From the NCBI GenBank assembly GCA_016235585.1, contig JACRJY010000037.1:1-64000 (forward strand): a stretch of DNA of 64,000 nt, read 5' to 3'. The stretch is from Verrucomicrobiota bacterium. GTDB lineage: Bacteria; Verrucomicrobiota; Verrucomicrobiia; Limisphaerales; JACRJY01. Under the pieces are notes generated by a model. The model had not been told where the DNA came from. It ran no database searches and was given only the letters and a program-made list of their open reading frames with translations. The position numbers and the translations under genes are program-made. Below are positions 1-64,000 of the stretch, one piece after another (the first letter of the stretch is position 1; each line of letters starts with the position of its first letter).

Positions 1-1463
1 CCGCGACGAATTTCTACGGGACGGTGACGTTCACGTATCAGGTGAGCGACGGCCAGGGTGGCACGGCCACGGCGGTGGCGAGCATCACGGTCTATGCGCC
101 GCCGGTGAACGGCTTCCCGGACGATCCGCAGAACGTGGTCCGCTACCAGCCGAACTTGAGCCTGCTGGGCGTGAACCAGGTGGTGTTCATGAGCGCGAAC
201 ACCAACCTCCTCGCGGTGGACGACCCGGACAGCACGAACCTGACGATCACCTTGAGCGTGACGAAGGGCACGCTGCAGGTGACGAACCTTTCCCCGGCGG
301 TGACGAACTTCATCACCTTCTCGAACGGCGTCGCCGGCACGAACACGCTGGTGCTCTCCGGGCCGAAGGACAGCCTGAACCTCGCGCTGCAGGGGCTGAC
401 CTACACGCCGCGCGCCGACTATTTCGGCCTGGATTACCTGACGATGACGGCGGTGGACGAGGGCGGGCGCACGGACTTCGACACGAACGCCGTGGAAATC
501 CGCGTGCAGGTCGCGGTGCTTGGCGGCATCATCGAGATCAACGACCCGAACCAGGGCTTCACCCCGACCAACGTGGCGATCAAGAGCATCCAGGTGATCT
601 ATGATCCGACCTACGTGCGGGCGACACCGACCGTCTTGAGCAACGACACGACGTTCATCCTGGAGATCATCCCGGTGGACGGGCAGAACGGCGCGGTCTA
701 TTACACCGAGATCACCAACGTCGTGACCTACACGAACTTGAGCGGCGTGATCGTCTCCACCGAGACGAACATCCTCTGGATGCGGATTTACGAGCCGGTG
801 CTCACGCGCGTGGATGGCGATTCCTATTACAACAGCACCTTCGGCACGAACGGCATCCCGTTTGGCACGCCGCTGTTCAACCCGCAGACCGGCCTCTACG
901 AGCAAAAGGTGCAGGTGGTCAACGTGACGCCGTTTGAGATCAAGGCCTTCCGCCTCTTTGCCACGAACCTGCCCGCCGCCATCACGTTCTACAACGCCAT
1001 GGCGACGAACGACGCCACCTACGGGCCTTACGTGCAGTTCAACCAGTCCCTCGCCGCCGGGGCCGCCACCGTGGTGACGCTCGAGTATTTCAACCGCACC
1101 TACGCGCCGTTCACGCCGGGGCTGAAGCTCACGCTCCTCGCCTCGCCCAACTCGGCCGTGGAGCCGCCGCTGCTCTCGCAACTGCGCCCGGTCACCGGCA
1201 CGGTGCAGCCCATCTTCGGCTACACGCCGGACGGGCGCACCAAGTGGTATATCTTCTTCCCGACCCAGCTCGGGCGCACCTATTACGTCCGCTACACGGA
1301 TGATCTGCTGACGTGGCGGACCTCCTCGGTGCCCATCCAGGGCAACGGCAGCATCATGCACTGGATGGACGACGGGTTCCCGACGACCAGTTCGACGCCG
1401 CCGACCAGCGGCGGAACCTCGTCGCGCTTCTACACGGTGTTTGAACTCATCACCACTCCGTAA
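1..1463 (+). CDS. C-terminal part of a large secreted protein with cadherin/Ig-like repeats (5' end outside window)
   Basis: Frame is open from base 3 (ATNFYGTVTFTYQVSDGQGGTATAVASITV), typical of bacterial Ig/cadherin-like modules; stop at 1461-1463. Confidence 0.8.
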   Translation, partial: ATNFYGTVTFTYQVSDGQGGTATAVASITVYAPPVNGFPDDPQNVVRYQPNLSLLGVNQVVFMSANTNLLAVDDPDSTNLTITLSVTKGTLQVTNLSPAVTNFITFSNGVAGTNTLVLSGPKDSLNLALQGLTYTPRADYFGLDYLTMTAVDEGGRTDFDTNAVEIRVQVAVLGGIIEINDPNQGFTPTNVAIKSIQVIYDPTYVRATPTVLSNDTTFILEIIPVDGQNGAVYYTEITNVVTYTNLSGVIVSTETNILWMRIYEPVLTRVDGDSYYNSTFGTNGIPFGTPLFNPQTGLYEQKVQVVNVTPFEIKAFRLFATNLPAAITFYNAMATNDATYGPYVQFNQSLAAGAATVVTLEYFNRTYAPFTPGLKLTLLASPNSAVEPPLLSQLRPVTGTVQPIFGYTPDGRTKWYIFFPTQLGRTYYVRYTDDLLTWRTSSVPIQGNGSIMHWMDDGFPTTSSTPPTSGGTSSRFYTVFELITTP

Positions 1464-1506
1464 CCGGGAAATCTCCGGGGAACGGCGCGCCTTTAATTAA
1501 CATTGA

Positions 1507-2598
1507 ATGAAACCATACCTTGTTTGTGTGCTGGCCGGAGCCTTGGGGCTGGCGGCGAATGCGGCGGAGGGCGACCGCGCGGAGAAAAAGCCGCGCTGGT
1601 TCGGCTTCCAAATCCCGGCGCTGGCGCGCGTGCGCGCGTCCTTCTCCGGGCAGAGCACCGGCAATCCGGGCACCGTGGGCACGGCGACCGATCCCTATCA
1701 GGATCGCTTCTACGACGACGGCTATTTGCGCGTCAATTCCCTCGGCAACCCGACCGTGGGCGGGTTGAGCGACACCTTTCCCCGCACCAGCTTCTACCGT
1801 TATGACAACGCCTCGCAGGCCGTGGCCCCGAACAACGGCCTCGGCATCCCCGGCTCCGTGACCTTCAACAGCGTCAACTTCAGCCAGGGCGGCAGCTTCG
1901 GCGACGGCCAGGCCCATCACGCCATTCCCGGCATCGAGTTTTTTGTCCGCAAGGAGCTCAAGGCGCAAAAGCGCTGGCACCTGTCGGCGGAGGCCGCCGT
2001 TTCGTGGAGCCACTTCAGCTGGGTGCAGCGCGGCAGCGTGCCGACCACGCTGAACGTCACCCAGGACACCTACAACACCGGCACCGTGGATGCCACTGGC
2101 CGCGCGGGCGTGGAAGGCGTCTTTGATCCCACTCTTGTCCCGTTCCCGCAGTGGATCGGCAGCACGCCCACGCGCACCACTCTGAACGTGGCGGGCACGT
2201 TGGGCGGATCGCGCAAGCTGACCCTCGACGCCTTTCAGGTGCGGATTGGCCCCTCACTCGGCTACCGGCTGACCCCGCGCTTGAGCGTGGACGCGCTGGC
2301 CGGCCTCACGCTGGGAATCGGTTTCAGCCGGTTCAATTTCTCCGACACTCTGACCCCGGCGGCGGGCTCCGGCGTGAGCACCGTCAGCCTGAACGGCAAC
2401 GACCGCGACACCCACACCTGGTATGGCCTCTACTCGGCGCTGCGCGCCACCTACGACCTCACGGAGAAATGGCAGGGCCTGATCGAAGTGCGCCACCTGT
2501 GGATGGACTCGCTCTTTCACGCTGGTTCCGCGCGTTCCGCGCAGATTTTTTTCACCGACGGCTTCACCCTCTCCATCGGCGCGGCGCGGGAGTTTTAA
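1507..2598 (+). CDS. Putative outer-membrane beta-barrel protein
   Basis: 363-aa ORF with signal peptide, alternating aromatic/polar strands and C-terminal ...LSIGAAREF. Confidence 0.65.
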   Translation: MKPYLVCVLAGALGLAANAAEGDRAEKKPRWFGFQIPALARVRASFSGQSTGNPGTVGTATDPYQDRFYDDGYLRVNSLGNPTVGGLSDTFPRTSFYRYDNASQAVAPNNGLGIPGSVTFNSVNFSQGGSFGDGQAHHAIPGIEFFVRKELKAQKRWHLSAEAAVSWSHFSWVQRGSVPTTLNVTQDTYNTGTVDATGRAGVEGVFDPTLVPFPQWIGSTPTRTTLNVAGTLGGSRKLTLDAFQVRIGPSLGYRLTPRLSVDALAGLTLGIGFSRFNFSDTLTPAAGSGVSTVSLNGNDRDTHTWYGLYSALRATYDLTEKWQGLIEVRHLWMDSLFHAGSARSAQIFFTDGFTLSIGAAREF

Positions 2599-2607
2599 TC
2601 CCGAATC

Positions 2608-3534
2608 TCACCGCCCCCGCCCCGCCGCCAGCGCCAGCGCAATCGCGCCCAGCACGGCCACGGCCCCGCCAAGGAGGGAGCGGGCCGACGGCTTCTCGCG
2701 CTCCATGAAGCGCGCGAACGGCATCACCACCAGCGGCGCGAGCGCGACAATCGGCAGCACCACGCCGGCGGGCGCGACCTTCAGCGCCCACTGGTAGCAG
2801 CTCACGCCAAGCGTCGGCCCGGCCAGCGCGTTGATGACCAGCCACGGCCCGGCGTCGCGCCATTTGTTCTTGGTGGAGATGTCCGCGCCGCCGTCCGATC
2901 CGTTGCCGAGGAGGAAATCCTTTTTCACAAACAGCAGGCACAGCCCCGCGATGGCGACGCCGCCAAGGATGCGCTGGTAGGCCGCGCTGATGCCGTCAAT
3001 GTCCTGCCCCGCCGCCGCGGCGACGGCGTAGGCCTTGCGGCTCAACACCACGCCCCCGCCCTGCCCGATGGCCGCCAGCACGCCGAAGAAAATTCCCGTG
3101 GAAAATTTGCGCGGCTCAATGTGCGGATTTTCCCCCGGCGCAAGCGCGAGCGCCACGCCGCCCAGGATGACCGCCCCGCAGAGAATTTCCGCGAGCGAAA
3201 GCTGCGTGCCCAGCCACAGCCATTCCACGACCGCCGCAAACGGCGCGGCCAGGCAATGCACCAGCATGATGGTCAGCCGTGAGCCAAGGCGCGGCAGCGC
3301 CTGGAACAGCGTCACGTCGCCCAGGCCGAAGCCGATGCAGCCGCTCAAGATGAACAGGTAAAAAGCATCACCAGAGAGCCCCGCACCGAAGCCATGCGCG
3401 TAAATGGCGAGGAACACCGTGGCGATGCAGAGCCGCCAGAAATTTGCCTCCGTGCCACCCATCATTCGCGCCGTGCGCGTGGCGGTGACGGCGGAGAGCG
3501 AAAACAGAATCGTGGTCAGCAGCGCGGCGAACAT
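2608..3534 (-). CDS. EamA/DMT-family transporter
   Basis: 308-aa protein, about 10 hydrophobic helices, two-fold repeated EamA-like pattern. Confidence 0.8.
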   Translation of the reverse strand: MFAALLTTILFSLSAVTATRTARMMGGTEANFWRLCIATVFLAIYAHGFGAGLSGDAFYLFILSGCIGFGLGDVTLFQALPRLGSRLTIMLVHCLAAPFAAVVEWLWLGTQLSLAEILCGAVILGGVALALAPGENPHIEPRKFSTGIFFGVLAAIGQGGGVVLSRKAYAVAAAAGQDIDGISAAYQRILGGVAIAGLCLLFVKKDFLLGNGSDGGADISTKNKWRDAGPWLVINALAGPTLGVSCYQWALKVAPAGVVLPIVALAPLVVMPFARFMEREKPSARSLLGGAVAVLGAIALALAAGRGR

Positions 3535-3583
3535 TCCGCGCGCAGTGTGCCGCCGCGCCGCGAGTTGTCACGCTTGGAAAAAA

Positions 3584-4855
3584 TCACGGCCAACATTCCC
3601 ACCGCAACACGCGCACGGCGGCCCCGGACGGAAGGACGGTTTCCGGCGGCACCTCCACGAGGCCGGTGGCGCGGGCCAGCGAGGCGAGCCGGTGCGAGGC
3701 CTGCACGCCCGCCGGGCGGACGCGGCCCGCGTCATCCACTTCAACGCGGACGAAATGCCGGCGGTCGCCTCGGTTGGCGAGCGGCTCGGCGAGCGTGCCG
3801 GGATGCGACGGGAGGGAAATCTCCGCCGCGCCCTGCCAGCGCCGCAGCGCGGGCCGGACGAGCACGAGGAAGGTGACGAACGCCGAGACCGGGTTGCCCG
3901 GCAGGCCGAAGAAAAGTTTTGAGACATCGTCCGCCCCCTCACCCCGGCCTGTTCCTCCGCCGGGGGAGAGGGAGGCAGACCTGATGCGTCCGAATACAAA
4001 CGGTTTGCCGGGCTTGATGGCGACGCGCCAGAGGCCGATTTCCCCGCCGAGCGCGGCGAACGCGTCTTTCACATAGTCGTGCTCGCCCACGGAGACGCCA
4101 CCGGTGGAAACCACGCAGTCGCATTCAGAAAAAATCTGCTCCAGCGCGGCGCGAGTCCCGGCGAGTGAATCCGCGACGAGCGGGAAAATTTTCACCACCG
4201 CGCCGGCCTGCCGGGCCAGCGTGGCAATGGTCACGCGGTTGCTCTCGTAAATCTGTCCTTCCGCAAGCGCCGCGCCGGCTTCGCGCAGTTCGCTGCCGGT
4301 GGCCATGACGCCGACCACGGGACGGCGGGCAACCTGCAAATTGCCGATGCCCGTGGCGGCGAGGAGCGCAAGCTGCGCCGCGCCGAGGGGCGCGCCGGTT
4401 TCGAGAATCACCTCGCCGCGCTTGATGTCCTCGCCGCGAAAACGGACGTTCTCCCACGGCTTGACCGCGTCGGTGACGCGCACAATCGCGGCGTCACTTG
4501 GATCAGCCGCCGTGTCCTCCTGCATCACCACGGCGTCCGCGCCGGGCGGCAGCACCGAGCCGGTGAAAAGCCGCGTGCACGTGCCCGGCTCGACGCGGCA
4601 GCGCGGAGGTTCCCCGGCGGCGATGCGGCCCGCGATCTGCAGCACGGCGGGTTTTTCGACGGTGGCCGGGGCGGTGTCTTCCGCGCGCACGGCGTAGCCG
4701 TCCATCGCGGAGTTGTCGAACGGCGGGAGATCAACGGGAGAGGAAATGGCTTCTGCAAGGGCGCGCTCGGCGGCTTCGCTCAAGGACACTGTTTCGCGCG
4801 CCGGCGGGGGCACGGCGGCGAGGACGCGCTGAAGGGCTTCTTCGAGTGTGAGCAT
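3584..4855 (-). CDS. moeA: Molybdopterin molybdenumtransferase MoeA
   Basis: SAMDGYAVR, GVMATGSEL, VSTGGVSVGEHDYVKD and KLFFGLPGNPVSAFVTF motifs. Confidence 0.93.
   Translation of the reverse strand: MLTLEEALQRVLAAVPPPARETVSLSEAAERALAEAISSPVDLPPFDNSAMDGYAVRAEDTAPATVEKPAVLQIAGRIAAGEPPRCRVEPGTCTRLFTGSVLPPGADAVVMQEDTAADPSDAAIVRVTDAVKPWENVRFRGEDIKRGEVILETGAPLGAAQLALLAATGIGNLQVARRPVVGVMATGSELREAGAALAEGQIYESNRVTIATLARQAGAVVKIFPLVADSLAGTRAALEQIFSECDCVVSTGGVSVGEHDYVKDAFAALGGEIGLWRVAIKPGKPFVFGRIRSASLSPGGGTGRGEGADDVSKLFFGLPGNPVSAFVTFLVLVRPALRRWQGAAEISLPSHPGTLAEPLANRGDRRHFVRVEVDDAGRVRPAGVQASHRLASLARATGLVEVPPETVLPSGAAVRVLRWECWP
3931..3974. repeat. Dispersed CCCTCACCCCGGCCT/GGGGGAGAGGGAG repeat inside moeA
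   Basis: 20-bp exact match (ccgccccctcaccccggcct) and 13-bp exact match (gggggagagggag), in the same order, to 52376-52422. Confidence 0.85.
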
Positions 4856-4903
4856 GGCTCGGCGCGCGGAAATGAGCGGCCCCGCTCCGTCTCGGCGCGA
4901 ATA

Positions 4904-6622
4904 TCAATGCGCGGAGGTGAGCACGAGCACCTGTTCGAGCGTGGAGACGCCTTCGCGGCATTTCATGAGCGCGACTTCGCGCAGGTTTTTCATGCCTTCG
5001 CTGACGGCGACCTTGGCGATTTCCATGCCGCTGGCGCGCTTGAGAATGGCTTTCCGAATCTCGTCGCTCACGGTCATGATCTCGATGATGGCGCAGCGGC
5101 CCGCGTAGCCGGTGTTTTTGCAGCGGTCACAGCCACGCCCCTTGACGAGTGGGACGCCCTCGAACATTTTCGGGTCAAGGCCCAAATCCTCGAACATCTT
5201 GGGCGGATAGGTCATCGGCTCCTTGCAGGTGTTGCACACGCGGCGCATGAGGCGCTGGGCGCAGGCGAGGATGATCGAGGAGGAGATGAGGAACGGCGCA
5301 ATGCCCATGTCGTCCATGCGGGTGACGGCGCCGGGGGCGTCGTTGCAGTGCATGGTGCTCAAGACCTGGTGGCCGGTGAGCGCGGCCTCGACGGCGATCT
5401 CGCAGGTCTCCTCGTCGCGGATTTCCCCGATCTTGATGATGTCCGGATCCTGGCGCAGGATGGAGCGGAGCGCGGCGGCAAAGGTCATGCCGATGCCCTT
5501 GTTGATCGGCACCTGGTTGATGCCGGGAATCTGGAACTCGACGGGGTCTTCGCAGGTGACGATGTTGTAGTCGGGGTTGTTCAGCTCGTTGAGGCACGAG
5601 TAGAGCGTCGTCGTTTTGCCGGAGCCGGTGGGGCCGGTGACGAGGATCAGGCCGTGCGGTGCGTCCACGGCGGTCTTGAGGCGCTTGTAGCTGTCCTTGT
5701 CGAGGCCCAGCTTGTCCATGCTCGCGGTGAGGTTGGATTTGTCGAGGACGCGGAGCACGCATTTCTCGCCGTTGACGGTCGGGAGGAAGGAGACGCGCAG
5801 GTCAATGTCGCGCCCGCCGACCTTCATTCTCATGCGGCCGTCCTGCGGCAGGCGGCGCTCGGAGATGTCGAGCGAGGCCATGATTTTCAGACGCGAAGTG
5901 AGCGGCATCTGCATGGCCTTGGTCGGCGGCGGATAGTGCATCAGCGCGCCGTCCACGCGGTAGCGGAGCTTCACTTCCTTCTCGAACGGCTCGATGTGGA
6001 TGTCGCTGGCCTTGTCCTTGATGGCCTGAACGAGGATGAGGTTGGCGAGCTTGATGACGGGGGCCTCCTCGCCGGCGGCGGCCATGGCCTCGGCGCTGGT
6101 GTTGTCCTGGGTGTCGGCCACCAGTTCGGCGTCCTCGGCCTCCTCGGCTTCGGACTCCTTGATGATGTCCTCCATGCTGGCGCTCTTGACCTCCAAGTTG
6201 TTCACCTTGTCGAGAATCGCCTTCTCGGTGGCGATCATCGGGAGGACTTCCAGCTTGGAAACGCGCTTGACGTCGTCGATCGCGAGGACGTTCAAGGGAT
6301 CAGCCATCGCCAGATAAAGCTTCCCTTCGAGGCGCGAGACGGGGAGCACCTTGTGGTTGGTGCACAGATCCCGCGGCACCAGGCCGGCGACGTCGGCGGG
6401 GATGCCGATGCGCGCGAGGTTCACCGGCGGCGTGTTGAGCACGCGGCCCATGCACACGGCCAGATCCATGTCGGTGACGTAGGATTTGTCAATGAGCAGC
6501 TTGAGCAGGCGGATGCCCTCCTTCTTCTGGAGTTCCAGAAGCTCCTCGACCTGCTTGGCGGTGAGGAGACCATCCTCGACCAAGGCGTCAGCGATGCGTT
6601 CTCCGAATGATTTGGCGGCCAT
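4904..6622 (-). CDS. GspE/PilB-family type II secretion/type IV pilus ATPase
   Basis: Walker A GPTGSGKTTTLYS, SDIHIEP, RSILRQDPDIIKIGEIRDEET, CxxC pairs (CNTCK, CDRCK). Confidence 0.93.
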   Translation of the reverse strand: MAAKSFGERIADALVEDGLLTAKQVEELLELQKKEGIRLLKLLIDKSYVTDMDLAVCMGRVLNTPPVNLARIGIPADVAGLVPRDLCTNHKVLPVSRLEGKLYLAMADPLNVLAIDDVKRVSKLEVLPMIATEKAILDKVNNLEVKSASMEDIIKESEAEEAEDAELVADTQDNTSAEAMAAAGEEAPVIKLANLILVQAIKDKASDIHIEPFEKEVKLRYRVDGALMHYPPPTKAMQMPLTSRLKIMASLDISERRLPQDGRMRMKVGGRDIDLRVSFLPTVNGEKCVLRVLDKSNLTASMDKLGLDKDSYKRLKTAVDAPHGLILVTGPTGSGKTTTLYSCLNELNNPDYNIVTCEDPVEFQIPGINQVPINKGIGMTFAAALRSILRQDPDIIKIGEIRDEETCEIAVEAALTGHQVLSTMHCNDAPGAVTRMDDMGIAPFLISSSIILACAQRLMRRVCNTCKEPMTYPPKMFEDLGLDPKMFEGVPLVKGRGCDRCKNTGYAGRCAIIEIMTVSDEIRKAILKRASGMEIAKVAVSEGMKNLREVALMKCREGVSTLEQVLVLTSAH

Positions 6623-6634
6623 AAATCGTCTCGA

Positions 6635-7507
6635 TTAACGGTGGATTTTCTTGATGACCTTCACGAGGTCCGCCGGGCTGGTGAGATACCAGAGGAGGCG
6701 CTGGTTGGTGCGCTCCTGCAGTTCGGCGGCGGCCTGCTTGTTGAAGGGATTGGTGGTGGCGACGAGCACCGACTTGCTCATGCGGTCGAAGGGCGCGACG
6801 CACCAGCGCTGGCACGTCTGCCGGGGAAAGGAACGGGCCAGATCCATGTCCACGTCGTATTTCTCCAGCGGCATATAGCCGAGCCGCGATTTTTCGAGCA
6901 CGATCTTGAGGGATTTTTCAATGGCCAGCCCGGCCTTGTCGGCCACCACCTGCATGAACGGCTCGATGACGCCGCCGGGATCGCCGGTGGGCGGCGTGGG
7001 CCAGTAGAGATTAAAGTCGTTTTCCGTGATGAGCTTCGCCTCGACGAAAATCTTTCTCATCACCTCGCGCCCGTCGTCGCCGGCGACGGCGGGCTTGCCG
7101 GGAGTCGCGGGCGCGGCGGGCGCGCCGGGCATCGCGATTTTGGCCGGCTCGGCGGCCTTTTTGTTCAGGAACGAAGTGTCCTCCGCCGCTGCTCCGGGCG
7201 CGGCGAAATTCGTCGCGCGGTTCTCGATGTCCTCGAGCGCCTTCTTGACGTCGGGATCGTTCGGGAAGCGCTGGAGGATCGTCTCATACTCCATGATCGC
7301 CGAGGAGAGCTGGCCGAGCTGCACGTAGGCCTCGGCGATGCGCTTGGCGGTGTTGACGACATCCTTCTCGCGGTTGAGCTTCGAGTAGGCTTCCTTGAGG
7401 ATTTCGAGGGATTGATAGTCCTGCGGCTGCGATTGAGTGATGACTTCAAACATCTCAATCGTCTGCATCAACTGCGCCTCTTCGCCGGGGGTAATGGTTG
7501 CGGCCAT
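6635..7507 (-). CDS. TPR-like protein with GspE/PilB N-terminal-like domain
   Basis: N-terminal helical TPR-like region, C-terminal region resembling the MshEN fold; just upstream of the GspE/PilB ATPase on the same strand. Confidence 0.6.
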   Translation of the reverse strand: MAATITPGEEAQLMQTIEMFEVITQSQPQDYQSLEILKEAYSKLNREKDVVNTAKRIAEAYVQLGQLSSAIMEYETILQRFPNDPDVKKALEDIENRATNFAAPGAAAEDTSFLNKKAAEPAKIAMPGAPAAPATPGKPAVAGDDGREVMRKIFVEAKLITENDFNLYWPTPPTGDPGGVIEPFMQVVADKAGLAIEKSLKIVLEKSRLGYMPLEKYDVDMDLARSFPRQTCQRWCVAPFDRMSKSVLVATTNPFNKQAAAELQERTNQRLLWYLTSPADLVKVIKKIHR

Positions 7508-7571
7508 GATGAAAATACTTCTGCCACAACCGCGCCCCGCTTGTCGAGCGCGGTTTTACGTTTCCCGCCGG

Positions 7572-8381
7572 TCAATGCCGCTCCACCCGGCGCACGTCTT
7601 TTTTTTCCTCGTGGTATTCCATCACCTTCTTGCTGAAAAACTGCCGCCCCTCGATCCGCCAGTCCACCGTCCGGGTGAACCAGAACCCCTCCTCCGTGCG
7701 CGCGCGCTCGAAGCCGTAGCGGCCCTGCTTCACGTTGCCGACCAGGCCGCCGATCACCGACACCTCCTCGCTCAAGCGCAGCGCCACCTTCGCCACCACC
7801 GCCTCGGCCTCGTCCACCCACACGCGGCCCGCGGCCTTGTTGACGAACTTGTCCTTGAAATTCTTCTCCGGCAGCTTGCCGCCGCGCGGCTGGAATTCCA
7901 GCACCAGCGTCGGACGTCCGCTCTGGATTTCGCGGCCCGTCACCTTGAACGTGAACTTCTGCAGCAGCTCCTGGTTGAGTTGAAAGTCCCTCTTTTCCAG
8001 CGCGCGGCCACGGCCTTCGGCCACGAGATCTTTCGCGGCCTCCGCCGGACGGCCCGTCTCGCCAAAATCCTCAATGTGCCGCGGCTTCACCGCCACCGGC
8101 GGAATGTATTTGATCTCCCGGTCATCGCGCTTTTGCAGCTTGCCCTTGCCGTCGAGCGTGTCCGTGCGCTTGGTGCGGGTGAAGGCGTAATGGCCGAGGA
8201 ACGCCTGATCATTCACCGGCTCCCTGCCCATGCGCGCGACGATGCGCTGGAGCACGCCGTCCACCGCCGGCAGCGGCGCGTTGGTGGGAACCGCGTCCGC
8301 GTTCGCCACCGCCAGCAGGGCGAACGGGCAGAGCCAAACGAGACCTCGAAAAAACCCGCCGACCAGCGGAGCGCCGAGCAT
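7572..8381 (-). CDS. Exported hypothetical protein (outer-membrane lipoprotein-sorting-like)
   Basis: ORF 7572-8504; signal peptide-like GGFFRGLVWLCPFALLAVANADA favours a start at MLGAPLVGG (8381). Confidence 0.55.
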   Translation of the reverse strand: MLGAPLVGGFFRGLVWLCPFALLAVANADAVPTNAPLPAVDGVLQRIVARMGREPVNDQAFLGHYAFTRTKRTDTLDGKGKLQKRDDREIKYIPPVAVKPRHIEDFGETGRPAEAAKDLVAEGRGRALEKRDFQLNQELLQKFTFKVTGREIQSGRPTLVLEFQPRGGKLPEKNFKDKFVNKAAGRVWVDEAEAVVAKVALRLSEEVSVIGGLVGNVKQGRYGFERARTEEGFWFTRTVDWRIEGRQFFSKKVMEYHEEKKDVRRVERH

Positions 8382-8431
8382 CGCCCGGCCCGGGTTTCCA
8401 GGGTTTCCTGCCGAGCAATGCTCGGCGCTCC
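8368..8431. repeat. GGAGCGCCG...CGGCGCTCC inverted repeat (family shared with 39003-39074)
   Basis: Perfect arms at 8368-8376 and 8423-8431; internal cggcccg also present in the 39003 copy. Confidence 0.7.
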
Positions 8432-8481
8432 GCCGGAACGATGACTTTTGCAGAGGTCTCAAAACAAAATTGCCGGACAGT

Positions 8482-9393
8482 TTAATCAAATTTTTCCAAC
8501 GCATGGGCCGCCGCGCCGAACGCGCCCGCCATTTCGCCGAGCTGCGCCGGGAGCAGTTGCACCTTCCGTCCGCCGGGCCGCCACTCCACTTCGTCCAAAA
8601 ATTCCCGCAGCGGCTCGAACAGCATCCGCCCGGCGCGGGCGATGCCGCCGCCGAGAATCACGGCCTCGGGGTCGAGGATGTTCACGAACGACGCCACGGC
8701 GCAGGCCAGCGCCCGCACGGACTTCAACCACATCGTCTCCGCTTCCTTGTCGCCACTCTCGACGGCGGCGACCAGCGCGTGCGTCGTGGCGAACCGCCCG
8801 CCGGTGCGCTCGTGAATGGTCTTGTTGCCGATGAACAGCTCCAGCGAGCCGGGCGCGTTGCACGTGTCGCGCGGGCCGAGCCAGTCCACAACCGTGTGGC
8901 CGAGATGCCCCGCGCGGCCCATCGCGCCGCGCAGCAAGTGCCCGTCCACCATCGCCGCGCCGCCCACGCCGGTGCCGAGCGTGAGCAGGCAGACGTTTTT
9001 CAACCCGCGCGCCGCGCCCAGCCAGACTTCACCGAGCAGCGCCGCGTACGCGTCGTTCAGCACGCGCACCGGCTGCGTCGCGCCGAGATAATCCGTCCAG
9101 TCCAAACCTTCGAGACCGAACAGCCGTCCCGGCATGAACGCGATGCCGCGCCCGTCCGCTGCCGCCAGTCCCGGCGCGGAAAGGCCGAGGCGTGAGGCGT
9201 CGCCACCGCAACTTGCTTGAAGTTGTTGAGCAACCGCGCGCGTCTTCACCGCCCACTCCATGTCCTGATCCACGAAGGAGACATTTTGCTGTGCGAGCAA
9301 TTCACCCGCCGGCGTCACCGCCACCGCCTTGATGCTCGTGCCGCCGAGATCAATGCCCAGCACGAAGTTCAATGTTCCGAGTTCGGAGTTCAT
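8482..9393 (-). CDS. ROK-family protein (glucokinase-like)
   Basis: LGIDLGGTSIKAVAV, TLGTGVGGAAMVDG, LGHTVVD and GGGIARAG motifs. Confidence 0.9.
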   Translation of the reverse strand: MNSELGTLNFVLGIDLGGTSIKAVAVTPAGELLAQQNVSFVDQDMEWAVKTRAVAQQLQASCGGDASRLGLSAPGLAAADGRGIAFMPGRLFGLEGLDWTDYLGATQPVRVLNDAYAALLGEVWLGAARGLKNVCLLTLGTGVGGAAMVDGHLLRGAMGRAGHLGHTVVDWLGPRDTCNAPGSLELFIGNKTIHERTGGRFATTHALVAAVESGDKEAETMWLKSVRALACAVASFVNILDPEAVILGGGIARAGRMLFEPLREFLDEVEWRPGGRKVQLLPAQLGEMAGAFGAAAHALEKFD

Positions 9394-9447
9394 GGTTCAA
9401 CGTCAGCCGCGCGAAACCCTGAACATCGAACTCTGAACCTTGAACCG
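9367..9447. repeat. Inverted heptad element at ROK 5' end
   Basis: Left arm 9367-9401: gttcaat gttccga gttcgga gttcatg gttcaac; right arm 9420-9447: tgaacat cgaactc tgaacct tgaaccg. Confidence 0.85.
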
Positions 9448-9454
9448 AGTTTCG

Positions 9455-10255
9455 CTAATCATGCTGCCCCTCGCTCACGCTCCAGCCGCCGTCCACCGCG
9501 AGCACCTGGCCGGTGACGAACCGCGCCGCGTCGCTCATGAAAAACACCGCCGCCGCGTCGCAATCCTCCGGCACGCCGATGCGCCCGCCGTCGAGCGGCT
9601 GCTTGGTTTTGATGAATTTCAAAATCGCGTCGTCATCCTGCGCCCGCGCGCTCATCGGCGTGGCGACCAGCGCGGGCGCAAGCACGTTGAAGCGGATGTC
9701 GTGCGGCGCGTAAAAGGCCGCCGCCGATTTGGTCAGCCCGATGATCGCCGCCTTGGCCGTCGCGTAGGCGTGCGTGCTGAAAAAAATCGGCGACGGCGAG
9801 AAACCGAGCACGCTGCCCATGTTCAGCACGCTGCCTCCCCTGCCCTGCTTGAGAAACTGCCGCGCCGCCGCGCGGTTCGAGTAGAACATCGCGGTGAGAT
9901 TTTCGTTCAGCGTGTAGCTCCACCCCTCGTCGGTCACTTCGTGCAACGGCCCGTCGCCATGCCGTCGTCCGCTGCCGCCGGCGATGTGATAAAGCCCGTG
10001 AAAGCCGCCAAACTTTTTGAACGCGGTGGCGATTGCCTTCTCCGCCGTCCGCGGTTTGCCGGCGTCACCCACGAGCGCGGCACACGCCTTGCCGAGTTCA
10101 CGCTGCGCTGCCGCTGTTTTCGTTCTGTCACGCCCGACGAGGACGACCCGCGCGCCTTCGGCGACGAACGCCCGCGCCGCCGACAGCCCCAGCCCGCCGG
10201 TGCCGCCGATGAGGACGAGGGTTTTGCCGTGCAGCTTTTTCATGCTCGCTCCCAA
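9455..10255 (-). CDS. SDR-family oxidoreductase
   Basis: TLVLIGGTGGLGLSAARAF, YATAKAAIIGLTKS, C-terminal VTGQVLAVDGGWSV. Confidence 0.9.
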   Translation of the reverse strand: MGASMKKLHGKTLVLIGGTGGLGLSAARAFVAEGARVVLVGRDRTKTAAAQRELGKACAALVGDAGKPRTAEKAIATAFKKFGGFHGLYHIAGGSGRRHGDGPLHEVTDEGWSYTLNENLTAMFYSNRAAARQFLKQGRGGSVLNMGSVLGFSPSPIFFSTHAYATAKAAIIGLTKSAAAFYAPHDIRFNVLAPALVATPMSARAQDDDAILKFIKTKQPLDGGRIGVPEDCDAAAVFFMSDAARFVTGQVLAVDGGWSVSEGQHD

Positions 10256-10915
10256 TCAAATCCCATGCCCGCGCACGGTGCATCCCGGCGGTTCGGCAAT
10301 GGTGCGGAGAAGATATTTCCCGCCGGCGGGACAGTGCGGCAGCGCGTTGCTGCGGAGGAGGACGACCAGTTCGGCGGGAACGATTTGGTTGGTGCCGACC
10401 TTTCTGGCCTCGAACGCCCAGCGTTGCGTGGCGGAATCGAGCACTTTCAGGCTGGCCACGCAGACGGCCTGGCCTTCGGGAATTTTTCCCGTGTCGAACT
10501 TGCTTTTGAGGCTGTTGCTGAATTCCTCCAGCCACGACCCGGCCTTGGCCGGTGAAGCCGAAGAATAGAGCGTCGCGTGGCCGTGCATGTCGCACGTCGT
10601 CGCCAGATCAAGCGAGCCGAGCGTGTAGCGCCCGCCCTGCGGGCAGTGCAGCATCCACGGCCAGCGCAGATACGCGCGGAGCGCCTGCTCGTCCGGCACG
10701 TCGAGGGAGCCGCGGTTGTGGTTGGTGCTCCACTGCGTGACGGCTTCGTCCACGAGCGCGAGCCGCCCCCGGCAGTCGTGCGGAAAGCGGCGGTCGGGGT
10801 CGGGGTCAATCGGTAGCAGCGCGAAGACCGCCAGTTGCGCCAGCGCCACCCCAATCCAAAGGTAGAAGCGCCCGCGTTTCGCCGCCGGGCGTTCGGGCTG
10901 GAGATTGGACTTCAT
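10256..10915 (-). CDS. Membrane-anchored hypothetical protein with two CPxGGxY...Cxx(H/R)GH motifs
   Basis: Start at MKSNLQ; one N-terminal TM helix; pseudopilin-like. Confidence 0.6.
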   Translation of the reverse strand: MKSNLQPERPAAKRGRFYLWIGVALAQLAVFALLPIDPDPDRRFPHDCRGRLALVDEAVTQWSTNHNRGSLDVPDEQALRAYLRWPWMLHCPQGGRYTLGSLDLATTCDMHGHATLYSSASPAKAGSWLEEFSNSLKSKFDTGKIPEGQAVCVASLKVLDSATQRWAFEARKVGTNQIVPAELVVLLRSNALPHCPAGGKYLLRTIAEPPGCTVRGHGI

Positions 10916-11029
10916 GCGCGCTCTGGATTGTGTCGCCGCAAAGCTGCCGGATTTCCCGGCGAAAGAGAACAGCAAATTAAAACCCCATGATCACGCCTGA
11001 TTCCCGGCCCGATTTTGATGAAGGAGGAT

Positions 11030-11139
11030 CTCTGCAAAGCACCACAAGAAATCTGTAGCGGCGGTCTGTGACCGACGAACCTTTCGGAAATTCGGACATT
11101 GACGGCAGTCACAGACCGCCGCTGCGGCGCTTTGCAGAG
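11030..11139. repeat. Intergenic inverted-repeat element
   Basis: agcggcggtctgtgac (11057-11072) / gtcacagaccgccgct (11108-11123) plus tctgcaaagc (11031-11040) / gctttgcaga (11129-11138). Confidence 0.85.
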
Positions 11140-11317
11140 GTTTCGAAAGGAGATTGATTTACGGGGGGCGGGGGAAACGTGCCACCATGCAGGGTTGGGT
11201 TCTTCCCGCGCTCTCCTGTTCAATCTGTTTTCAAAAACTTTCGCCTCCCAAGCCCGACAGGCTGCTAGCAGCAGATGGCCGTCAAGGCGGCGCCCGCCGT
11301 GGAGTTGAGGGCGAGTT

Positions 11318-11563
11318 ATGAATGCTGTTTCAACTGAACACGAAGCCCGCCCCATGTCGCCGCGCCTGCTCGACACCCGGCCCATCTTCGCCGCCGGACA
11401 GGCACCGTGCCAGGTGATTGACGACGCGGTGGCGGCATTGGCACCGGGGCAGCCCTTCGAGTCGATTCCGCTCTACGCCAAACTCGGCAGCCAGGGCTTC
11501 TCCCACCGCGCCGAGCAGTTGCCCGACGGCTCCTGGCGCGCGGAGTTCCGCAAATCCGGCTGA
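11318..11563 (+). CDS. DUF2249-like small protein
   Basis: LLDTRPIFAAGQAPCQVIDDAVAALAPGQPFE...KLGSQGFSHRAEQLPDGSW. Confidence 0.6.
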   Translation: MNAVSTEHEARPMSPRLLDTRPIFAAGQAPCQVIDDAVAALAPGQPFESIPLYAKLGSQGFSHRAEQLPDGSWRAEFRKSG

Positions 11564-11569
11564 ACGACA

Positions 11570-11670
11570 ATGCCAAAAGAAACCAGGCCGATCGTTTATG
11601 TCTGCTCTGGTTGCTCCGATGCGGGCGAACTGGCGGATCGCACTGCCCGGCGGCTCTCGCGGGACGGGGT
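11570..11670 (+). pseudogene. 5' remnant of a DGC-domain putative zinc-binding protein
   Basis: MPKETRPIVYVCSGCSDAGELADRTARRLSRDG matches the DGC family N-terminus from memory, then family resemblance stops. Confidence 0.6.
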
Positions 11671-11745
11671 GGGGAGCAGGCCGCGCACTCCGTCAATGTG
11701 CGGATTTCGAGCACAAAGCGCCGCGCTTCGCGCTCTCTCTGCGCC

Positions 11746-13794
11746 TCAGTCCAGCGCCGCGCGCATGGCGGCGAAAAGATTTTTTCCCGACTCGATCTTC
11801 ACCGGTTGCTTGGACTTCGCATCGCCGTCCTCCACCAGTTCTTCGGGCAGTTCCTTGAGGAAGGGCGACGGATGGCAGGGCATCACCTGCCCATATTTCT
11901 TCCGCCCGCCGCAGTGCGAAATCATCAGCTCCCGCTTCGCGCGCGTGATGGCCACGTAGAAGAGCCGCCGCTCCTCGTCCATCGTGCCCTCGACCTTCGA
12001 GCGCGAGTGCGGCAGCAGGCCGTCCTCCAAGCCCACGACATACACGTGCGGATACTCGAGGCCCTTGCACGAGTGCATCGTGATGAGCGTCACGGCGTCG
12101 CCGGCCTCCTTCTCCTCCTCGCGTTCGGAGTCGAGCGTGATGTTCTCCAGAAACCCGTCGAGCCGGTCGGACATCGGCTTGCCCACGCCGTCGCGGTCCA
12201 TCGTGGCAAGCAGGTCGCGCAGGCTGCGGATGCGGTTCTCGGCGTTCTCCTGGTTCTTCTCGCTGCGGCGGAGTTCGTTGTAGTAACCGGTCTCGTTGAG
12301 GAACTTCTCCGACCACTGCTGGAGCGCGTCGGGTTTCGAGGCGAGCGCTTCATCGGCGAGCTTCGCACGAGTCTCCTCCACGAAGCCGATGAACTCCTGA
12401 ATCGCCTCGCGGGCGCGGCCCTGAAAACTGTTCTGCACATCCGTGTGGCGCATCGCGGTGAAGACCGAGCAATGCCGCTCCTGGCTCGCGCCGAGCAACC
12501 GCTCCATCGTCACGTCGCTCAGGCCACGCGCCGGGACGTTCGCGATGCGCAGCAGGCTCACGTCGTCGTGCGGGTTCAGGAACGTCTTCACGTAGGCGAG
12601 GAAGTCGCGCACCTCGCGGCGGTCAAAGAAGCTCTGCCCGCCGATGAGGTGGTAGCGGATGCCGGCCTTCCGCAGCTCCATCTCGATGGGTCGCGACTGG
12701 AGGTTCGTGCGGAAGAGAATCGCCTGGTCGCCCCACGGCACGCGCTGCGTCATGCGCTTGAACTCGATGGTCTCGGCCACCGTGCGCGCCTCGGTGTCGT
12801 CGGTGTCGAAGGCGTGGAGCTGAATCTTCGTGCCTTGGCCGTTCTGCGACCAGAGGTTCTTCCCACGACGGCGGGCGTTGTTCTTGATGACCGCGTTGGC
12901 GGCCTGGAGAATGGTGTTCGTCGAGCGGTAGTTCTGCTCCAGCTTCACGACCTTCACCTCGGGGTAGTGCTTTTCGAGATCGAGCAAGTTGGCGACTTCC
13001 GCGCCGCGCCAGCCGTAGATGGACTGGTCGTCGTCGCCGACGACGCAGAGGTTGCGGTGCTTGAGCGTGAGCGCGTGGACGAGCTGGAACTGCGCGGCGT
13101 TGGTGTCCTGATACTCGTCCACCATCACGTAGCGGAAGCGCGCGCGGCAGGCGTCGAGCGCCTCGGGATGCTCGTTGAAGAGGCGCAGCGTGAGCAGGAT
13201 GAGGTCGTCGAAGTCCACCGCGTTGCAAGCCTTCAGCGCGGACTCGTATTTCTTGCGGACGTGCTCGGCGAGCGCGGAGACATTGGGGTCTTTGAACGCC
13301 GCCTCGGCCGCTGCGCCGCCGTTCTTGAACTTGCTCAACAGTGTGAGCACCGCGCGCGGATCGGTCTGTTCACCCTTCGCGGAGACGTTCGCGAGGATCT
13401 TCTTGATCGCGCCGAGCTGCTCGGACTCGTCGTAGATGACGAAGTTCTTCTTGTAGCCGAGCAGCTCGATGTGCTGCCGGAGTATGCGGACGCAGAGGGA
13501 GTGAAAGGTGGAGACGGTGGGGCGGGAGGGCTTCTTGTCGGGGTCTTGGGTCTGGCGTCTGGGGTCTCGGGGGAGCAGGGCGTTGACGCGTTCGAGCATC
13601 TCTCGCGCAGCCTTGTTGGTGAAGGTGACGGCGAGGATGTTTTCCGGCGCGATGCCGCGCTGCACCATGTGTGCGATGCGGAACGTGATGACGCGCGTCT
13701 TGCCCGTGCCCGCGCCCGCGAGGATGAGCACTGGCCCGTTGTGCGTCTCCACCGCGTGGCGTTGTTGAGGATTGAGCGAACCAAGATTCAGCAT
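11746..13794 (-). CDS. uvrD: UvrD/PcrA-family ATP-dependent DNA helicase
   Basis: LNPQQRHAVE, LAGAGTGKTRVITFRIA, FTNKAAREM, VDEYQDTN, VVGDDDQSIYGWRGA, MHSCKGLEYPHVYVVGLEDG; likely start MLNLGSLNPQQ. Confidence 0.95.
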   Translation of the reverse strand: MLNLGSLNPQQRHAVETHNGPVLILAGAGTGKTRVITFRIAHMVQRGIAPENILAVTFTNKAAREMLERVNALLPRDPRRQTQDPDKKPSRPTVSTFHSLCVRILRQHIELLGYKKNFVIYDESEQLGAIKKILANVSAKGEQTDPRAVLTLLSKFKNGGAAAEAAFKDPNVSALAEHVRKKYESALKACNAVDFDDLILLTLRLFNEHPEALDACRARFRYVMVDEYQDTNAAQFQLVHALTLKHRNLCVVGDDDQSIYGWRGAEVANLLDLEKHYPEVKVVKLEQNYRSTNTILQAANAVIKNNARRRGKNLWSQNGQGTKIQLHAFDTDDTEARTVAETIEFKRMTQRVPWGDQAILFRTNLQSRPIEMELRKAGIRYHLIGGQSFFDRREVRDFLAYVKTFLNPHDDVSLLRIANVPARGLSDVTMERLLGASQERHCSVFTAMRHTDVQNSFQGRAREAIQEFIGFVEETRAKLADEALASKPDALQQWSEKFLNETGYYNELRRSEKNQENAENRIRSLRDLLATMDRDGVGKPMSDRLDGFLENITLDSEREEEKEAGDAVTLITMHSCKGLEYPHVYVVGLEDGLLPHSRSKVEGTMDEERRLFYVAITRAKRELMISHCGGRKKYGQVMPCHPSPFLKELPEELVEDGDAKSKQPVKIESGKNLFAAMRAALD
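13541..13568. repeat. 4 x 7-bp tandem repeat inside uvrD
   Basis: gggtctt gggtctg gcgtctg gggtctc. Confidence 0.9.
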
Positions 13795-13846
13795 CGGCGC
13801 GCGGAGTGTAGTGGGCCGAGAATCACTGGCAAGGAGAAGCGGCATG

Positions 13847-13884
13847 AACCACGGAAAACACGGAGCACACGGAGAAACACCGAG
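13847..13884. repeat. AACCACGGAAAACACGGAGCACACGGAG-type repeat
   Basis: 26 of 27 bp identical to 25813-25839. Confidence 0.85.
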
Positions 13885-13890
13885 GCGGTT

Positions 13891-14424
13891 TCACTCGGAA
13901 TTCTTTTTCAAGTCTTCTTCCAGAAACTTGGTGACATCCTTGAAGCGGGCTTTGTTCTCGGCGCAGACCTCCATCAGGGCGCGGTGGGCTTCGAGGCAGT
14001 TGCGGGAGTTCTCTGCCTTGGAAACCTGGCCTTTGGTCAACGCCACTTCCTCAAGTTTCACTCCGGCATCCGGCGAACAACGCAAGACGCCGAACAGTGA
14101 AAGCACGCCGAGGTTGTCGAGCATGTCGGACACGCGCTCGCTGGGGTTAAGCAGCTCGATGGAGCGCGGCTCGCCGGGCTGCTCGGTCTCCGCCATGTCG
14201 AGGCTGATGCGCGCGAGGACGCCGAGGAACGTGCTGTCCATCAGCAGGCAGTCGGTGAGGTCGAGCACGAAGCGCCGGCGGCCCTGCGCACGGAGGCCGT
14301 TGATGAGCGCCTTGAAGTCCACGCTGACGGTGAAGTTCGCGCGCCCGGAAATCTTCACCCACACCGCGTCCTCCCGCACGCAGACTTGCAGGCGGGCGGC
14401 GGAATTGTTGGAAGTGCCGTTCAT
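13891..14424 (-). CDS. STAS-domain (anti-anti-sigma factor-like) protein
   Basis: RFVLDLTDCLLMDSTFLGVLARI in the conserved STAS position. Confidence 0.85.
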   Translation of the reverse strand: MNGTSNNSAARLQVCVREDAVWVKISGRANFTVSVDFKALINGLRAQGRRRFVLDLTDCLLMDSTFLGVLARISLDMAETEQPGEPRSIELLNPSERVSDMLDNLGVLSLFGVLRCSPDAGVKLEEVALTKGQVSKAENSRNCLEAHRALMEVCAENKARFKDVTKFLEEDLKKNSE

Positions 14425-14442
14425 GACTTCTCTCGGTGGTGG

Positions 14443-15624
14443 TCAGGCGGCGAGTTTCTTCTCCATGTCGTCGCGGCGGATGATTTGCGTCAGCGTCTGC
14501 TGCAAGATGAGCCGCGCCTCGCCCGCGCTGCCGAGGCCGACGAGCCGGCAGTTGGCGTCGAGCAGCAGCTCCATCGCACGGACGAGTTCGTCACGGCTGT
14601 AACGCTGCGCCTGCGGCAGCGCCTTGAAGAGCACGTAGGCGTTCATCGCGAGCGGGTTGAACCGCTTGTCCGCCGGCATCGCGTCGGCGGGGACGCGCTC
14701 CAGTTGCGCCTTGAACTTGTCGTAGGCGCCGTAGCCCTCGAAGCTGAAGTTCGCCTTGAGCCAGCCGGCGGCGAGCATCTCCTTGAGGAACACCATGGCG
14801 CGCACCTTGGAAATCAGCCCGTAGAGCAGGCCGATTTCCGACTTGTCCTTGTCAATCTTCGCGCGGATTTCCCACAGCTCCTCGTCGAGCGTGCGGAGGG
14901 CGCGCGGCAAATCGCGGTCGCCCACGGCGTCGCCGAGCGCGAAGGCCTTCGCCAGCTTGTTGCGCGTGACGATGGCGTCCACGTCGACGGTCTCGATTTC
15001 CGCGCGGGTGCCAACGTAGGCGGCGAGCTTGTCCACCTCGCTGGCGAGCTGGCGCAGGTTCGGGCCGACGTAGTTGACAAGCCGGGCGAGCGCCTCGGTG
15101 GAAATGGCTTTCTGAAGGGCGCGCAGTTGCTTGAGCGCGGCGTTCTCGGCCTTGCCCGCCCAGTCCTTGGTTTCGAGCGAGAGCGCGGCGTAAAGTTCGA
15201 CTTCACCGATTTTCTCCAGCGTCTTGAAAAAGGTTTTCCGCTTGTCTGCCTTGCCCGCGCTGATGAGGAGGCGGACGTTGTCCCAGCGGAAGCTTTTCAA
15301 CTCCTGCGCGATTTCGCCGAGCGTCTCGGTGACGGCCCCGGCCTCGGCGGTGCGCTCCTCGCCGAGGAAGTTGCAGTTCTGAAACCACACCACCTTCGCG
15401 CCGCCGAAGAACGGCAGCGTCTGCAACGCCTCGCGCAGTTTGGCGAGCGCCCGCAGCGCCTCGCCACTGTTCCCGGCGGCGGCGTCCACGATTTCGTGAT
15501 CCATGCCGCCCGCCTCCTGGCACCAGCGCTGATACAGTTCGCGGGCGCGCTGCTTGACGGCAAATTCATCATCGCCGCAGACAAGGTGGACCGAAGCCCC
15601 GGAGTTGGAGCCAGTGGCTGCCAT
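14443..15624 (-). CDS. holA: DNA polymerase III subunit delta
   Basis: VHLVCGDDEFAVKQRARELY; KVVWFQNCNFL; LISAGKADKRKTFFKTLEK; LARLVNYVGPNLRQLASEVDKLAAYVG. Confidence 0.85.
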   Translation of the reverse strand: MAATGSNSGASVHLVCGDDEFAVKQRARELYQRWCQEAGGMDHEIVDAAAGNSGEALRALAKLREALQTLPFFGGAKVVWFQNCNFLGEERTAEAGAVTETLGEIAQELKSFRWDNVRLLISAGKADKRKTFFKTLEKIGEVELYAALSLETKDWAGKAENAALKQLRALQKAISTEALARLVNYVGPNLRQLASEVDKLAAYVGTRAEIETVDVDAIVTRNKLAKAFALGDAVGDRDLPRALRTLDEELWEIRAKIDKDKSEIGLLYGLISKVRAMVFLKEMLAAGWLKANFSFEGYGAYDKFKAQLERVPADAMPADKRFNPLAMNAYVLFKALPQAQRYSRDELVRAMELLLDANCRLVGLGSAGEARLILQQTLTQIIRRDDMEKKLAA

Positions 15625-15630
15625 CGGATT

Positions 15631-16098
15631 TTACTCCTTCTCTCCGCCTTCCGCCTCCGCGCCGCCCTCGTTGATGCGCTGGAGAACCTCGGTCATGTCC
15701 TCGACCTGCTCGAAGAGCGCGGAGGCGACAAAGATGGGCCGCTTGAATGCCGCCGCCAGCGCGAGGCAGTCGCTGGGGCGCGCGTCAATCTCGACGATTT
15801 TCTTGCCCAGCTCGTTCTGCTGCTGGAGCAGCAGGCGCGCGAAGTAGGTCGAGTTCCGCAGCTCCGTGATGAGCACGCGCTCGACCGTGATGCCGAAACC
15901 TTTGAACACATTCGCCATCAAATCGTGCGTGAGCGGGCGCTCCTTCGGCGTGTCACGCAGGAACATGCTGATGACGGCGGCCATGTTGTGCTCGACGGAG
16001 ATGACGAACACCTTGTCGTCGTTGCCCACAAAGATGGCGCTCCCGCTGTTGGCCGGGAGGATGCCGCGAATCTGGACGGGCACGACTTCTTTCTTCAT
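15631..16098 (-). CDS. Bifunctional nuclease-family (DUF151/BFN) protein
   Basis: MAAVISMFLRDTPKERPLTHDLMANVFKGFG...IDARPSDCLALAAAFKRPIFV. Confidence 0.88.
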   Translation of the reverse strand: MKKEVVPVQIRGILPANSGSAIFVGNDDKVFVISVEHNMAAVISMFLRDTPKERPLTHDLMANVFKGFGITVERVLITELRNSTYFARLLLQQQNELGKKIVEIDARPSDCLALAAAFKRPIFVASALFEQVEDMTEVLQRINEGGAEAEGGEKE

Positions 16099-16200
16099 GG
16101 GGCAAGCTTACGACTGGGACGGAAAAAGACAAGTGCGCTCTCGGAAAGTTCACCAGCTTGGGCGCATCTTGCGGCACGCCGTCAAATCCGATTTTTCCAG

Positions 16201-16265
16201 CGAACCACGCGAAAAACGCGAAAGGGCAGATTGATTTTTCGCGTGCTTCGCGTGTTTCGTGGGCC
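16201..16265. repeat. Intergenic inverted repeat with about 9-bp periodic right arm
   Basis: cgaaccacgcgaaaaacgcgaaaggg / ttttcgcgtgcttcgcgtgtttcgtgggcc. Confidence 0.75.
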
Positions 16266-16287
16266 ATTCCCGGCTTGAGTTGCCCGC

Positions 16288-16797
16288 CTACGGCACCAGT
16301 TCCTTCGTCATCACAAAGTCATCCATCACGAAGCCGCCGCCGATGTCCACGCACACGGATTCCGCGACGGTGTAGCCGTTGCGCTGATACGCGGCGATGG
16401 CCTTGGTGTTGCGTTTGTTGACCGAGAGAATCAGCCGCCGCGCGCCGAGCGTGCGCGCCGCGTCCTCGCAATGCCGCAACAGCCGGCTGCCCAGTCCGCG
16501 CCCGTGGCACGCAGGCAGAAGGTAAAGCTTGTGCAGCTTGAAAACCCCCGGCTTCTCCGCCGGCCCGTAGGACGCGAAGCCGACGGATTCTTCACCGACG
16601 AACAGGCATTCGTAACGGATGCTCTTGGCGTGAATCTCCTCCCGCAGCGTGTCGAGCGCATACATCCGCGCCAGCATGAATTCAATCTGCGTCGGGGAAA
16701 TGATGCCGGGATAATGCGCACGCCAGATGACGCCGGCCAGCCGCACGATGGCCGGCAAATCCTCCTCTGTGGCGGGGCGAATGCGGGCGTCGCTCAT
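16288..16797 (-). CDS. GNAT-family N-acetyltransferase
   Basis: LYLLPACHGRGLGSRLLRHCEDAAR...LSVNKRNTKAIAAYQRNGYTV. Confidence 0.92.
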   Translation of the reverse strand: MSDARIRPATEEDLPAIVRLAGVIWRAHYPGIISPTQIEFMLARMYALDTLREEIHAKSIRYECLFVGEESVGFASYGPAEKPGVFKLHKLYLLPACHGRGLGSRLLRHCEDAARTLGARRLILSVNKRNTKAIAAYQRNGYTVAESVCVDIGGGFVMDDFVMTKELVP

Positions 16798-16804
16798 GGC
16801 GGAA

Positions 16805-18067
16805 TCACGCCAGATACGGAATCGTCAGCGGCCCCTGCGGCAGCACGGCCACGCGCGCGGCGGGGCCGAGTTTTTCCAGTTCGGCCTTCACGGTCACGGC
16901 GATGTCGCGGCAGGGCGCGAGATGTGCGGCGCGGAGGACTTCATCCGAAAGCGAACTGTGGACGAGCACTTTCGCCCGGCGCTGGATGAGCGCCTGGATT
17001 TGCGCCTGCCACTGTTCCGGCTTCACGAAGCCGGGCGTGGCGAGCATCCCCAGGATTTCCTCCGGGCTGGACGCGCTGCGGAGCAGTTTGTCCAGCGGGC
17101 TGCCCGCCGGGACGCCCTCGCTGCACTCGCACGCGAGAATCAGCGTGCCGCCCGACTTGAGGATGCGCGCGCCCGCGCTCATGCCCTTCACGCCCTGATA
17201 GAGGTTCATGTCGAGCGGATAGCCGCTGTTCGTCGTCACCACCACGTCGAATGGCGAGGCCACCCTCTGCATCGCGGATTTACGGACGAACTCTGTGCCC
17301 ACCTTGTGCGCCGCGAGCAAATCGCCCGCGAACACGCCGGTGATCTGCCGCTGCTCGTTGAGCGTGACATTGAGCAAAAAACTCGGCCCGCAGCGCAGCG
17401 CGAGGTCGCGCAGTTCCTCCCAGAGCGGGTTGCCGTCGTTGACGCCGAAGACGGCGCGCGGGTCGCCGATGTTTTTCGCGCCGTGGTTGCTCATCACCGT
17501 CTTCAACCCCGCGACGCCCGGCACCAGCCCCTTCGGCCCGCCGCTGAACCCGGCGAAGAAATGCGGCTCGATGAACCCGGTGGGAATGCGGATGTCCGCC
17601 TCGACGGCGATTTTGTTGACCAGCGCGGGCGTGCCGTCGCGCGTCGTGCCGAGCTGCACGAGCGCGGCGGGGTCTTCGCAGTCGTGGTTCACGACGCGGT
17701 AGTTTTTCAGCAACTCCGCGCCGAGCATCTTCTCCAGTTCGGCGGGCGTGTTGGGCCGGTGCGTGCCGAGCTGGTTGAGCAGCGTGATGTTTTCGCGCGG
17801 GACGTGCGCGAGGCGCTCCAGCAGCCATGGAAGAATGCGGTCGTTCGGCGTGGCGCGCGTGATGTCGGTGAAGGTAATGCACACGCGGTCGGTGGGCTTG
17901 ACCACCTCACGCAATGGGCGCGCGCCGATGGGCTGATCGAGCGCCGCGAGCACGGCGGCCTTTTCATCCGGCAGGCCGGGATTGTGCGCCGGCTCGATGA
18001 CCGTGGTGCGGCCCTCGGGAAACTCGACGGGCAGATGGCCGCGTCCGTAGGCAAGGTTGATTTTCAT
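16805..18067 (-). CDS. LarA/DUF2088-family protein (nickel-dependent lactate racemase family)
   Basis: MKINLAYGRGHLPVEFPEGRT...ITFTDITRATPNDRILPWLLERL...LNQLGTHRPNT...GFIEPHFFAGFSGGPKGLVPGVAG. Confidence 0.85.
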   Translation of the reverse strand: MKINLAYGRGHLPVEFPEGRTTVIEPAHNPGLPDEKAAVLAALDQPIGARPLREVVKPTDRVCITFTDITRATPNDRILPWLLERLAHVPRENITLLNQLGTHRPNTPAELEKMLGAELLKNYRVVNHDCEDPAALVQLGTTRDGTPALVNKIAVEADIRIPTGFIEPHFFAGFSGGPKGLVPGVAGLKTVMSNHGAKNIGDPRAVFGVNDGNPLWEELRDLALRCGPSFLLNVTLNEQRQITGVFAGDLLAAHKVGTEFVRKSAMQRVASPFDVVVTTNSGYPLDMNLYQGVKGMSAGARILKSGGTLILACECSEGVPAGSPLDKLLRSASSPEEILGMLATPGFVKPEQWQAQIQALIQRRAKVLVHSSLSDEVLRAAHLAPCRDIAVTVKAELEKLGPAARVAVLPQGPLTIPYLA

Positions 18068-18169
18068 GAACAAACAAGTGCGAGCCAATAAACACCAATC
18101 CCGCACGGCGGCCAAGGATTTTGCAGCGTGTGGAGTGCGGCTAGTTCTCGCCGCTCTCTAAAATCACAG

Positions 18170-18186
18170 ACAGGCGCGACGCCTGT
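18170..18186. repeat. Single-hairpin copy of ACAGGC...GCCTGT repeat
   Basis: acaggcgcgacgcctgt, resembling half of the 21444 and 30104 elements. Confidence 0.6.
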
Positions 18187-18187
18187 T

Positions 18188-20791
18188 CTACGGTTTCACC
18201 GTGGCGATGACCAGTGCGTCGGACCGCAGGTATTTTTGTGCAACCGCCTTGATTTCCTCCAGCGTCACGGCGTGGTAGCGCGCATCCTCGGTGTCGCCGT
18301 TTGCGAAGCCGAGTCCGTAAAGTTCGTCGAGCGCGGTGGCGCTGGCGAGGCTGCCAATGTCCTGGCGGGAGATTTTCTTCTGCCCGATCAGCTTGGCCTT
18401 GGCGCGGCTCAATTCCTCTGCGCTCAAGCCTTCGGTGCGGAGCAGTTCGGCCTCCTTGAGCATCTCCGCCTCGACCTGCGCGAGCGTTTCCGGCGCGGTG
18501 CCGGCGTAGAAATAAAAGCTGCCGGGCGCGAGGCCGAGCATGAGTCGCGCGCCGACGTAGTAGGCCAATCCAAGCTTCTCGCGGATACGGAGAAAGAGCC
18601 GCGAGCCGAGGTCGCTGCACGCCTCCTGAATCAACTCCAGCGCAAACCGATCGCTGTCATCCAGCCGCACGCCGGCATAGCCGAGGAGCAGCACGGCCTG
18701 CTTCTTGTCGCGAATCTCCGCGACGCGCCGGATGCCGGCGAGTTGCGATGGGGTGAGATCGAGGCTGGCGTCCACCGGTGCTTTGGCGCGCGGCCAGTTG
18801 CCGAAGGTTTTCTCCACCACAGCCCGGATGTCGGCGGTGTTCACGTCGCCGTAGATGGCGAACACGCAGTTGTCCGGCGTGGCGAGGCGCGCATGGAATT
18901 CATGCAGATGCGCGGGCTGAATTTTCGCGAGGCTTTCCTCGGTGCCGTAGGAGTCGCGTCCGTAGCCGCGCTCGCCGAACAGCGCGCGACGCATGGCAAC
19001 AATGCCACTCTGCAAAATCTGGTCGCGCTGCGACGCAAGCTGCGCGATTTGAACCTCCCGCTCGCGTTCCAGCGCCTCGGCGGGAAAGGTCGGATTCAAA
19101 ATCACGTCCGCCGTGAGGCCAAGGCCGGTGGCGAAATCGCTGCTCAACACCTCGGTGTAGACGCCGAAGCTGTTGTTGCCGGCATAGGTGTCGATGCTCC
19201 CGCCCGCGCTCTCGATCTCCGTCGCAATCTGCTCGGCATTGCGGGTGCGCGTGCCTTTCAGCATCAATTTCGCGAGCAGGAGAGTGATGCCGTTGTTCTC
19301 GGCGGACTCGGCCAGCAGGCCACCCTTGAACACCATGCGGAACTCAACGAACGGCAAACGATGATCTTCTTTCACCAGCAGGCGCAGGCCGTTCGGCAGT
19401 TCAAATATGTGAATCGCGTGGTCGGAGGCTTGATCCGTGGCCAGCACATTCTTCGGCACCGTGCCCTCCGGCAGCAGCGCGTAGAGCGTCTGGTTTTCCG
19501 GCGTGAGGTATTCACGGGCGACGCGCTGCAAGTCCTCCGGCGTGATGCGCCGCACTGCCGCGAGATAGCGCTGCGAAAAATTCAAATCGGTCGCGGCCAG
19601 CCAGCACCCGCCCAGATCCGCCGCCTGCCCCTGCATCGTCTTGCGGCTGGCCAGCGTGCCAGCGGTGAACTGCTTCACCGCCTTGGCGAGTTCCGCCGCG
19701 CTCACCGGCTCGCGTTTCATGCGTTCGATTTCCGCCAGCATCGCATCGCGCGCGGCGGCGAATTTGTCCGCGTCCACCACCGCGCTCATGCCGAAGAGGC
19801 CGGCACTGCCGGGGTTGTAAGTCCACGCGTCTGCCGAGTGGGCGAGCGCGAGCTTCTCGCGCACTTGCTGGAACAATCGTGAACTGCGCCCGCTGCCAAG
19901 CAGCGTCGCCAGCACGTCGAGCACCGGCACATCGGGATGGCGCAACTCCGGGATGTGCCAGCTCAAATGAAAATGCCCCAGCTCGATGGGCGCCTCCTCG
20001 ATGACTTCGCGCACGGCCATCTGCTGCGGTTCCTGCGGCAAAACTCCCGGCGGCTGCGGGCGGGCCTTCGCATTGACGAAGGCTTGTTTTATTTGCGCGA
20101 CGACTTCATCGGTCTTCACGTCGCCCGCGACGACGAAGAACAAATTGTTCGGCGCATACCGCGCGCGGTAGTAGCCGGTGATGTTGTCGGGCGTGAGCTG
20201 GTTGAAAATATCCGGCAGTCCGATGATGGGAAAGCGATACGGGCTTTTGGTGTAGGCCACTTCAAAGAGCCGCTTGCCCGCGCGACGATGCGGATCGTCG
20301 TGGCCCATGTCCATCTCGCGGCGGATGACGTCGAGTTCCTTCGCCAGTTCATCGGCGGGCAGCGTGGCGTGCTGCATGATGTCGCAGAGGATGTCCACCG
20401 CCGTGCGCGCACCGGTGTTCGGCACGTCAATGTGATACACCGTGCGGTCGAAGCTCGTGTAGGCGTTCATGTAGCCGCCGGCCTCCTGCACTTCCTGGTC
20501 AATGCGGCTCGCGGGCCGCGTCGTCGTGCCCTTGAAGAGCATATGCTCCAGAACGTGCGAAAGCCCCGCGCCGAGCCACGCGCCCTCGTGGATGCTGCCG
20601 GTCTGCGCCCACGCCTGCGCCGAGACAACCGGCGCACTGTGATCCTCGCGCACGATGATGATGAGGCCGTTTTCCAGCGTCGTCACCCTGGTCGCGGGAG
20701 GCAAAGACGGGATGACTTGATCGCCATTGCAGCCGGTAGGAGAGACAACGGAGGCGGGGGAGTTTGTTTCGACTCGCTTCATGAAATGCAA
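18188..20791 (-). CDS. M16-family zinc metallopeptidase with two tandem M16 halves
   Basis: HVLEHMLFKGT (HxxEH), second half starting FELPNGLRLLVKEDHRLPFVEFRMVFKGG. Confidence 0.93.
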   Translation of the reverse strand: MHFMKRVETNSPASVVSPTGCNGDQVIPSLPPATRVTTLENGLIIIVREDHSAPVVSAQAWAQTGSIHEGAWLGAGLSHVLEHMLFKGTTTRPASRIDQEVQEAGGYMNAYTSFDRTVYHIDVPNTGARTAVDILCDIMQHATLPADELAKELDVIRREMDMGHDDPHRRAGKRLFEVAYTKSPYRFPIIGLPDIFNQLTPDNITGYYRARYAPNNLFFVVAGDVKTDEVVAQIKQAFVNAKARPQPPGVLPQEPQQMAVREVIEEAPIELGHFHLSWHIPELRHPDVPVLDVLATLLGSGRSSRLFQQVREKLALAHSADAWTYNPGSAGLFGMSAVVDADKFAAARDAMLAEIERMKREPVSAAELAKAVKQFTAGTLASRKTMQGQAADLGGCWLAATDLNFSQRYLAAVRRITPEDLQRVAREYLTPENQTLYALLPEGTVPKNVLATDQASDHAIHIFELPNGLRLLVKEDHRLPFVEFRMVFKGGLLAESAENNGITLLLAKLMLKGTRTRNAEQIATEIESAGGSIDTYAGNNSFGVYTEVLSSDFATGLGLTADVILNPTFPAEALEREREVQIAQLASQRDQILQSGIVAMRRALFGERGYGRDSYGTEESLAKIQPAHLHEFHARLATPDNCVFAIYGDVNTADIRAVVEKTFGNWPRAKAPVDASLDLTPSQLAGIRRVAEIRDKKQAVLLLGYAGVRLDDSDRFALELIQEACSDLGSRLFLRIREKLGLAYYVGARLMLGLAPGSFYFYAGTAPETLAQVEAEMLKEAELLRTEGLSAEELSRAKAKLIGQKKISRQDIGSLASATALDELYGLGFANGDTEDARYHAVTLEEIKAVAQKYLRSDALVIATVKP

Positions 20792-20800
20792 AACGGACGG

Positions 20801-21232
20801 TCAGGAACTGGCAGGCTTGGCGTCCGGCTCGGCAACGCGCAATCTGGACTTGGGAAGAAACGGCCTGCGAAACGCCTCCTCAAAATCATACCCGCCCTTG
20901 AAATCCTCGCGGCTGTCCGTCTCGGTTTTGCCGAGCAGGCTGTTGTCCACCATGTTGAAGACCAGTTCGCCAAAATCCTCGCAGCGGCGCACGCCCCACT
21001 CGTCCAGCACCGTCAGCGTCATCGGGCCGAACTGCTCCAACGCAAACTGGCGGATGCCGCCGAGCAGCTCCTGCCCGGTCACGTGGCGGAACTCGCCCTT
21101 GGTGCTCTTGAGAGCAATCTTCTGGGTGTAGTCGAGCGCCTCGCGCACAAAGAAGTAGGCCTCGCGCGTGTAGCGCGGGTCTTTGGCGACAATCTTTTCG
21201 AGGACTTCGTCAACGTTGAGCGACGGTTGCAT
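20801..21232 (-). CDS. Minf_1886-family conserved protein
   Basis: VLEKIVAKDPRYTREAYFFVREALDYT...HVTGQELLGGIRQFALEQFGPMTLTVLDEWGV. Confidence 0.8.
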   Translation of the reverse strand: MQPSLNVDEVLEKIVAKDPRYTREAYFFVREALDYTQKIALKSTKGEFRHVTGQELLGGIRQFALEQFGPMTLTVLDEWGVRRCEDFGELVFNMVDNSLLGKTETDSREDFKGGYDFEEAFRRPFLPKSRLRVAEPDAKPASS

Positions 21233-21443
21233 GATTTATCGTGCGGACTCGGCCGATGGGTTCGACGCCGCGGATGGTTTCGCCGTGCGGTAAATTTTCA
21301 CCGCCCAGCCCGTGAGCAGGAGAAAAACTACCATCGCCAGCACCAACTGTTCCTGCCGGGTCAATCGCACCATGCGCGGAATGTAAGTTGAGCCGGGTCG
21401 TTCCACAATGGAGAGTTATTCACGGAAGGCGCGGCGACAAAGC

Positions 21444-21546
21444 AGTGGGACAGGCATCCTGCCTGTCCAGTGGCGCGCACAAACGTCCGCCCGGCCACGC
21501 AACCGCAAGCATGCCCAACCGGACAGGCGGGACGCCTGTCCCACTA
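21444..21546. repeat. Two-hairpin AGTGGGACAGGC...GCCTGTCCCACT element
   Basis: Hairpins 21448-21468 and 21521-21541; outer arms agtgggacaggc / gcctgtcccact. Confidence 0.88.
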
Positions 21547-21568
21547 CCAAACGAATCATCGAGAACAA

Positions 21569-24556
<2,988 letters not shown>

Positions 24557-24653
24557 AGAGCCGGGGATAGTGCGGAAAGTGGGGGCAGCGGGCAATCGCG
24601 ATTTCACGCGCCCTTCCTCTGCGGGCGCATCTGGGCTGCACACACACACACGT

Positions 24654-24760
24654 GTAGCGCCGCCGTCCTCGGCGGCGGGTTGACGGGGCGTCCGCGCCCC
24701 GTGAATCGGGACTGGCCGCGAGACGCGGCCAAAACCCGCCGGCGCAGACGCCGGCGCTAC
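24654..24760. repeat. Modular four-hairpin intergenic element
   Basis: Hairpins 24659-24676, 24685-24700, 24714-24730, 24738-24755; outer gtagcgccg / cggcgctac. Confidence 0.9.
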
Positions 24761-24835
24761 CGGGGCGGCCCGGATGCGCCGCGCCCCTGCGTTTTGGTTT
24801 TACATCCGCGCGTGAATTCAGTGTGGTTGGAACTC

Positions 24836-25810
24836 ATGTCTGCGCCGCCCGAATGCCCGCCCCGCCGCCTGCGTCCGCGCCCGCGCGTGCTGCTGGCACT
24901 CGCGGTCATCGCGGGCAGTCTGCCGCTGTTCCTCTGGCCAGTGCGTTTCGCGGTGGACGCCGCGTTCTGGGAACGGCTCATGGACGCGGCGCACCTGCCG
25001 TTCTTCGCAGGCGTGACGCTGGTTTTCTTCACGCTGCTGGGCGGCGGCAAAATATACAGCCTGCGACCTGCCGCTCTGGCCGCACTTGCCACCACGGCGC
25101 TGGCGGCGTTCATTGAATGGCTGCAGCCGCACTTTGGCCGCACGGAGAGTGTTGAGGATTTTCGGAACGGCGTGTTCGGCATCGTCATCGCGGCGGGTGC
25201 GCTCACGCTGTTCTCGTTCAAAAAAGGAAAATGGCCGTGGCTGGTCTTGGGCGCGGGTGCGGCGGCTTTGATATGTGTCGCCACGCAGCCGGCGTGGCAG
25301 GAATGGCGCGGCCTCGTGTGGCGGCAAAACAATTTCCCGCTGCTCGGTGATTTTGAATCCGAGACCGAGCTGCACCTCTGGCGGCCCCAGGGCGGCGCGG
25401 CGAAGTCGCCCTCAACCGCCAGCCTCGCCGCCGGACACGCCACGCACGGCGGCAAGAGTCTGCACGTGAAAGCCGGCGCGGGCTCATGGGCGGGCGTGAG
25501 CTACTCGGCGGGCGACAAGGATTGGAGCGGACGCCGCGCGCTGGCGTGGAGCGTGTTCAATCCCGGCGCGGCGTTCACGTTGAGCCTGCGGATTGATGAC
25601 GATGGCGACTGTGAGCGCGCCGGCCAGCGTTACACTGACGGTTTCACAGTCAAGCCGGGCTGGAACCATTTTCAAGTTCCGCTGGCTGACATCGAGCACG
25701 GGCCACGAACGCGAAAGTTAAACTTGAAGGCCATCCGCCGCGCCGCGTTTTTCACCGGCGAGCGCGAGCCGGCGCGGGAATTTTTTCTGGATTACGTCCG
25801 GCTGGAGTGA
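24836..25810 (+). CDS. VanZ-like membrane protein with C-terminal CIA30/carbohydrate-binding-like domain
   Basis: AAFIEWLQPHFGRTESVEDFRNGVFGIVIAAGA; C-terminal GWNHFQVPLADI...RRAAFFTGEREPAREFFLDYVRLE. Confidence 0.75.
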   Translation: MSAPPECPPRRLRPRPRVLLALAVIAGSLPLFLWPVRFAVDAAFWERLMDAAHLPFFAGVTLVFFTLLGGGKIYSLRPAALAALATTALAAFIEWLQPHFGRTESVEDFRNGVFGIVIAAGALTLFSFKKGKWPWLVLGAGAAALICVATQPAWQEWRGLVWRQNNFPLLGDFESETELHLWRPQGGAAKSPSTASLAAGHATHGGKSLHVKAGAGSWAGVSYSAGDKDWSGRRALAWSVFNPGAAFTLSLRIDDDGDCERAGQRYTDGFTVKPGWNHFQVPLADIEHGPRTRKLNLKAIRRAAFFTGEREPAREFFLDYVRLE

Positions 25811-25812
25811 GC

Positions 25813-25908
25813 AACCACGGAAAGCACGGAGCACACGGAACTGAAATTGGTTTCCAAGCGCGGACGCTGCCTGCTTTCTTTCCGTGTCTTCAGTGTGCTC
25901 CGTGGTTC
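25813..25908. repeat. AACCACGGAAAGCACGGAGCACACGGA inverted element overlapping histidine kinase 3' end
   Basis: Left arm 25813-25839; inverted right arm tttccgtgtcttcagtgtgctccgtggtt about 25880-25908. Confidence 0.85.
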
Positions 25909-27347
25909 GGCATTTCCCCGCCCGGCAGCCGCACGGTGAAGGTCGCGCCCGCGCCGGGCTGGCCCGCCGCCGTGAGTTCACCGCCGTGCGCGTCCACGAC
26001 GGCCTTGCAGATGGAGAGGCCCAGCCCCGCGTGGCCGGTGCCGCCGGTGCGCGACTTGTCGCCGCGATAGAACCGCTCGAAGACGTGCGGCAAATCCCCG
26101 GCGGGAATCCCCGGCCCCGTATCCGCCACCGTGACGGTGACGGAACCGTTCTGCCGCGCGCCGGTGATGCGGATTTCCCCGCCGGCGCGGTTGTATTGCA
26201 CGGCGTTGGAGAGAAGGTTCATGAAAACCTGGGCGAGCCGCTCGCCGTCGGCGGTGCATTTCAGTTCGGGCACTTCGCAGTGGAGTTTCAATCCATGATG
26301 CTCGGCGAGCGGGCGGATCATTTCCACGCAGTCCCGCAACGTGACGGCGAGGTCGAGCGGTTCGCGCTTGAGGGCGTCGTGGCCCGCGTCGAGCCGGGCG
26401 AGCTGGAGCAGCGTCTTGATGAGGCGGCGCATCCGCTGCGCGGCGCGCTGGCAGGCTTCGAGCGACTCGCGATATTCCTCCGGGGCGCGCTCGCGGGCGA
26501 GGGCGGACTGTGTGTGCGTGAGAATCACCGTGACGGGCGTGCGGAGTTCATGCGCGGCGTCGGAGGTGAAGCGGCGCTGCTGCTCGATGGATTTTTCCAG
26601 CTCGTCGAACGTGTGGTTGAGCACGCCGCCGAGCCGGCCCAGTTCGCTGCGTGTCTCGGCCACGTCAATGCGGTGGCCATGTTTGCCGCGCGCGATTTCA
26701 TCCGCCGCCGCGCTGATGGCGGCGATGGGGCGGATGGCGCGCCCGGCCATCCACCAGCCGCCGGCGAGGCCGAGCGCGAGCACGCCCGCGCCGGCGGCGG
26801 CGAGCTGCCAGGCCAGCCGGCTCAATTCTTTTTCAATGTTCGCGGTGGAAGTGCCGATGAGCACGGTGGTGCCGCTGGGAATCAGGTGAACCAGCTCGCG
26901 GAACCCATCCCGCGCACGCATCGGATTTTCGGCGGACACCTCGCTGCGCTCCGGGTAAGGAACCGCCGCCGGCGCCCCGGCGGACTGGGTGGCAATTTCA
27001 CGCTCCGATGTCCAGACGACGTAGTAGAACTGCCCGCTTTCGACCCGGTCGGAATACGGCACCATCCGGCCCGCCGCGTCCTCGAGCGGCCAGCGCTCGC
27101 CGCGCCGGGTTTCGCCGCGCGGCTCGCCCGGCTCGGCCCGGCGCGGGAGGTTGGGCGGGGGCGCGACCCGGGGCAGGATGGGCGTGAGCAGGGTTTGCAA
27201 TTCCCGATCCACCTCGCGCAGCCGCGCACTTCGCTCGAAGTGATAAAACCCGATGGTCAGCCCCGCCACGGCGGCGGCGAGCAGCGCCCCGTGCCAGAGC
27301 TGGATTTGCCAGCGGATGGAATTAAGAATCATCGCCGCCTCATTCAA
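25890..27347 (-). CDS. Two-component sensor histidine kinase (HAMP, HisKA, HATPase_c)
   Basis: SDAAHELRTPVTVIL H-box, NLLSNAVQYN N-box, VADTGPGIP, GGTGHAGLGLSICKAVVDAHGG. Confidence 0.95.
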   Translation of the reverse strand: MNEAAMILNSIRWQIQLWHGALLAAAVAGLTIGFYHFERSARLREVDRELQTLLTPILPRVAPPPNLPRRAEPGEPRGETRRGERWPLEDAAGRMVPYSDRVESGQFYYVVWTSEREIATQSAGAPAAVPYPERSEVSAENPMRARDGFRELVHLIPSGTTVLIGTSTANIEKELSRLAWQLAAAGAGVLALGLAGGWWMAGRAIRPIAAISAAADEIARGKHGHRIDVAETRSELGRLGGVLNHTFDELEKSIEQQRRFTSDAAHELRTPVTVILTHTQSALARERAPEEYRESLEACQRAAQRMRRLIKTLLQLARLDAGHDALKREPLDLAVTLRDCVEMIRPLAEHHGLKLHCEVPELKCTADGERLAQVFMNLLSNAVQYNRAGGEIRITGARQNGSVTVTVADTGPGIPAGDLPHVFERFYRGDKSRTGGTGHAGLGLSICKAVVDAHGGELTAAGQPGAGATFTVRLPGGEMPNHGAH

Positions 27348-27990
27348 TCACATAGCCCTGCCCGCGCCGCGTGCCGATGAATTCATGGCCGAGCTTCTTC
27401 CGCAAATTCGAGACGTGGACATCAAGCAGGTTGGACAAACTCTCGTCGTTCTCGTCGAAGAGGTGTTCGTAAAGCTCCGTGCGCGACACCACGCTGCCGC
27501 GATGCAGCGCGAGATATTCGAGCAGCGCGTATTCCCGCGCCGTGAGCGTCACCGGCTCGCCGCCGAGCGACACCGTGCGCGCGGCGGTGTTCACCGCCAC
27601 TTCGCCCAGTTCAATCACCGCGCTGGACTGGTTCGCCGTGCGGCGGATGAGCGCGCGAAGGCGGGCGAACAGTTCCATCAGGTCAAACGGCTTCACCACG
27701 TAATCATCCGCGCCCGTGTCGAGGCCGCGCACGCGGTCGCGCGCGGCGTCGCGCGCGGTGAGCAGCAGCACGGGGGTTTTCTTCGACTTGCGGAGGCGGC
27801 GCAGGAGTTCCCAGCCGTCGAGGCGCGGCAGCATCACGTCGAGAAGGATGGCGTCGTAATCCCAATTCTCGGCCTTGTAAAGCCCCTCCTCGCCGTCGGC
27901 GGAAGTGTCCACGGCGTAGCCCTCCTCGCGCAGGGACTTGGCGAGGCCGCGCAGCAGGTCCGGCTCATCTTCAACGACAAGGATACGCAT
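27340..27990 (-). CDS. OmpR/PhoB-family response regulator
   Basis: MRILVVEDEPDLLRGL, LLDVMLPRLDGWELL, GADDYVVKPFDL, C-terminal winged helix (LTAREYALLEYLALHRGSVVSRTELYEHLF). Confidence 0.95.
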   Translation of the reverse strand: MRILVVEDEPDLLRGLAKSLREEGYAVDTSADGEEGLYKAENWDYDAILLDVMLPRLDGWELLRRLRKSKKTPVLLLTARDAARDRVRGLDTGADDYVVKPFDLMELFARLRALIRRTANQSSAVIELGEVAVNTAARTVSLGGEPVTLTAREYALLEYLALHRGSVVSRTELYEHLFDENDESLSNLLDVHVSNLRKKLGHEFIGTRRGQGYVIE

Positions 27991-28146
27991 ATCGGCAATC
28001 AGCCCGGCGGCCAGCGTGGCAGAGCCGGGCGGGAATTGCAGGCGGTAATTTTCCGCAGTCACGCCGCGACCCTCGCACCGCGAACCTGAAGGGCAGATGA
28101 AGAAGCGCGGGAAGTAATTCCAGAATGGCGGCGCGCTTAATCATGA

Positions 28147-28175
28147 GTTAAGGTTGCGGCGCGCAAAATGCGGGC
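28147..28175 (+). promoter_or_regulatory. TTAAGGTTG bipartite motif, copy 1
   Basis: gttaaggttgcggcgcgcaaaatgcgggc upstream of YHYH gene at 28201. Confidence 0.45.
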
Positions 28176-28200
28176 ATAACAATCTGATGAAAGGCCGTCC

Positions 28201-29964
28201 ATGAGATCTGTATCCGCCGCCACCATGCTCGCCGTTGTCACGCTGTGCGCCCCCGCCCGCGCCGCCGACCCGCAGCTGGCCTCGTGGTTCACGGCCGGCT
28301 CCGGGCTTTACGCGCGCATCTACTCGACCGACGCCGACAAGACCAACGGCGTCACCGCGACCACGTGGAGCAACGGCACGCAGACGCAGTCCACCCCGGC
28401 GTATCGCGGTGTGCAGGAGGTGTATTCCTCGGCAGACTGGGTTTACCTCCGCACCACCGGCCTCGGCCAGCACATCATGGGGCCGTGGTATAACAACACC
28501 GCGCGCACGGTGGCCTTCGTCAACCTGCCGGCCAACCAGAAGGCGCTCTACCGCATCCCGCGCACACCTACGCTCGGCGCGCCACCTGCAGTGAAGACGC
28601 CGACGTTCGGCGCGGTGGACGTGATCGGCTATTTCGTGGACGGCGTGGCGATGTATGACGCGCTCGACGGGTTCGTGTGGCTCGGCTCCTCCGAGGGCAA
28701 CGGCAACGGCCAGTGGCGGCGCGCGGCGTATCCGAACGAGGGACTCACCTTCGACCCGTCCTACACGCACCAGCAGAACACGGGCGTTTATCACAACCAC
28801 GCCAACCCCATCGCGCTGCGTTATCTGCTCGGCGACCACGTGGACTTCAACCCGGTTTCCAAAATTTACACCGAATCCACCAATGCGGTGATGCGGCATT
28901 CGCCGATTCTCGGCTGGGTGCGTGACGGCCTGCCGTTTTACGGGCCTTATGGCTTTGCGAACGCGACGAATCCCGCCGGCGGCGTGCGCCGCATGGTGTC
29001 GGGCTACGTGCTCCGCAACGGCCAGAACGGCACCGACAACCTCACCGCCACCGGGCGCGGCTCGCTGCCCGCGTGGACGCTCCGCAACAACGGCAGCACG
29101 GCGGCGACGGGGCCGGGCGTGAACACCACGTATCCGCTGGGCCGTTATTTGCAGGATTACGCCTACCTCGGTGACCTCGTGAACGCGGCGACCGGATCGA
29201 ACTACGTCCTCGGCACGCACTTCGATCTGAACGAGTTCAGCGCGCGCTACTGCGTCACGCCGGAATTCACCAACGGCACGTGGGCGTATTTCCTGAACAT
29301 TGACTCCAATGGCACCCCGGTCGCGCCGTGGGTCGTGGGCCAGTTTTTCATGGGCAACCCCACCGGCACCAAGTGGACGAACATCACGGAAAGCGTGACG
29401 ACGAACATCCTGGCCGGGCCGAGCGCGCCGCTGCAATTCACCGGCATCACCCCGGACGCCGCCGCCGTCACGCTCGTGTGGAGTTCCGTGGACGGTGGCA
29501 CGTATGAAGTGCAGACGAACAACAGTCTCGCCAGCACTTCGTGGGTGGCTTCCGCCAGCGTCGCTTCGCAGGGCGTCGCCACGCAGACGAACGCGGCGGC
29601 GGGCGGCGACGCGGTGTTTTTCAGGCTGCGGCTCGCGTCCCTCGCCGCCTTTGATCCGGTCAACGGCAGCGCGGGCGGCGGCACGACGGCCATCGCCCCC
29701 GGCGGCAGCGCGGCGCGCGGCACGACCGTCACCGTGACCATCACGCTGCCCAGCACGCCGCCGCAGCCGCCGGTGAGCGCGATCCCAACCAGCGTCACGC
29801 TCGCGGGCACGATCAGCGGCACGGCCATCTCGCGTCCGAGCCAGGAAACCGTGCAGGTCACTTTCACAATTCCCGGCAATGCGGCCACCGGCGCGCAAAA
29901 CATCGTGGTCACTTTCAGCCCCATGCCGGTCTACACCATGACGGGGGCGTTCACGGTCAATTGA
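28201..29964 (+). CDS. Secreted YHYH-domain protein
   Basis: Signal peptide; HQQNTGVYHNHANPIALRYLLGDHVDFN...HSPILGWVRDGLPFYGPYGF. Confidence 0.85.
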   Translation: MRSVSAATMLAVVTLCAPARAADPQLASWFTAGSGLYARIYSTDADKTNGVTATTWSNGTQTQSTPAYRGVQEVYSSADWVYLRTTGLGQHIMGPWYNNTARTVAFVNLPANQKALYRIPRTPTLGAPPAVKTPTFGAVDVIGYFVDGVAMYDALDGFVWLGSSEGNGNGQWRRAAYPNEGLTFDPSYTHQQNTGVYHNHANPIALRYLLGDHVDFNPVSKIYTESTNAVMRHSPILGWVRDGLPFYGPYGFANATNPAGGVRRMVSGYVLRNGQNGTDNLTATGRGSLPAWTLRNNGSTAATGPGVNTTYPLGRYLQDYAYLGDLVNAATGSNYVLGTHFDLNEFSARYCVTPEFTNGTWAYFLNIDSNGTPVAPWVVGQFFMGNPTGTKWTNITESVTTNILAGPSAPLQFTGITPDAAAVTLVWSSVDGGTYEVQTNNSLASTSWVASASVASQGVATQTNAAAGGDAVFFRLRLASLAAFDPVNGSAGGGTTAIAPGGSAARGTTVTVTITLPSTPPQPPVSAIPTSVTLAGTISGTAISRPSQETVQVTFTIPGNAATGAQNIVVTFSPMPVYTMTGAFTVN

Positions 29965-30103
29965 AGCTTGGGCAGAAATGGCGCTCGTCCCCCTCCTAGT
30001 TCTCGCGCTCGTCCTCGAAAAAGTTTCGAGGCGACCGGGAGAGAGAATCCACGAGCCACCCCGGCGCGCGGTTCGTGCCCCGGAACCGGGGCGAAGCGAG
30101 GGC

Positions 30104-30210
30104 GGTAGTGGGACAGGCGTCTCGCCTGTCCAGTGGGGCGTCGTTCCTTTCGAGTGACTCCCGAAGTCTTGGAGCGCCCCTTTGGACAGGCAAGATGCCT
30201 GTCCCACTAC
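30104..30210. repeat. Two-hairpin GTAGTGGGACAGGC...GCCTGTCCCACTAC element
   Basis: Same family as 21444-21546. Confidence 0.88.
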
Positions 30211-30289
30211 CCGGTTCATGGGTAGGGACGAGAAAGGACGAGCACGAGGACGGATCGAAGATTATCCCATTTTTTCCACTTCACGTTTG

Positions 30290-30318
30290 CTTAAGGTTGA
30301 CTCGCGTAAAGTGCGGCC
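30290..30318 (+). promoter_or_regulatory. TTAAGGTTG bipartite motif, copy 2
   Basis: cttaaggttgactcgcgtaaagtgcggcc directly before ATG 30319. Confidence 0.5.
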
Positions 30319-33300
30319 ATGAAGCTAGTGAAAGTTTTTCCAAAGCGCGCCCGCCTGCTGGGCGGCCTGCTGGCGTTCGCCGCCGCGTCCGCGCTTTCCG
30401 CGCATGCCGCCGACCCGCGCACGAACTCGTGGCTCACCACCTACTCCGGCCGCTATGCGCGCATCTACACGAACAACGCGATGAAAAACGCCGGCACCTC
30501 CATCACGACGTGGAGCAACGGCACGCAGACGCAGGCCACGCCGGCCTACAGCGGCGTGCAGGAGGTGTATTCCTCGGCGGGCTGGGTTTATTTCCGCTCC
30601 TCCGGCCTCGGCAGCCACACGATGGGGCCGTGGCTCAACGGCAATTTTCCGAACCTGCCCATCAATACGAAGGCGTTCTATCGCATCCCGCGCACGCCGG
30701 CGGTGCCGGGGACAAAAACGGTCACCGGCGGCGGGGCCATCGGCTATTTCGTGGACGGCGTGGCGATGTTTGATTCGCGCGACGCGTTTTACTGGAACGG
30801 CACGGCGGACACCCAAGGCTCCGGCTACTGGAACCGCGACGCCTACGTGAACGAGTCGCAGACCTTCGACCCCGCCTACGCGCACCAGCCGGGCAGCGGG
30901 GCGTATCACTATCACGCCAGCCCAGTGGCGCTGCGCTACCTGCTCGGCGACCACATGGATTTCAACGTCAGCACGAAGGCTTATTCCGAGTCCACCAACG
31001 CCGTGACGGCGCACTCGCCGCTGCTCGGCTGGGTGCGTGACGGCTATCCCGTCTATGGCCCGTATGGCTATTCCAGCGCGTCGAACTCCGCCAGCGGCGT
31101 GCGCCGGATGGTGAGCGGCTACGTGCAGCGCAATGGCCAGAACGGCACGCAAAACCTCACGACCACGGGCCGCACCGGGCTGCCGCCCTGGGCGCAGCGG
31201 CTCTACAATGTCAGCTCGAACGTGCTCGCCGGCCCGTCCAATTTCACCACGTATCCGCTGGGCCGCTACATGGAGGACAACGACTACCTCGGCGATCTCG
31301 GCCAGACGCTGGGCGTGGACTTCGACCTCGACGAATACAACGGGCGCTGGTGCTACACGCCGGAATTTCCCGGCGGCACCTACGCCTACTTCGTGAGCAT
31401 CAGCAGCAACGGCACGCCGACGTTCCCCTACAACATCGGACGCGCATTTTACGGCACGCCCAGCGGCAACACGGTGGCGACGCTGGGCGAAAGCGTGACC
31501 ACCAATTTCCTCGCCGGACCGAACACGCCGCTCACACTCAACGCGCCCGGCACCACCACCTCGAACTACAACGTCACACTCGTCTGGACTTCCGTGGAAG
31601 GCGGCACGTATCAGGTCGCCTCCTCGACGGACGCGGCGAACTTCACCACCGCCATCAGCGCGGTGACATCGCAGGGCGTCGGCACCGCGACGAACTACAC
31701 CGGCGTGGACGGCCTGCAATACGCCCGCGTCCAGCGCACCGCGCTCGCCACCTACGACCCGGTGGGGGCCACCGCCGTCACGAGCCAGAGCGCGACACAG
31801 AGCTTCAGCATCAACCTCGCCGGCCCGCCCGGCACCAACGCCATCCCGGCGCAGAGCGGAACTTATGGCGCGGCGTTCAGCTTCACTTTCGACACGAACG
31901 CTTTCACCGGCCTGACCGCGCCGGTGAGCTACACCGCGAGCGGGATGCCTACAGGAGTTTCGTTCACGAGCGGCACGCGCACCTTCAGCGACACGCCGAC
32001 GCAGGTGGGCGCGTTCATCGTCAGCATCGTTGCGACGGACAGCGGTGCACCGGTGACGACGCTCACGAATTCATTTTCACTCACCATCAGCCAAGCGGCG
32101 CTGACCGTGACGGCAGACAATTTCATACGCGCAGTCGGCGAGGCGAACCCCGCTTTCACCGCGAGCTACGGCGGCTTCGTTAACGGCGAGACGTTCGGCA
32201 CCAGCGGCCTCACCGGCGCGCCGTCGCTGACGACGACAGCGACGACCGGCAGCGCGGCGGGCACTTACGCCATCACCTGCGCCGCCGGCTCGCTGGCGAG
32301 CGCGAACTACGCGCTGTCGTTCGTCAACGGCACCTTGACGGTGACCAACGCCAGCGCCGCCACAAACTCCGTCGCGACGCGGAACATCCTGCTCATCATC
32401 GCCGACGATTACGGCGTGGACAGCGCGTCGCTCTTCAACACCAACGCCGGCGCGAGCCTGCCGCCGACGCCGAACATCAACGCGCTCAAAAACAGCGGCG
32501 TGCTCTTCCGCAACGCCTACGCGCAGCCCACCTGCTCGCCGTCGCGCGCGACAATGCTCACGGGGCGGCAGCCGTTCCGCCACGGCGTGACGACGGCGGT
32601 GACGACGAGCGACGGGCAGCTCACGGCCAGCGAGTTCACGCTGCCCGACGCCTTCGCCGCCAATTCCCAGCTCGGCTACAGCGTCGCCGCGTTCGGCAAA
32701 TGGCACCTCACCGCCGGGCCGAACACCGCCAGCGACCCGAACAACATCGGCGGCTGGCCGCACTACGCGGGCGCGCTCGGCGGCGCGCTGGCCAGCTACA
32801 CGAACTGGACAAAGACCGTGAACGGCGTCTCCACGAGCAACGTCACCACCTACGCCACGACCGATGTCGTCAACGATTCCGCCGCGTGGATTCAGGCGCG
32901 CGGCACGAACCCGTGGTTCGCCTGGGTCGCCTTCAACGCGCCGCACACGCCCTTCCACAAACCGCCGCCCGGCCTGCACAGCTACACCCTCGGCGGCCTG
33001 CCCATCAACAGCAACCAGCGCGTCCACTACGAGGCGGCGGTCGAGGCGATGGACACGGAAATCGGGCGGCTGCTGCAATCGGTCAACCTGTCGAACACCA
33101 CCGTCATCTTCATCGGCGACAACGGCACGCCGCAGCAGGTCATCCAGCCGCCCTACACGACGAACCACGCGAAGGACTCGATTTACGAGGGCGGCGTGCG
33201 CGTGCCGCTCCTCATCGCCGGCGCGGGCGTGACCAATCAAAACCGCGAGAGCACGGCGCTCGTGAACTGCGCGGATTTATTTTCCACCATCCTCGAACTG

Positions 33301-35061
33301 GCGGGCATCAACGTTGCCGCCACGCAGCCGACTACGCTCACGCTCGATGCGCGCAGCCTGCTGCCGATTCTCACCAACGGCGCGGACGGCGTGCGTTACG
33401 GCTACGCCGAGCAGTCCGGCAACACGGTGGCGGCGAACGAGGCGGGCAAGGCCGCACGCAATGCGGCGGGTTACCGGCTGATTCAATTCGGCGACGGCCA
33501 TGAGGAATTTTACCACGTGCTCACCGACGTGAATGAGCAGACCAACTTGCTCGCGTCCGCGCTTTCGTCCGAGGCGCAGGCGAGTTACTCCGCGCTGGTG
33601 CTGCAACTCGCCACCTACGTCAACACGCCCGTTCTCACCGGCGGCCCGCTCGAATCTTCGTGGGTGACTTACAGCGGCGCGAAGTATGCGCGGATTTACA
33701 AGACGCAGGCCGACGCGCTCGCGGGCAGTTCCGTCAGCACGTGGACGCCGACCGGCACGGTTCTCAACGGCGCGCAGACGAATCCGGTTTATGCGGGCAT
33801 CCAGTCCATCCGCGTCTCGGCGAACTGGGTCTATGTCACCAGCCCCGGCCTGGGGAACCACGTGATGGGGCCGTGGTATTTCGACGAGGCGAAGTCGCAG
33901 TTGTTCGTCAACTGGCCGACCAAGCAAAACGTGCTCGTGCGCTTTCCGCGCGTGACCGCCCCGGCGGCTTCCCCGCCGCCCACGACGCTCGGCGCAATTG
34001 CCTACTGGGTGGACGGCACCATCATTCACAACCAGCTTGATGCCTTTGTGTGGAACGGCGTGGCCGACGCGGACTCGCCCGGCGGCGTGGGAAGCTGGCA
34101 GCGCAACGCGCGCTACGCCGAGTGGCTCACCTTCGACCCCGACGGCGCGCACCAGCCCTCCACCGGCGAACACCATCATCACGTCAATCCCAAGGGACTG
34201 CGTTATCTGCTCGGCGACAATGTCACCTACAACCCCACGACGCACACTTACACCGAGGGTGCCAGCCCGTCGAAGCATTCGCCGGTTCTCGGCTGGGCAT
34301 TCGACGGCTATCCGATTTACGGGCCTTACGGTTATTCCAATCCGAACGACACCAACAGCACCGTCCGCCGCTTGGTTAGCGGCTATGTTTTCCGGGATGG
34401 AAATTTCGGCACGACGAATCTCGCCGCGACGGGGCGCACGAGCTATCCCCAATGGGCGCTCGACATGGGCCAGCCCACGGTGACGAACGGTCCGCCGGTG
34501 AGCGCGAGCTTCCCGCTCGGCTGGTATGTGCAGGACTTCGACCACCTCGCCGACCACGGCTACACGCAGGGCGCGGACTTCGACCTCGACCGCTACAACG
34601 GACGCCAGTGCCGCACGCCGGAATTTCCCGGCGGCACCTACGCCTACTTCACCACCCTCAACGCCGACGGCTCGCCCGCGTATCCCTACATCATTGGCCG
34701 CCAATACTACGGCGTGAAGGCCGGCGGCAACTACGGCGCGACCGCCACCGTCGGCTTCACCAACGTCGAGTCGCCGAGCGTGACGAATTTTGCCGGCGGC
34801 GTGAACGCGGCGCTGGCGATGCAGCCGTCAACCTTCAGCAGCGCGGGCGGCGGGCAGATCACGCTCAAGTGGGATTCGGTCGAGGGCGGGCGCTACGTCA
34901 TTGAAGCGACGGACGACTTGAGCACCTGGATGGCGACGGGCAGCAGCCTCACCGCCACGAACACGCAAAGTCAGCGCACGCTCACCGCGCCGGTGCCCGC
35001 GCGCTTCCACCGGGTGCAGCGCGACGCGGTGGATCCTTATGACCCGGTGAGCACGCCGTGA
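30319..35061 (+). CDS. 1580-aa secreted fusion: YHYH - Ig-like/MBG-like - sulfatase - YHYH
   Basis: GAYHYHASPVALRYLLGDHMDFN; LTVTADNFIRAVGEANPAFTASYGGFVNGE; NILLIIADDYGVD + CSPSRATMLTGR; EHHHHVNPKGLRYLLGDNVTYN. Confidence 0.88.
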   Translation: MKLVKVFPKRARLLGGLLAFAAASALSAHAADPRTNSWLTTYSGRYARIYTNNAMKNAGTSITTWSNGTQTQATPAYSGVQEVYSSAGWVYFRSSGLGSHTMGPWLNGNFPNLPINTKAFYRIPRTPAVPGTKTVTGGGAIGYFVDGVAMFDSRDAFYWNGTADTQGSGYWNRDAYVNESQTFDPAYAHQPGSGAYHYHASPVALRYLLGDHMDFNVSTKAYSESTNAVTAHSPLLGWVRDGYPVYGPYGYSSASNSASGVRRMVSGYVQRNGQNGTQNLTTTGRTGLPPWAQRLYNVSSNVLAGPSNFTTYPLGRYMEDNDYLGDLGQTLGVDFDLDEYNGRWCYTPEFPGGTYAYFVSISSNGTPTFPYNIGRAFYGTPSGNTVATLGESVTTNFLAGPNTPLTLNAPGTTTSNYNVTLVWTSVEGGTYQVASSTDAANFTTAISAVTSQGVGTATNYTGVDGLQYARVQRTALATYDPVGATAVTSQSATQSFSINLAGPPGTNAIPAQSGTYGAAFSFTFDTNAFTGLTAPVSYTASGMPTGVSFTSGTRTFSDTPTQVGAFIVSIVATDSGAPVTTLTNSFSLTISQAALTVTADNFIRAVGEANPAFTASYGGFVNGETFGTSGLTGAPSLTTTATTGSAAGTYAITCAAGSLASANYALSFVNGTLTVTNASAATNSVATRNILLIIADDYGVDSASLFNTNAGASLPPTPNINALKNSGVLFRNAYAQPTCSPSRATMLTGRQPFRHGVTTAVTTSDGQLTASEFTLPDAFAANSQLGYSVAAFGKWHLTAGPNTASDPNNIGGWPHYAGALGGALASYTNWTKTVNGVSTSNVTTYATTDVVNDSAAWIQARGTNPWFAWVAFNAPHTPFHKPPPGLHSYTLGGLPINSNQRVHYEAAVEAMDTEIGRLLQSVNLSNTTVIFIGDNGTPQQVIQPPYTTNHAKDSIYEGGVRVPLLIAGAGVTNQNRESTALVNCADLFSTILELAGINVAATQPTTLTLDARSLLPILTNGADGVRYGYAEQSGNTVAANEAGKAARNAAGYRLIQFGDGHEEFYHVLTDVNEQTNLLASALSSEAQASYSALVLQLATYVNTPVLTGGPLESSWVTYSGAKYARIYKTQADALAGSSVSTWTPTGTVLNGAQTNPVYAGIQSIRVSANWVYVTSPGLGNHVMGPWYFDEAKSQLFVNWPTKQNVLVRFPRVTAPAASPPPTTLGAIAYWVDGTIIHNQLDAFVWNGVADADSPGGVGSWQRNARYAEWLTFDPDGAHQPSTGEHHHHVNPKGLRYLLGDNVTYNPTTHTYTEGASPSKHSPVLGWAFDGYPIYGPYGYSNPNDTNSTVRRLVSGYVFRDGNFGTTNLAATGRTSYPQWALDMGQPTVTNGPPVSASFPLGWYVQDFDHLADHGYTQGADFDLDRYNGRQCRTPEFPGGTYAYFTTLNADGSPAYPYIIGRQYYGVKAGGNYGATATVGFTNVESPSVTNFAGGVNAALAMQPSTFSSAGGGQITLKWDSVEGGRYVIEATDDLSTWMATGSSLTATNTQSQRTLTAPVPARFHRVQRDAVDPYDPVSTP

Positions 35062-35206
35062 CGGCGGGCGGACGCGGGTGGAGCCTGCCCCTCCCCGCCC
35101 ACCGCCGGGCCAGACAAGCGGCTCTTTTTGCCCGGATCACCCTTGGAAAGCGGTGAATTGGCGTAACTCTCTTGGAATAAGCTGGATGGACGACTGCTAA
35201 ACGTAT

Positions 35207-35437
35207 AATAGCTGCAACTATTTCCAAAATAGCTCATTGAATTCGTAAAATAGCTGCTTGAAAACGTAAAATAGCTCATTGAACTCACCGAATAGCTGCT
35301 TGAACTCACAAAATAGTTCATTGAACTCGCCGAATAGCTGGTTGAACTCACAAAATAGCGGCTTGAATTCGGCAAGTTCAACCTGCTCCACGGGAAATAG
35401 CGGCTTGAATTCGCCAAGTTCAACCCGCTCCCCGGGG
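35207..35437. repeat. 11 x 21-bp tandem array, no indels between units
   Basis: Units start at 35207, 228, 249, 270, 291, 312, 333, 354, 375, 396, 417; core aatagct(g/c)(c/a)ttgaa(c/t)tc. Confidence 0.95.
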
Positions 35438-35540
35438 ACTGCGGATGGAATTCGCCGCCCGCGAGAAATTTGCTTTCCAGTTCCACCCCGCCGTGCCAAA
35501 CATGGGCGGTGTTCGTCAGGGCAATTTTGAGTTTACCGAT

Positions 35541-35900
35541 ATGAGTTCGCAGCAAATTGACACCACGATTCCAACCTTTGTCACCGCCGCCCGGCGGGAT
35601 CGGGACGTGCGGCCCCACTCGCTCTCCCAGATCGAAGGGCCGGGGGCGCCGCAGGAATTTCCGCTCGACCGCGCCGAGATGATCCTGGGCCGCGCCGAGG
35701 ACGCCGACGTGCGCGTCGCCTCGCAGCGCGCCTCGCGGCACCACGCCACGCTGACGCTGCGCGGCGGCGAATACACCGTGCGCGACCAGGGCAGCCGGAA
35801 CGGCGTGCTGTTGAACGGGCTGGCCGTCCACGCCGCCGTGCTGCACGACGGGGACGTGCTGCAACTGGCGGACTGCGTGTTCATCTACCGCGAGGGCTGA
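35541..35900 (+). CDS. FHA-domain protein
   Basis: MILGRAEDADVRVASQRASRHHATLTLRGGEYTVRDQGSRNGVLLNG. Confidence 0.92.
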   Translation: MSSQQIDTTIPTFVTAARRDRDVRPHSLSQIEGPGAPQEFPLDRAEMILGRAEDADVRVASQRASRHHATLTLRGGEYTVRDQGSRNGVLLNGLAVHAAVLHDGDVLQLADCVFIYREG

Positions 35901-35901
35901 C

Positions 35902-36783
35902 ATGGGGACGTTTGTAAAATTCTGGGGGACGCGCGGCTCGATTCCCACGCCAGCGAGCTGGACGCGCGTCTATGGCGGCAACACCTCGTGCGTGGAGGTG
36001 CGGTTTGACGACACGGTGTTCATCTGCGACGCCGGCTCCGGCATCCGCGCGCTGGGCAAGGATTTGCTGGCGCGCAAGCCCGGCCCGGACGAACTGCACC
36101 TGCTGCTCACGCACACGCACTGGGATCACATCCAGGGTTTTCCGTTTTTCCCGCCGGCCTACGTCCCCAAGACGCGCATCCGCATCTACGGGCCGTCCGA
36201 GGGCGATGACAGCCGCTACCAGTTGTTGTCCGGCCAGATGTCGTCGGACTATTTTCCCGTGAGCTTCGGCGAACTGGGCGCCAAGATCACCAGCGACTTC
36301 CTCCCGGACGGACGGAAGGAAATTGACGGCGTGCAGGTGCGGAGCTTTCCCCTGAACCACCCCGGCGGCTGCTGCGGATACTCGTTCGAGAAAAACGGCG
36401 CGAAAATCGTCTATGCCACGGACAACGAACTGCCGATCCAGCCCGGCGAGAAGTTTCCCGACCCGCGCCACGAGGGCAAGCTGCGGGCCGTGCCCGCCGC
36501 GCTGGTCGAGGCCGCGCGCGGCGCGGATCTGCTCATCACGGACGCGCAGTATGACGAGGCGCAATACCAATCCAAACGCGGCTGGGGCCACTCCAGTTGC
36601 TTCTCCGCGACGGATTTCGCCCTTCGCGCGGAGGCCCGGCAGCTCGCGCTTTTCCACCACGACCCCGAGAGCACCGACCGCGAGCTGGACGCCAAGGTGG
36701 CCTCGTGCCAGAAGCGCGCGGCCCGGCGCGGCTCCACGCTGGTCGTCTTTGCCGCGCGCGAGGGCGTGGAACTGAAATTCTAA
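35902..36783 (+). CDS. MBL-fold metallohydrolase
   Basis: FWGTRGSIPTP, LLTHTHWDHIQGFPFF, YATDNE. Confidence 0.9.
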   Translation: MGTFVKFWGTRGSIPTPASWTRVYGGNTSCVEVRFDDTVFICDAGSGIRALGKDLLARKPGPDELHLLLTHTHWDHIQGFPFFPPAYVPKTRIRIYGPSEGDDSRYQLLSGQMSSDYFPVSFGELGAKITSDFLPDGRKEIDGVQVRSFPLNHPGGCCGYSFEKNGAKIVYATDNELPIQPGEKFPDPRHEGKLRAVPAALVEAARGADLLITDAQYDEAQYQSKRGWGHSSCFSATDFALRAEARQLALFHHDPESTDRELDAKVASCQKRAARRGSTLVVFAAREGVELKF

Positions 36784-36815
36784 AACCCCGGGCGTCCGCC
36801 ATTTTCCAGTTCAAC

Positions 36816-38429
36816 ATGAACGACGAGACGCTGCCCAAGTCACCGCAAGATCAGGGGCTGTTCACGCCCACGGGCGGAGCGCGCCCCGGCCCTGCGCCGG
36901 GCCGCGACCAGTCCGGCGTCACGCTGGGCGGCTGCCGGCTCGTCCGCAAAATCGCCGAGGGCGGCATGGGCGAGATTTACGAGGCGGTGCAGACCGCGCT
37001 CGACCGCAAGGTGGCGGTGAAAATCGTCGCGCAGCAGCTCGCGGGGCGCGGGGAATTTCTCCAGCGCTTCGAGCGCGAGGCCAAGGCGGCGGCGGCGCTG
37101 AACCATCCCAACGTCGTGCATGTCCACGACTTCGGCCAGGCCGGCGGGCAGTTCTACCTGGTGATGGAATTCGTCGAGGGCGAGGATTTCTCCAGCCATG
37201 TCAGCCGGCACGGCAAGCTGGCGGTGGCGGACGCCTTGTCCGTCATCGAGCAGGCCGCGCGTGCGCTCAAGGCCGCGCTGGAAAAATCCATCATCCACCG
37301 CGACATCAAGCCGGCAAACCTGCTCCGCACGACCGACGGCCATGTGAAGGTTTCCGACCTCGGCCTCGCCAAGGTGCTGGATGACGACACCGAAGTGACG
37401 CAAACGGGCGAGGGTCTCGGCTCGCCGCACTATCTCGCGCCGGAGCAGGCGGACGACGCGCGCCACGCGGATCACCGCGCGGACATTTACTCGCTGGGCA
37501 TCACGCTGCTCTTTCTGCTCACGGGCAAAAGGCCGTTCGAGGGCGCGTCCTCCTACTCCATCGTGCTGGCCCACGCCGGCAAGGCGCTGCCGACCGGCGC
37601 GGAACTCGGCACGCCGCTGCCGGAGGCCGTCGAGGCGCTCATCCGCAAAATGGCCGCCAAGAAACCCGAGGAGCGCCACGCCGACTACGACGCGCTATTG
37701 GCGGACTTGGAGCGCGTGAAGGCCGGCTTCGCCCCCGTGCTGAAAAACTCGGCGAAGTCCAAAATATTCCGGCTCGCCGCCGCCGCCGCCCTGCTCGCCA
37801 TCGCCGCTCTGATTGCCGTGAATTATTTTAAGCACGACGAGCCACCGCCTCCCGTTGCGTCGCCAGCGCCGCCGCAGAAATCTTCTCCGACGGCGAAGAA
37901 GGATTTTGAGCGCGATGATTCCGGCTTCGCCCTCAACCGTCCGCCGCCGGGAAAAAAAAGGGGGGAGGGAGGACGCCGGGGGCCGCCCGCTTTGGAAACC
38001 CGGTATGGCACGCTGCGGTTTGCCCCACACCGATATCCGGTCGCCAACAGTCCGCTGCCCGACGCGCCACCCGCAACCATGCTGGCGCTGGCCGACGAAT
38101 ACGCGAAAACCAACGCCACCCAATACATCAACGTCATCCATGCCTACCGGCAGGTGATTGAAGCTGCCGCCGGCTCGCCGATCGAGGACAAGGCTCACGC
38201 GAAATCGGATGAAGCCATTGCCCGCCATCAACAGGCGACCTTCAAGGTGATTGCCGAATTTGAAGCCCGAATGCTGGTCAAGGTGAAGGCCGGCGACCTG
38301 CAGGGCGCCTACGATGTCTGGCGGGAATTTCCGGGAGACTTGTTTGTCCCCGAACCGGAAGTCAGCGATCCCATCAAGGCCGCCATCGAGCGGAACCTGC
38401 CGGCGGACTTTGTCCCGAAGGAGCGCTGA
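36816..38429 (+). CDS. Serine/threonine protein kinase with C-terminal TM and extracytoplasmic region
   Basis: IAEGGMGEIYEAVQ, VAVKIV, IIHRDIKPANLL, VSDLGLAK, YLAPEQ, DIYSLGITLLFLLTGKRPFEG. Confidence 0.95.
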   Translation: MNDETLPKSPQDQGLFTPTGGARPGPAPGRDQSGVTLGGCRLVRKIAEGGMGEIYEAVQTALDRKVAVKIVAQQLAGRGEFLQRFEREAKAAAALNHPNVVHVHDFGQAGGQFYLVMEFVEGEDFSSHVSRHGKLAVADALSVIEQAARALKAALEKSIIHRDIKPANLLRTTDGHVKVSDLGLAKVLDDDTEVTQTGEGLGSPHYLAPEQADDARHADHRADIYSLGITLLFLLTGKRPFEGASSYSIVLAHAGKALPTGAELGTPLPEAVEALIRKMAAKKPEERHADYDALLADLERVKAGFAPVLKNSAKSKIFRLAAAAALLAIAALIAVNYFKHDEPPPPVASPAPPQKSSPTAKKDFERDDSGFALNRPPPGKKRGEGGRRGPPALETRYGTLRFAPHRYPVANSPLPDAPPATMLALADEYAKTNATQYINVIHAYRQVIEAAAGSPIEDKAHAKSDEAIARHQQATFKVIAEFEARMLVKVKAGDLQGAYDVWREFPGDLFVPEPEVSDPIKAAIERNLPADFVPKER

Positions 38430-38471
38430 TTCGGGACATTCCCCGGCGCAAGCTTCCGCCCTTCATGTTCA

Positions 38472-38500
38472 CTTAAGGTTGGCGGACGCAGACTGGCGGC
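38472..38500 (+). promoter_or_regulatory. TTAAGGTTG motif, copy 3
   Basis: cttaaggttggcggacgcagactggcggc upstream of the MbnP-CCP fusion. Confidence 0.4.
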
Positions 38501-38517
38501 GAATCAATTGGCGCGCA

Positions 38518-40440
38518 TTGAAGAATTCTTTTCATCCAGGTCCCGGTGCCCGGCGGGCCTGCTGCCTGTGGCTCCTCGCCCTCGGCGGCGCGCTGGCGGG
38601 CGCGGCGGAGTTGCGCGTGGAGATTTCCCCCGCCTTCGAGTCCGTCCCGCTGCAGCTTGATTCCGCCCGCCACCCGCTGCCCGGCGGCGAGACTATTGCC
38701 ATCACGCGCTTGAGCTATCTGCTCGGCGGCTTCGCGCTGGAGAAAACCGGCGGCGGCTGGGCGGAACTGCCCGGCCAGTTCGCGTGGCTCGACGCCGCGC
38801 GGAGTCGCAATCAATTCACTCTGGAGAACATTCCCGCTGGCGAATATCGCGCGTTCCGCTTCACCGTCGGACTCGATTCAGAAACGAACAAGGGCGACCC
38901 CGCGCGGCACCCCGCCGGCCATCCGCTCAATCCCAACCTCAACGGCCTGCACTGGACATGGCAGAGCGGCTACATCTTCCTCGCGCTGGAGGGGATGTTC
39001 ACGGAGCGCCGGCCTCCGGCCCGGCCCGATGGAAAACCGCCTGCTCCCAACGCCGTTTCGGAGAACGGCGCTCCGCGCGGCTTCTCCTACCACTTCGCCC
39101 GCGACCCGAACCGCACCGTCATCACGCTGCCCGTCCAGTTGAACCTGTCCGCCGCCAGCGCGCCGGGTGTGAAGCTCGCCTTCGATGTCGCCGCGCTGCT
39201 CAACGCCCCGCGCCGCCTCTCGCCCGCCCGCGACGGCGAGTCCACGCACTCGCGCGCGGATGATCCCATCGCAGCGGCGCTGAAGGCCAACCTGCCCGGC
39301 GCGTTTCAAGTCCGACAGATCGTCGCAGACACCCGCGCCGCCGCCGCGCCGGTGGTGAAGCCGCTTTACCTCCCGGCGAAATTCACGCCCTATCGCTTCA
39401 CCATGAGCGGCGTTTTTCCCGTGCCGGACTTGCCGAAAGACAACCCGCTCCTCGAAGAGCGCGTCGCGCTGGGCCGCGCGCTCTTCCACGAGAAACAATT
39501 ATCCCGCGACAACTCGCTCGCCTGCGCCTCATGCCACGTCGAGGCCGCCGCGTTCACCGACCCGCGCCGCTACAGCCTCGGCGTCGAGGCCCGCACCGGC
39601 ACGCGCAACGCGATGCCGCTGTTCAACCTCGCGTGGAAAAACAGCTTCTTCTGGGATGGCCGCGCGCCCTCGCTGCGCGCGCAGGCGCTGCTGCCCATTC
39701 AGGATCACACCGAGATGGATGAGAAGCTGGAGCGCGTAGTGGAAAAGCTCCAATCCTCCAAGCCGGAATATTTTCAAACCACTCCATCTCAAAATTCAAA
39801 ATTCAAAATTCAAAACTTGGATTACCCCGCCCTCTTCGCCGCCGCCTTCGACTCGCCGGAAATCACGCCGGAAAAAATCGGCCTCGCGCTGGAAAACTTT
39901 CTCCTCACCCTCACGAGCTTTGACTCCAAGTTCGACCGCGCCATGCGCGGCGCGGCGGAACTCACGGAACTGGAGAAGCGCGGCTTCGAGCTGTTCTTCA
40001 CCGAGTCCGACCCGCGCCGCGAGCAGTTCGGCGCGGACTGCTTCCACTGCCATGGCGGCGCGCTGTTCACCGACAACCAGTTTCACAACAACGGCCTCAT
40101 GGCGTTTTCGGACGAGGACACGGGCCGTTTCAAAGTCACGGGCAACGAATCAGACCGGGGGAAATTTTCCACGCCCAGCCTCCGCAACGTCGCCCTCACC
40201 GCGCCCTACATGCACGACGGGCGTTTCGCCACGCTGGAGGAGGTCACCCAGCACTATCATCGCGGCGTGCAACGCAGCCCGACGCTCGACCCGAACCTCG
40301 CCAAGCACCCGCGCGCCGGCCTGCCCATCGGCCCGGAAGACCAGCGCGCGCTCGTGGCGTTTATGAAAACGCTCACGGACGAAAAGTATCTTCCACCGCC
40401 GGCCGGTGAAAAAACTCAACGCTCATCATCAACTCCATGA
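38518..40440 (+). CDS. MbnP-like domain fused to di-haem cytochrome c peroxidase/MauG(MbnH)-like domain
   Basis: WTWQSGYIFLALEG (MbnP-like) then CASCH and CFHCH haem motifs; plausible TTG start at 38518 with signal peptide. Confidence 0.8.
   Translation: MKNSFHPGPGARRACCLWLLALGGALAGAAELRVEISPAFESVPLQLDSARHPLPGGETIAITRLSYLLGGFALEKTGGGWAELPGQFAWLDAARSRNQFTLENIPAGEYRAFRFTVGLDSETNKGDPARHPAGHPLNPNLNGLHWTWQSGYIFLALEGMFTERRPPARPDGKPPAPNAVSENGAPRGFSYHFARDPNRTVITLPVQLNLSAASAPGVKLAFDVAALLNAPRRLSPARDGESTHSRADDPIAAALKANLPGAFQVRQIVADTRAAAAPVVKPLYLPAKFTPYRFTMSGVFPVPDLPKDNPLLEERVALGRALFHEKQLSRDNSLACASCHVEAAAFTDPRRYSLGVEARTGTRNAMPLFNLAWKNSFFWDGRAPSLRAQALLPIQDHTEMDEKLERVVEKLQSSKPEYFQTTPSQNSKFKIQNLDYPALFAAAFDSPEITPEKIGLALENFLLTLTSFDSKFDRAMRGAAELTELEKRGFELFFTESDPRREQFGADCFHCHGGALFTDNQFHNNGLMAFSDEDTGRFKVTGNESDRGKFSTPSLRNVALTAPYMHDGRFATLEEVTQHYHRGVQRSPTLDPNLAKHPRAGLPIGPEDQRALVAFMKTLTDEKYLPPPAGEKTQRSSSTP
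39003..39074. repeat. GGAGCGCCG...CGGCGCTCC inverted repeat inside the MbnP-like domain
   Basis: Arms 39003-39011 / 39066-39074; related to 8368-8431. Confidence 0.75.
39791..39818. repeat. 4 x 7-bp tandem repeat inside the CCP domain
   Basis: aaaattc aaaattc aaaattc aaaactt. Confidence 0.93.
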
Positions 40441-41351
40441 AAAAAATCCTCCTCGCCCTCATCCTCGGCCTTGGCATGGAACCGCTGCCCGCCGCCGAGC
40501 GCACTGTCCTCACGGACACCAACCGCGTGCTGCTGACCCTGCGCGGCGACCAGCGCGTCATCGAGGCCAACGGCATTCCCGACCACGCGCCGGGGCAGTT
40601 CCCCAATCGCGGCAACCCGAACCGCATCGCGCCGCAGAACTACAGCTTCCGCGTGCCGGCGAAACCGCAGGCCGCCGCGCAACCGACCGACGCGAATCGC
40701 GGCTGGTTCGGCGTCGCGCTCAACGGCGTGCCGTTCGAGGCGGGCACGGCGGAATTCTGGAGCCGCGACTGGAAATACGAGGCCATTGGCGGCTCGATCA
40801 ACCTCGGCCTCGACGAGCACCGCGCGCACGTGCAGCCGACCGGCGCGTATCATTACCACGGTCTGCCGAACGGCCTCATCGCCAGCCTAGGCGGCGACGG
40901 GAAGAAGATGCTGCAGATCGGCTGGGCCGCCGACGGCTTTCCGATCTACACGAGCCACGCGCCCACGGACGCGAACGACCTCAAGAGCGCGCTGAAGAAA
41001 ATGCGTTCGAGCTACCAATTGAAAAAGGGCGCACGCCCCGGCGCACCCAACGGCCCCGGCGGAAAGTTCGACGGCGCGTTCACCGCCGACTACGAGTTCG
41101 TGAAGGGCAGCGGCGACCTGGACGAGTGCAACGGGCGCTTCGGCGTCACGCCGGAATTTCCGCAGGGCACCTATTACTACTGCCTCACGGTGGAGTTCCC
41201 CTTCGCGCCACGCTACTGGCGCGGCACGCCGGACGCGAGCTTTATGAAACGCGGCCCCGGCCCCGGTGATCCCGGTGGCCCCGGCGGCAAGGGCAAGGAT
41301 GGCAAAAAGAAAGGCCCGCCCGGACAAAAGAAGGGGCCGCCAGGCAAATAG
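40437..41351 (+). CDS. YHYH-domain protein
   Basis: Overlaps preceding stop by 4 nt (ATGA); GAYHYHGLPNGLI...QIGWAADGFPIYTSH. Confidence 0.88.
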   Translation: MKKILLALILGLGMEPLPAAERTVLTDTNRVLLTLRGDQRVIEANGIPDHAPGQFPNRGNPNRIAPQNYSFRVPAKPQAAAQPTDANRGWFGVALNGVPFEAGTAEFWSRDWKYEAIGGSINLGLDEHRAHVQPTGAYHYHGLPNGLIASLGGDGKKMLQIGWAADGFPIYTSHAPTDANDLKSALKKMRSSYQLKKGARPGAPNGPGGKFDGAFTADYEFVKGSGDLDECNGRFGVTPEFPQGTYYYCLTVEFPFAPRYWRGTPDASFMKRGPGPGDPGGPGGKGKDGKKKGPPGQKKGPPGK

Positions 41352-41510
41352 CAAAACTCCAGCTTCGCCAGCGGAGCAGTTGCTGAAAGCCTTCAAGACG
41401 GATTGGCAGCCATGAGCGTGGTTTCAGAAATCGGCCAGGGAGCGGGCGGCCCGTTTGCGCGGGTGAAACCTTGGTTGTCCCCGTTCCCCGCCTGTGCCAG
41501 TTTTCCACCG

Positions 41511-43430
41511 ATGCGTGCGCTTCGATTCATTGCGACCGCCGGGTTGGCGCTGGGATTAGCTGGCCGGGTCGGCGCGCAATCCCCGGAGTTGAGCCTGAAC
41601 CGGCAGGCGGGGCCGCTGCGCGTCGGCATCACAGGTGAAATCGGCCGCACCTACAGTTTGGAGGCCGCCCCGGCGCTCAACGGCACCAACGTCTGGACCT
41701 CGCTGCTGACCCTGACCCTCACGAACGGCCAGCAACATTGGTTTGATGCCGCAGCGGCCGGCTCTTCTCAACGGTTTTATCGCGTCGCCAAATTGAGCGG
41801 CCCCGCGCCCATGGAAGAGGCGCTGAATTTCCGGCTGATCGATCACACTGGCCGGTCGCACGAACTGGCCTATCACACGGAGGCGCGGGCGGTCGTGCTT
41901 GTTTTCACCGGCAACGGCTGCGCGAAAATGCCGCCGATGCTCGCCACGATCAAATCGCTGCGCGACCAGTTTGCCGGCCAGCAGGTGATCTTCTGGCTGG
42001 TGGATGCCAACGCGCCCGACACCCGCGACCGCATCGCCGCCGAAGCCGCGAACCTCGGCATTGATCTGCCGATCCTCCACGATGACGCCCAACTGGTCGC
42101 CCGCGCCTACCACGCCGGCACGACCACCGAGGCCATCGCCATCCGCACGACGGACTGGCGCATTTTTTATCGCGGTGCCATTGATGACCGTGTGGGCACC
42201 AATACTGTGGGCACCACCCAAGCGTATCTCGCCGACGTGCTGACCCAGTTTTTAGGAAACCAGTTCATTTCTCTCCAGCGCACGGTGGCGGAGGGAACCC
42301 CCATCGTTTTCAACCCACGACCCGAAGTTTCCTACGCCGCTGACATCGCGCCGCTGCTGATCGATCGCTGCGTGCGCTGCCACAGCCCTGGCAACATCGC
42401 GCCGTTTGCCCTGGCCAACTACAGCGTGGTCACCAACCGGGGACTCGCCATCAAGCGCCAGGTTCTCGCCGGGGAGATGCCGCCGTGGCACGCGGATCCG
42501 CGCTACGGCGTCTTCACCAACGACGCCGGGTTGACGCCAGCGCAAAAAGCCCTGCTAGTGCAATGGATTGATGACGGTATGCCGCGCGGACTGGGCGTGG
42601 ACGTGCTGGCTACGAATCTGACCACCACAAATTATCCCAATGCCTGGCCGGGCGAGTTGGGCCAGCCGGATTACATCGTCACCATCCCCCTGCAAAACAT
42701 TCCGGCCACCGGCGAATTGCCCTACCAATATCCGACCATCGTGATGACGAACACGTCCGCTTTATGGCTGCGTGCGGCGATCATACGCCCTGGCAACCCC
42801 CGTGTGGTGCATCATTGCCATGCGTTGACGGGCGTCGATTCAGGATCCATCGCCAGTTACAATCCCGGCACCAGGCCTGTGGCTTATCCCTCGGGCACTG
42901 GCAGGCAATTGGCCGCCTTCTCCTCGGTAAGATTTGAGATTCACTACACCCCGACGGGCGAGCTGGAAACCGATCAGACCCAACTGGGCCTTTATTTCGC
43001 GCCCGCTCCGCCCGCGATGGAGTTGGTGGCCGATAGGTTCAGCACCCATGACATTACCATTCTCCCTGGCGTGCGGGAATATGAACGGGAGGTGCAAGGC
43101 ACTCCGTCCACGACGAAAGATGTCTGGCTCTACGGAATGAGACCGCATATGCACTACCGCGGTGCCCGCTTTCAATACGAGGCGCTGTATCCGGACAGCA
43201 CCACGGAAGTTCTGCTTTCGGTTCCGAAATACGACTTTCACTGGCAGGCGACCTATCACTTGGCGCAACCGAAGCGGCTGCCGGCTGGCACTGTTCTTCG
43301 CGTCCGCGGGGCCTTTGATAACTCACCGCAAAACCCGCATAATCCCGACCCCAATGCAACGGTCTATCGCGGTTTGGGATCGGAAGACGAAATGTTCAGC
43401 GGGCATTTCTATTACGCCGTGATTCCGTAG
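41511..43430 (+). CDS. Secreted redoxin - cytochrome c - copper type II ascorbate-dependent monooxygenase-like fusion
   Basis: NFRLIDHTGRSHELAYH...VLVFTGNGCAKMP; CVRCH; GMRPHMHYRGARFQYEALYPDSTTEVLLSVPKYDFHWQATYHL. Confidence 0.8.
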   Translation: MRALRFIATAGLALGLAGRVGAQSPELSLNRQAGPLRVGITGEIGRTYSLEAAPALNGTNVWTSLLTLTLTNGQQHWFDAAAAGSSQRFYRVAKLSGPAPMEEALNFRLIDHTGRSHELAYHTEARAVVLVFTGNGCAKMPPMLATIKSLRDQFAGQQVIFWLVDANAPDTRDRIAAEAANLGIDLPILHDDAQLVARAYHAGTTTEAIAIRTTDWRIFYRGAIDDRVGTNTVGTTQAYLADVLTQFLGNQFISLQRTVAEGTPIVFNPRPEVSYAADIAPLLIDRCVRCHSPGNIAPFALANYSVVTNRGLAIKRQVLAGEMPPWHADPRYGVFTNDAGLTPAQKALLVQWIDDGMPRGLGVDVLATNLTTTNYPNAWPGELGQPDYIVTIPLQNIPATGELPYQYPTIVMTNTSALWLRAAIIRPGNPRVVHHCHALTGVDSGSIASYNPGTRPVAYPSGTGRQLAAFSSVRFEIHYTPTGELETDQTQLGLYFAPAPPAMELVADRFSTHDITILPGVREYEREVQGTPSTTKDVWLYGMRPHMHYRGARFQYEALYPDSTTEVLLSVPKYDFHWQATYHLAQPKRLPAGTVLRVRGAFDNSPQNPHNPDPNATVYRGLGSEDEMFSGHFYYAVIP

Positions 43431-43492
43431 GATCGATCATCCTTTGCCAGGTCACGCCTGTGCTTGAACCATCTATCAACCGGTTGGCCGTT

Positions 43493-46243
43493 ATGTTGTC
43501 AAACGCGTTCAGCCGCGCTCGTTGCCGGCTGATGATTTCTTCGGCCTGCGTGTTCGTGGTCGTTGCGCTCATGGCCCCCGCGCCTTGCGCCAGCGCCGCG
43601 CCCGCCGACCCGAACGCCACGCCGCAGGCCGACGCCCTGTGGAGCCGCCTGGAATACTTTCGCAGCCGCGACCTGTTCCTCTTCGGCCAGCATCACGCGA
43701 ACCTTTACGGCATCAACACCAACAACGCCCGCTGGCTCACCGACAACAACTCGAACACCAACCGCTCGGACGTGAAGTCCGTCACCGGCTCGCACCCCGC
43801 GCTGTTCGGCTTCAGCCCGACGGTGGTCGTCGGCATGGCCCCGAACCCGGAATCGTGGTTGAGCGTGGCCGAGTGGCAGAACCGCATCAAGGACGCGCAC
43901 CGCTGGGGCGGCGTCATCCAGATTTATTATCCGCCGGAAAAAGTCTTCTACACCAACGGCTGGGTCGAGCCGACGCTGGATTCCGTGCAGACCAACGGCC
44001 TCCACTACGCCGCGCTCACGAACCACATCCACGCCTTCGCCGATATGCTCGACGGCCTGCTCGACGACAGCGGCGATCCGATCCCCATCGTGCTGCGCCC
44101 GTGGCACGAGCACACGGGCGGGTGGTTCTGGTGGTCGCCCGGCAACAACGCGACCGACAAGCAGCAATACATCAACCTCTTCCGCTCCACCGTGGACATC
44201 CTGCGCGCGCGCGGCCACAACAGCAGCCTCACCGCACTCTCGCCGTCCGGCCACCGGCTCGGCGTGGACCGCGAATATCTCTTCGCCTACCCCGGCGACG
44301 GCTACGTGGACATCTTCGGCTTCGACATGTATTTCCTGGCCCCGCGCGATTACGTGGATCAGGGCGGCGGCTATCCGACGAACTCCAAGAGCTTCACACT
44401 CGACACGCAGTTCTGGGAGGCCATCAACGTCACCGCCGACGCCGTGCTCGACAAGGAAACCAACGGCATCACCAAGCTCATGGCCATCGCCGAGTTCGGC
44501 CCGCCCGACGGCATCTGGGGGAACACGAACCTTACCGCGCAGACCGCGACAAATTTTTACGACGGCCTGTTCCTGCCCGGCCTCACGGCGAACGTCACCC
44601 TCGCCCGCCGCCAGCTCATCAGCTACGCGATGGTCTGGCGCAACGCCAGCGTCAGCCACGGCTGGATGCCCAACACCACGCACGGCGGCGTGCAGGACAC
44701 GGTGGATTTTTACAACGCCATCCGCGTGTCGTTCCTCAATGAACAAGGCGCGCACTGGCGGCTGGAAAATAATTTCAGCGACGCGCAGGCCGCGCTGCCG
44801 TTGTCGGTTCCAACCGGAGCGACCGCGCCGACCTTCGGCACCAACGTCCCGAACCTTCCGCTTCCGGGAATCGCCACGAACTCCCGTTCGGCGAACTTCA
44901 ACCCCGCCGCCACCAACGTCCTCGAAACCACCGCCGGCGAAGCGCTCGCCTTTGACGGCGATTTGCGGAGCTACACGATGGAGGCCTGGCTCAAGCTCGA
45001 CACGCTCCCGCCCAACGGCGGCCGCAGCGTCATCATCAGCGCGAAGCCCGCCGGCACAAACGACGCGCACGCGAACTACGTCTTCCACGTCACCGACACC
45101 GGGCGGCTCGCGGTGACGTTTGGCGACGGCGCGACGAACTCCGCCACGCTCCTCGCGCCCGCCGTGCTCACCGTCACGACCGGCGCGTGGGCGCACGCGA
45201 GCCTGGCCTTCGACCAGCCGAACAACCGCTTCCGTTTCACGCTGAACGGCAACCGCCAGTTCACCGCGAACTCCGCCGCCTTCCGCCCGACGCCCGTTCA
45301 AGCCAGCCGCGTCACCCTCGGCGGCTGGCGCGCGCCGGCGGGTGGCTTCACAAATTTGTTCGACGGGCGGCTCGATGAAATCCGCTTCACCGCGTCGCTG
45401 CTCGCGACCAACCTGCTCCTCTACTCGAACACCGCGCCGGTGGTTTCCGCGCTCGCCGACCTGACCATCGCCGAGGACACCGCCACACCCGCGCTCGCGT
45501 TCACCATCAGCGACGCGGAAACTGCGGCGAGCCAGCTCACGCTGTCGGGCGTGTCGTCGAACACCAACCTCGTCGCGGCCAATGGAATTGCCCTCGGCGG
45601 CAGCGGCTCCAACCGCACCGTGACCGTCACGCCGCTGACGAACCAGTTCGGCACCGCGACCATCACCGTCACCGTGAGCGACGGCTTTGCCAGCACAAAT
45701 GAAACCTTCCTCCTCACCGTCACCAGCGTGAACGACGTGCCGGTGCTCGCGCCTGTCGCCAACCGCACCGTCAACGCGGGCGACACGTTGACCGTCACCA
45801 ACTCGGTGACGGACGTTGACCTGCCGCCGCAACTGCTGATCTTCAGCCTGCTCACCGCGCCATCCAACGCCTCGCTCAACGCGACAAGCGGAGTCTTTGC
45901 GTGGCGGCCCGGACTCGCACTGGCCGGCACGACCAACTCCGTCACAATTTCCGTCGCTGACAGCGGCGCGCCCACCTTGAGCGCCACGCAAAATTTTTCC
46001 GTGGTGATCGGCCTGCCCACGGCCCCCGGCATCAGCACGCCCATTCTCACCAACGGGCGCTTCCGCCTGCTCATCACCGGCGCGACCGGGGCGGACTTCA
46101 ATTACACGGTGGAAACCTCCGCCGACCTCGTGACGTGGCAGGCGCTCTCGTCCACCAACCCGCCCGCCGCGCCATTCTTCTGGCTGGACACGCGGGCCAG
46201 CAACTTCTCCACGCTCTTTTACCGCGTGCTGCTCGGGCCGTGA
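43493..46243 (+). CDS. GH26-like glycoside hydrolase with LamG and Ig/cadherin-like modules
   Basis: LFLFGQHHANLYGIN...IPIVLRPWHEHTGGWFWWSPGN...LMAIAEFGPPDGIWG. Confidence 0.87.
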   Translation: MLSNAFSRARCRLMISSACVFVVVALMAPAPCASAAPADPNATPQADALWSRLEYFRSRDLFLFGQHHANLYGINTNNARWLTDNNSNTNRSDVKSVTGSHPALFGFSPTVVVGMAPNPESWLSVAEWQNRIKDAHRWGGVIQIYYPPEKVFYTNGWVEPTLDSVQTNGLHYAALTNHIHAFADMLDGLLDDSGDPIPIVLRPWHEHTGGWFWWSPGNNATDKQQYINLFRSTVDILRARGHNSSLTALSPSGHRLGVDREYLFAYPGDGYVDIFGFDMYFLAPRDYVDQGGGYPTNSKSFTLDTQFWEAINVTADAVLDKETNGITKLMAIAEFGPPDGIWGNTNLTAQTATNFYDGLFLPGLTANVTLARRQLISYAMVWRNASVSHGWMPNTTHGGVQDTVDFYNAIRVSFLNEQGAHWRLENNFSDAQAALPLSVPTGATAPTFGTNVPNLPLPGIATNSRSANFNPAATNVLETTAGEALAFDGDLRSYTMEAWLKLDTLPPNGGRSVIISAKPAGTNDAHANYVFHVTDTGRLAVTFGDGATNSATLLAPAVLTVTTGAWAHASLAFDQPNNRFRFTLNGNRQFTANSAAFRPTPVQASRVTLGGWRAPAGGFTNLFDGRLDEIRFTASLLATNLLLYSNTAPVVSALADLTIAEDTATPALAFTISDAETAASQLTLSGVSSNTNLVAANGIALGGSGSNRTVTVTPLTNQFGTATITVTVSDGFASTNETFLLTVTSVNDVPVLAPVANRTVNAGDTLTVTNSVTDVDLPPQLLIFSLLTAPSNASLNATSGVFAWRPGLALAGTTNSVTISVADSGAPTLSATQNFSVVIGLPTAPGISTPILTNGRFRLLITGATGADFNYTVETSADLVTWQALSSTNPPAAPFFWLDTRASNFSTLFYRVLLGP

Positions 46244-46273
46244 GGGAATACGCTGCGCCCGAAGCATCCGTGC

Positions 46274-47377
46274 ATGAACACAAAATTGATCTCGCTCTTG
46301 ACTGCGGCGGCCAGCGCCAGCACACAACTTCTCCACGCCCACCTCATCGGTAACGGGCCGCATGACCACGGCGCGATGAAATACGATTTCAGCGTGCGAC
46401 CACCGGCTGGCGTTCTGCTCGCGCAGGCCGCCCGCCCGGCTTCGCCCGCGTCGCCCGCGCCTGTCGCCGCAAATAATTCCAGCAACTCGGCGAAGGCCGC
46501 GCCCTTTCAGGCCTTTGCGCCCAAGGTGAGGACGCGCGCGGATGCAAACTTCCTCTACGTCGAGTCCGACGGGATGCCCGCGCACAACATGATGGTGGGC
46601 ATCACCGCGTGGCAGCAGCAGGTGCCGTTGCCGCAGCCCTACACCGGCAACAACGCGTGGCGCATCCCGCTCAACCCGATGCCGTCGAAAAATCCCGTGT
46701 CCATCAAGGGCCGCTTCCTGCGCGGGGCCATCGCGCTCGCGGCGAACGGCATTCCCATTTTCAACCCACAGAACAATCGCGGCGAAGTCGCGCAGGAGAT
46801 CGGCGAACTCGATCAATGGGGCGGCCACTGCGGGCGCGCGGATGATTATCATTACCACGCCACGCCGTTTCATTTGCAGAGCGTGGTGGGGAAGGGACTG
46901 CCCGTCGCCTACGCGCTCGATGGTTATCCAATTTACGGCCTCACCGAGCCGGACGGTTCCTCGCCGACGAAACTCGACGTGTTCAACGGCCACGAACTTC
47001 CCGGCCTCGGCTACCACTACCACGGCTCGACGAAGTATCCCTACGTCAACGGCGGCTTCCACGGCGAGGTCGTCGAGCGCGACGGGCAGGTGGATCCGCA
47101 GCCGCGCGCACAGCCGATGCGCGAGGCGGGCGCGCCGTTGCGCGGTGCGCGCATCACCGGCTTCACGTCGAAGGAGAGCAAGAGCTACAGCCTCAAATAC
47201 GAAGTCAGCGGCGAGACGCGCCACGCGAACTACACGCTCAACGATGACAAGTCGGTGAAGTTCGATTTCGTGGACGGGCGCGGCCAGGTGAAATCGGAAA
47301 CTTTCACGCCGCGCCCGCGCGGCCCCGGCGGCGGGCAGAAGGGAAAAGGCGGGCAGAAGAAGGGAGAACGGAAATGA
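46274..47377 (+). CDS. YHYH-domain protein
   Basis: ADDYHYHATPFHLQSVVGKGLPVAYALDGYPIYGL. Confidence 0.88.
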   Translation: MNTKLISLLTAAASASTQLLHAHLIGNGPHDHGAMKYDFSVRPPAGVLLAQAARPASPASPAPVAANNSSNSAKAAPFQAFAPKVRTRADANFLYVESDGMPAHNMMVGITAWQQQVPLPQPYTGNNAWRIPLNPMPSKNPVSIKGRFLRGAIALAANGIPIFNPQNNRGEVAQEIGELDQWGGHCGRADDYHYHATPFHLQSVVGKGLPVAYALDGYPIYGLTEPDGSSPTKLDVFNGHELPGLGYHYHGSTKYPYVNGGFHGEVVERDGQVDPQPRAQPMREAGAPLRGARITGFTSKESKSYSLKYEVSGETRHANYTLNDDKSVKFDFVDGRGQVKSETFTPRPRGPGGGQKGKGGQKKGERK

Positions 47378-48852
47378 AGTTCAAAGCTCAATGCTCAAAG
47401 CTCAAGGTAAATTCCAAACGCCAAGGTTCAAGCTCCAACCTGCCGGCGGCACGTCGTCTTGGTGCTTTGGCCCTGGTTCTTCCCTTGGCCTTTGGCCTTT
47501 GTTCTTTAGCCTTCGCCGCGAACGCGGCGCCCGCGCCCAACTTCCTTTTCATCTTCGTGGATGACCAGGGCTGGAGCGGCACGTCGGTGGCGATGATGCC
47601 GGGGAAGGATTTCAGCCGCACGGCCGGTTTCCGGATGCCAAATCTTGACCGGCTCGCGGCGCAGGGGATGGTTTTCTCGCAAGCCTACGCGGGCCACCCG
47701 AAATGCGAATGCTCGCGCGCGTCGCTCCAGATGGGCCGCACCACGACGAGCCTCAATGCGATCAGCCGGTGGTCGCGCAACTGGAGCGCGCCCGCCAGCG
47801 ACTCGCTCGCGAACACGCTCAAACGCGCGAACCCGAACTACCGCGCCGCGCATTTCGGCAAGTGGCAGTGGCTGCGGACGCCCGAAGTGTTCGGCTACGA
47901 CGCGGGCGACGGCGTCACGCAAAACGAGGATGGCGACTCGCGCGACCCGAACGACCCGAAGCAATCCTTCGGCATCACGCGCCGCGCGCAGGCGTTCATG
48001 GAGAAGCAGGTGAAGGAGGGGCACCCGTTTTATCTCCAGCTTTCCTACTACGCCGTGCATCAAACTCCCCAGGCGCTCGCGGCGACGCTCAAGAAATACG
48101 AGGGCGCGGGCGGCGGCCCCGGCGGCGGCGCCAAGGGTGACAAGGGCAAGGGCGGTGGGCGCGGCGGTGGCCCGGTGATGGCGGCGATGACCGAAGACCT
48201 CGACACCTGCATCGGCGTGCTGCTCAAGAAGCTCGATGAACTCGGCATCGCGAAGAACACCTACATCATCTACACGTCCGACAACGGCGGGCGCACCGAG
48301 GTGCTCAAGGGCGGCAAGACGCTCTGCGACGAAGGCGGCATTCGCGTGCCGCTCATCGTCACCGGCCCCGGCATTCGCAGTGGCGTTTATTGCAACGAAC
48401 CCGCCGTGGGCTACGACATTTTCCCGACGGTGCTGGATTTCGTCGCGCCCGGTTTCGCGTTGCCCAAGGGCGTCGAGGGCGGGAGTTGGAAGCCAGTTCT
48501 GCTCAATGCCGGCACGGGCAAGGTCGCGCGCCCGATTGACCGCATTGTCTGGCATCACGACGTGGAGATCGAGCATCCGCAGACGGCGATGCGCAAAGGC
48601 AACCTCAAGCTGCTGCACTATTGGGACACGAAAGAGAGCTTCCTCTACGACCTCGTCACCGACTTGAGCGAGCGCAACAATCTTGCGAAGCAGCAACCCG
48701 CCGTCGCCGCGCAGATGCTCGCCGAACTCAAGGCCCACGTCCGCGCCGGCCTCGGCGAGCAGAAGTTTGCCGCACTCGAGACTGGGAAAGTTGAGCAAGG
48801 CGGTCGCCCCGGCGATGGCAAAGGAAAGGGCGGCAAGAAGAAGCAGCAGTGA
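47374..48852 (+). CDS. Sulfatase-family protein
   Basis: NFLFIFVDDQGWSGT; FGKWQWLRTPEVFGYDAG; YIIYTSDNGGRTEVLKGGK; FGly-site region HPKCECSRASLQMGR; 4-nt overlap with upstream YHYH gene. Confidence 0.9.
   Translation: MKFKAQCSKLKVNSKRQGSSSNLPAARRLGALALVLPLAFGLCSLAFAANAAPAPNFLFIFVDDQGWSGTSVAMMPGKDFSRTAGFRMPNLDRLAAQGMVFSQAYAGHPKCECSRASLQMGRTTTSLNAISRWSRNWSAPASDSLANTLKRANPNYRAAHFGKWQWLRTPEVFGYDAGDGVTQNEDGDSRDPNDPKQSFGITRRAQAFMEKQVKEGHPFYLQLSYYAVHQTPQALAATLKKYEGAGGGPGGGAKGDKGKGGGRGGGPVMAAMTEDLDTCIGVLLKKLDELGIAKNTYIIYTSDNGGRTEVLKGGKTLCDEGGIRVPLIVTGPGIRSGVYCNEPAVGYDIFPTVLDFVAPGFALPKGVEGGSWKPVLLNAGTGKVARPIDRIVWHHDVEIEHPQTAMRKGNLKLLHYWDTKESFLYDLVTDLSERNNLAKQQPAVAAQMLAELKAHVRAGLGEQKFAALETGKVEQGGRPGDGKGKGGKKKQQ
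47377..47511. repeat. Inverted-type heptad element forming the sulfatase N-terminus
   Basis: Left 47377-47404: aagttca aagctca atgctca aagctca; right 47484-47511: cttggcc tttggcc tttgttc tttagcc. Confidence 0.8.
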
Positions 48853-49013
48853 GGCGCAAAGGCCAAGTCTCCGGCATCCTGCGCGTGACCGTCTCGCCGG
48901 AGAAAGCCGTGGTGGATTACGTCCGCGCCTACCCAGCCGCCGCCAAAAGCGCGGAGCGGAAGACCGGCGCGGTGACGCACAGCTACACGGTCAGGCCGAG
49001 TGCGGGATTGTAA
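48849..49013 (+). other. 54-aa ORF or 5'-truncated gene remnant (phosphoesterase C-terminus-like)
   Basis: GTG overlapping the sulfatase stop (GTGA); VSGILRVTVSPEKAVVDYVRAYPAAAKSAERKTGAVTHSYTVRPSAGL*. Confidence 0.5.
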
Positions 49014-49048
49014 GTGGCGGGGCTTCGGCTCATTCTGGCTGCGTTCAG

Positions 49049-50575
49049 ATGAAACTGTTGCTTATTAACCTCGCGGTCACACTTGGCTGCGTGATCGGCA
49101 TTTCCGCCGCTCCAGCGGAGCCGCAAACCATCCGTTGCGAACTCGCGGTGATTGGCGGCGGCAGCGGCGGCTTTGGCGCGGCGCTCGCGGCGGCCCGGCT
49201 GGGCGTGGACGTGGTGCTCGTGGAGCGGGCCGACCAGCTCGGCGGCAACTCGGTGCGCGGCGGCGTGAACATCTGGGAGCCGGTCATCGGCGCGACGAGT
49301 TTTCCGTTCGAGCTGTATCAGCGGCTCAAGCGCGAGACCAACACCGCGGGCATTTACTCCATGGCCCGGCATCAGGGCACGTTCGACCCGGCGCGCGAGG
49401 CTTACCGTTATCCCGGCGGCGAGACGGTCATTGATCCGAAGCGCACCTACCTCGACACGTTGCAGCGGCACGGGCGCGGCAAGGCGGACATCCACGGCGT
49501 GGTGTTCGAGCCGGGGCCGATGTCGGACGCGATGCTGGCGATGCTGAAGGAAACCGGCCGGTGCCGCGTGCTGCTGCGGACGGAGTTCAAGGGCGTGACG
49601 ACGAACGCCGGCCGCCTCCGGAGCGTCACGCTGCAAAAGGTTGAGTTCACCGGAAGCCGCGCCACCACCGTCACCCAGACGCTCGTCGCGGATTACTTCA
49701 TTGACGCCACGGGCGACGCGCTCGTGTGCGAGAAGGCGGGTTGCGAAATGATGACCGGCCAGGAGGCGCGCGCGCAGTTCAACGAACCGGGCGCGCCCGA
49801 GAAGGCGACGACGCGCGTGAACGGCGTGACGCAGATTTACCGCGTCGCGCGCGTCCATACGCCCGCCGTCGAACCGCTGCCGGAGGGCATCCCGACCAAC
49901 TGCTGGTGGGGCAAACGATTCCCCAGCGCGCAGATCAGCCATTCGCCCAACGGCGATCTCATCGTCAACATGCTCCCCACGATGGAGGGCGCGGAATTCA
50001 TGCAGCGCGGCTACCAGAACGCGCGCGAGGAATGCCAGCGCCGCGTCCGTGCCCACTGGCGCGACCTCCAGACGCGGTGCGACGAGTTTCGCGGCTATCG
50101 CCTCGACTGGATCGCGCCGCAGCTTGGTGTGCGCGAGACGCAGCGCGTCGTGGGCGAATACGTCCTTACGCAGCACGATCTCGATGCCGGTCTCAGCGGA
50201 CAGAAGCATCCTGACATCATCTGCATCGCGGATCATCCCTGCGACACGCACGGCGGGCATAACCAGGGCATCAAGTCACTGACGCAGCCTTACGGCGTGC
50301 CGTTTCGCTGCCTCATCCCCAAGGGCCAGCGCAACCTGCTCATCGCCTGCCGCGCGGCGAGCTTCAGTTCCCTTGCTGCGTCGAGCTGCCGGCTCTCGCG
50401 CACGATGATCCTGCTCGGCCAGGCGGCGGGCACGGCGGTGGCGGTGGCGAAGGAGTTGAAAGCGGATTTGCCCGACGTGCCCGCCGAGCGAGTGCGCGCG
50501 TCTCTGCGCTCGCAGCAGGTGCAACTCGACTTCCCGATGCCGGATGCGCTGCGAAAGCATCTGGAGAAAGAGTAG
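49049..50575 (+). CDS. Secreted FAD-dependent oxidoreductase
   Basis: CELAVIGGGSGGFGAALAAARLGVDVVLVERADQLGGNSVRGGVN. Confidence 0.9.
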   Translation: MKLLLINLAVTLGCVIGISAAPAEPQTIRCELAVIGGGSGGFGAALAAARLGVDVVLVERADQLGGNSVRGGVNIWEPVIGATSFPFELYQRLKRETNTAGIYSMARHQGTFDPAREAYRYPGGETVIDPKRTYLDTLQRHGRGKADIHGVVFEPGPMSDAMLAMLKETGRCRVLLRTEFKGVTTNAGRLRSVTLQKVEFTGSRATTVTQTLVADYFIDATGDALVCEKAGCEMMTGQEARAQFNEPGAPEKATTRVNGVTQIYRVARVHTPAVEPLPEGIPTNCWWGKRFPSAQISHSPNGDLIVNMLPTMEGAEFMQRGYQNAREECQRRVRAHWRDLQTRCDEFRGYRLDWIAPQLGVRETQRVVGEYVLTQHDLDAGLSGQKHPDIICIADHPCDTHGGHNQGIKSLTQPYGVPFRCLIPKGQRNLLIACRAASFSSLAASSCRLSRTMILLGQAAGTAVAVAKELKADLPDVPAERVRASLRSQQVQLDFPMPDALRKHLEKE

Positions 50576-50650
50576 CCCGGCCGACCGTCCGCAGCTTGAT
50601 CCAAGTCTGCAACCCCCGTTGCGCCGCCGGTTGGAATTGTCGGGAAGCCG

Positions 50651-52078
50651 CTACACCTTCCAGCCCGTGCGGTATTCCTTCTTCACGAAGCGCGCCGCTT
50701 CGGGGCAGTTCGGCGACTTCATGTTCTTCGCGTCCCACATCACCTTCTTGCCCACGAGCAGCGCGAGGTTGCCCAGCAGCACGACTTCGGTGAACGGCCC
50801 GGCCACGGCGAAATTCGAGCACGGCGTCGGGCCGCCCTTCACGCCGCGGATGAAATCCTTGTAGGGATTGTTGTCCGGCACGCGGTCAATCATCTGCTTC
50901 GGCTTGGGCAGTTCCTTGGACTTCGACTCCGGCAGCAGACGCGGGCGCTCGCCGTAGGTGTCGGTGAACATCTTGCCCTTGCTGCCGATGTAGAGCGTGC
51001 CGCTCTCGGCGAACTTCGCCGCTTCCATCTCCGCCGGACGCGGCGGCGTCTTCTTCCCGTCATGCCAGTAAAGGGTGCAGGGCGGAAGTTTCTTGCCGTC
51101 GTGACCGGCGCGTTCGGGAAATTCATAGCGAAGAATCGCCCACTCCGGCGCGCTCTCGCGGTTGAGCGGCGAAGACTCGACGACTTCGACGCTGACGGGG
51201 TTGCTCAAATGCAGCGCCCAGCACGCGCCGTCCATCACGTGGCAGCCCATGTCGCCGAGCGCGCCCGCGCCGAAATCCCAGATGCCGCGCCAGTTGAACG
51301 GATGATACGGCCCGCGCCCTGCCTTCTTCTTTTTTCCGTCCTTGCCCGGAGCGGCGTCCTCCTTCGGGCCGACGAAAGGCCGCATCGGTGCGGGGCCGAG
51401 CCACACGTCCCAATCGAGATAATCAGGAACGGGGTCATTGCCCTGCGGACGGGAAATTCCCTGCGGCCAGATGGGGCGGTTCGTCCAGCAATGCACTTCC
51501 TTCACGTCGCCGATGGTGCCGCTCCAGATGTGTTCGCAGAGCGTGCGGTTGCCGTCGCCGCTGTGGCCCTGGTTGCCCATCTGCGTGACGACGCCAAGTT
51601 TCTTCGCGGTGATGGCGAGCTGGCGCGCCTCCCAAATCGTGTGCGTCAGCGGCTTCTGCGTATAGGTGGCGATGCCGCGCTGCATCGCCAGCATCGTCGC
51701 GGGATAATGATGATGATCGGGCGTGCTGACGTTCACTGCGTCAATGTCCTTCTCCTTCTCCAGCATCTCGCGGTAGTCCTGATACCCCTTCGCGCCGGGA
51801 TATTTCTGGAGCGCGGCGTCGAGCGTGTTCTTGTCCACGTCGCAGAGCGCGACGACGTTGTTCGCGCCGCCGTCATAAAGTCCCGCGATGTCGGTCGCGC
51901 CCTTGCCGCCGGCGGCGATGGCGGCGCAGTTGACCTTGCTGTTGGGCGAGACGAGGCGCGGCTTGCTCGCGGCGTGCGCGCGCAGCGCGACGGCGCTCAA
52001 GCCGAGCGCGCCGGTGTAGATGAAACGACGGCGGCTGACGCCGGTGGAAATGATGATGGGCGAAGTGTTGTTGGACAT
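50651..52078 (-). CDS. Tat-exported Gfo/Idh/MocA-family oxidoreductase
   Basis: SRRRFIYTGALG Tat motif; VALCDVDKNTLDAALQKYPGAKGYQDYREMLE; DAVNVSTPDHHHYPATMLAMQRGIATYTQKPLTHTIWEAR. Confidence 0.93.
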   Translation of the reverse strand: MSNNTSPIIISTGVSRRRFIYTGALGLSAVALRAHAASKPRLVSPNSKVNCAAIAAGGKGATDIAGLYDGGANNVVALCDVDKNTLDAALQKYPGAKGYQDYREMLEKEKDIDAVNVSTPDHHHYPATMLAMQRGIATYTQKPLTHTIWEARQLAITAKKLGVVTQMGNQGHSGDGNRTLCEHIWSGTIGDVKEVHCWTNRPIWPQGISRPQGNDPVPDYLDWDVWLGPAPMRPFVGPKEDAAPGKDGKKKKAGRGPYHPFNWRGIWDFGAGALGDMGCHVMDGACWALHLSNPVSVEVVESSPLNRESAPEWAILRYEFPERAGHDGKKLPPCTLYWHDGKKTPPRPAEMEAAKFAESGTLYIGSKGKMFTDTYGERPRLLPESKSKELPKPKQMIDRVPDNNPYKDFIRGVKGGPTPCSNFAVAGPFTEVVLLGNLALLVGKKVMWDAKNMKSPNCPEAARFVKKEYRTGWKV

Positions 52079-52190
52079 GGCGCTTTCTTAAATCGCCGCG
52101 CCGCGCGCGACAAGCACAAAGCCGGGAAATTCGCCCGCCGCGAGCACCGAAGCTGTCGAACGGAAGCCAGCGCAGGAAGCAGCGTCCGGG

Positions 52191-52234
52191 GTAGCACCCG
52201 CCTCCGGCGGGTTGGGCTGGGCGTCGCGCCCGGC
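52191..52234. repeat. Modular hairpin element related to 24654-24760
   Basis: gtagc + acccgcctccggcgggt (52196-52212) + gggcgtcgcgccc (52219-52231). Confidence 0.75.
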
Positions 52235-52293
52235 CCTCGGCTCGGTGTGACCGGGCGGCAACTGGTCTGGCGAGAACTCGGCGGGAGCGGATT

Positions 52294-52422
52294 CCCTCTC
52301 CCCTCGGAGGGGAGAGGGTCAGGGTGAGGGGTGGGCGGCAACCGATTTCATTCAGGCTGACTTGGGTGAATCGCGCCGCCCCCTCACCCCGGCCTCTCCC
52401 CCATCCGATGGGGGAGAGGGAG
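52294..52422. repeat. Two CCCTCTCCC/GGGGAGAGGG-type repeats
   Basis: ccctctcccctcggaggggagaggg (52294-52318) and ccgccccctcaccccggcct...gggggagagggag (52376-52422). Confidence 0.88.
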
Positions 52423-52471
52423 TCCACCGCTCCGGCTTGCCGAACCCCGCCGGGCTGCTATCGTCTCGCCC

Positions 52472-53665
52472 ATGAAATTCATCTCCCGCCTTGCCGCCGT
52501 CTGGCTTTCCCTCGCCCTCACCGCCGCCGTCTTCGCCGCCGATGCCGCGAAGCTCGCGGCCATCCCGCCGGCCATCCAGAAATTCGTGGACGACGAGACC
52601 ATCGCCGGCGCGGTCACGCTTGTCTCGCACAAGGGGAAGGTCGTCGCGCTCGACACCGTGGGCTACGCCGACCTCGCGGCCAAACGCCCGATGAAGGCCG
52701 ACAACCTTTTCTGGATTGCCTCGATGACCAAGCCCATCACCGCCGTCTCCGTGCTGATGTTGCAGGAGGAGGGCAAACTCTCCGTGGACGACCCGGTGGA
52801 GCGGTTTTTGCCGGAGTTCAAGGGCCAGATGATCTTCGGCGCGCGCACGAACAACCAGTTGATTCTGAAAAAGCCGGGCCGCCCCATCACGCTGCACGAC
52901 CTGCTCACGCACACGTCGGGGTTGAATGTGGAAATCCCCGACCTCAACCGCGAACTCACGCTCGCCGAGCGCGTGCTCTACTACTCGCAGCAGCCGCTCC
53001 AGTTCGAGCCGGGCAGCAAGTGGCAATACAGCAATCCCGGCATCAACACGCTGGGCCGCATCGTGGAAATCGTGGCGAAGAAACCCTACGCGCAGTTCCT
53101 CGAAGAGCGCCTCTTCCAGCCGCTCGGCATGAAGGAGACTACCTTCTGGCCCAGCACCGCGCAGGTGCATCGCCTCGCCAAATCCTACGGCCCCGGCCCC
53201 GGCAACAAGGGCCTCGTCGAGACAAACGTGTGGTTCATCCGCGGTTCCCTCTCCGACCGCACGCGCCCGGCGCTGCCGGCGGGCGGGCTGTTTTCCACCG
53301 CGAGCGACATCGCGAAGTTTTACCAGATGATGCTCCACGGCGGCAAAGCGGACGGCAAACTGCTCCTCAAAACCGAGACCGTCGCGCTGATGACCACCAC
53401 GCAGAGCGGCGACATCAAGACCGGTTTCGTGGACGGCATGAGCTGGGGCCTCGGCTTCCAAGTCGTGAAGGAGCCGCTCGGCGTGAACGCGCCGCTCTCG
53501 CCCGGCACGTTCGGCCACGGCGGCGCTTACGGCACGCAAAGCTGGGGCGACCCGCAGACGCAGGCGATTTACATCCTGATGATCCAGCGCGCGCGCCTCG
53601 GCAACAGCGACGGCAGCGACCTGCGCAAGACGTTTCAGGAAACGGCGGCGGGGGCGGTGAGGTGA
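52472..53665 (+). CDS. Class C beta-lactamase-family serine hydrolase
   Basis: LFWIASMTKPITAVSVLML (SxxK), KWQYSNPGINTLGRIVE (YxN), FGHGGAYGTQSW. Confidence 0.92.
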   Translation: MKFISRLAAVWLSLALTAAVFAADAAKLAAIPPAIQKFVDDETIAGAVTLVSHKGKVVALDTVGYADLAAKRPMKADNLFWIASMTKPITAVSVLMLQEEGKLSVDDPVERFLPEFKGQMIFGARTNNQLILKKPGRPITLHDLLTHTSGLNVEIPDLNRELTLAERVLYYSQQPLQFEPGSKWQYSNPGINTLGRIVEIVAKKPYAQFLEERLFQPLGMKETTFWPSTAQVHRLAKSYGPGPGNKGLVETNVWFIRGSLSDRTRPALPAGGLFSTASDIAKFYQMMLHGGKADGKLLLKTETVALMTTTQSGDIKTGFVDGMSWGLGFQVVKEPLGVNAPLSPGTFGHGGAYGTQSWGDPQTQAIYILMIQRARLGNSDGSDLRKTFQETAAGAVR

Positions 53666-54633
53666 AAGGAAAATTCCTAATTGTGTTGGCTGTCGTTGCT
53701 TCGCTAATTGGCATGGCGATCGCGCAGCAAAAGACTGAAACGCCCTTGGCAAAGATGACGGTGCGGGTGCTAGATGAACAAGGGCAGCCTATCTCCGGCG
53801 CGTTAGTGCGAATGGGGTTCGCGGAGAAGTTTGCTCGCAGTCAACAAGTCATGATTAAAGGACTAACGGATTTGCATGGAGAGTTCACCAGTGAAGGGCA
53901 CGGCGACGTGACTCTCAGTGCTGACGCTCGCAAGGACGGCTACTACCTGTCGGGCGCGGGAAGGGTCCTATTTGAAAAGGTCATAAACGGACGTTATCAG
54001 CCGTGGAATCCGACAAACACGACCATTTTACGCAAAGTCGAAAAGCCCATTGCGATGTATGCGAAAAGCGTGTGGGCCGACATTCCCGAGGTCGGCCAGC
54101 CCTGTGGATACGACTTGGCCGTCGGCGACTGGGTGGCCCCCTGGGGCAAAGGCACAGCGTCTGACTTTATTTTTACGTTGCAACGCGCCTACACGAACTC
54201 GGATAACTTCGCCTTGGCAGTGGATATTGGCTTTGTTCAGGCGCGGGATGGCATTCAGGAAGTGACGCTGCCGAAGGAATTCGCCCACAGTTATTTTTCC
54301 TGGCCGCGGCTGGCACCGGACGATGGCTACCGCCCCGCGTGGCGCTCGGAATACAGCAATTCCCCCGCGACACTCCGCCGCAAAAACGCCAGCGATAATC
54401 AGAAGTTTTTCTTTCGAGTGCGGACGGTGGAACGGAACGGGAGGATAGTCAGCGCCCTCTATGGCAAGATTTCGGGCGGCTTTGAACTGGTGGGGTTTGC
54501 CAACTCCAAAACCTGTAAAGTGCATCTGGGCTACTACCTGAATCCTACGTCGCTGGATCGGAACATGGAATTCGACATGAAAAACAATCTTTTCAATAAA
54601 CTTAAGGACGACGAACAGCCACGAAGTCCGTGA
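53662..54633 (+). CDS. Exported hypothetical protein
   Basis: GTG at 53662 overlaps upstream stop (GTGA); KGKFLIVLAVVASLIGMAIAQ signal peptide. Confidence 0.7.
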   Translation: MKGKFLIVLAVVASLIGMAIAQQKTETPLAKMTVRVLDEQGQPISGALVRMGFAEKFARSQQVMIKGLTDLHGEFTSEGHGDVTLSADARKDGYYLSGAGRVLFEKVINGRYQPWNPTNTTILRKVEKPIAMYAKSVWADIPEVGQPCGYDLAVGDWVAPWGKGTASDFIFTLQRAYTNSDNFALAVDIGFVQARDGIQEVTLPKEFAHSYFSWPRLAPDDGYRPAWRSEYSNSPATLRRKNASDNQKFFFRVRTVERNGRIVSALYGKISGGFELVGFANSKTCKVHLGYYLNPTSLDRNMEFDMKNNLFNKLKDDEQPRSP

Positions 54634-54649
54634 CATTTTTGTCTCCACA

Positions 54650-55315
54650 ATGACCACCCTCCGTCTCCTCGAACACTTCGGCATCGGCGTCTCGGCGCTG
54701 GCCGGGGTGCTGGCGGCGCGCGGCAAGCAGGTGGACCTCTTCGGCGTGCTCGTGCTGGCGCTCGTCAGCGCGTTCGGCGGCGGCACGCTGCGCGACCTCA
54801 TGCTCGGCGACACGCCCGTCGCCTGGCTGCGCGACCCGGCGTTCCCGCTCAACGCCGCGCTCGTGGCGCTCGCCGCCTTCGCCGTCACGCGGCGCGGGCA
54901 GTTGCCGGGCCGATGGTTCCTCGCCGCCGACGCCTTCGCGCTCGCGCTCTTCACGATGATCGGCGTGCAGAAGGCGCTCGCGCTGAAGTCCGCCCCCGTC
55001 ATCGCCGTGGCGATGGGCGTCATCACCGGGGTCGCGGGCGGCATGGTGCGCGACGTGTTGCTCGGCGAAATCCCGCTCGTGTTCCGCCGGGAAATTTATC
55101 TTTACGCCACGGCGGCCTTCGCGGGCGCGGTTGTCTTCGCCCTGGTGAATGAATTCGCGCCCGGCGCGACGTGGAACCTCCTCGCCAGCGCGGGTGTGAC
55201 GCTGGCCCTGCGCTTCGCCGGCATCCGCTGGCGCCTCGCACTGCCGGTCTATCACGCGGTGGAAGACGAACCCACGCCCCCGCAATCGAAACCCGAAACG
55301 GACAAACAACCATGA
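54650..55315 (+). CDS. TRIC/UPF0126-family membrane protein
   Basis: FGIGVSALAGVLAARGKQVDLFGVLVLALVSAFGGGTLRDLMLGDTPVAWLRDP duplicated in second half. Confidence 0.93.
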   Translation: MTTLRLLEHFGIGVSALAGVLAARGKQVDLFGVLVLALVSAFGGGTLRDLMLGDTPVAWLRDPAFPLNAALVALAAFAVTRRGQLPGRWFLAADAFALALFTMIGVQKALALKSAPVIAVAMGVITGVAGGMVRDVLLGEIPLVFRREIYLYATAAFAGAVVFALVNEFAPGATWNLLASAGVTLALRFAGIRWRLALPVYHAVEDEPTPPQSKPETDKQP

Positions 55316-57522
55316 AAGCGCACTTCCTTGCTGCGTGCTTTTTCGCAACCACGGCGACCGCACCCTTCGCCGCTGAATCTCCGGCAACCTTTCCCGAACT
55401 CCCGGCGCTCGTTCGTGGCGTGCAGAAGATCGCCAGCCCCGGCGCGCCGGGCCGCGTGTGCGTGTTTGGCGGCACGGCGTTCCCCGTCGTCGTCGGCAAG
55501 GCGGACAAGACCGTGCAGCCCGTCGTCGGCGCGGCGCAGGTCGGCGCGGGGCGCGTCGTGGTCTTCGGCCACGACGGTTATCTGGAGGCCGCCACGCTCA
55601 AGGAGGCGGACACCGCAAAGTTCCTCGCCAACTGCATCACCTGGACGGCGCGTGGCGCGGCGAAACCGCAAGTCGTCATTCTCGGCGGCAAGGGGCTTGG
55701 CGCGGCGCTCGAAGCCAGCGGCTTCACCACCGCCCCCGCCGACCTCGCAAAGCTCACGCCGGCACAAGTGCTCATCGCGGACGGCCGGCAGGTGAAGCCC
55801 GGCGACGTAGACGGCATTTTGAAATTCATCCGCGCGGGTGGCGGCTTCATCACGGCAGGCACGGGCTGGGGCTGGAAGTCTTTGAATCCCGGCAGGGAAC
55901 TCGCCACCGACTTCGCGCTCAACCGGATTCTCGCCGGCACGGGCGTGATGATCGCCGACGGCACCGCAGGTGACACGACGCAGGGCGGCTTCACCGTGAA
56001 CCCCAGCGTGCCGACGCTCGCGCACGCGGGCCGGGCGCTGCTCGCGGCGGTGGCCCACACGGAGGGCACGGCGAAGTTGAGCAGCGCCGACGCCACGCTC
56101 GCCAGCGCGACGCTCGTCGCCGCCGCTGAATGTTTGCCATCCAACGACACCGCGCTGCTGCCACGTCTCCGCGCACTCGCCGCCAACCCCAAAGTCACCT
56201 CCGTGCCGTCGCCCAAGTCGCCGGTGAAGTCCGACAATCTCGCGGGCCGCATCCTTGTCACCATGCAGGGCCAGGCGTTGCGGAAACTACCGCCGGAAAA
56301 AATTCGCGCCCACACGGCGGCGGAATTTTTCCCCGGTCTGCCGCCGAAAGGCGCGCCGCGCGTGCAGAGCGCGAGCGTGCTGGTGAACACGGGCATTCCC
56401 GGCTGGCGCAGCACCGGCCTCTACGCCGCGCCGGGCGATCTCGTCACGGCGCTGATTCCCGCCGGGGCCGTCGGCAAGAAACTCCAGCTCCGCATCGGCG
56501 CGCACAAGGACGAGCTGTGGCACCTCGATTCGTGGAAGCGCTTCCCCGAAATCACGCGCGTGTTTCCGCTGAAGGGCACGGTGACGAAGGCGGCGTGCGC
56601 GTTCGGCGGATTGATTTACATCGAAGTTCCAAAAGATGCTTCCCCTGAAACCGTCACCGTGCAAATCACCGGGGCGATGGCCGCGCCGTTTTACATGCAT
56701 GGCCGGACGAGCGTGGAACTGTGGAAGAGCAGCATCCGCAACAACCCTTCGCCGTGGGGCGAACTGGCCTCGTCGAAAGTCATCCTCACGCTGCCCAGCG
56801 AAGTGCTCCGCACGCTTGACGACCCGAAGGCGCTCATGGACACATGGGATCGCATCCTCGACCTCGACGCGGAGCTGGCGGGCATTTCCAAACAACGCCC
56901 GCGCCCAGAGCGCATCGTGTGCGACGAGCAGATTTCCGCCGGTTATATGCACGCGGGTTATCCGATCATGACGTGGATGGATCAGCCGAAGAACTTTGCC
57001 AACCGCGAGAGTCTGCTGAAGGGCAATTGGGGCATCTTCCATGAACTCGGCCACAACCATCAGGTCAGCGACTGGACGTTCGAGGGCACGGGCGAAGTGA
57101 CGTGCAATTTGTTCAGCTTTTACGTGATGGACAAGCTCTGTGGCGTGAAACCGCGCGACTACGTTCACGGCGGAAAAGGGCTGCCGGTGATCAAGCTGCA
57201 TCAGACCTACTTTGCCGGCGGCCCGGCCAGCTACGAGCGGTGGAAGAAAGAGCCGTTCACCGCGCTTTGCCTATATGCCCAGTTGCAGGATGCCTTCGGC
57301 TGGGAGCCTTATCAGAAAGTCTTCGCCGAGTATCGCGCGCTGCCCGACGCCGCCCGCCCGAAATCCGAACAAGACAAGCGCGACCAGTGGATGACGCGCT
57401 TTTCCAAAACCGTCGGCAAAAACCTCGCGCCGTTCTTCCGCAAATGGGGCGTGCCGGTCAGCGATGCTGCCGCGCAGTCCGTCGCCAGCCTGCCCGCGTG
57501 GCTGCCGGACGATATGAAGTGA
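55312..57522 (+). CDS. M60-like zinc metallopeptidase (secreted)
   Basis: GIFHELGHNHQVSDWTFEGTGEVTCNLFSFYVMD; 4-nt overlap with upstream gene. Confidence 0.88.
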   Translation: MKAHFLAACFFATTATAPFAAESPATFPELPALVRGVQKIASPGAPGRVCVFGGTAFPVVVGKADKTVQPVVGAAQVGAGRVVVFGHDGYLEAATLKEADTAKFLANCITWTARGAAKPQVVILGGKGLGAALEASGFTTAPADLAKLTPAQVLIADGRQVKPGDVDGILKFIRAGGGFITAGTGWGWKSLNPGRELATDFALNRILAGTGVMIADGTAGDTTQGGFTVNPSVPTLAHAGRALLAAVAHTEGTAKLSSADATLASATLVAAAECLPSNDTALLPRLRALAANPKVTSVPSPKSPVKSDNLAGRILVTMQGQALRKLPPEKIRAHTAAEFFPGLPPKGAPRVQSASVLVNTGIPGWRSTGLYAAPGDLVTALIPAGAVGKKLQLRIGAHKDELWHLDSWKRFPEITRVFPLKGTVTKAACAFGGLIYIEVPKDASPETVTVQITGAMAAPFYMHGRTSVELWKSSIRNNPSPWGELASSKVILTLPSEVLRTLDDPKALMDTWDRILDLDAELAGISKQRPRPERIVCDEQISAGYMHAGYPIMTWMDQPKNFANRESLLKGNWGIFHELGHNHQVSDWTFEGTGEVTCNLFSFYVMDKLCGVKPRDYVHGGKGLPVIKLHQTYFAGGPASYERWKKEPFTALCLYAQLQDAFGWEPYQKVFAEYRALPDAARPKSEQDKRDQWMTRFSKTVGKNLAPFFRKWGVPVSDAAAQSVASLPAWLPDDMK

Positions 57523-57546
57523 CAATACACGGTTGTCTCGACAAGT

Positions 57547-57622
57547 GGCACCTCCTCTCCCGCCCTTCGGGCACCCTCTCCTCCATTCAGAATGGAGGAG
57601 AGGGATGGGGAGAGGAGGTGCC
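57547..57622. terminator. Large inverted repeat between convergent genes
   Basis: ggcacctcctctccc (57547-57561) / gggagaggaggtgcc (57608-57622) with an inner ctctcctccattcagaatggaggagag hairpin. Confidence 0.65.
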
Positions 57623-57636
57623 AACAGGAAAGCGCA

Positions 57637-58770
57637 TTACTTCTCCGCGAGCAGCTTCTCCACTTTTTCCACCAGCCCTTCGCGTGCATTCATGTCACGC
57701 AGGAGGCCGCGCTTGTCCACGAGCCACATCGCCGGAATGGACGTGATGCCGAAGTCGCGCGCGAACTGGTTCTCCCAGCCCTTGCCGTCGAAATACTGCG
57801 TCCAGGACATCTGCTCGCGGGTGACGAACTTTTCCAGCGCGTCCTTCTGCTGGTCGAGGCTGATGCCGACAATCTCGAAGCCCTGCTCGTGCAGCCGCGC
57901 GTAGGCGGCCTTGACGTTCGGCAGTTCCGCCACGCACGGCCCGCACCACGTCGCCCAGAAATCCACCAGCACGACCTTGCCCGGCATCTTCGCCACGTCC
58001 ACCGCGCGCCCGTCGAGCGCGGTGAACTGGAGCGCGAGTGGCTTGCCGATGGCGTCGAGCTTGCGGAGCAGCGCGCGGGCGGCCTCCTTCGTCTCCGACG
58101 CGGCATCCGGCGCGGCGAGGATTTCATTCGCAATGCGCCTCGTCTCGCCTTCGAGGTTGGTCGCGACTTCAAAGAGCATCGAATAAATTTCGGGACGCTT
58201 GGGGAACTGCTTCTGCAGTTCCCGCGTGCCGCGCTCGAATTCCTTCAGCATGGCTTCCATCCCATCGGCGCGTCGGCTCATGGCCGTGCGCTGGGCGCGC
58301 TGGGCGAGAATCTTAAACCGCTCGTCCTCGCTCGCGCCGGCCTTGAGGCGCGCATCGTCCAGCTCGTCGAGCCGCGCGAGCGCGTTCGTGTGGCCCGCGC
58401 GGAACGCGGCTTCCAACAGTTCGCGCTCGCGCGTCTGCGCGGTGGTGGACTGCGGATGCTGCGGGAACTGGGTGTAAAACCCCCGCGCCTTGTCGGCGGC
58501 GGCGGCCATCGCCTCGCGCGCGCGGACGCGGTAGGCCGCAATTTCCTCGTTGCTGGGCCGCTTCGCCTGCCATTCGGCGGGGGGCGGCGGCACTTCGGAC
58601 AATTTTTCCAGCTCCGCCCACGCCGCGTCCGCCGGATCGCTGGTGGTGACGGATGGCGTGGCGACCAGGTTCGGCCTGCCCGCCTTGGGTGGTGGCGCGG
58701 ATTCCTGCTTTGAGCAGCCGTTGGCAAGGAGAAGTGCGAGCGCGGCGAGTGAATGGAGGATGCGATTCAT
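57637..58770 (-). CDS. TlpA-like thioredoxin-fold lipoprotein
   Basis: LLANGCSKQ lipobox-like; VVLVDFWATWCGPCVAELPNVKAAY. Confidence 0.93.
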   Translation of the reverse strand: MNRILHSLAALALLLANGCSKQESAPPPKAGRPNLVATPSVTTSDPADAAWAELEKLSEVPPPPAEWQAKRPSNEEIAAYRVRAREAMAAAADKARGFYTQFPQHPQSTTAQTRERELLEAAFRAGHTNALARLDELDDARLKAGASEDERFKILAQRAQRTAMSRRADGMEAMLKEFERGTRELQKQFPKRPEIYSMLFEVATNLEGETRRIANEILAAPDAASETKEAARALLRKLDAIGKPLALQFTALDGRAVDVAKMPGKVVLVDFWATWCGPCVAELPNVKAAYARLHEQGFEIVGISLDQQKDALEKFVTREQMSWTQYFDGKGWENQFARDFGITSIPAMWLVDKRGLLRDMNAREGLVEKVEKLLAEK

Positions 58771-58809
58771 GTGGAAATTACTGTGATGAACTTTCTTTCG
58801 CCGCTCAAA

Positions 58810-59457
58810 TCAATCTTTGGTTTGACTCGATCCGGCGGGCGCTTTCTTCTGCTGCTCCGCCCGCGCGGCCTTGCGCGCGGCTTCCAGCAGCACCGCGCAC
58901 GGTTCGAGACACGGAATCACGCTCTTCTCCCCTGCCCCGTCGGCTTCGAGGCCGTCCACCGTCCAGAGCCGGCGCTTGAGGCAGAGCCGCGCGTCGCACG
59001 TGGCGTGGATGACGACGGCGGCCTGCGCGTCCGTGAGCGACTGCGCGATGCGATACATCCCCGACTGCCGGTTGGTGAACTCGCGGAAATGCGTGACCGG
59101 CGGCGGCGACGCGCGCGCGGCAAACCAGTCCGCCAGCGCGCCGGGATAAAGCTGGTTCAGCGCCGTCTCCAGCGCCGCCGCATCCGGCGCGAGGCACCGC
59201 CAGCCGCGCTGGAGAGTGGGCGCGGCCTTGAGCGGACGAAACGCGCCCCCGGCGGTGAATTGCGCCACTGCGCGCAGCCCGTCCGGGGCGACCTGCCGCA
59301 GTTCCGCCGCCGCGCCATCGCGATCTGAAATGTGGCGCAACTCCCAGCCGCTGCCATTGCGGCGCAGCAGCACCTGCGCCCATTGCGTCTCCGCGCCCGT
59401 CTCGGCGAGGAAGCATTTCAACGCGGGATTTTCAAACACGGTCACGGCGGCAGACAT
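58810..59457 (-). CDS. Hypothetical protein
   Basis: 215-aa ORF in consistent operon-like spacing. Confidence 0.55.
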   Translation of the reverse strand: MSAAVTVFENPALKCFLAETGAETQWAQVLLRRNGSGWELRHISDRDGAAAELRQVAPDGLRAVAQFTAGGAFRPLKAAPTLQRGWRCLAPDAAALETALNQLYPGALADWFAARASPPPVTHFREFTNRQSGMYRIAQSLTDAQAAVVIHATCDARLCLKRRLWTVDGLEADGAGEKSVIPCLEPCAVLLEAARKAARAEQQKKAPAGSSQTKD

Positions 59458-59520
59458 TAGCGCGGCGATAAGTTTTGAAAACAGGAGAAAACTCTCCGGG
59501 GTGTCGCACGGGCGAAAAGC

Positions 59521-62500
59521 CTACCGCATTCGAATCCGGTAGAACTGCTGCGGCGGGCTGTTCGTGACCACAAACTCCACCTGCCCCACGCCGTTCGTGA
59601 TAACGAGCGCGTTAGTCAACGTAACCCAGTTCGCGGCGTTCAAGTCCGTCGCGCCTTCCACGTCCAGATTGCTCAAGTCCCAGTCAAACAGCGGGCCGCC
59701 GCCGAAGTCGGAGAAGGAAATCCGGTAGCGGCCGCCGCCGAGCGCGGTGAGCGGCAGAAGGCGCTGCGCCGTCCCGCCCACGGACAGCAGCGCATTACTG
59801 CTTGTCACGCTGCCGAACGCGTTGGTGACGGCCACGGCGTAATGGCCGCTGTGGCTGCGCGCCACGCTGGTCAACGCGAGCGTGGCATTGGTCGCGCCCG
59901 CCAGCGCGTTGCTGCCGAAGAACCATTGATAAGCGAGCGGTGGCGTGCCGGTCGCCTCAACTATAAATGTCGCTGCGCCACCGCTAGTGCTGGTCTGGCT
60001 TTGCGGCTGAAGAGTGATGCCAGGGGAAGTGAAGACTACGGTTGCTGTCGCTTCGGTAAGGCCTGAAGAGCTATTGCGATAGCCTCCGACAACCCGTGCA
60101 CAGGCGCGCACCAAACCGCCCGCAGGAAGATTCAAGCCGGCCAGTTCCCAGCCTCCAGAGATGCGCGACCCGTGGCCGAGAAACGTCCAGTTTGTGCCAC
60201 CATCCGTGGAATGATCAAACGTCACAAACTTCGCTTCAGGCGAAGACCCGCTCCTTGACCAAACTAGCCGATTGATGCTTGCCACGTTCAGGCTTTGGGA
60301 GGCGGGTTCATTGAACAACCGGGCCATGCGGTTCCAATTCAAATCGCCCACATTGGTAAAAGTGCCGCCGATAGCGACTTTGCCATCGACCAACAAGGTC
60401 GCCCCATTGACCGGGCCACCGACATCGGGATTAAAACCCAAATCGAGTGTTCCATCGGGATTCAGCCGGGCGAGGCGATTGCGGGCCATGCCTCCGACCG
60501 CTGTGAAAGCCCCCCCAATGATGATCCTGCCGTCCGACTGGAGAACCACGCTGTTGACGTTGCTGTTCACGTAGGGATTGAAACTGGTGTCCAAGGCTCC
60601 ATCCGAATCAAGGCGGGCAAGATACCTGATGCTTGACCCGCCGATGCTGGTGAACAATCCTCCAACGAGAATCCTGCCATCGGGCTGCTCAACGATGCAG
60701 TTCATGTCGCTGCTGGCATTGGGGTCGAAGGCCGTGTCCAGGCTGCCATCCGCATTTAGGCGTGCAATGCGGGATCGAAGCGTGCCCGCAATGTTGGTGA
60801 ACGCACCACCAATGAGTATCCGACCGTCAGTTTGGATCTCCACACAGTTGACATTGGCAAAGGAAGTGTCCCGGCTGATTGTGCCGGCATTGAAATTCGT
60901 ATCCAAGGTTCCGTCCTCATTCAAGCGCACCAGATTATAGAGTGTTGCGCCATCAATATTCGTAAAATGCCCGCCAATCAAAATCTTGCCGTCCAGCTGC
61001 ATCGCCATGCCATACACAGCTGGCGTCTGAATGCTTGGATTTCCCGCCAACGCAAGGTCGAAGCCGGTGTCCAAGGTGCCGTCAACATTGAGCCGGGCGA
61101 TGAAAGTGCGAGTCGCGCCGTTCACATTGGTGAAGAATCCACCGATCACGGTTTTGCCATCGGCTTGGAGAATCGTGCCGGATACAGTGCTGTTTATGGT
61201 GGGAGGGTTGAAAGCCGGATCCAGCGTGGCATCATTGTTGAATCGCGCGATGCGACTGCGGGCCACGCCTGCCACATTGGTGAACGAACCGGCGAGGAGG
61301 AATTTTTCGCCCGGCTGAACAGCCAAGGCGTTGACCGTGCTGTTGGCGCTGGGATTGAAAGTCAGATCCACGTCGCCCGGGTCGCCGTCATGAACAGTGT
61401 TTACAATCACCTGGAACAAAGTTTCGACATACAAGCCTGCCGCATCTGTTGCCCGGATGGCGATCGTGGCCGTGCCATGCTGGTTCGTCTGGCAGTGCAG
61501 CGTGAGCGTGCCGTTCGTGTTGTTCACGAACGCGGACACTAGAATCGGATTATCCGAGGCCTGGACGGAGTATTCCATGGCCGAAGACGGCGTTTCGGCG
61601 TCCTGAAAGACGGCGCGCAAATCAATCACGGTGTCGGGGCTGTCCTCATTGACGGTCAAATCCGCAATGGGGTTCACCACGACCGGCGCGGCGTTCGACG
61701 GAAACGCCGCCACCATGCTGGCGAAACCGTGGGATGCATTGGCGTAGCCACCAAGCACTCGCCCCTTCGCCCGGATCAGGCAGTTCACTGGCAGGGCTAG
61801 CCCCGCGAGTTCCCAGCCGTTGGAGAACGCGATGCCTTGCCCTATTGCGTTCCAAGTGGCCCCGCGATCCGTGGATTGCTCGAAAGTCGTCGCTTGCATC
61901 ACTGGGCTGGCGGCTCCCAATCGCCACTCCACCCGCTCCGCACTCGTCGCTGTCAGGGTTTGCGGGTTCGGATCATTGGCCAGCCGGACGATCCGTCTTT
62001 GCGCGACGCCGCCCACGCTGGTGAAATTGCCGCCAACCATCAGGCTGCCATCGTTCTGCAACGTAATTCCGTAAACGGTCGAGTTGAGCTTGGCATCGAA
62101 GGTGGCGTCCAAAGTGCCGTCGGGATTGAGCCGAGCAAGGTTGGTGCGCACGACCCCATTGACGGCAGAAAAACTGCCGCCGAGGAATAGCCGGCCATCA
62201 GCTTGTAGTGCCATGCTGTAGATTGTCCCGGCACCGCCCAATACAGGGGTGAAACTCTCGTCAATCGTGCAGTCGGTGTTTATCCGGGCGATACTTCTGC
62301 GGACGATCCCGCCTGCATAGATAAACGATGCCCCAATGATTATTTTTCCATCCGGCTGGATAAAGAGACTACGACACCCACCACCAGAATTGGTGTTCAC
62401 AGTAAAACTCGCATCCCCGGTGCCGTCGGTGTTCAGCCGCGCAACAAAAATACGTTTTAGTCCACCGATGTTTGTGAAATTGCCCCCCACAACAATTCTT

Positions 62501-64000
62501 CCATCCGTCTGCACCGCTGCGGCATAGACACCGTCCGCAGCATTCGGATCATAACCCGTATCCAGTGTCCCGTCGGCGTTGAGCCGGGCGATTCGGTTTC
62601 GAATTTGGCCGGAGGCATCAGTGAAGTCGCCGCCGATGACGATCTTCCCATCGGGCTGCAATGCCATGCACCAGACGTTGCTGTCCAGGTTCAGCGTGTA
62701 TCCCGCGTCCAAGCTGCCATCGGAATTGAGCCGGGCCAGGCGGTTGCGTTGTTCGCCGTTCACGTTGGTAAAAGAGCCGCCGATGATAATCTTCCCATCC
62801 TCCTGAACTACGCAGCAATAAATACTCCCGTCCACCACGGGAGCAAAACTCGCATCCAGCAAGCCATTGGCATGAAACCGGGCAATCCCAGTTCGTGGGT
62901 GCGTGCCCAGCGCGGTGAAACTTCCGCCGATGACTGTTTTGCCATCCGGTTGAGTAGCGAGAGCATAGACACTGCTGTTGCTGTCGGGATAAACAATCGG
63001 GGCCAAATCACCCGGATCGCCGTCGTGCAACTGGCGAACCATAACGACAAACGTGTCTTCTTCGAATCCGCCCATCGCGTCGGTGGCCCGCACCACCACC
63101 GTCGCCGTTCCCGACTGGTTGGTCAGGCAGTGCAAGATGAGTGTGCCATTGGTGGCGTCAATCGCGGGGGAAATCAGCGAAGGATTGCTGTTATACTGGA
63201 CGGTGAAGACCAGATTTGATGCCGGCGTCTCCGTGTCTTGAAACACCGGGCGCACATCAATCACCGTGTCTGGGGAATCCTCGTTCACCGTGAAGTCGGC
63301 GATGGGGTTCAAGATTGCTGGCGGGACGTTTGGCGGCAGCGCTACAATGGCTTCGGTCAGTCCGGAGGAGCCGTTGTATGCGCCTCCGACAATTCGTGTG
63401 CGGGCACGCACCAGTCCGGTCGTGGGCAGGCTCAAGTTCGTCAACGCCCAAGTAGTGTCGGCCATGCGGATGCCGGCACCCAGTGATGACCAGTTCGTCC
63501 CGCCATCCGTGGACAAATCAAAGATCACCAGCTTGGTTTCAGGGAATGAACCACTCAAGCGCCATTCCACCCGATCCGCACTCGGAACCGACAGGCGTTG
63601 GCCCGCCAGATCATTCTGCAGCCGCGCGATGCGGCGGCGGGCGACTCCACCGATGGTCGAGAAACTCCCCCCGACCAGGATATTTCCATCCGGCTGCAAA
63701 GTGACGTCATAGACAATGTTATCTGCGCCGCCGGGCGGGTCGAACGTGGTGTCCACGGCCCCGGACAGGGAGTTCAGCCGCGCGAGTCCATTGCGGGTGA
63801 TGCTGCTGAAAGTAATAATCCTTGAAAAATTGCCGCTGCAGAGAATTTTACCATCGCTTTGCAACGCCATGCCGTAGATGGAACCGGGTCCCGGAACGGT
63901 AAAAATGGGGGTAGAACTAAAAAACGAATTGAAGGTGCTGTCCACCGTGCCATCTGGGTTGATCCGGGCCAGTAAAGTGCGGGAGGCACCCCCAATCGAA
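59521..64000 (-). CDS. Giant secreted delta-60-repeat protein with Ig-like C-terminus (5' end outside window)
   Basis: Many copies of DGKIxIGGxFTNxxGxxRxxIARLNxDGTLDxxFxP; frame stays open to the window end (SIGGASRTLLARINPDGTVDSTFN). Confidence 0.92.
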   Translation of the reverse strand, partial: SIGGASRTLLARINPDGTVDSTFNSFFSSTPIFTVPGPGSIYGMALQSDGKILCSGNFSRIITFSSITRNGLARLNSLSGAVDTTFDPPGGADNIVYDVTLQPDGNILVGGSFSTIGGVARRRIARLQNDLAGQRLSVPSADRVEWRLSGSFPETKLVIFDLSTDGGTNWSSLGAGIRMADTTWALTNLSLPTTGLVRARTRIVGGAYNGSSGLTEAIVALPPNVPPAILNPIADFTVNEDSPDTVIDVRPVFQDTETPASNLVFTVQYNSNPSLISPAIDATNGTLILHCLTNQSGTATVVVRATDAMGGFEEDTFVVMVRQLHDGDPGDLAPIVYPDSNSSVYALATQPDGKTVIGGSFTALGTHPRTGIARFHANGLLDASFAPVVDGSIYCCVVQEDGKIIIGGSFTNVNGEQRNRLARLNSDGSLDAGYTLNLDSNVWCMALQPDGKIVIGGDFTDASGQIRNRIARLNADGTLDTGYDPNAADGVYAAAVQTDGRIVVGGNFTNIGGLKRIFVARLNTDGTGDASFTVNTNSGGGCRSLFIQPDGKIIIGASFIYAGGIVRRSIARINTDCTIDESFTPVLGGAGTIYSMALQADGRLFLGGSFSAVNGVVRTNLARLNPDGTLDATFDAKLNSTVYGITLQNDGSLMVGGNFTSVGGVAQRRIVRLANDPNPQTLTATSAERVEWRLGAASPVMQATTFEQSTDRGATWNAIGQGIAFSNGWELAGLALPVNCLIRAKGRVLGGYANASHGFASMVAAFPSNAAPVVVNPIADLTVNEDSPDTVIDLRAVFQDAETPSSAMEYSVQASDNPILVSAFVNNTNGTLTLHCQTNQHGTATIAIRATDAAGLYVETLFQVIVNTVHDGDPGDVDLTFNPSANSTVNALAVQPGEKFLLAGSFTNVAGVARSRIARFNNDATLDPAFNPPTINSTVSGTILQADGKTVIGGFFTNVNGATRTFIARLNVDGTLDTGFDLALAGNPSIQTPAVYGMAMQLDGKILIGGHFTNIDGATLYNLVRLNEDGTLDTNFNAGTISRDTSFANVNCVEIQTDGRILIGGAFTNIAGTLRSRIARLNADGSLDTAFDPNASSDMNCIVEQPDGRILVGGLFTSIGGSSIRYLARLDSDGALDTSFNPYVNSNVNSVVLQSDGRIIIGGAFTAVGGMARNRLARLNPDGTLDLGFNPDVGGPVNGATLLVDGKVAIGGTFTNVGDLNWNRMARLFNEPASQSLNVASINRLVWSRSGSSPEAKFVTFDHSTDGGTNWTFLGHGSRISGGWELAGLNLPAGGLVRACARVVGGYRNSSSGLTEATATVVFTSPGITLQPQSQTSTSGGAATFIVEATGTPPLAYQWFFGSNALAGATNATLALTSVARSHSGHYAVAVTNAFGSVTSSNALLSVGGTAQRLLPLTALGGGRYRISFSDFGGGPLFDWDLSNLDVEGATDLNAANWVTLTNALVITNGVGQVEFVVTNSPPQQFYRIRMR

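Follow-up and report, generated by a model that had tools for sequence, protein, structure and literature searches.

Heptanucleotide arrays with site-specific units recur within genes across an order of Verrucomicrobiota

Soil and water bacteria of one order of Verrucomicrobiota carry hundreds of short tandem arrays with a period of seven nucleotides. Our analysis reveals an excess of period 7, a tight array span, diverse units, recurrence at orthologous protein loops, unit change between congeners, a 21-nt length difference at one site, and decay. We consider it fairly probable that local copying in 7-nt steps makes and homogenises these arrays repeatedly, and that they are kept where they are tolerated. 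They probably do not descend from a single mobile sequence and, we infer, probably lack a common function. Short 7-base repeats are already known in bacteria; what is new here is the diversity of the units, their residence in essential genes and their concerted turnover.

Period-7 islands were defined by at least 16 of 21 matches at lag 7. The window, that is, the whole 64-kb stretch of DNA analysed, contains seven such islands versus 0.2 expected from dinucleotide shuffles (Table 1). Lags 4, 5, 8, 10, 11 and 13 each yield 0–1 island, and the three islands at lag 14 are read as a harmonic of lag 7. The site at 9363–9403 lies below this threshold and passes at 15/21 only. Every heptad run listed in the first-pass annotation of this DNA was recovered from the sequence, and the excess over shuffles disposes of the objection that such runs are no commoner than in shuffled sequence; a chance origin is ruled out by the shuffle and Markov controls. 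No known RNA family was found within the 64-kb window, and a BLAST search of one heptad array against plasmid and E. coli collections gave no match, an uninformative result because low-complexity filtering was on.

Table 1. Heptad arrays of the window and the genes in which they lie.
Array	Strand	Unit	Lag-7 island start	Gene	Location and remarks
9367..9402	-	GTTCNNN (plus-strand unit)		ROK-family ORF, 8482-9393(-)	First codons
9415..9446	+	NNNGAAC			Inverted second arm of the 9367 array (hairpin)
13540..13571	-	GGGTCTN	13539	UvrD/PcrA-type helicase, 11746-13845	In frame, aa 91-103
22507..22536	-	GTCGAGR	22500	leuS, 21569-24649	Site S1, 3' arm in leuS sense
22553..22581	-	CTCGACY	22551	leuS	Inverted partner, 5' arm of S1 in leuS sense
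23966..23995	-	ATTTGCG	23963	leuS	aa 217-230
39789..39815	+	TCAAAAT (x3.9, perfect)	39783	MbnP/MauG-type di-haem protein, 38314-40440	In frame
47377..47405	+	AAGCTCA	47375	Sulfatase, 47374-48852	First codons
47485..47513	+	TTGGCCT	47480	Sulfatase	Encodes VLPLAFGLCSLAFA

The statement that every site falls within a gene or at its margin holds true, with in-frame arrays in the genes for the helicase, LeuRS (three arrays), the di-haem protein and the sulfatase, and one array at the ROK-family start that encodes the peptide MNSELGTLNF. This does not amount to an enrichment of arrays in genes, because such genomes are mostly coding. The helicase array is an 11-residue insertion in the alignment with PcrA, just ahead of the STFHS motif, the di-haem array encodes residues (tpsqnskfkiqn) that are extra to solved di-haem relatives, and the S1 array falls in a predicted disordered loop (residues 691–711 with pLDDT below 50). 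The VLPLAFGLCSLAFA stretch reads, by eye, like the hydrophobic core of the sulfatase signal peptide. Second arms of opposite orientation had been proposed at three sites. Two of them, at 9420 and 22555, are complementary to their partners: the pairs 9367/9420, whose second arm lies just upstream of the ROK-family ORF, and 22507/22553 fold with z-scores of −4.5 and −5.8, respectively, and in neither case does any shuffle fold equally well. The third, the 47377/47484 pair, folds weakly (z −3.0), and the units of its two arms are not complementary. A candidate repeat element beside the 9367 array was rejected; its whole-genome matches at 9476–9587 sit inside a short-chain dehydrogenase gene and are therefore paralogues.

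In total, 41 strict lag-7 arrays were detected in 0.99 Mb of the host's own genome, a Limisphaerales-type Verrucomicrobiota MAG, versus 0 in a Markov-3 control and 0–9 at most other periods in the same 0.99 Mb. Related genomes of the order contain 15–110 arrays per Mb; 0.30 Mb of Bacilli loci contained 0. About 35 unit types occur among 54 arrays of the own-genome sample, and the 207 distinct arrays collected across the order likewise have many different units, so that the contrast drawn in the window between variable units and constant period and span extends genome-wide and order-wide. Even so, units tend to join a single run of purines to a single run of pyrimidines, with two R/Y transitions in 59% of the 207 distinct arrays versus 32% in shuffles. 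Array span peaks at 30–32 bp (~4.4 units) and drops steeply above 32 bp, few arrays being longer than five units; the copy number near four noted earlier is thus confirmed, with a detection threshold that is biased against three-unit arrays. Non-coding arrays (only 14 clear ones) are similar in span to coding arrays, which argues against the number of four being set by selection for the reading frame. An inverted partner lies within 120 bp of 15.6% of arrays, versus 1.3% by chance.

Turnover can be followed in the leuS gene. Arrays return at the same LeuRS loops, S1, S2 and S3, with differing units, and the minimum number of changes in array presence on the LeuRS tree is 19 for S3, 18 for S1 and 8 for S2. 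Among congeners (g26) that are 85–95% identical, a four-unit array swaps its unit in all copies while its length stays constant; the count of cases in which all copies differ is partly forced by the selection of homogeneous arrays. At S1, for instance, L309 has CTCAACG x4 and L310–L313 have CTCAACT x4, with flanks and length unchanged. At S3, L311 has four units (16 aa) and L312 one unit (9 aa), a difference of exactly 21 nt between sequences of 93% identity in which ~90% is maintained right up to S3. This pair is the one clear case of whole-unit copy change, arrays at the same slot mostly staying at four units. Decayed array copies are also found. S1 arrays are true insertions (in-frame inserts of 16–40 aa), and host codons are inverted next to them (AAATCCAC...GTGGATTT, AAATCAAC...GTTGATTT). 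Several leuS loops bear arrays without a change in length, and at S3 (11 aa) and S2 (19 aa) there are same-length loops with a non-repetitive ancestor. No array birth was caught within a strain pair, the closest pairs being ~5% diverged.

We propose that a template-copying error of local DNA synthesis, presumably polymerase stutter or slippage, would build the arrays in place in seven-base steps, one typical burst giving about four units (~30 bp) and fold-back copying sometimes leaving an inverted second arm. Within genes the survivors would be net changes in multiples of three, so that the step between one and four units (+21 nt, or its reversal) would be allowed. Cycles of contraction and re-expansion, the presumed homogenising step, could replace the whole unit sequence at constant length. 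Arrays would be retained where change is tolerated, in surface loops, N-termini and intergenic gaps, and would then decay by substitution. Slippage alone leaves unexplained the exact length conservation of the S3 and S2 loops with a non-repetitive ancestor, and plain slippage alone does not explain the narrow size of about four units.

The arrays might instead be small mobile palindromic elements (REP/MITE-like) inserted in frame, with the heptads as element arms, a reading that we judge improbable. GTAG/CGTC-like palindromes do fill leuS slots S1 and S3 in other genomes, a 96-bp heptad-bearing stretch present in one sister species is missing from the other without evident duplication (a single empty-site pair), and three copies of a GTGAGGAGGC...GCCTCCT(T/C)AC element in G024 bear heptads in their loop. 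The GTGAGGAGGC hairpin, the one dispersed element examined, also occurs heptad-free, however, and so does not carry heptads as a fixed component. Any repeat in the flanks was seen for 25 of the 54 own-genome arrays; the flanks are unrepeated for the other 29, and for 16 of 41 arrays in G024 and G058. A common element around the arrays holds for a minority only. Moreover, unit sequence varies between copies, single unpaired arrays are the majority, and length is unchanged at several leuS loops. Placement in frame inside protein genes (leuS S1, UvrD, the di-haem protein) is shared with palindromic mobile elements; a conserved dispersed sequence with palindromic ends is not. The comparison with Rickettsia palindromic elements made in the first-pass annotation thus survives for the place of insertion, some slots being shared with GTAG/CGTC-like palindromes, and fails for any conserved element sequence. 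Its preference for a generating process over a copied mobile sequence is borne out by flanks that are mostly unrepeated elsewhere, site-specific units, and a constant period and span.

It seems unlikely that selection maintains the arrays as sites to which a DNA- or RNA-binding protein of 7-nt step (IHF/HU-like, omega/RHH or Csp) attaches. Tandem heptads are bound by known proteins (PMC4498918; Csp is discussed in PMC4679880), and the near-constant copy number and some opposite-strand arm pairs, as in Geobacter metallireducens, are consistent with such a role. A common degenerate form, RRMNYYC, has 1.1–1.35 bits per unit over controls, which is a weak consensus only. Yet one genome has many different units, arrays come and go at orthologous sites among congeners, and unrelated genes carry them in their protein loops, on either strand. 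No position-specific constraint was found within units: differences within arrays are spread near-evenly over the seven positions (heterogeneity 0.08–0.12 at each), the pattern that decay would give.

We likewise doubt that the leuS array classes were shared mainly through homologous recombination between lineages, with few true origins. The 16-aa class at S3 has the same array and the same internal variant in three families (L262, L263 and L316), L325 and L268 show a mosaic with a recombination-like tract downstream of S3, and G000 (f1) and g26 have two-arm inserts that are nearly identical. Recombination leaves unexplained, however, both the genome-wide spread of site-specific units and the array-wide unit change confined to a single slot in congeners with even flank identity. 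Gene transfer may account for some sharing among families, as in L325/L268.

There is also a slim chance that Limisphaerales-type bacteria have a dedicated enzymatic process that overwrites ~30 nt where they stand, copying a neighbouring 7-mer repeatedly at constant length and so diversifying tolerant loops. If true, such an activity would diversify DNA locally and from a template, with no preference for sequence, and would differ from slippage, transposition and diversity-generating retroelements. Pure in-place overwriting as a general rule is weakened by S1, where the insertions are real, and some same-length cases may be recombination imports.

That the segments are ancestral protein sequence with an incidental heptad look is largely refuted and very improbable, given that period 7 at the DNA level far exceeds shuffles, that most window arrays lie in inserts that T. 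thermophilus LeuRS, PcrA and the di-haem enzymes of solved structure lack, and that relatives differ in unit at a given site. Residues common with orthologues, which had been named as grounds for refutation, were found in part and at 23967 only. There, the peptide is predicted to be ordered and mostly helical, and is nearly identical and gap-free in the relative L038, yet the heptad of L038 is weak (14/24 versus 21/24) and not clear; L037 carries a similar peptide. The array itself lies within a lineage-specific insert that is missing from T. thermophilus LeuRS.

The earlier suggestion that these arrays may be a distinct class holds at most in part, given precedents in G. metallireducens and in Xanthomonas and Nostoc. 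In G. metallireducens, the Gmet_H4 and Gmet_I classes repeat a 7- or 8-nt unit four or five times in tandem, often occur in opposite-strand pairs at variable distance, lie inside as well as between genes, and have one consensus per class (GGACCGG, MTYCTGA, GTTGCTYN) in 16–49 copies (PMC2700814); IHF/HU-like sites have been proposed there. Our arrays resemble them in their four or so units and genic sites, and 15.6% have an inverted partner nearby, whereas here no consensus is conserved, the unit varying by site and turning over at orthologous loops. The Xanthomonas and Nostoc heptamers GGGAATC/GGGGAYT most often number four units, come now and then as inverted pairs and change fast in length and sequence among relatives, likenesses to our arrays, in which whole-unit length change has one clear case; they have one G-rich unit per genome, are mostly intergenic (7–11% genic) and tail to 26 units (PMC4692102), in contrast to the many units, frequent genic residence and few arrays above five units described here. 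More generally, the head-to-tail 7-nt excess of bacterial heptanucleotide SSRs (Mrazek-type long SSRs, cyanobacterial STRRs) is present, without their restriction to one or few units per genome. The TAACTGA repeats of Beggiatoaceae, Cyanobacteria and Bacteroidetes are also heptanucleotide direct repeats, in two to six copies and often by start codons (PMC4679880); unlike our arrays, they have a fixed single unit, lie chiefly upstream of start codons, and are few in coding sequence. The P6b stem of Nostoc tRNA-Leu(UAA) introns, as related in PMC3488679 (citing Costa et al. 2002), has degenerate heptads in two complementary hairpin arms with varying copy number, a similar arrangement; as described there it concerns one locus and an intron RNA, whereas our arrays are spread over the whole genome, usually lack a paired arm and often lie in protein-coding sequence. 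Borg tandem repeats are, like ours, fast-evolving and located in ORFs, where they often encode disordered segments (PMC9879509), but their ORF units are divisible by three, whereas our arrays have a unit of 7 whether they are coding or not.

Observations of a heptanucleotide excess in bacteria go back to 2007 or earlier and have come with no mechanism; the usual conjecture is a DNA polymerase footprint (quoted in PMC4692102 and PMC4679880). In this order the process is very active, acts on many sequences, reaches essential genes and is traceable at orthologous slots among congeners; therefore step size, contraction and re-expansion, in-place rewriting and the responsible polymerase become testable. 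For annotation, peptides such as LSTLNSQLST, SAECGVRSAE, NSEFRIPNSEF and ADCRLPIADS are here translated DNA heptads and not conserved protein motifs.

The heptad runs named in the first-pass annotation were all found in the sequence of the window, which is part of a 4.6-Mb MAG and whose leucyl-tRNA synthetase (LeuRS) is nearest to that of the subdivision 3/Limisphaerales-Pedosphaerales kind of Verrucomicrobiota. The proposed excess of 7-nt periodicity over shuffled sequence was borne out, with seven islands of at least 16/21 lag-7 identities versus 0.2 in dinucleotide shuffles; the 9367 site, with 15/21, falls below this criterion. Lags 4, 5, 8, 10, 11 and 13 gave 0-1 islands each, lag 14 gave three as a harmonic of 7, and multiples of three were elevated, as expected for genes. 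Second arms of opposite orientation had been claimed for three sites: the 9367/9420 and 22509/22555 hairpins indeed fold far better than shuffled sequences, while 47377/47484 does so only modestly. According to Pfam, the host genes encode a ROK protein (array at the start), a UvrD-type helicase, LeuRS, an MbnP/MauG-type di-haem protein and a sulfatase, coding status being assigned from open frames and homology.

In 0.99 Mb of the window's own genome we detected 41 strict period-7 arrays, versus none in a third-order Markov control. Periods 4, 5, 10 and 13 gave 0-1 and period 8 gave five; lags 14 and 21 gave 19 and 16, in part harmonics of 7. Period 11 showed a smaller excess in this sample (L117-L176; 9 arrays per 0.99 Mb). 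Array density reaches 15-110 per Mb in relatives and ~18 per Mb in other Verrucomicrobiota, Lentisphaerota and Kiritimatiellota loci; no array was found in 0.30 Mb of Bacilli loci. Arrays mostly span 25-32 bp (peak 31 bp, few above 35), with a mean lag-7 identity of 93%, and for ~16% of them an inverted copy lies no more than 120 bp away, versus 1.3% of random places. Units from 207 distinct arrays follow the consensus form RRMNYYC, ~1.1-1.35 bits per unit above controls, and 59% consist of one purine run and one pyrimidine run, versus 32% of shuffled units. Within-array differences are spread near-evenly across all seven unit positions, which looks like decay.

LeuRS arrays occupy a handful of loops in several families, each with its particular unit. 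Slot S1 lies between YWM and DLYVGG, where the ancestral loop is almost missing (T. thermophilus LeuRS as reference); inserts of ~16-21 aa hold one array and most of those of 30-40 aa hold two inverted arms. The S1 stretch of the window is predicted to be unstructured (pLDDT <50 at 691-711). In slots S2 and S3, the loops of many array-bearing genes are of exactly a length that is common in array-free relatives (19 aa and 11 aa, respectively); those of others are longer. On a LeuRS tree built without the array segments, array presence/absence changed at least 19 (S3), 18 (S1) and 8 (S2) times, counts that tree error and recombination can raise. Different families carry AATTCCA, AATTCCG, AATTTCA or AATTCAG in all 4-5 copies at the same slot, a contrast partly forced by the selection of homogeneous arrays. 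GTAG/CGTC-like REP palindromes lie in-frame in leuS S1 and S3 of L017, L039, L045, L268, L289 and L303, the same loops that hold heptad arrays in other genomes.

Signs of local templates were also observed. Often the conserved downstream codons recur in inverted form after an S1 array (AAATCCAC...GTGGATTT, or AAATCAAC...GTTGATTT where the downstream codon is different), and the S3 array continues into the conserved E-F codons (GAATTC). The peptides encoded at window position 23967 and in L038 are equal in length and mostly the same in residues, with 21/24 versus 14/24 lag-7 matches, so array and non-array states are joined by substitutions alone, whichever the direction.

Among g26 species (one genus of relatives; leuS DNA identity about 83-95%), S1 holds four CTCAACT copies in four species versus four CTCAACG copies in another, with equal flanks and length. 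At S3, L311 has four GATTGCN units (16 aa) and L312 has one (9 aa), a 21-nt difference at 93% identity. Because identity stays at ~90% right up to the slot edges, these changes are local events. Between the relatives' genomes G024 and G058 (~81% identical), one 96-bp intergenic stretch with its array is missing from the sister, and other stretches have diverged. No array birth was directly observed in this material, nearly all species-level MAGs. Within leuS, L325 and L268 of one genus share 95-100% identity upstream of S3 and 40-80% from S3 to S1, after which identity recovers. This mosaic is recombination-like. Homologous recombination clearly seems to take place in leuS, which may explain part of the array sharing between families.

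In the simplest reading, DNA synthesis would re-copy seven bases per step in about three rounds, with fold-back in some cases, and later contraction with renewed copying would exchange the unit across the whole array. Genes would act as a filter, keeping net multiples of three, units stop-free in all three frames traversed by a 7-mer, and only tolerant loops. Arrays could possibly be binding sites, as the weak unit consensus would suggest, but their turnover does not fit this role. The arrays are less likely to represent a mobile element, since many of them lack a repeated flank and the one dispersed hairpin examined (48-70 bp, GTGAGGAGGC...GCCTCCT(T/C)AC) occurs both with and without heptads in its loop.

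The available text of earlier accounts describes 4- and 5-unit hepta- and octanucleotide sites in Geobacter metallireducens, in opposite-strand pairs and within genes too, for which IHF/HU-type regulators were proposed (PMC2700814); GGGAATC-type heptamers in Xanthomonas and Nostoc, with a mode of four units, where polymerase contact length is quoted as favouring 7-nt slippage (PMC4692102); TAACTGA repeats in Beggiatoaceae (PMC4679880); and degenerate two-armed heptads in Nostoc tRNA-Leu introns (PMC3488679). None of these genomes is described there as carrying many different units that, like those reported here, turn over in essential genes. No prior account in Verrucomicrobiota was found in the literature searched, which left out most subscription journals. 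In some relatives the second-ranking period is 8, and octanucleotide arrays with opposite-strand partners resemble the TCTCCGTS and GTTGCTYN classes of G. metallireducens. Between a large YHYH/sulfatase gene and the following genes, the window holds a single-copy array in which about eight degenerate units of 21 nt (AAATAGCTSMTTGAAYTCGCM) precede two of 42 nt, with no second copy in the rest of the sampled sequence. Some heptad arrays encode apparent signal-peptide cores of secreted proteins, sulfatases included.

Table. Locations of the dispersed hairpin and of minor array types
Feature	Locus	Position
Dispersed hairpin (G024 contig 22)	L177	18634
Dispersed hairpin (G024 contig 22)	L186	8106
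Dispersed hairpin (G024 contig 22)	L188	11142
Dispersed hairpin (G024 contig 22)	L190	6473
Dispersed hairpin	L242	
Dispersed hairpin	L247	
Dispersed hairpin	L256	
Octanucleotide array	L117	9208-9298
Octanucleotide array	L020	2045-2531
Octanucleotide array	L030	3449-4183
21-nt/42-nt array	window	35225-35456
Signal-peptide array	window	47374-47520
Signal-peptide array	L136	17172
Signal-peptide array	L192	16851
Signal-peptide array	L193	4578
Signal-peptide array	L193	6647
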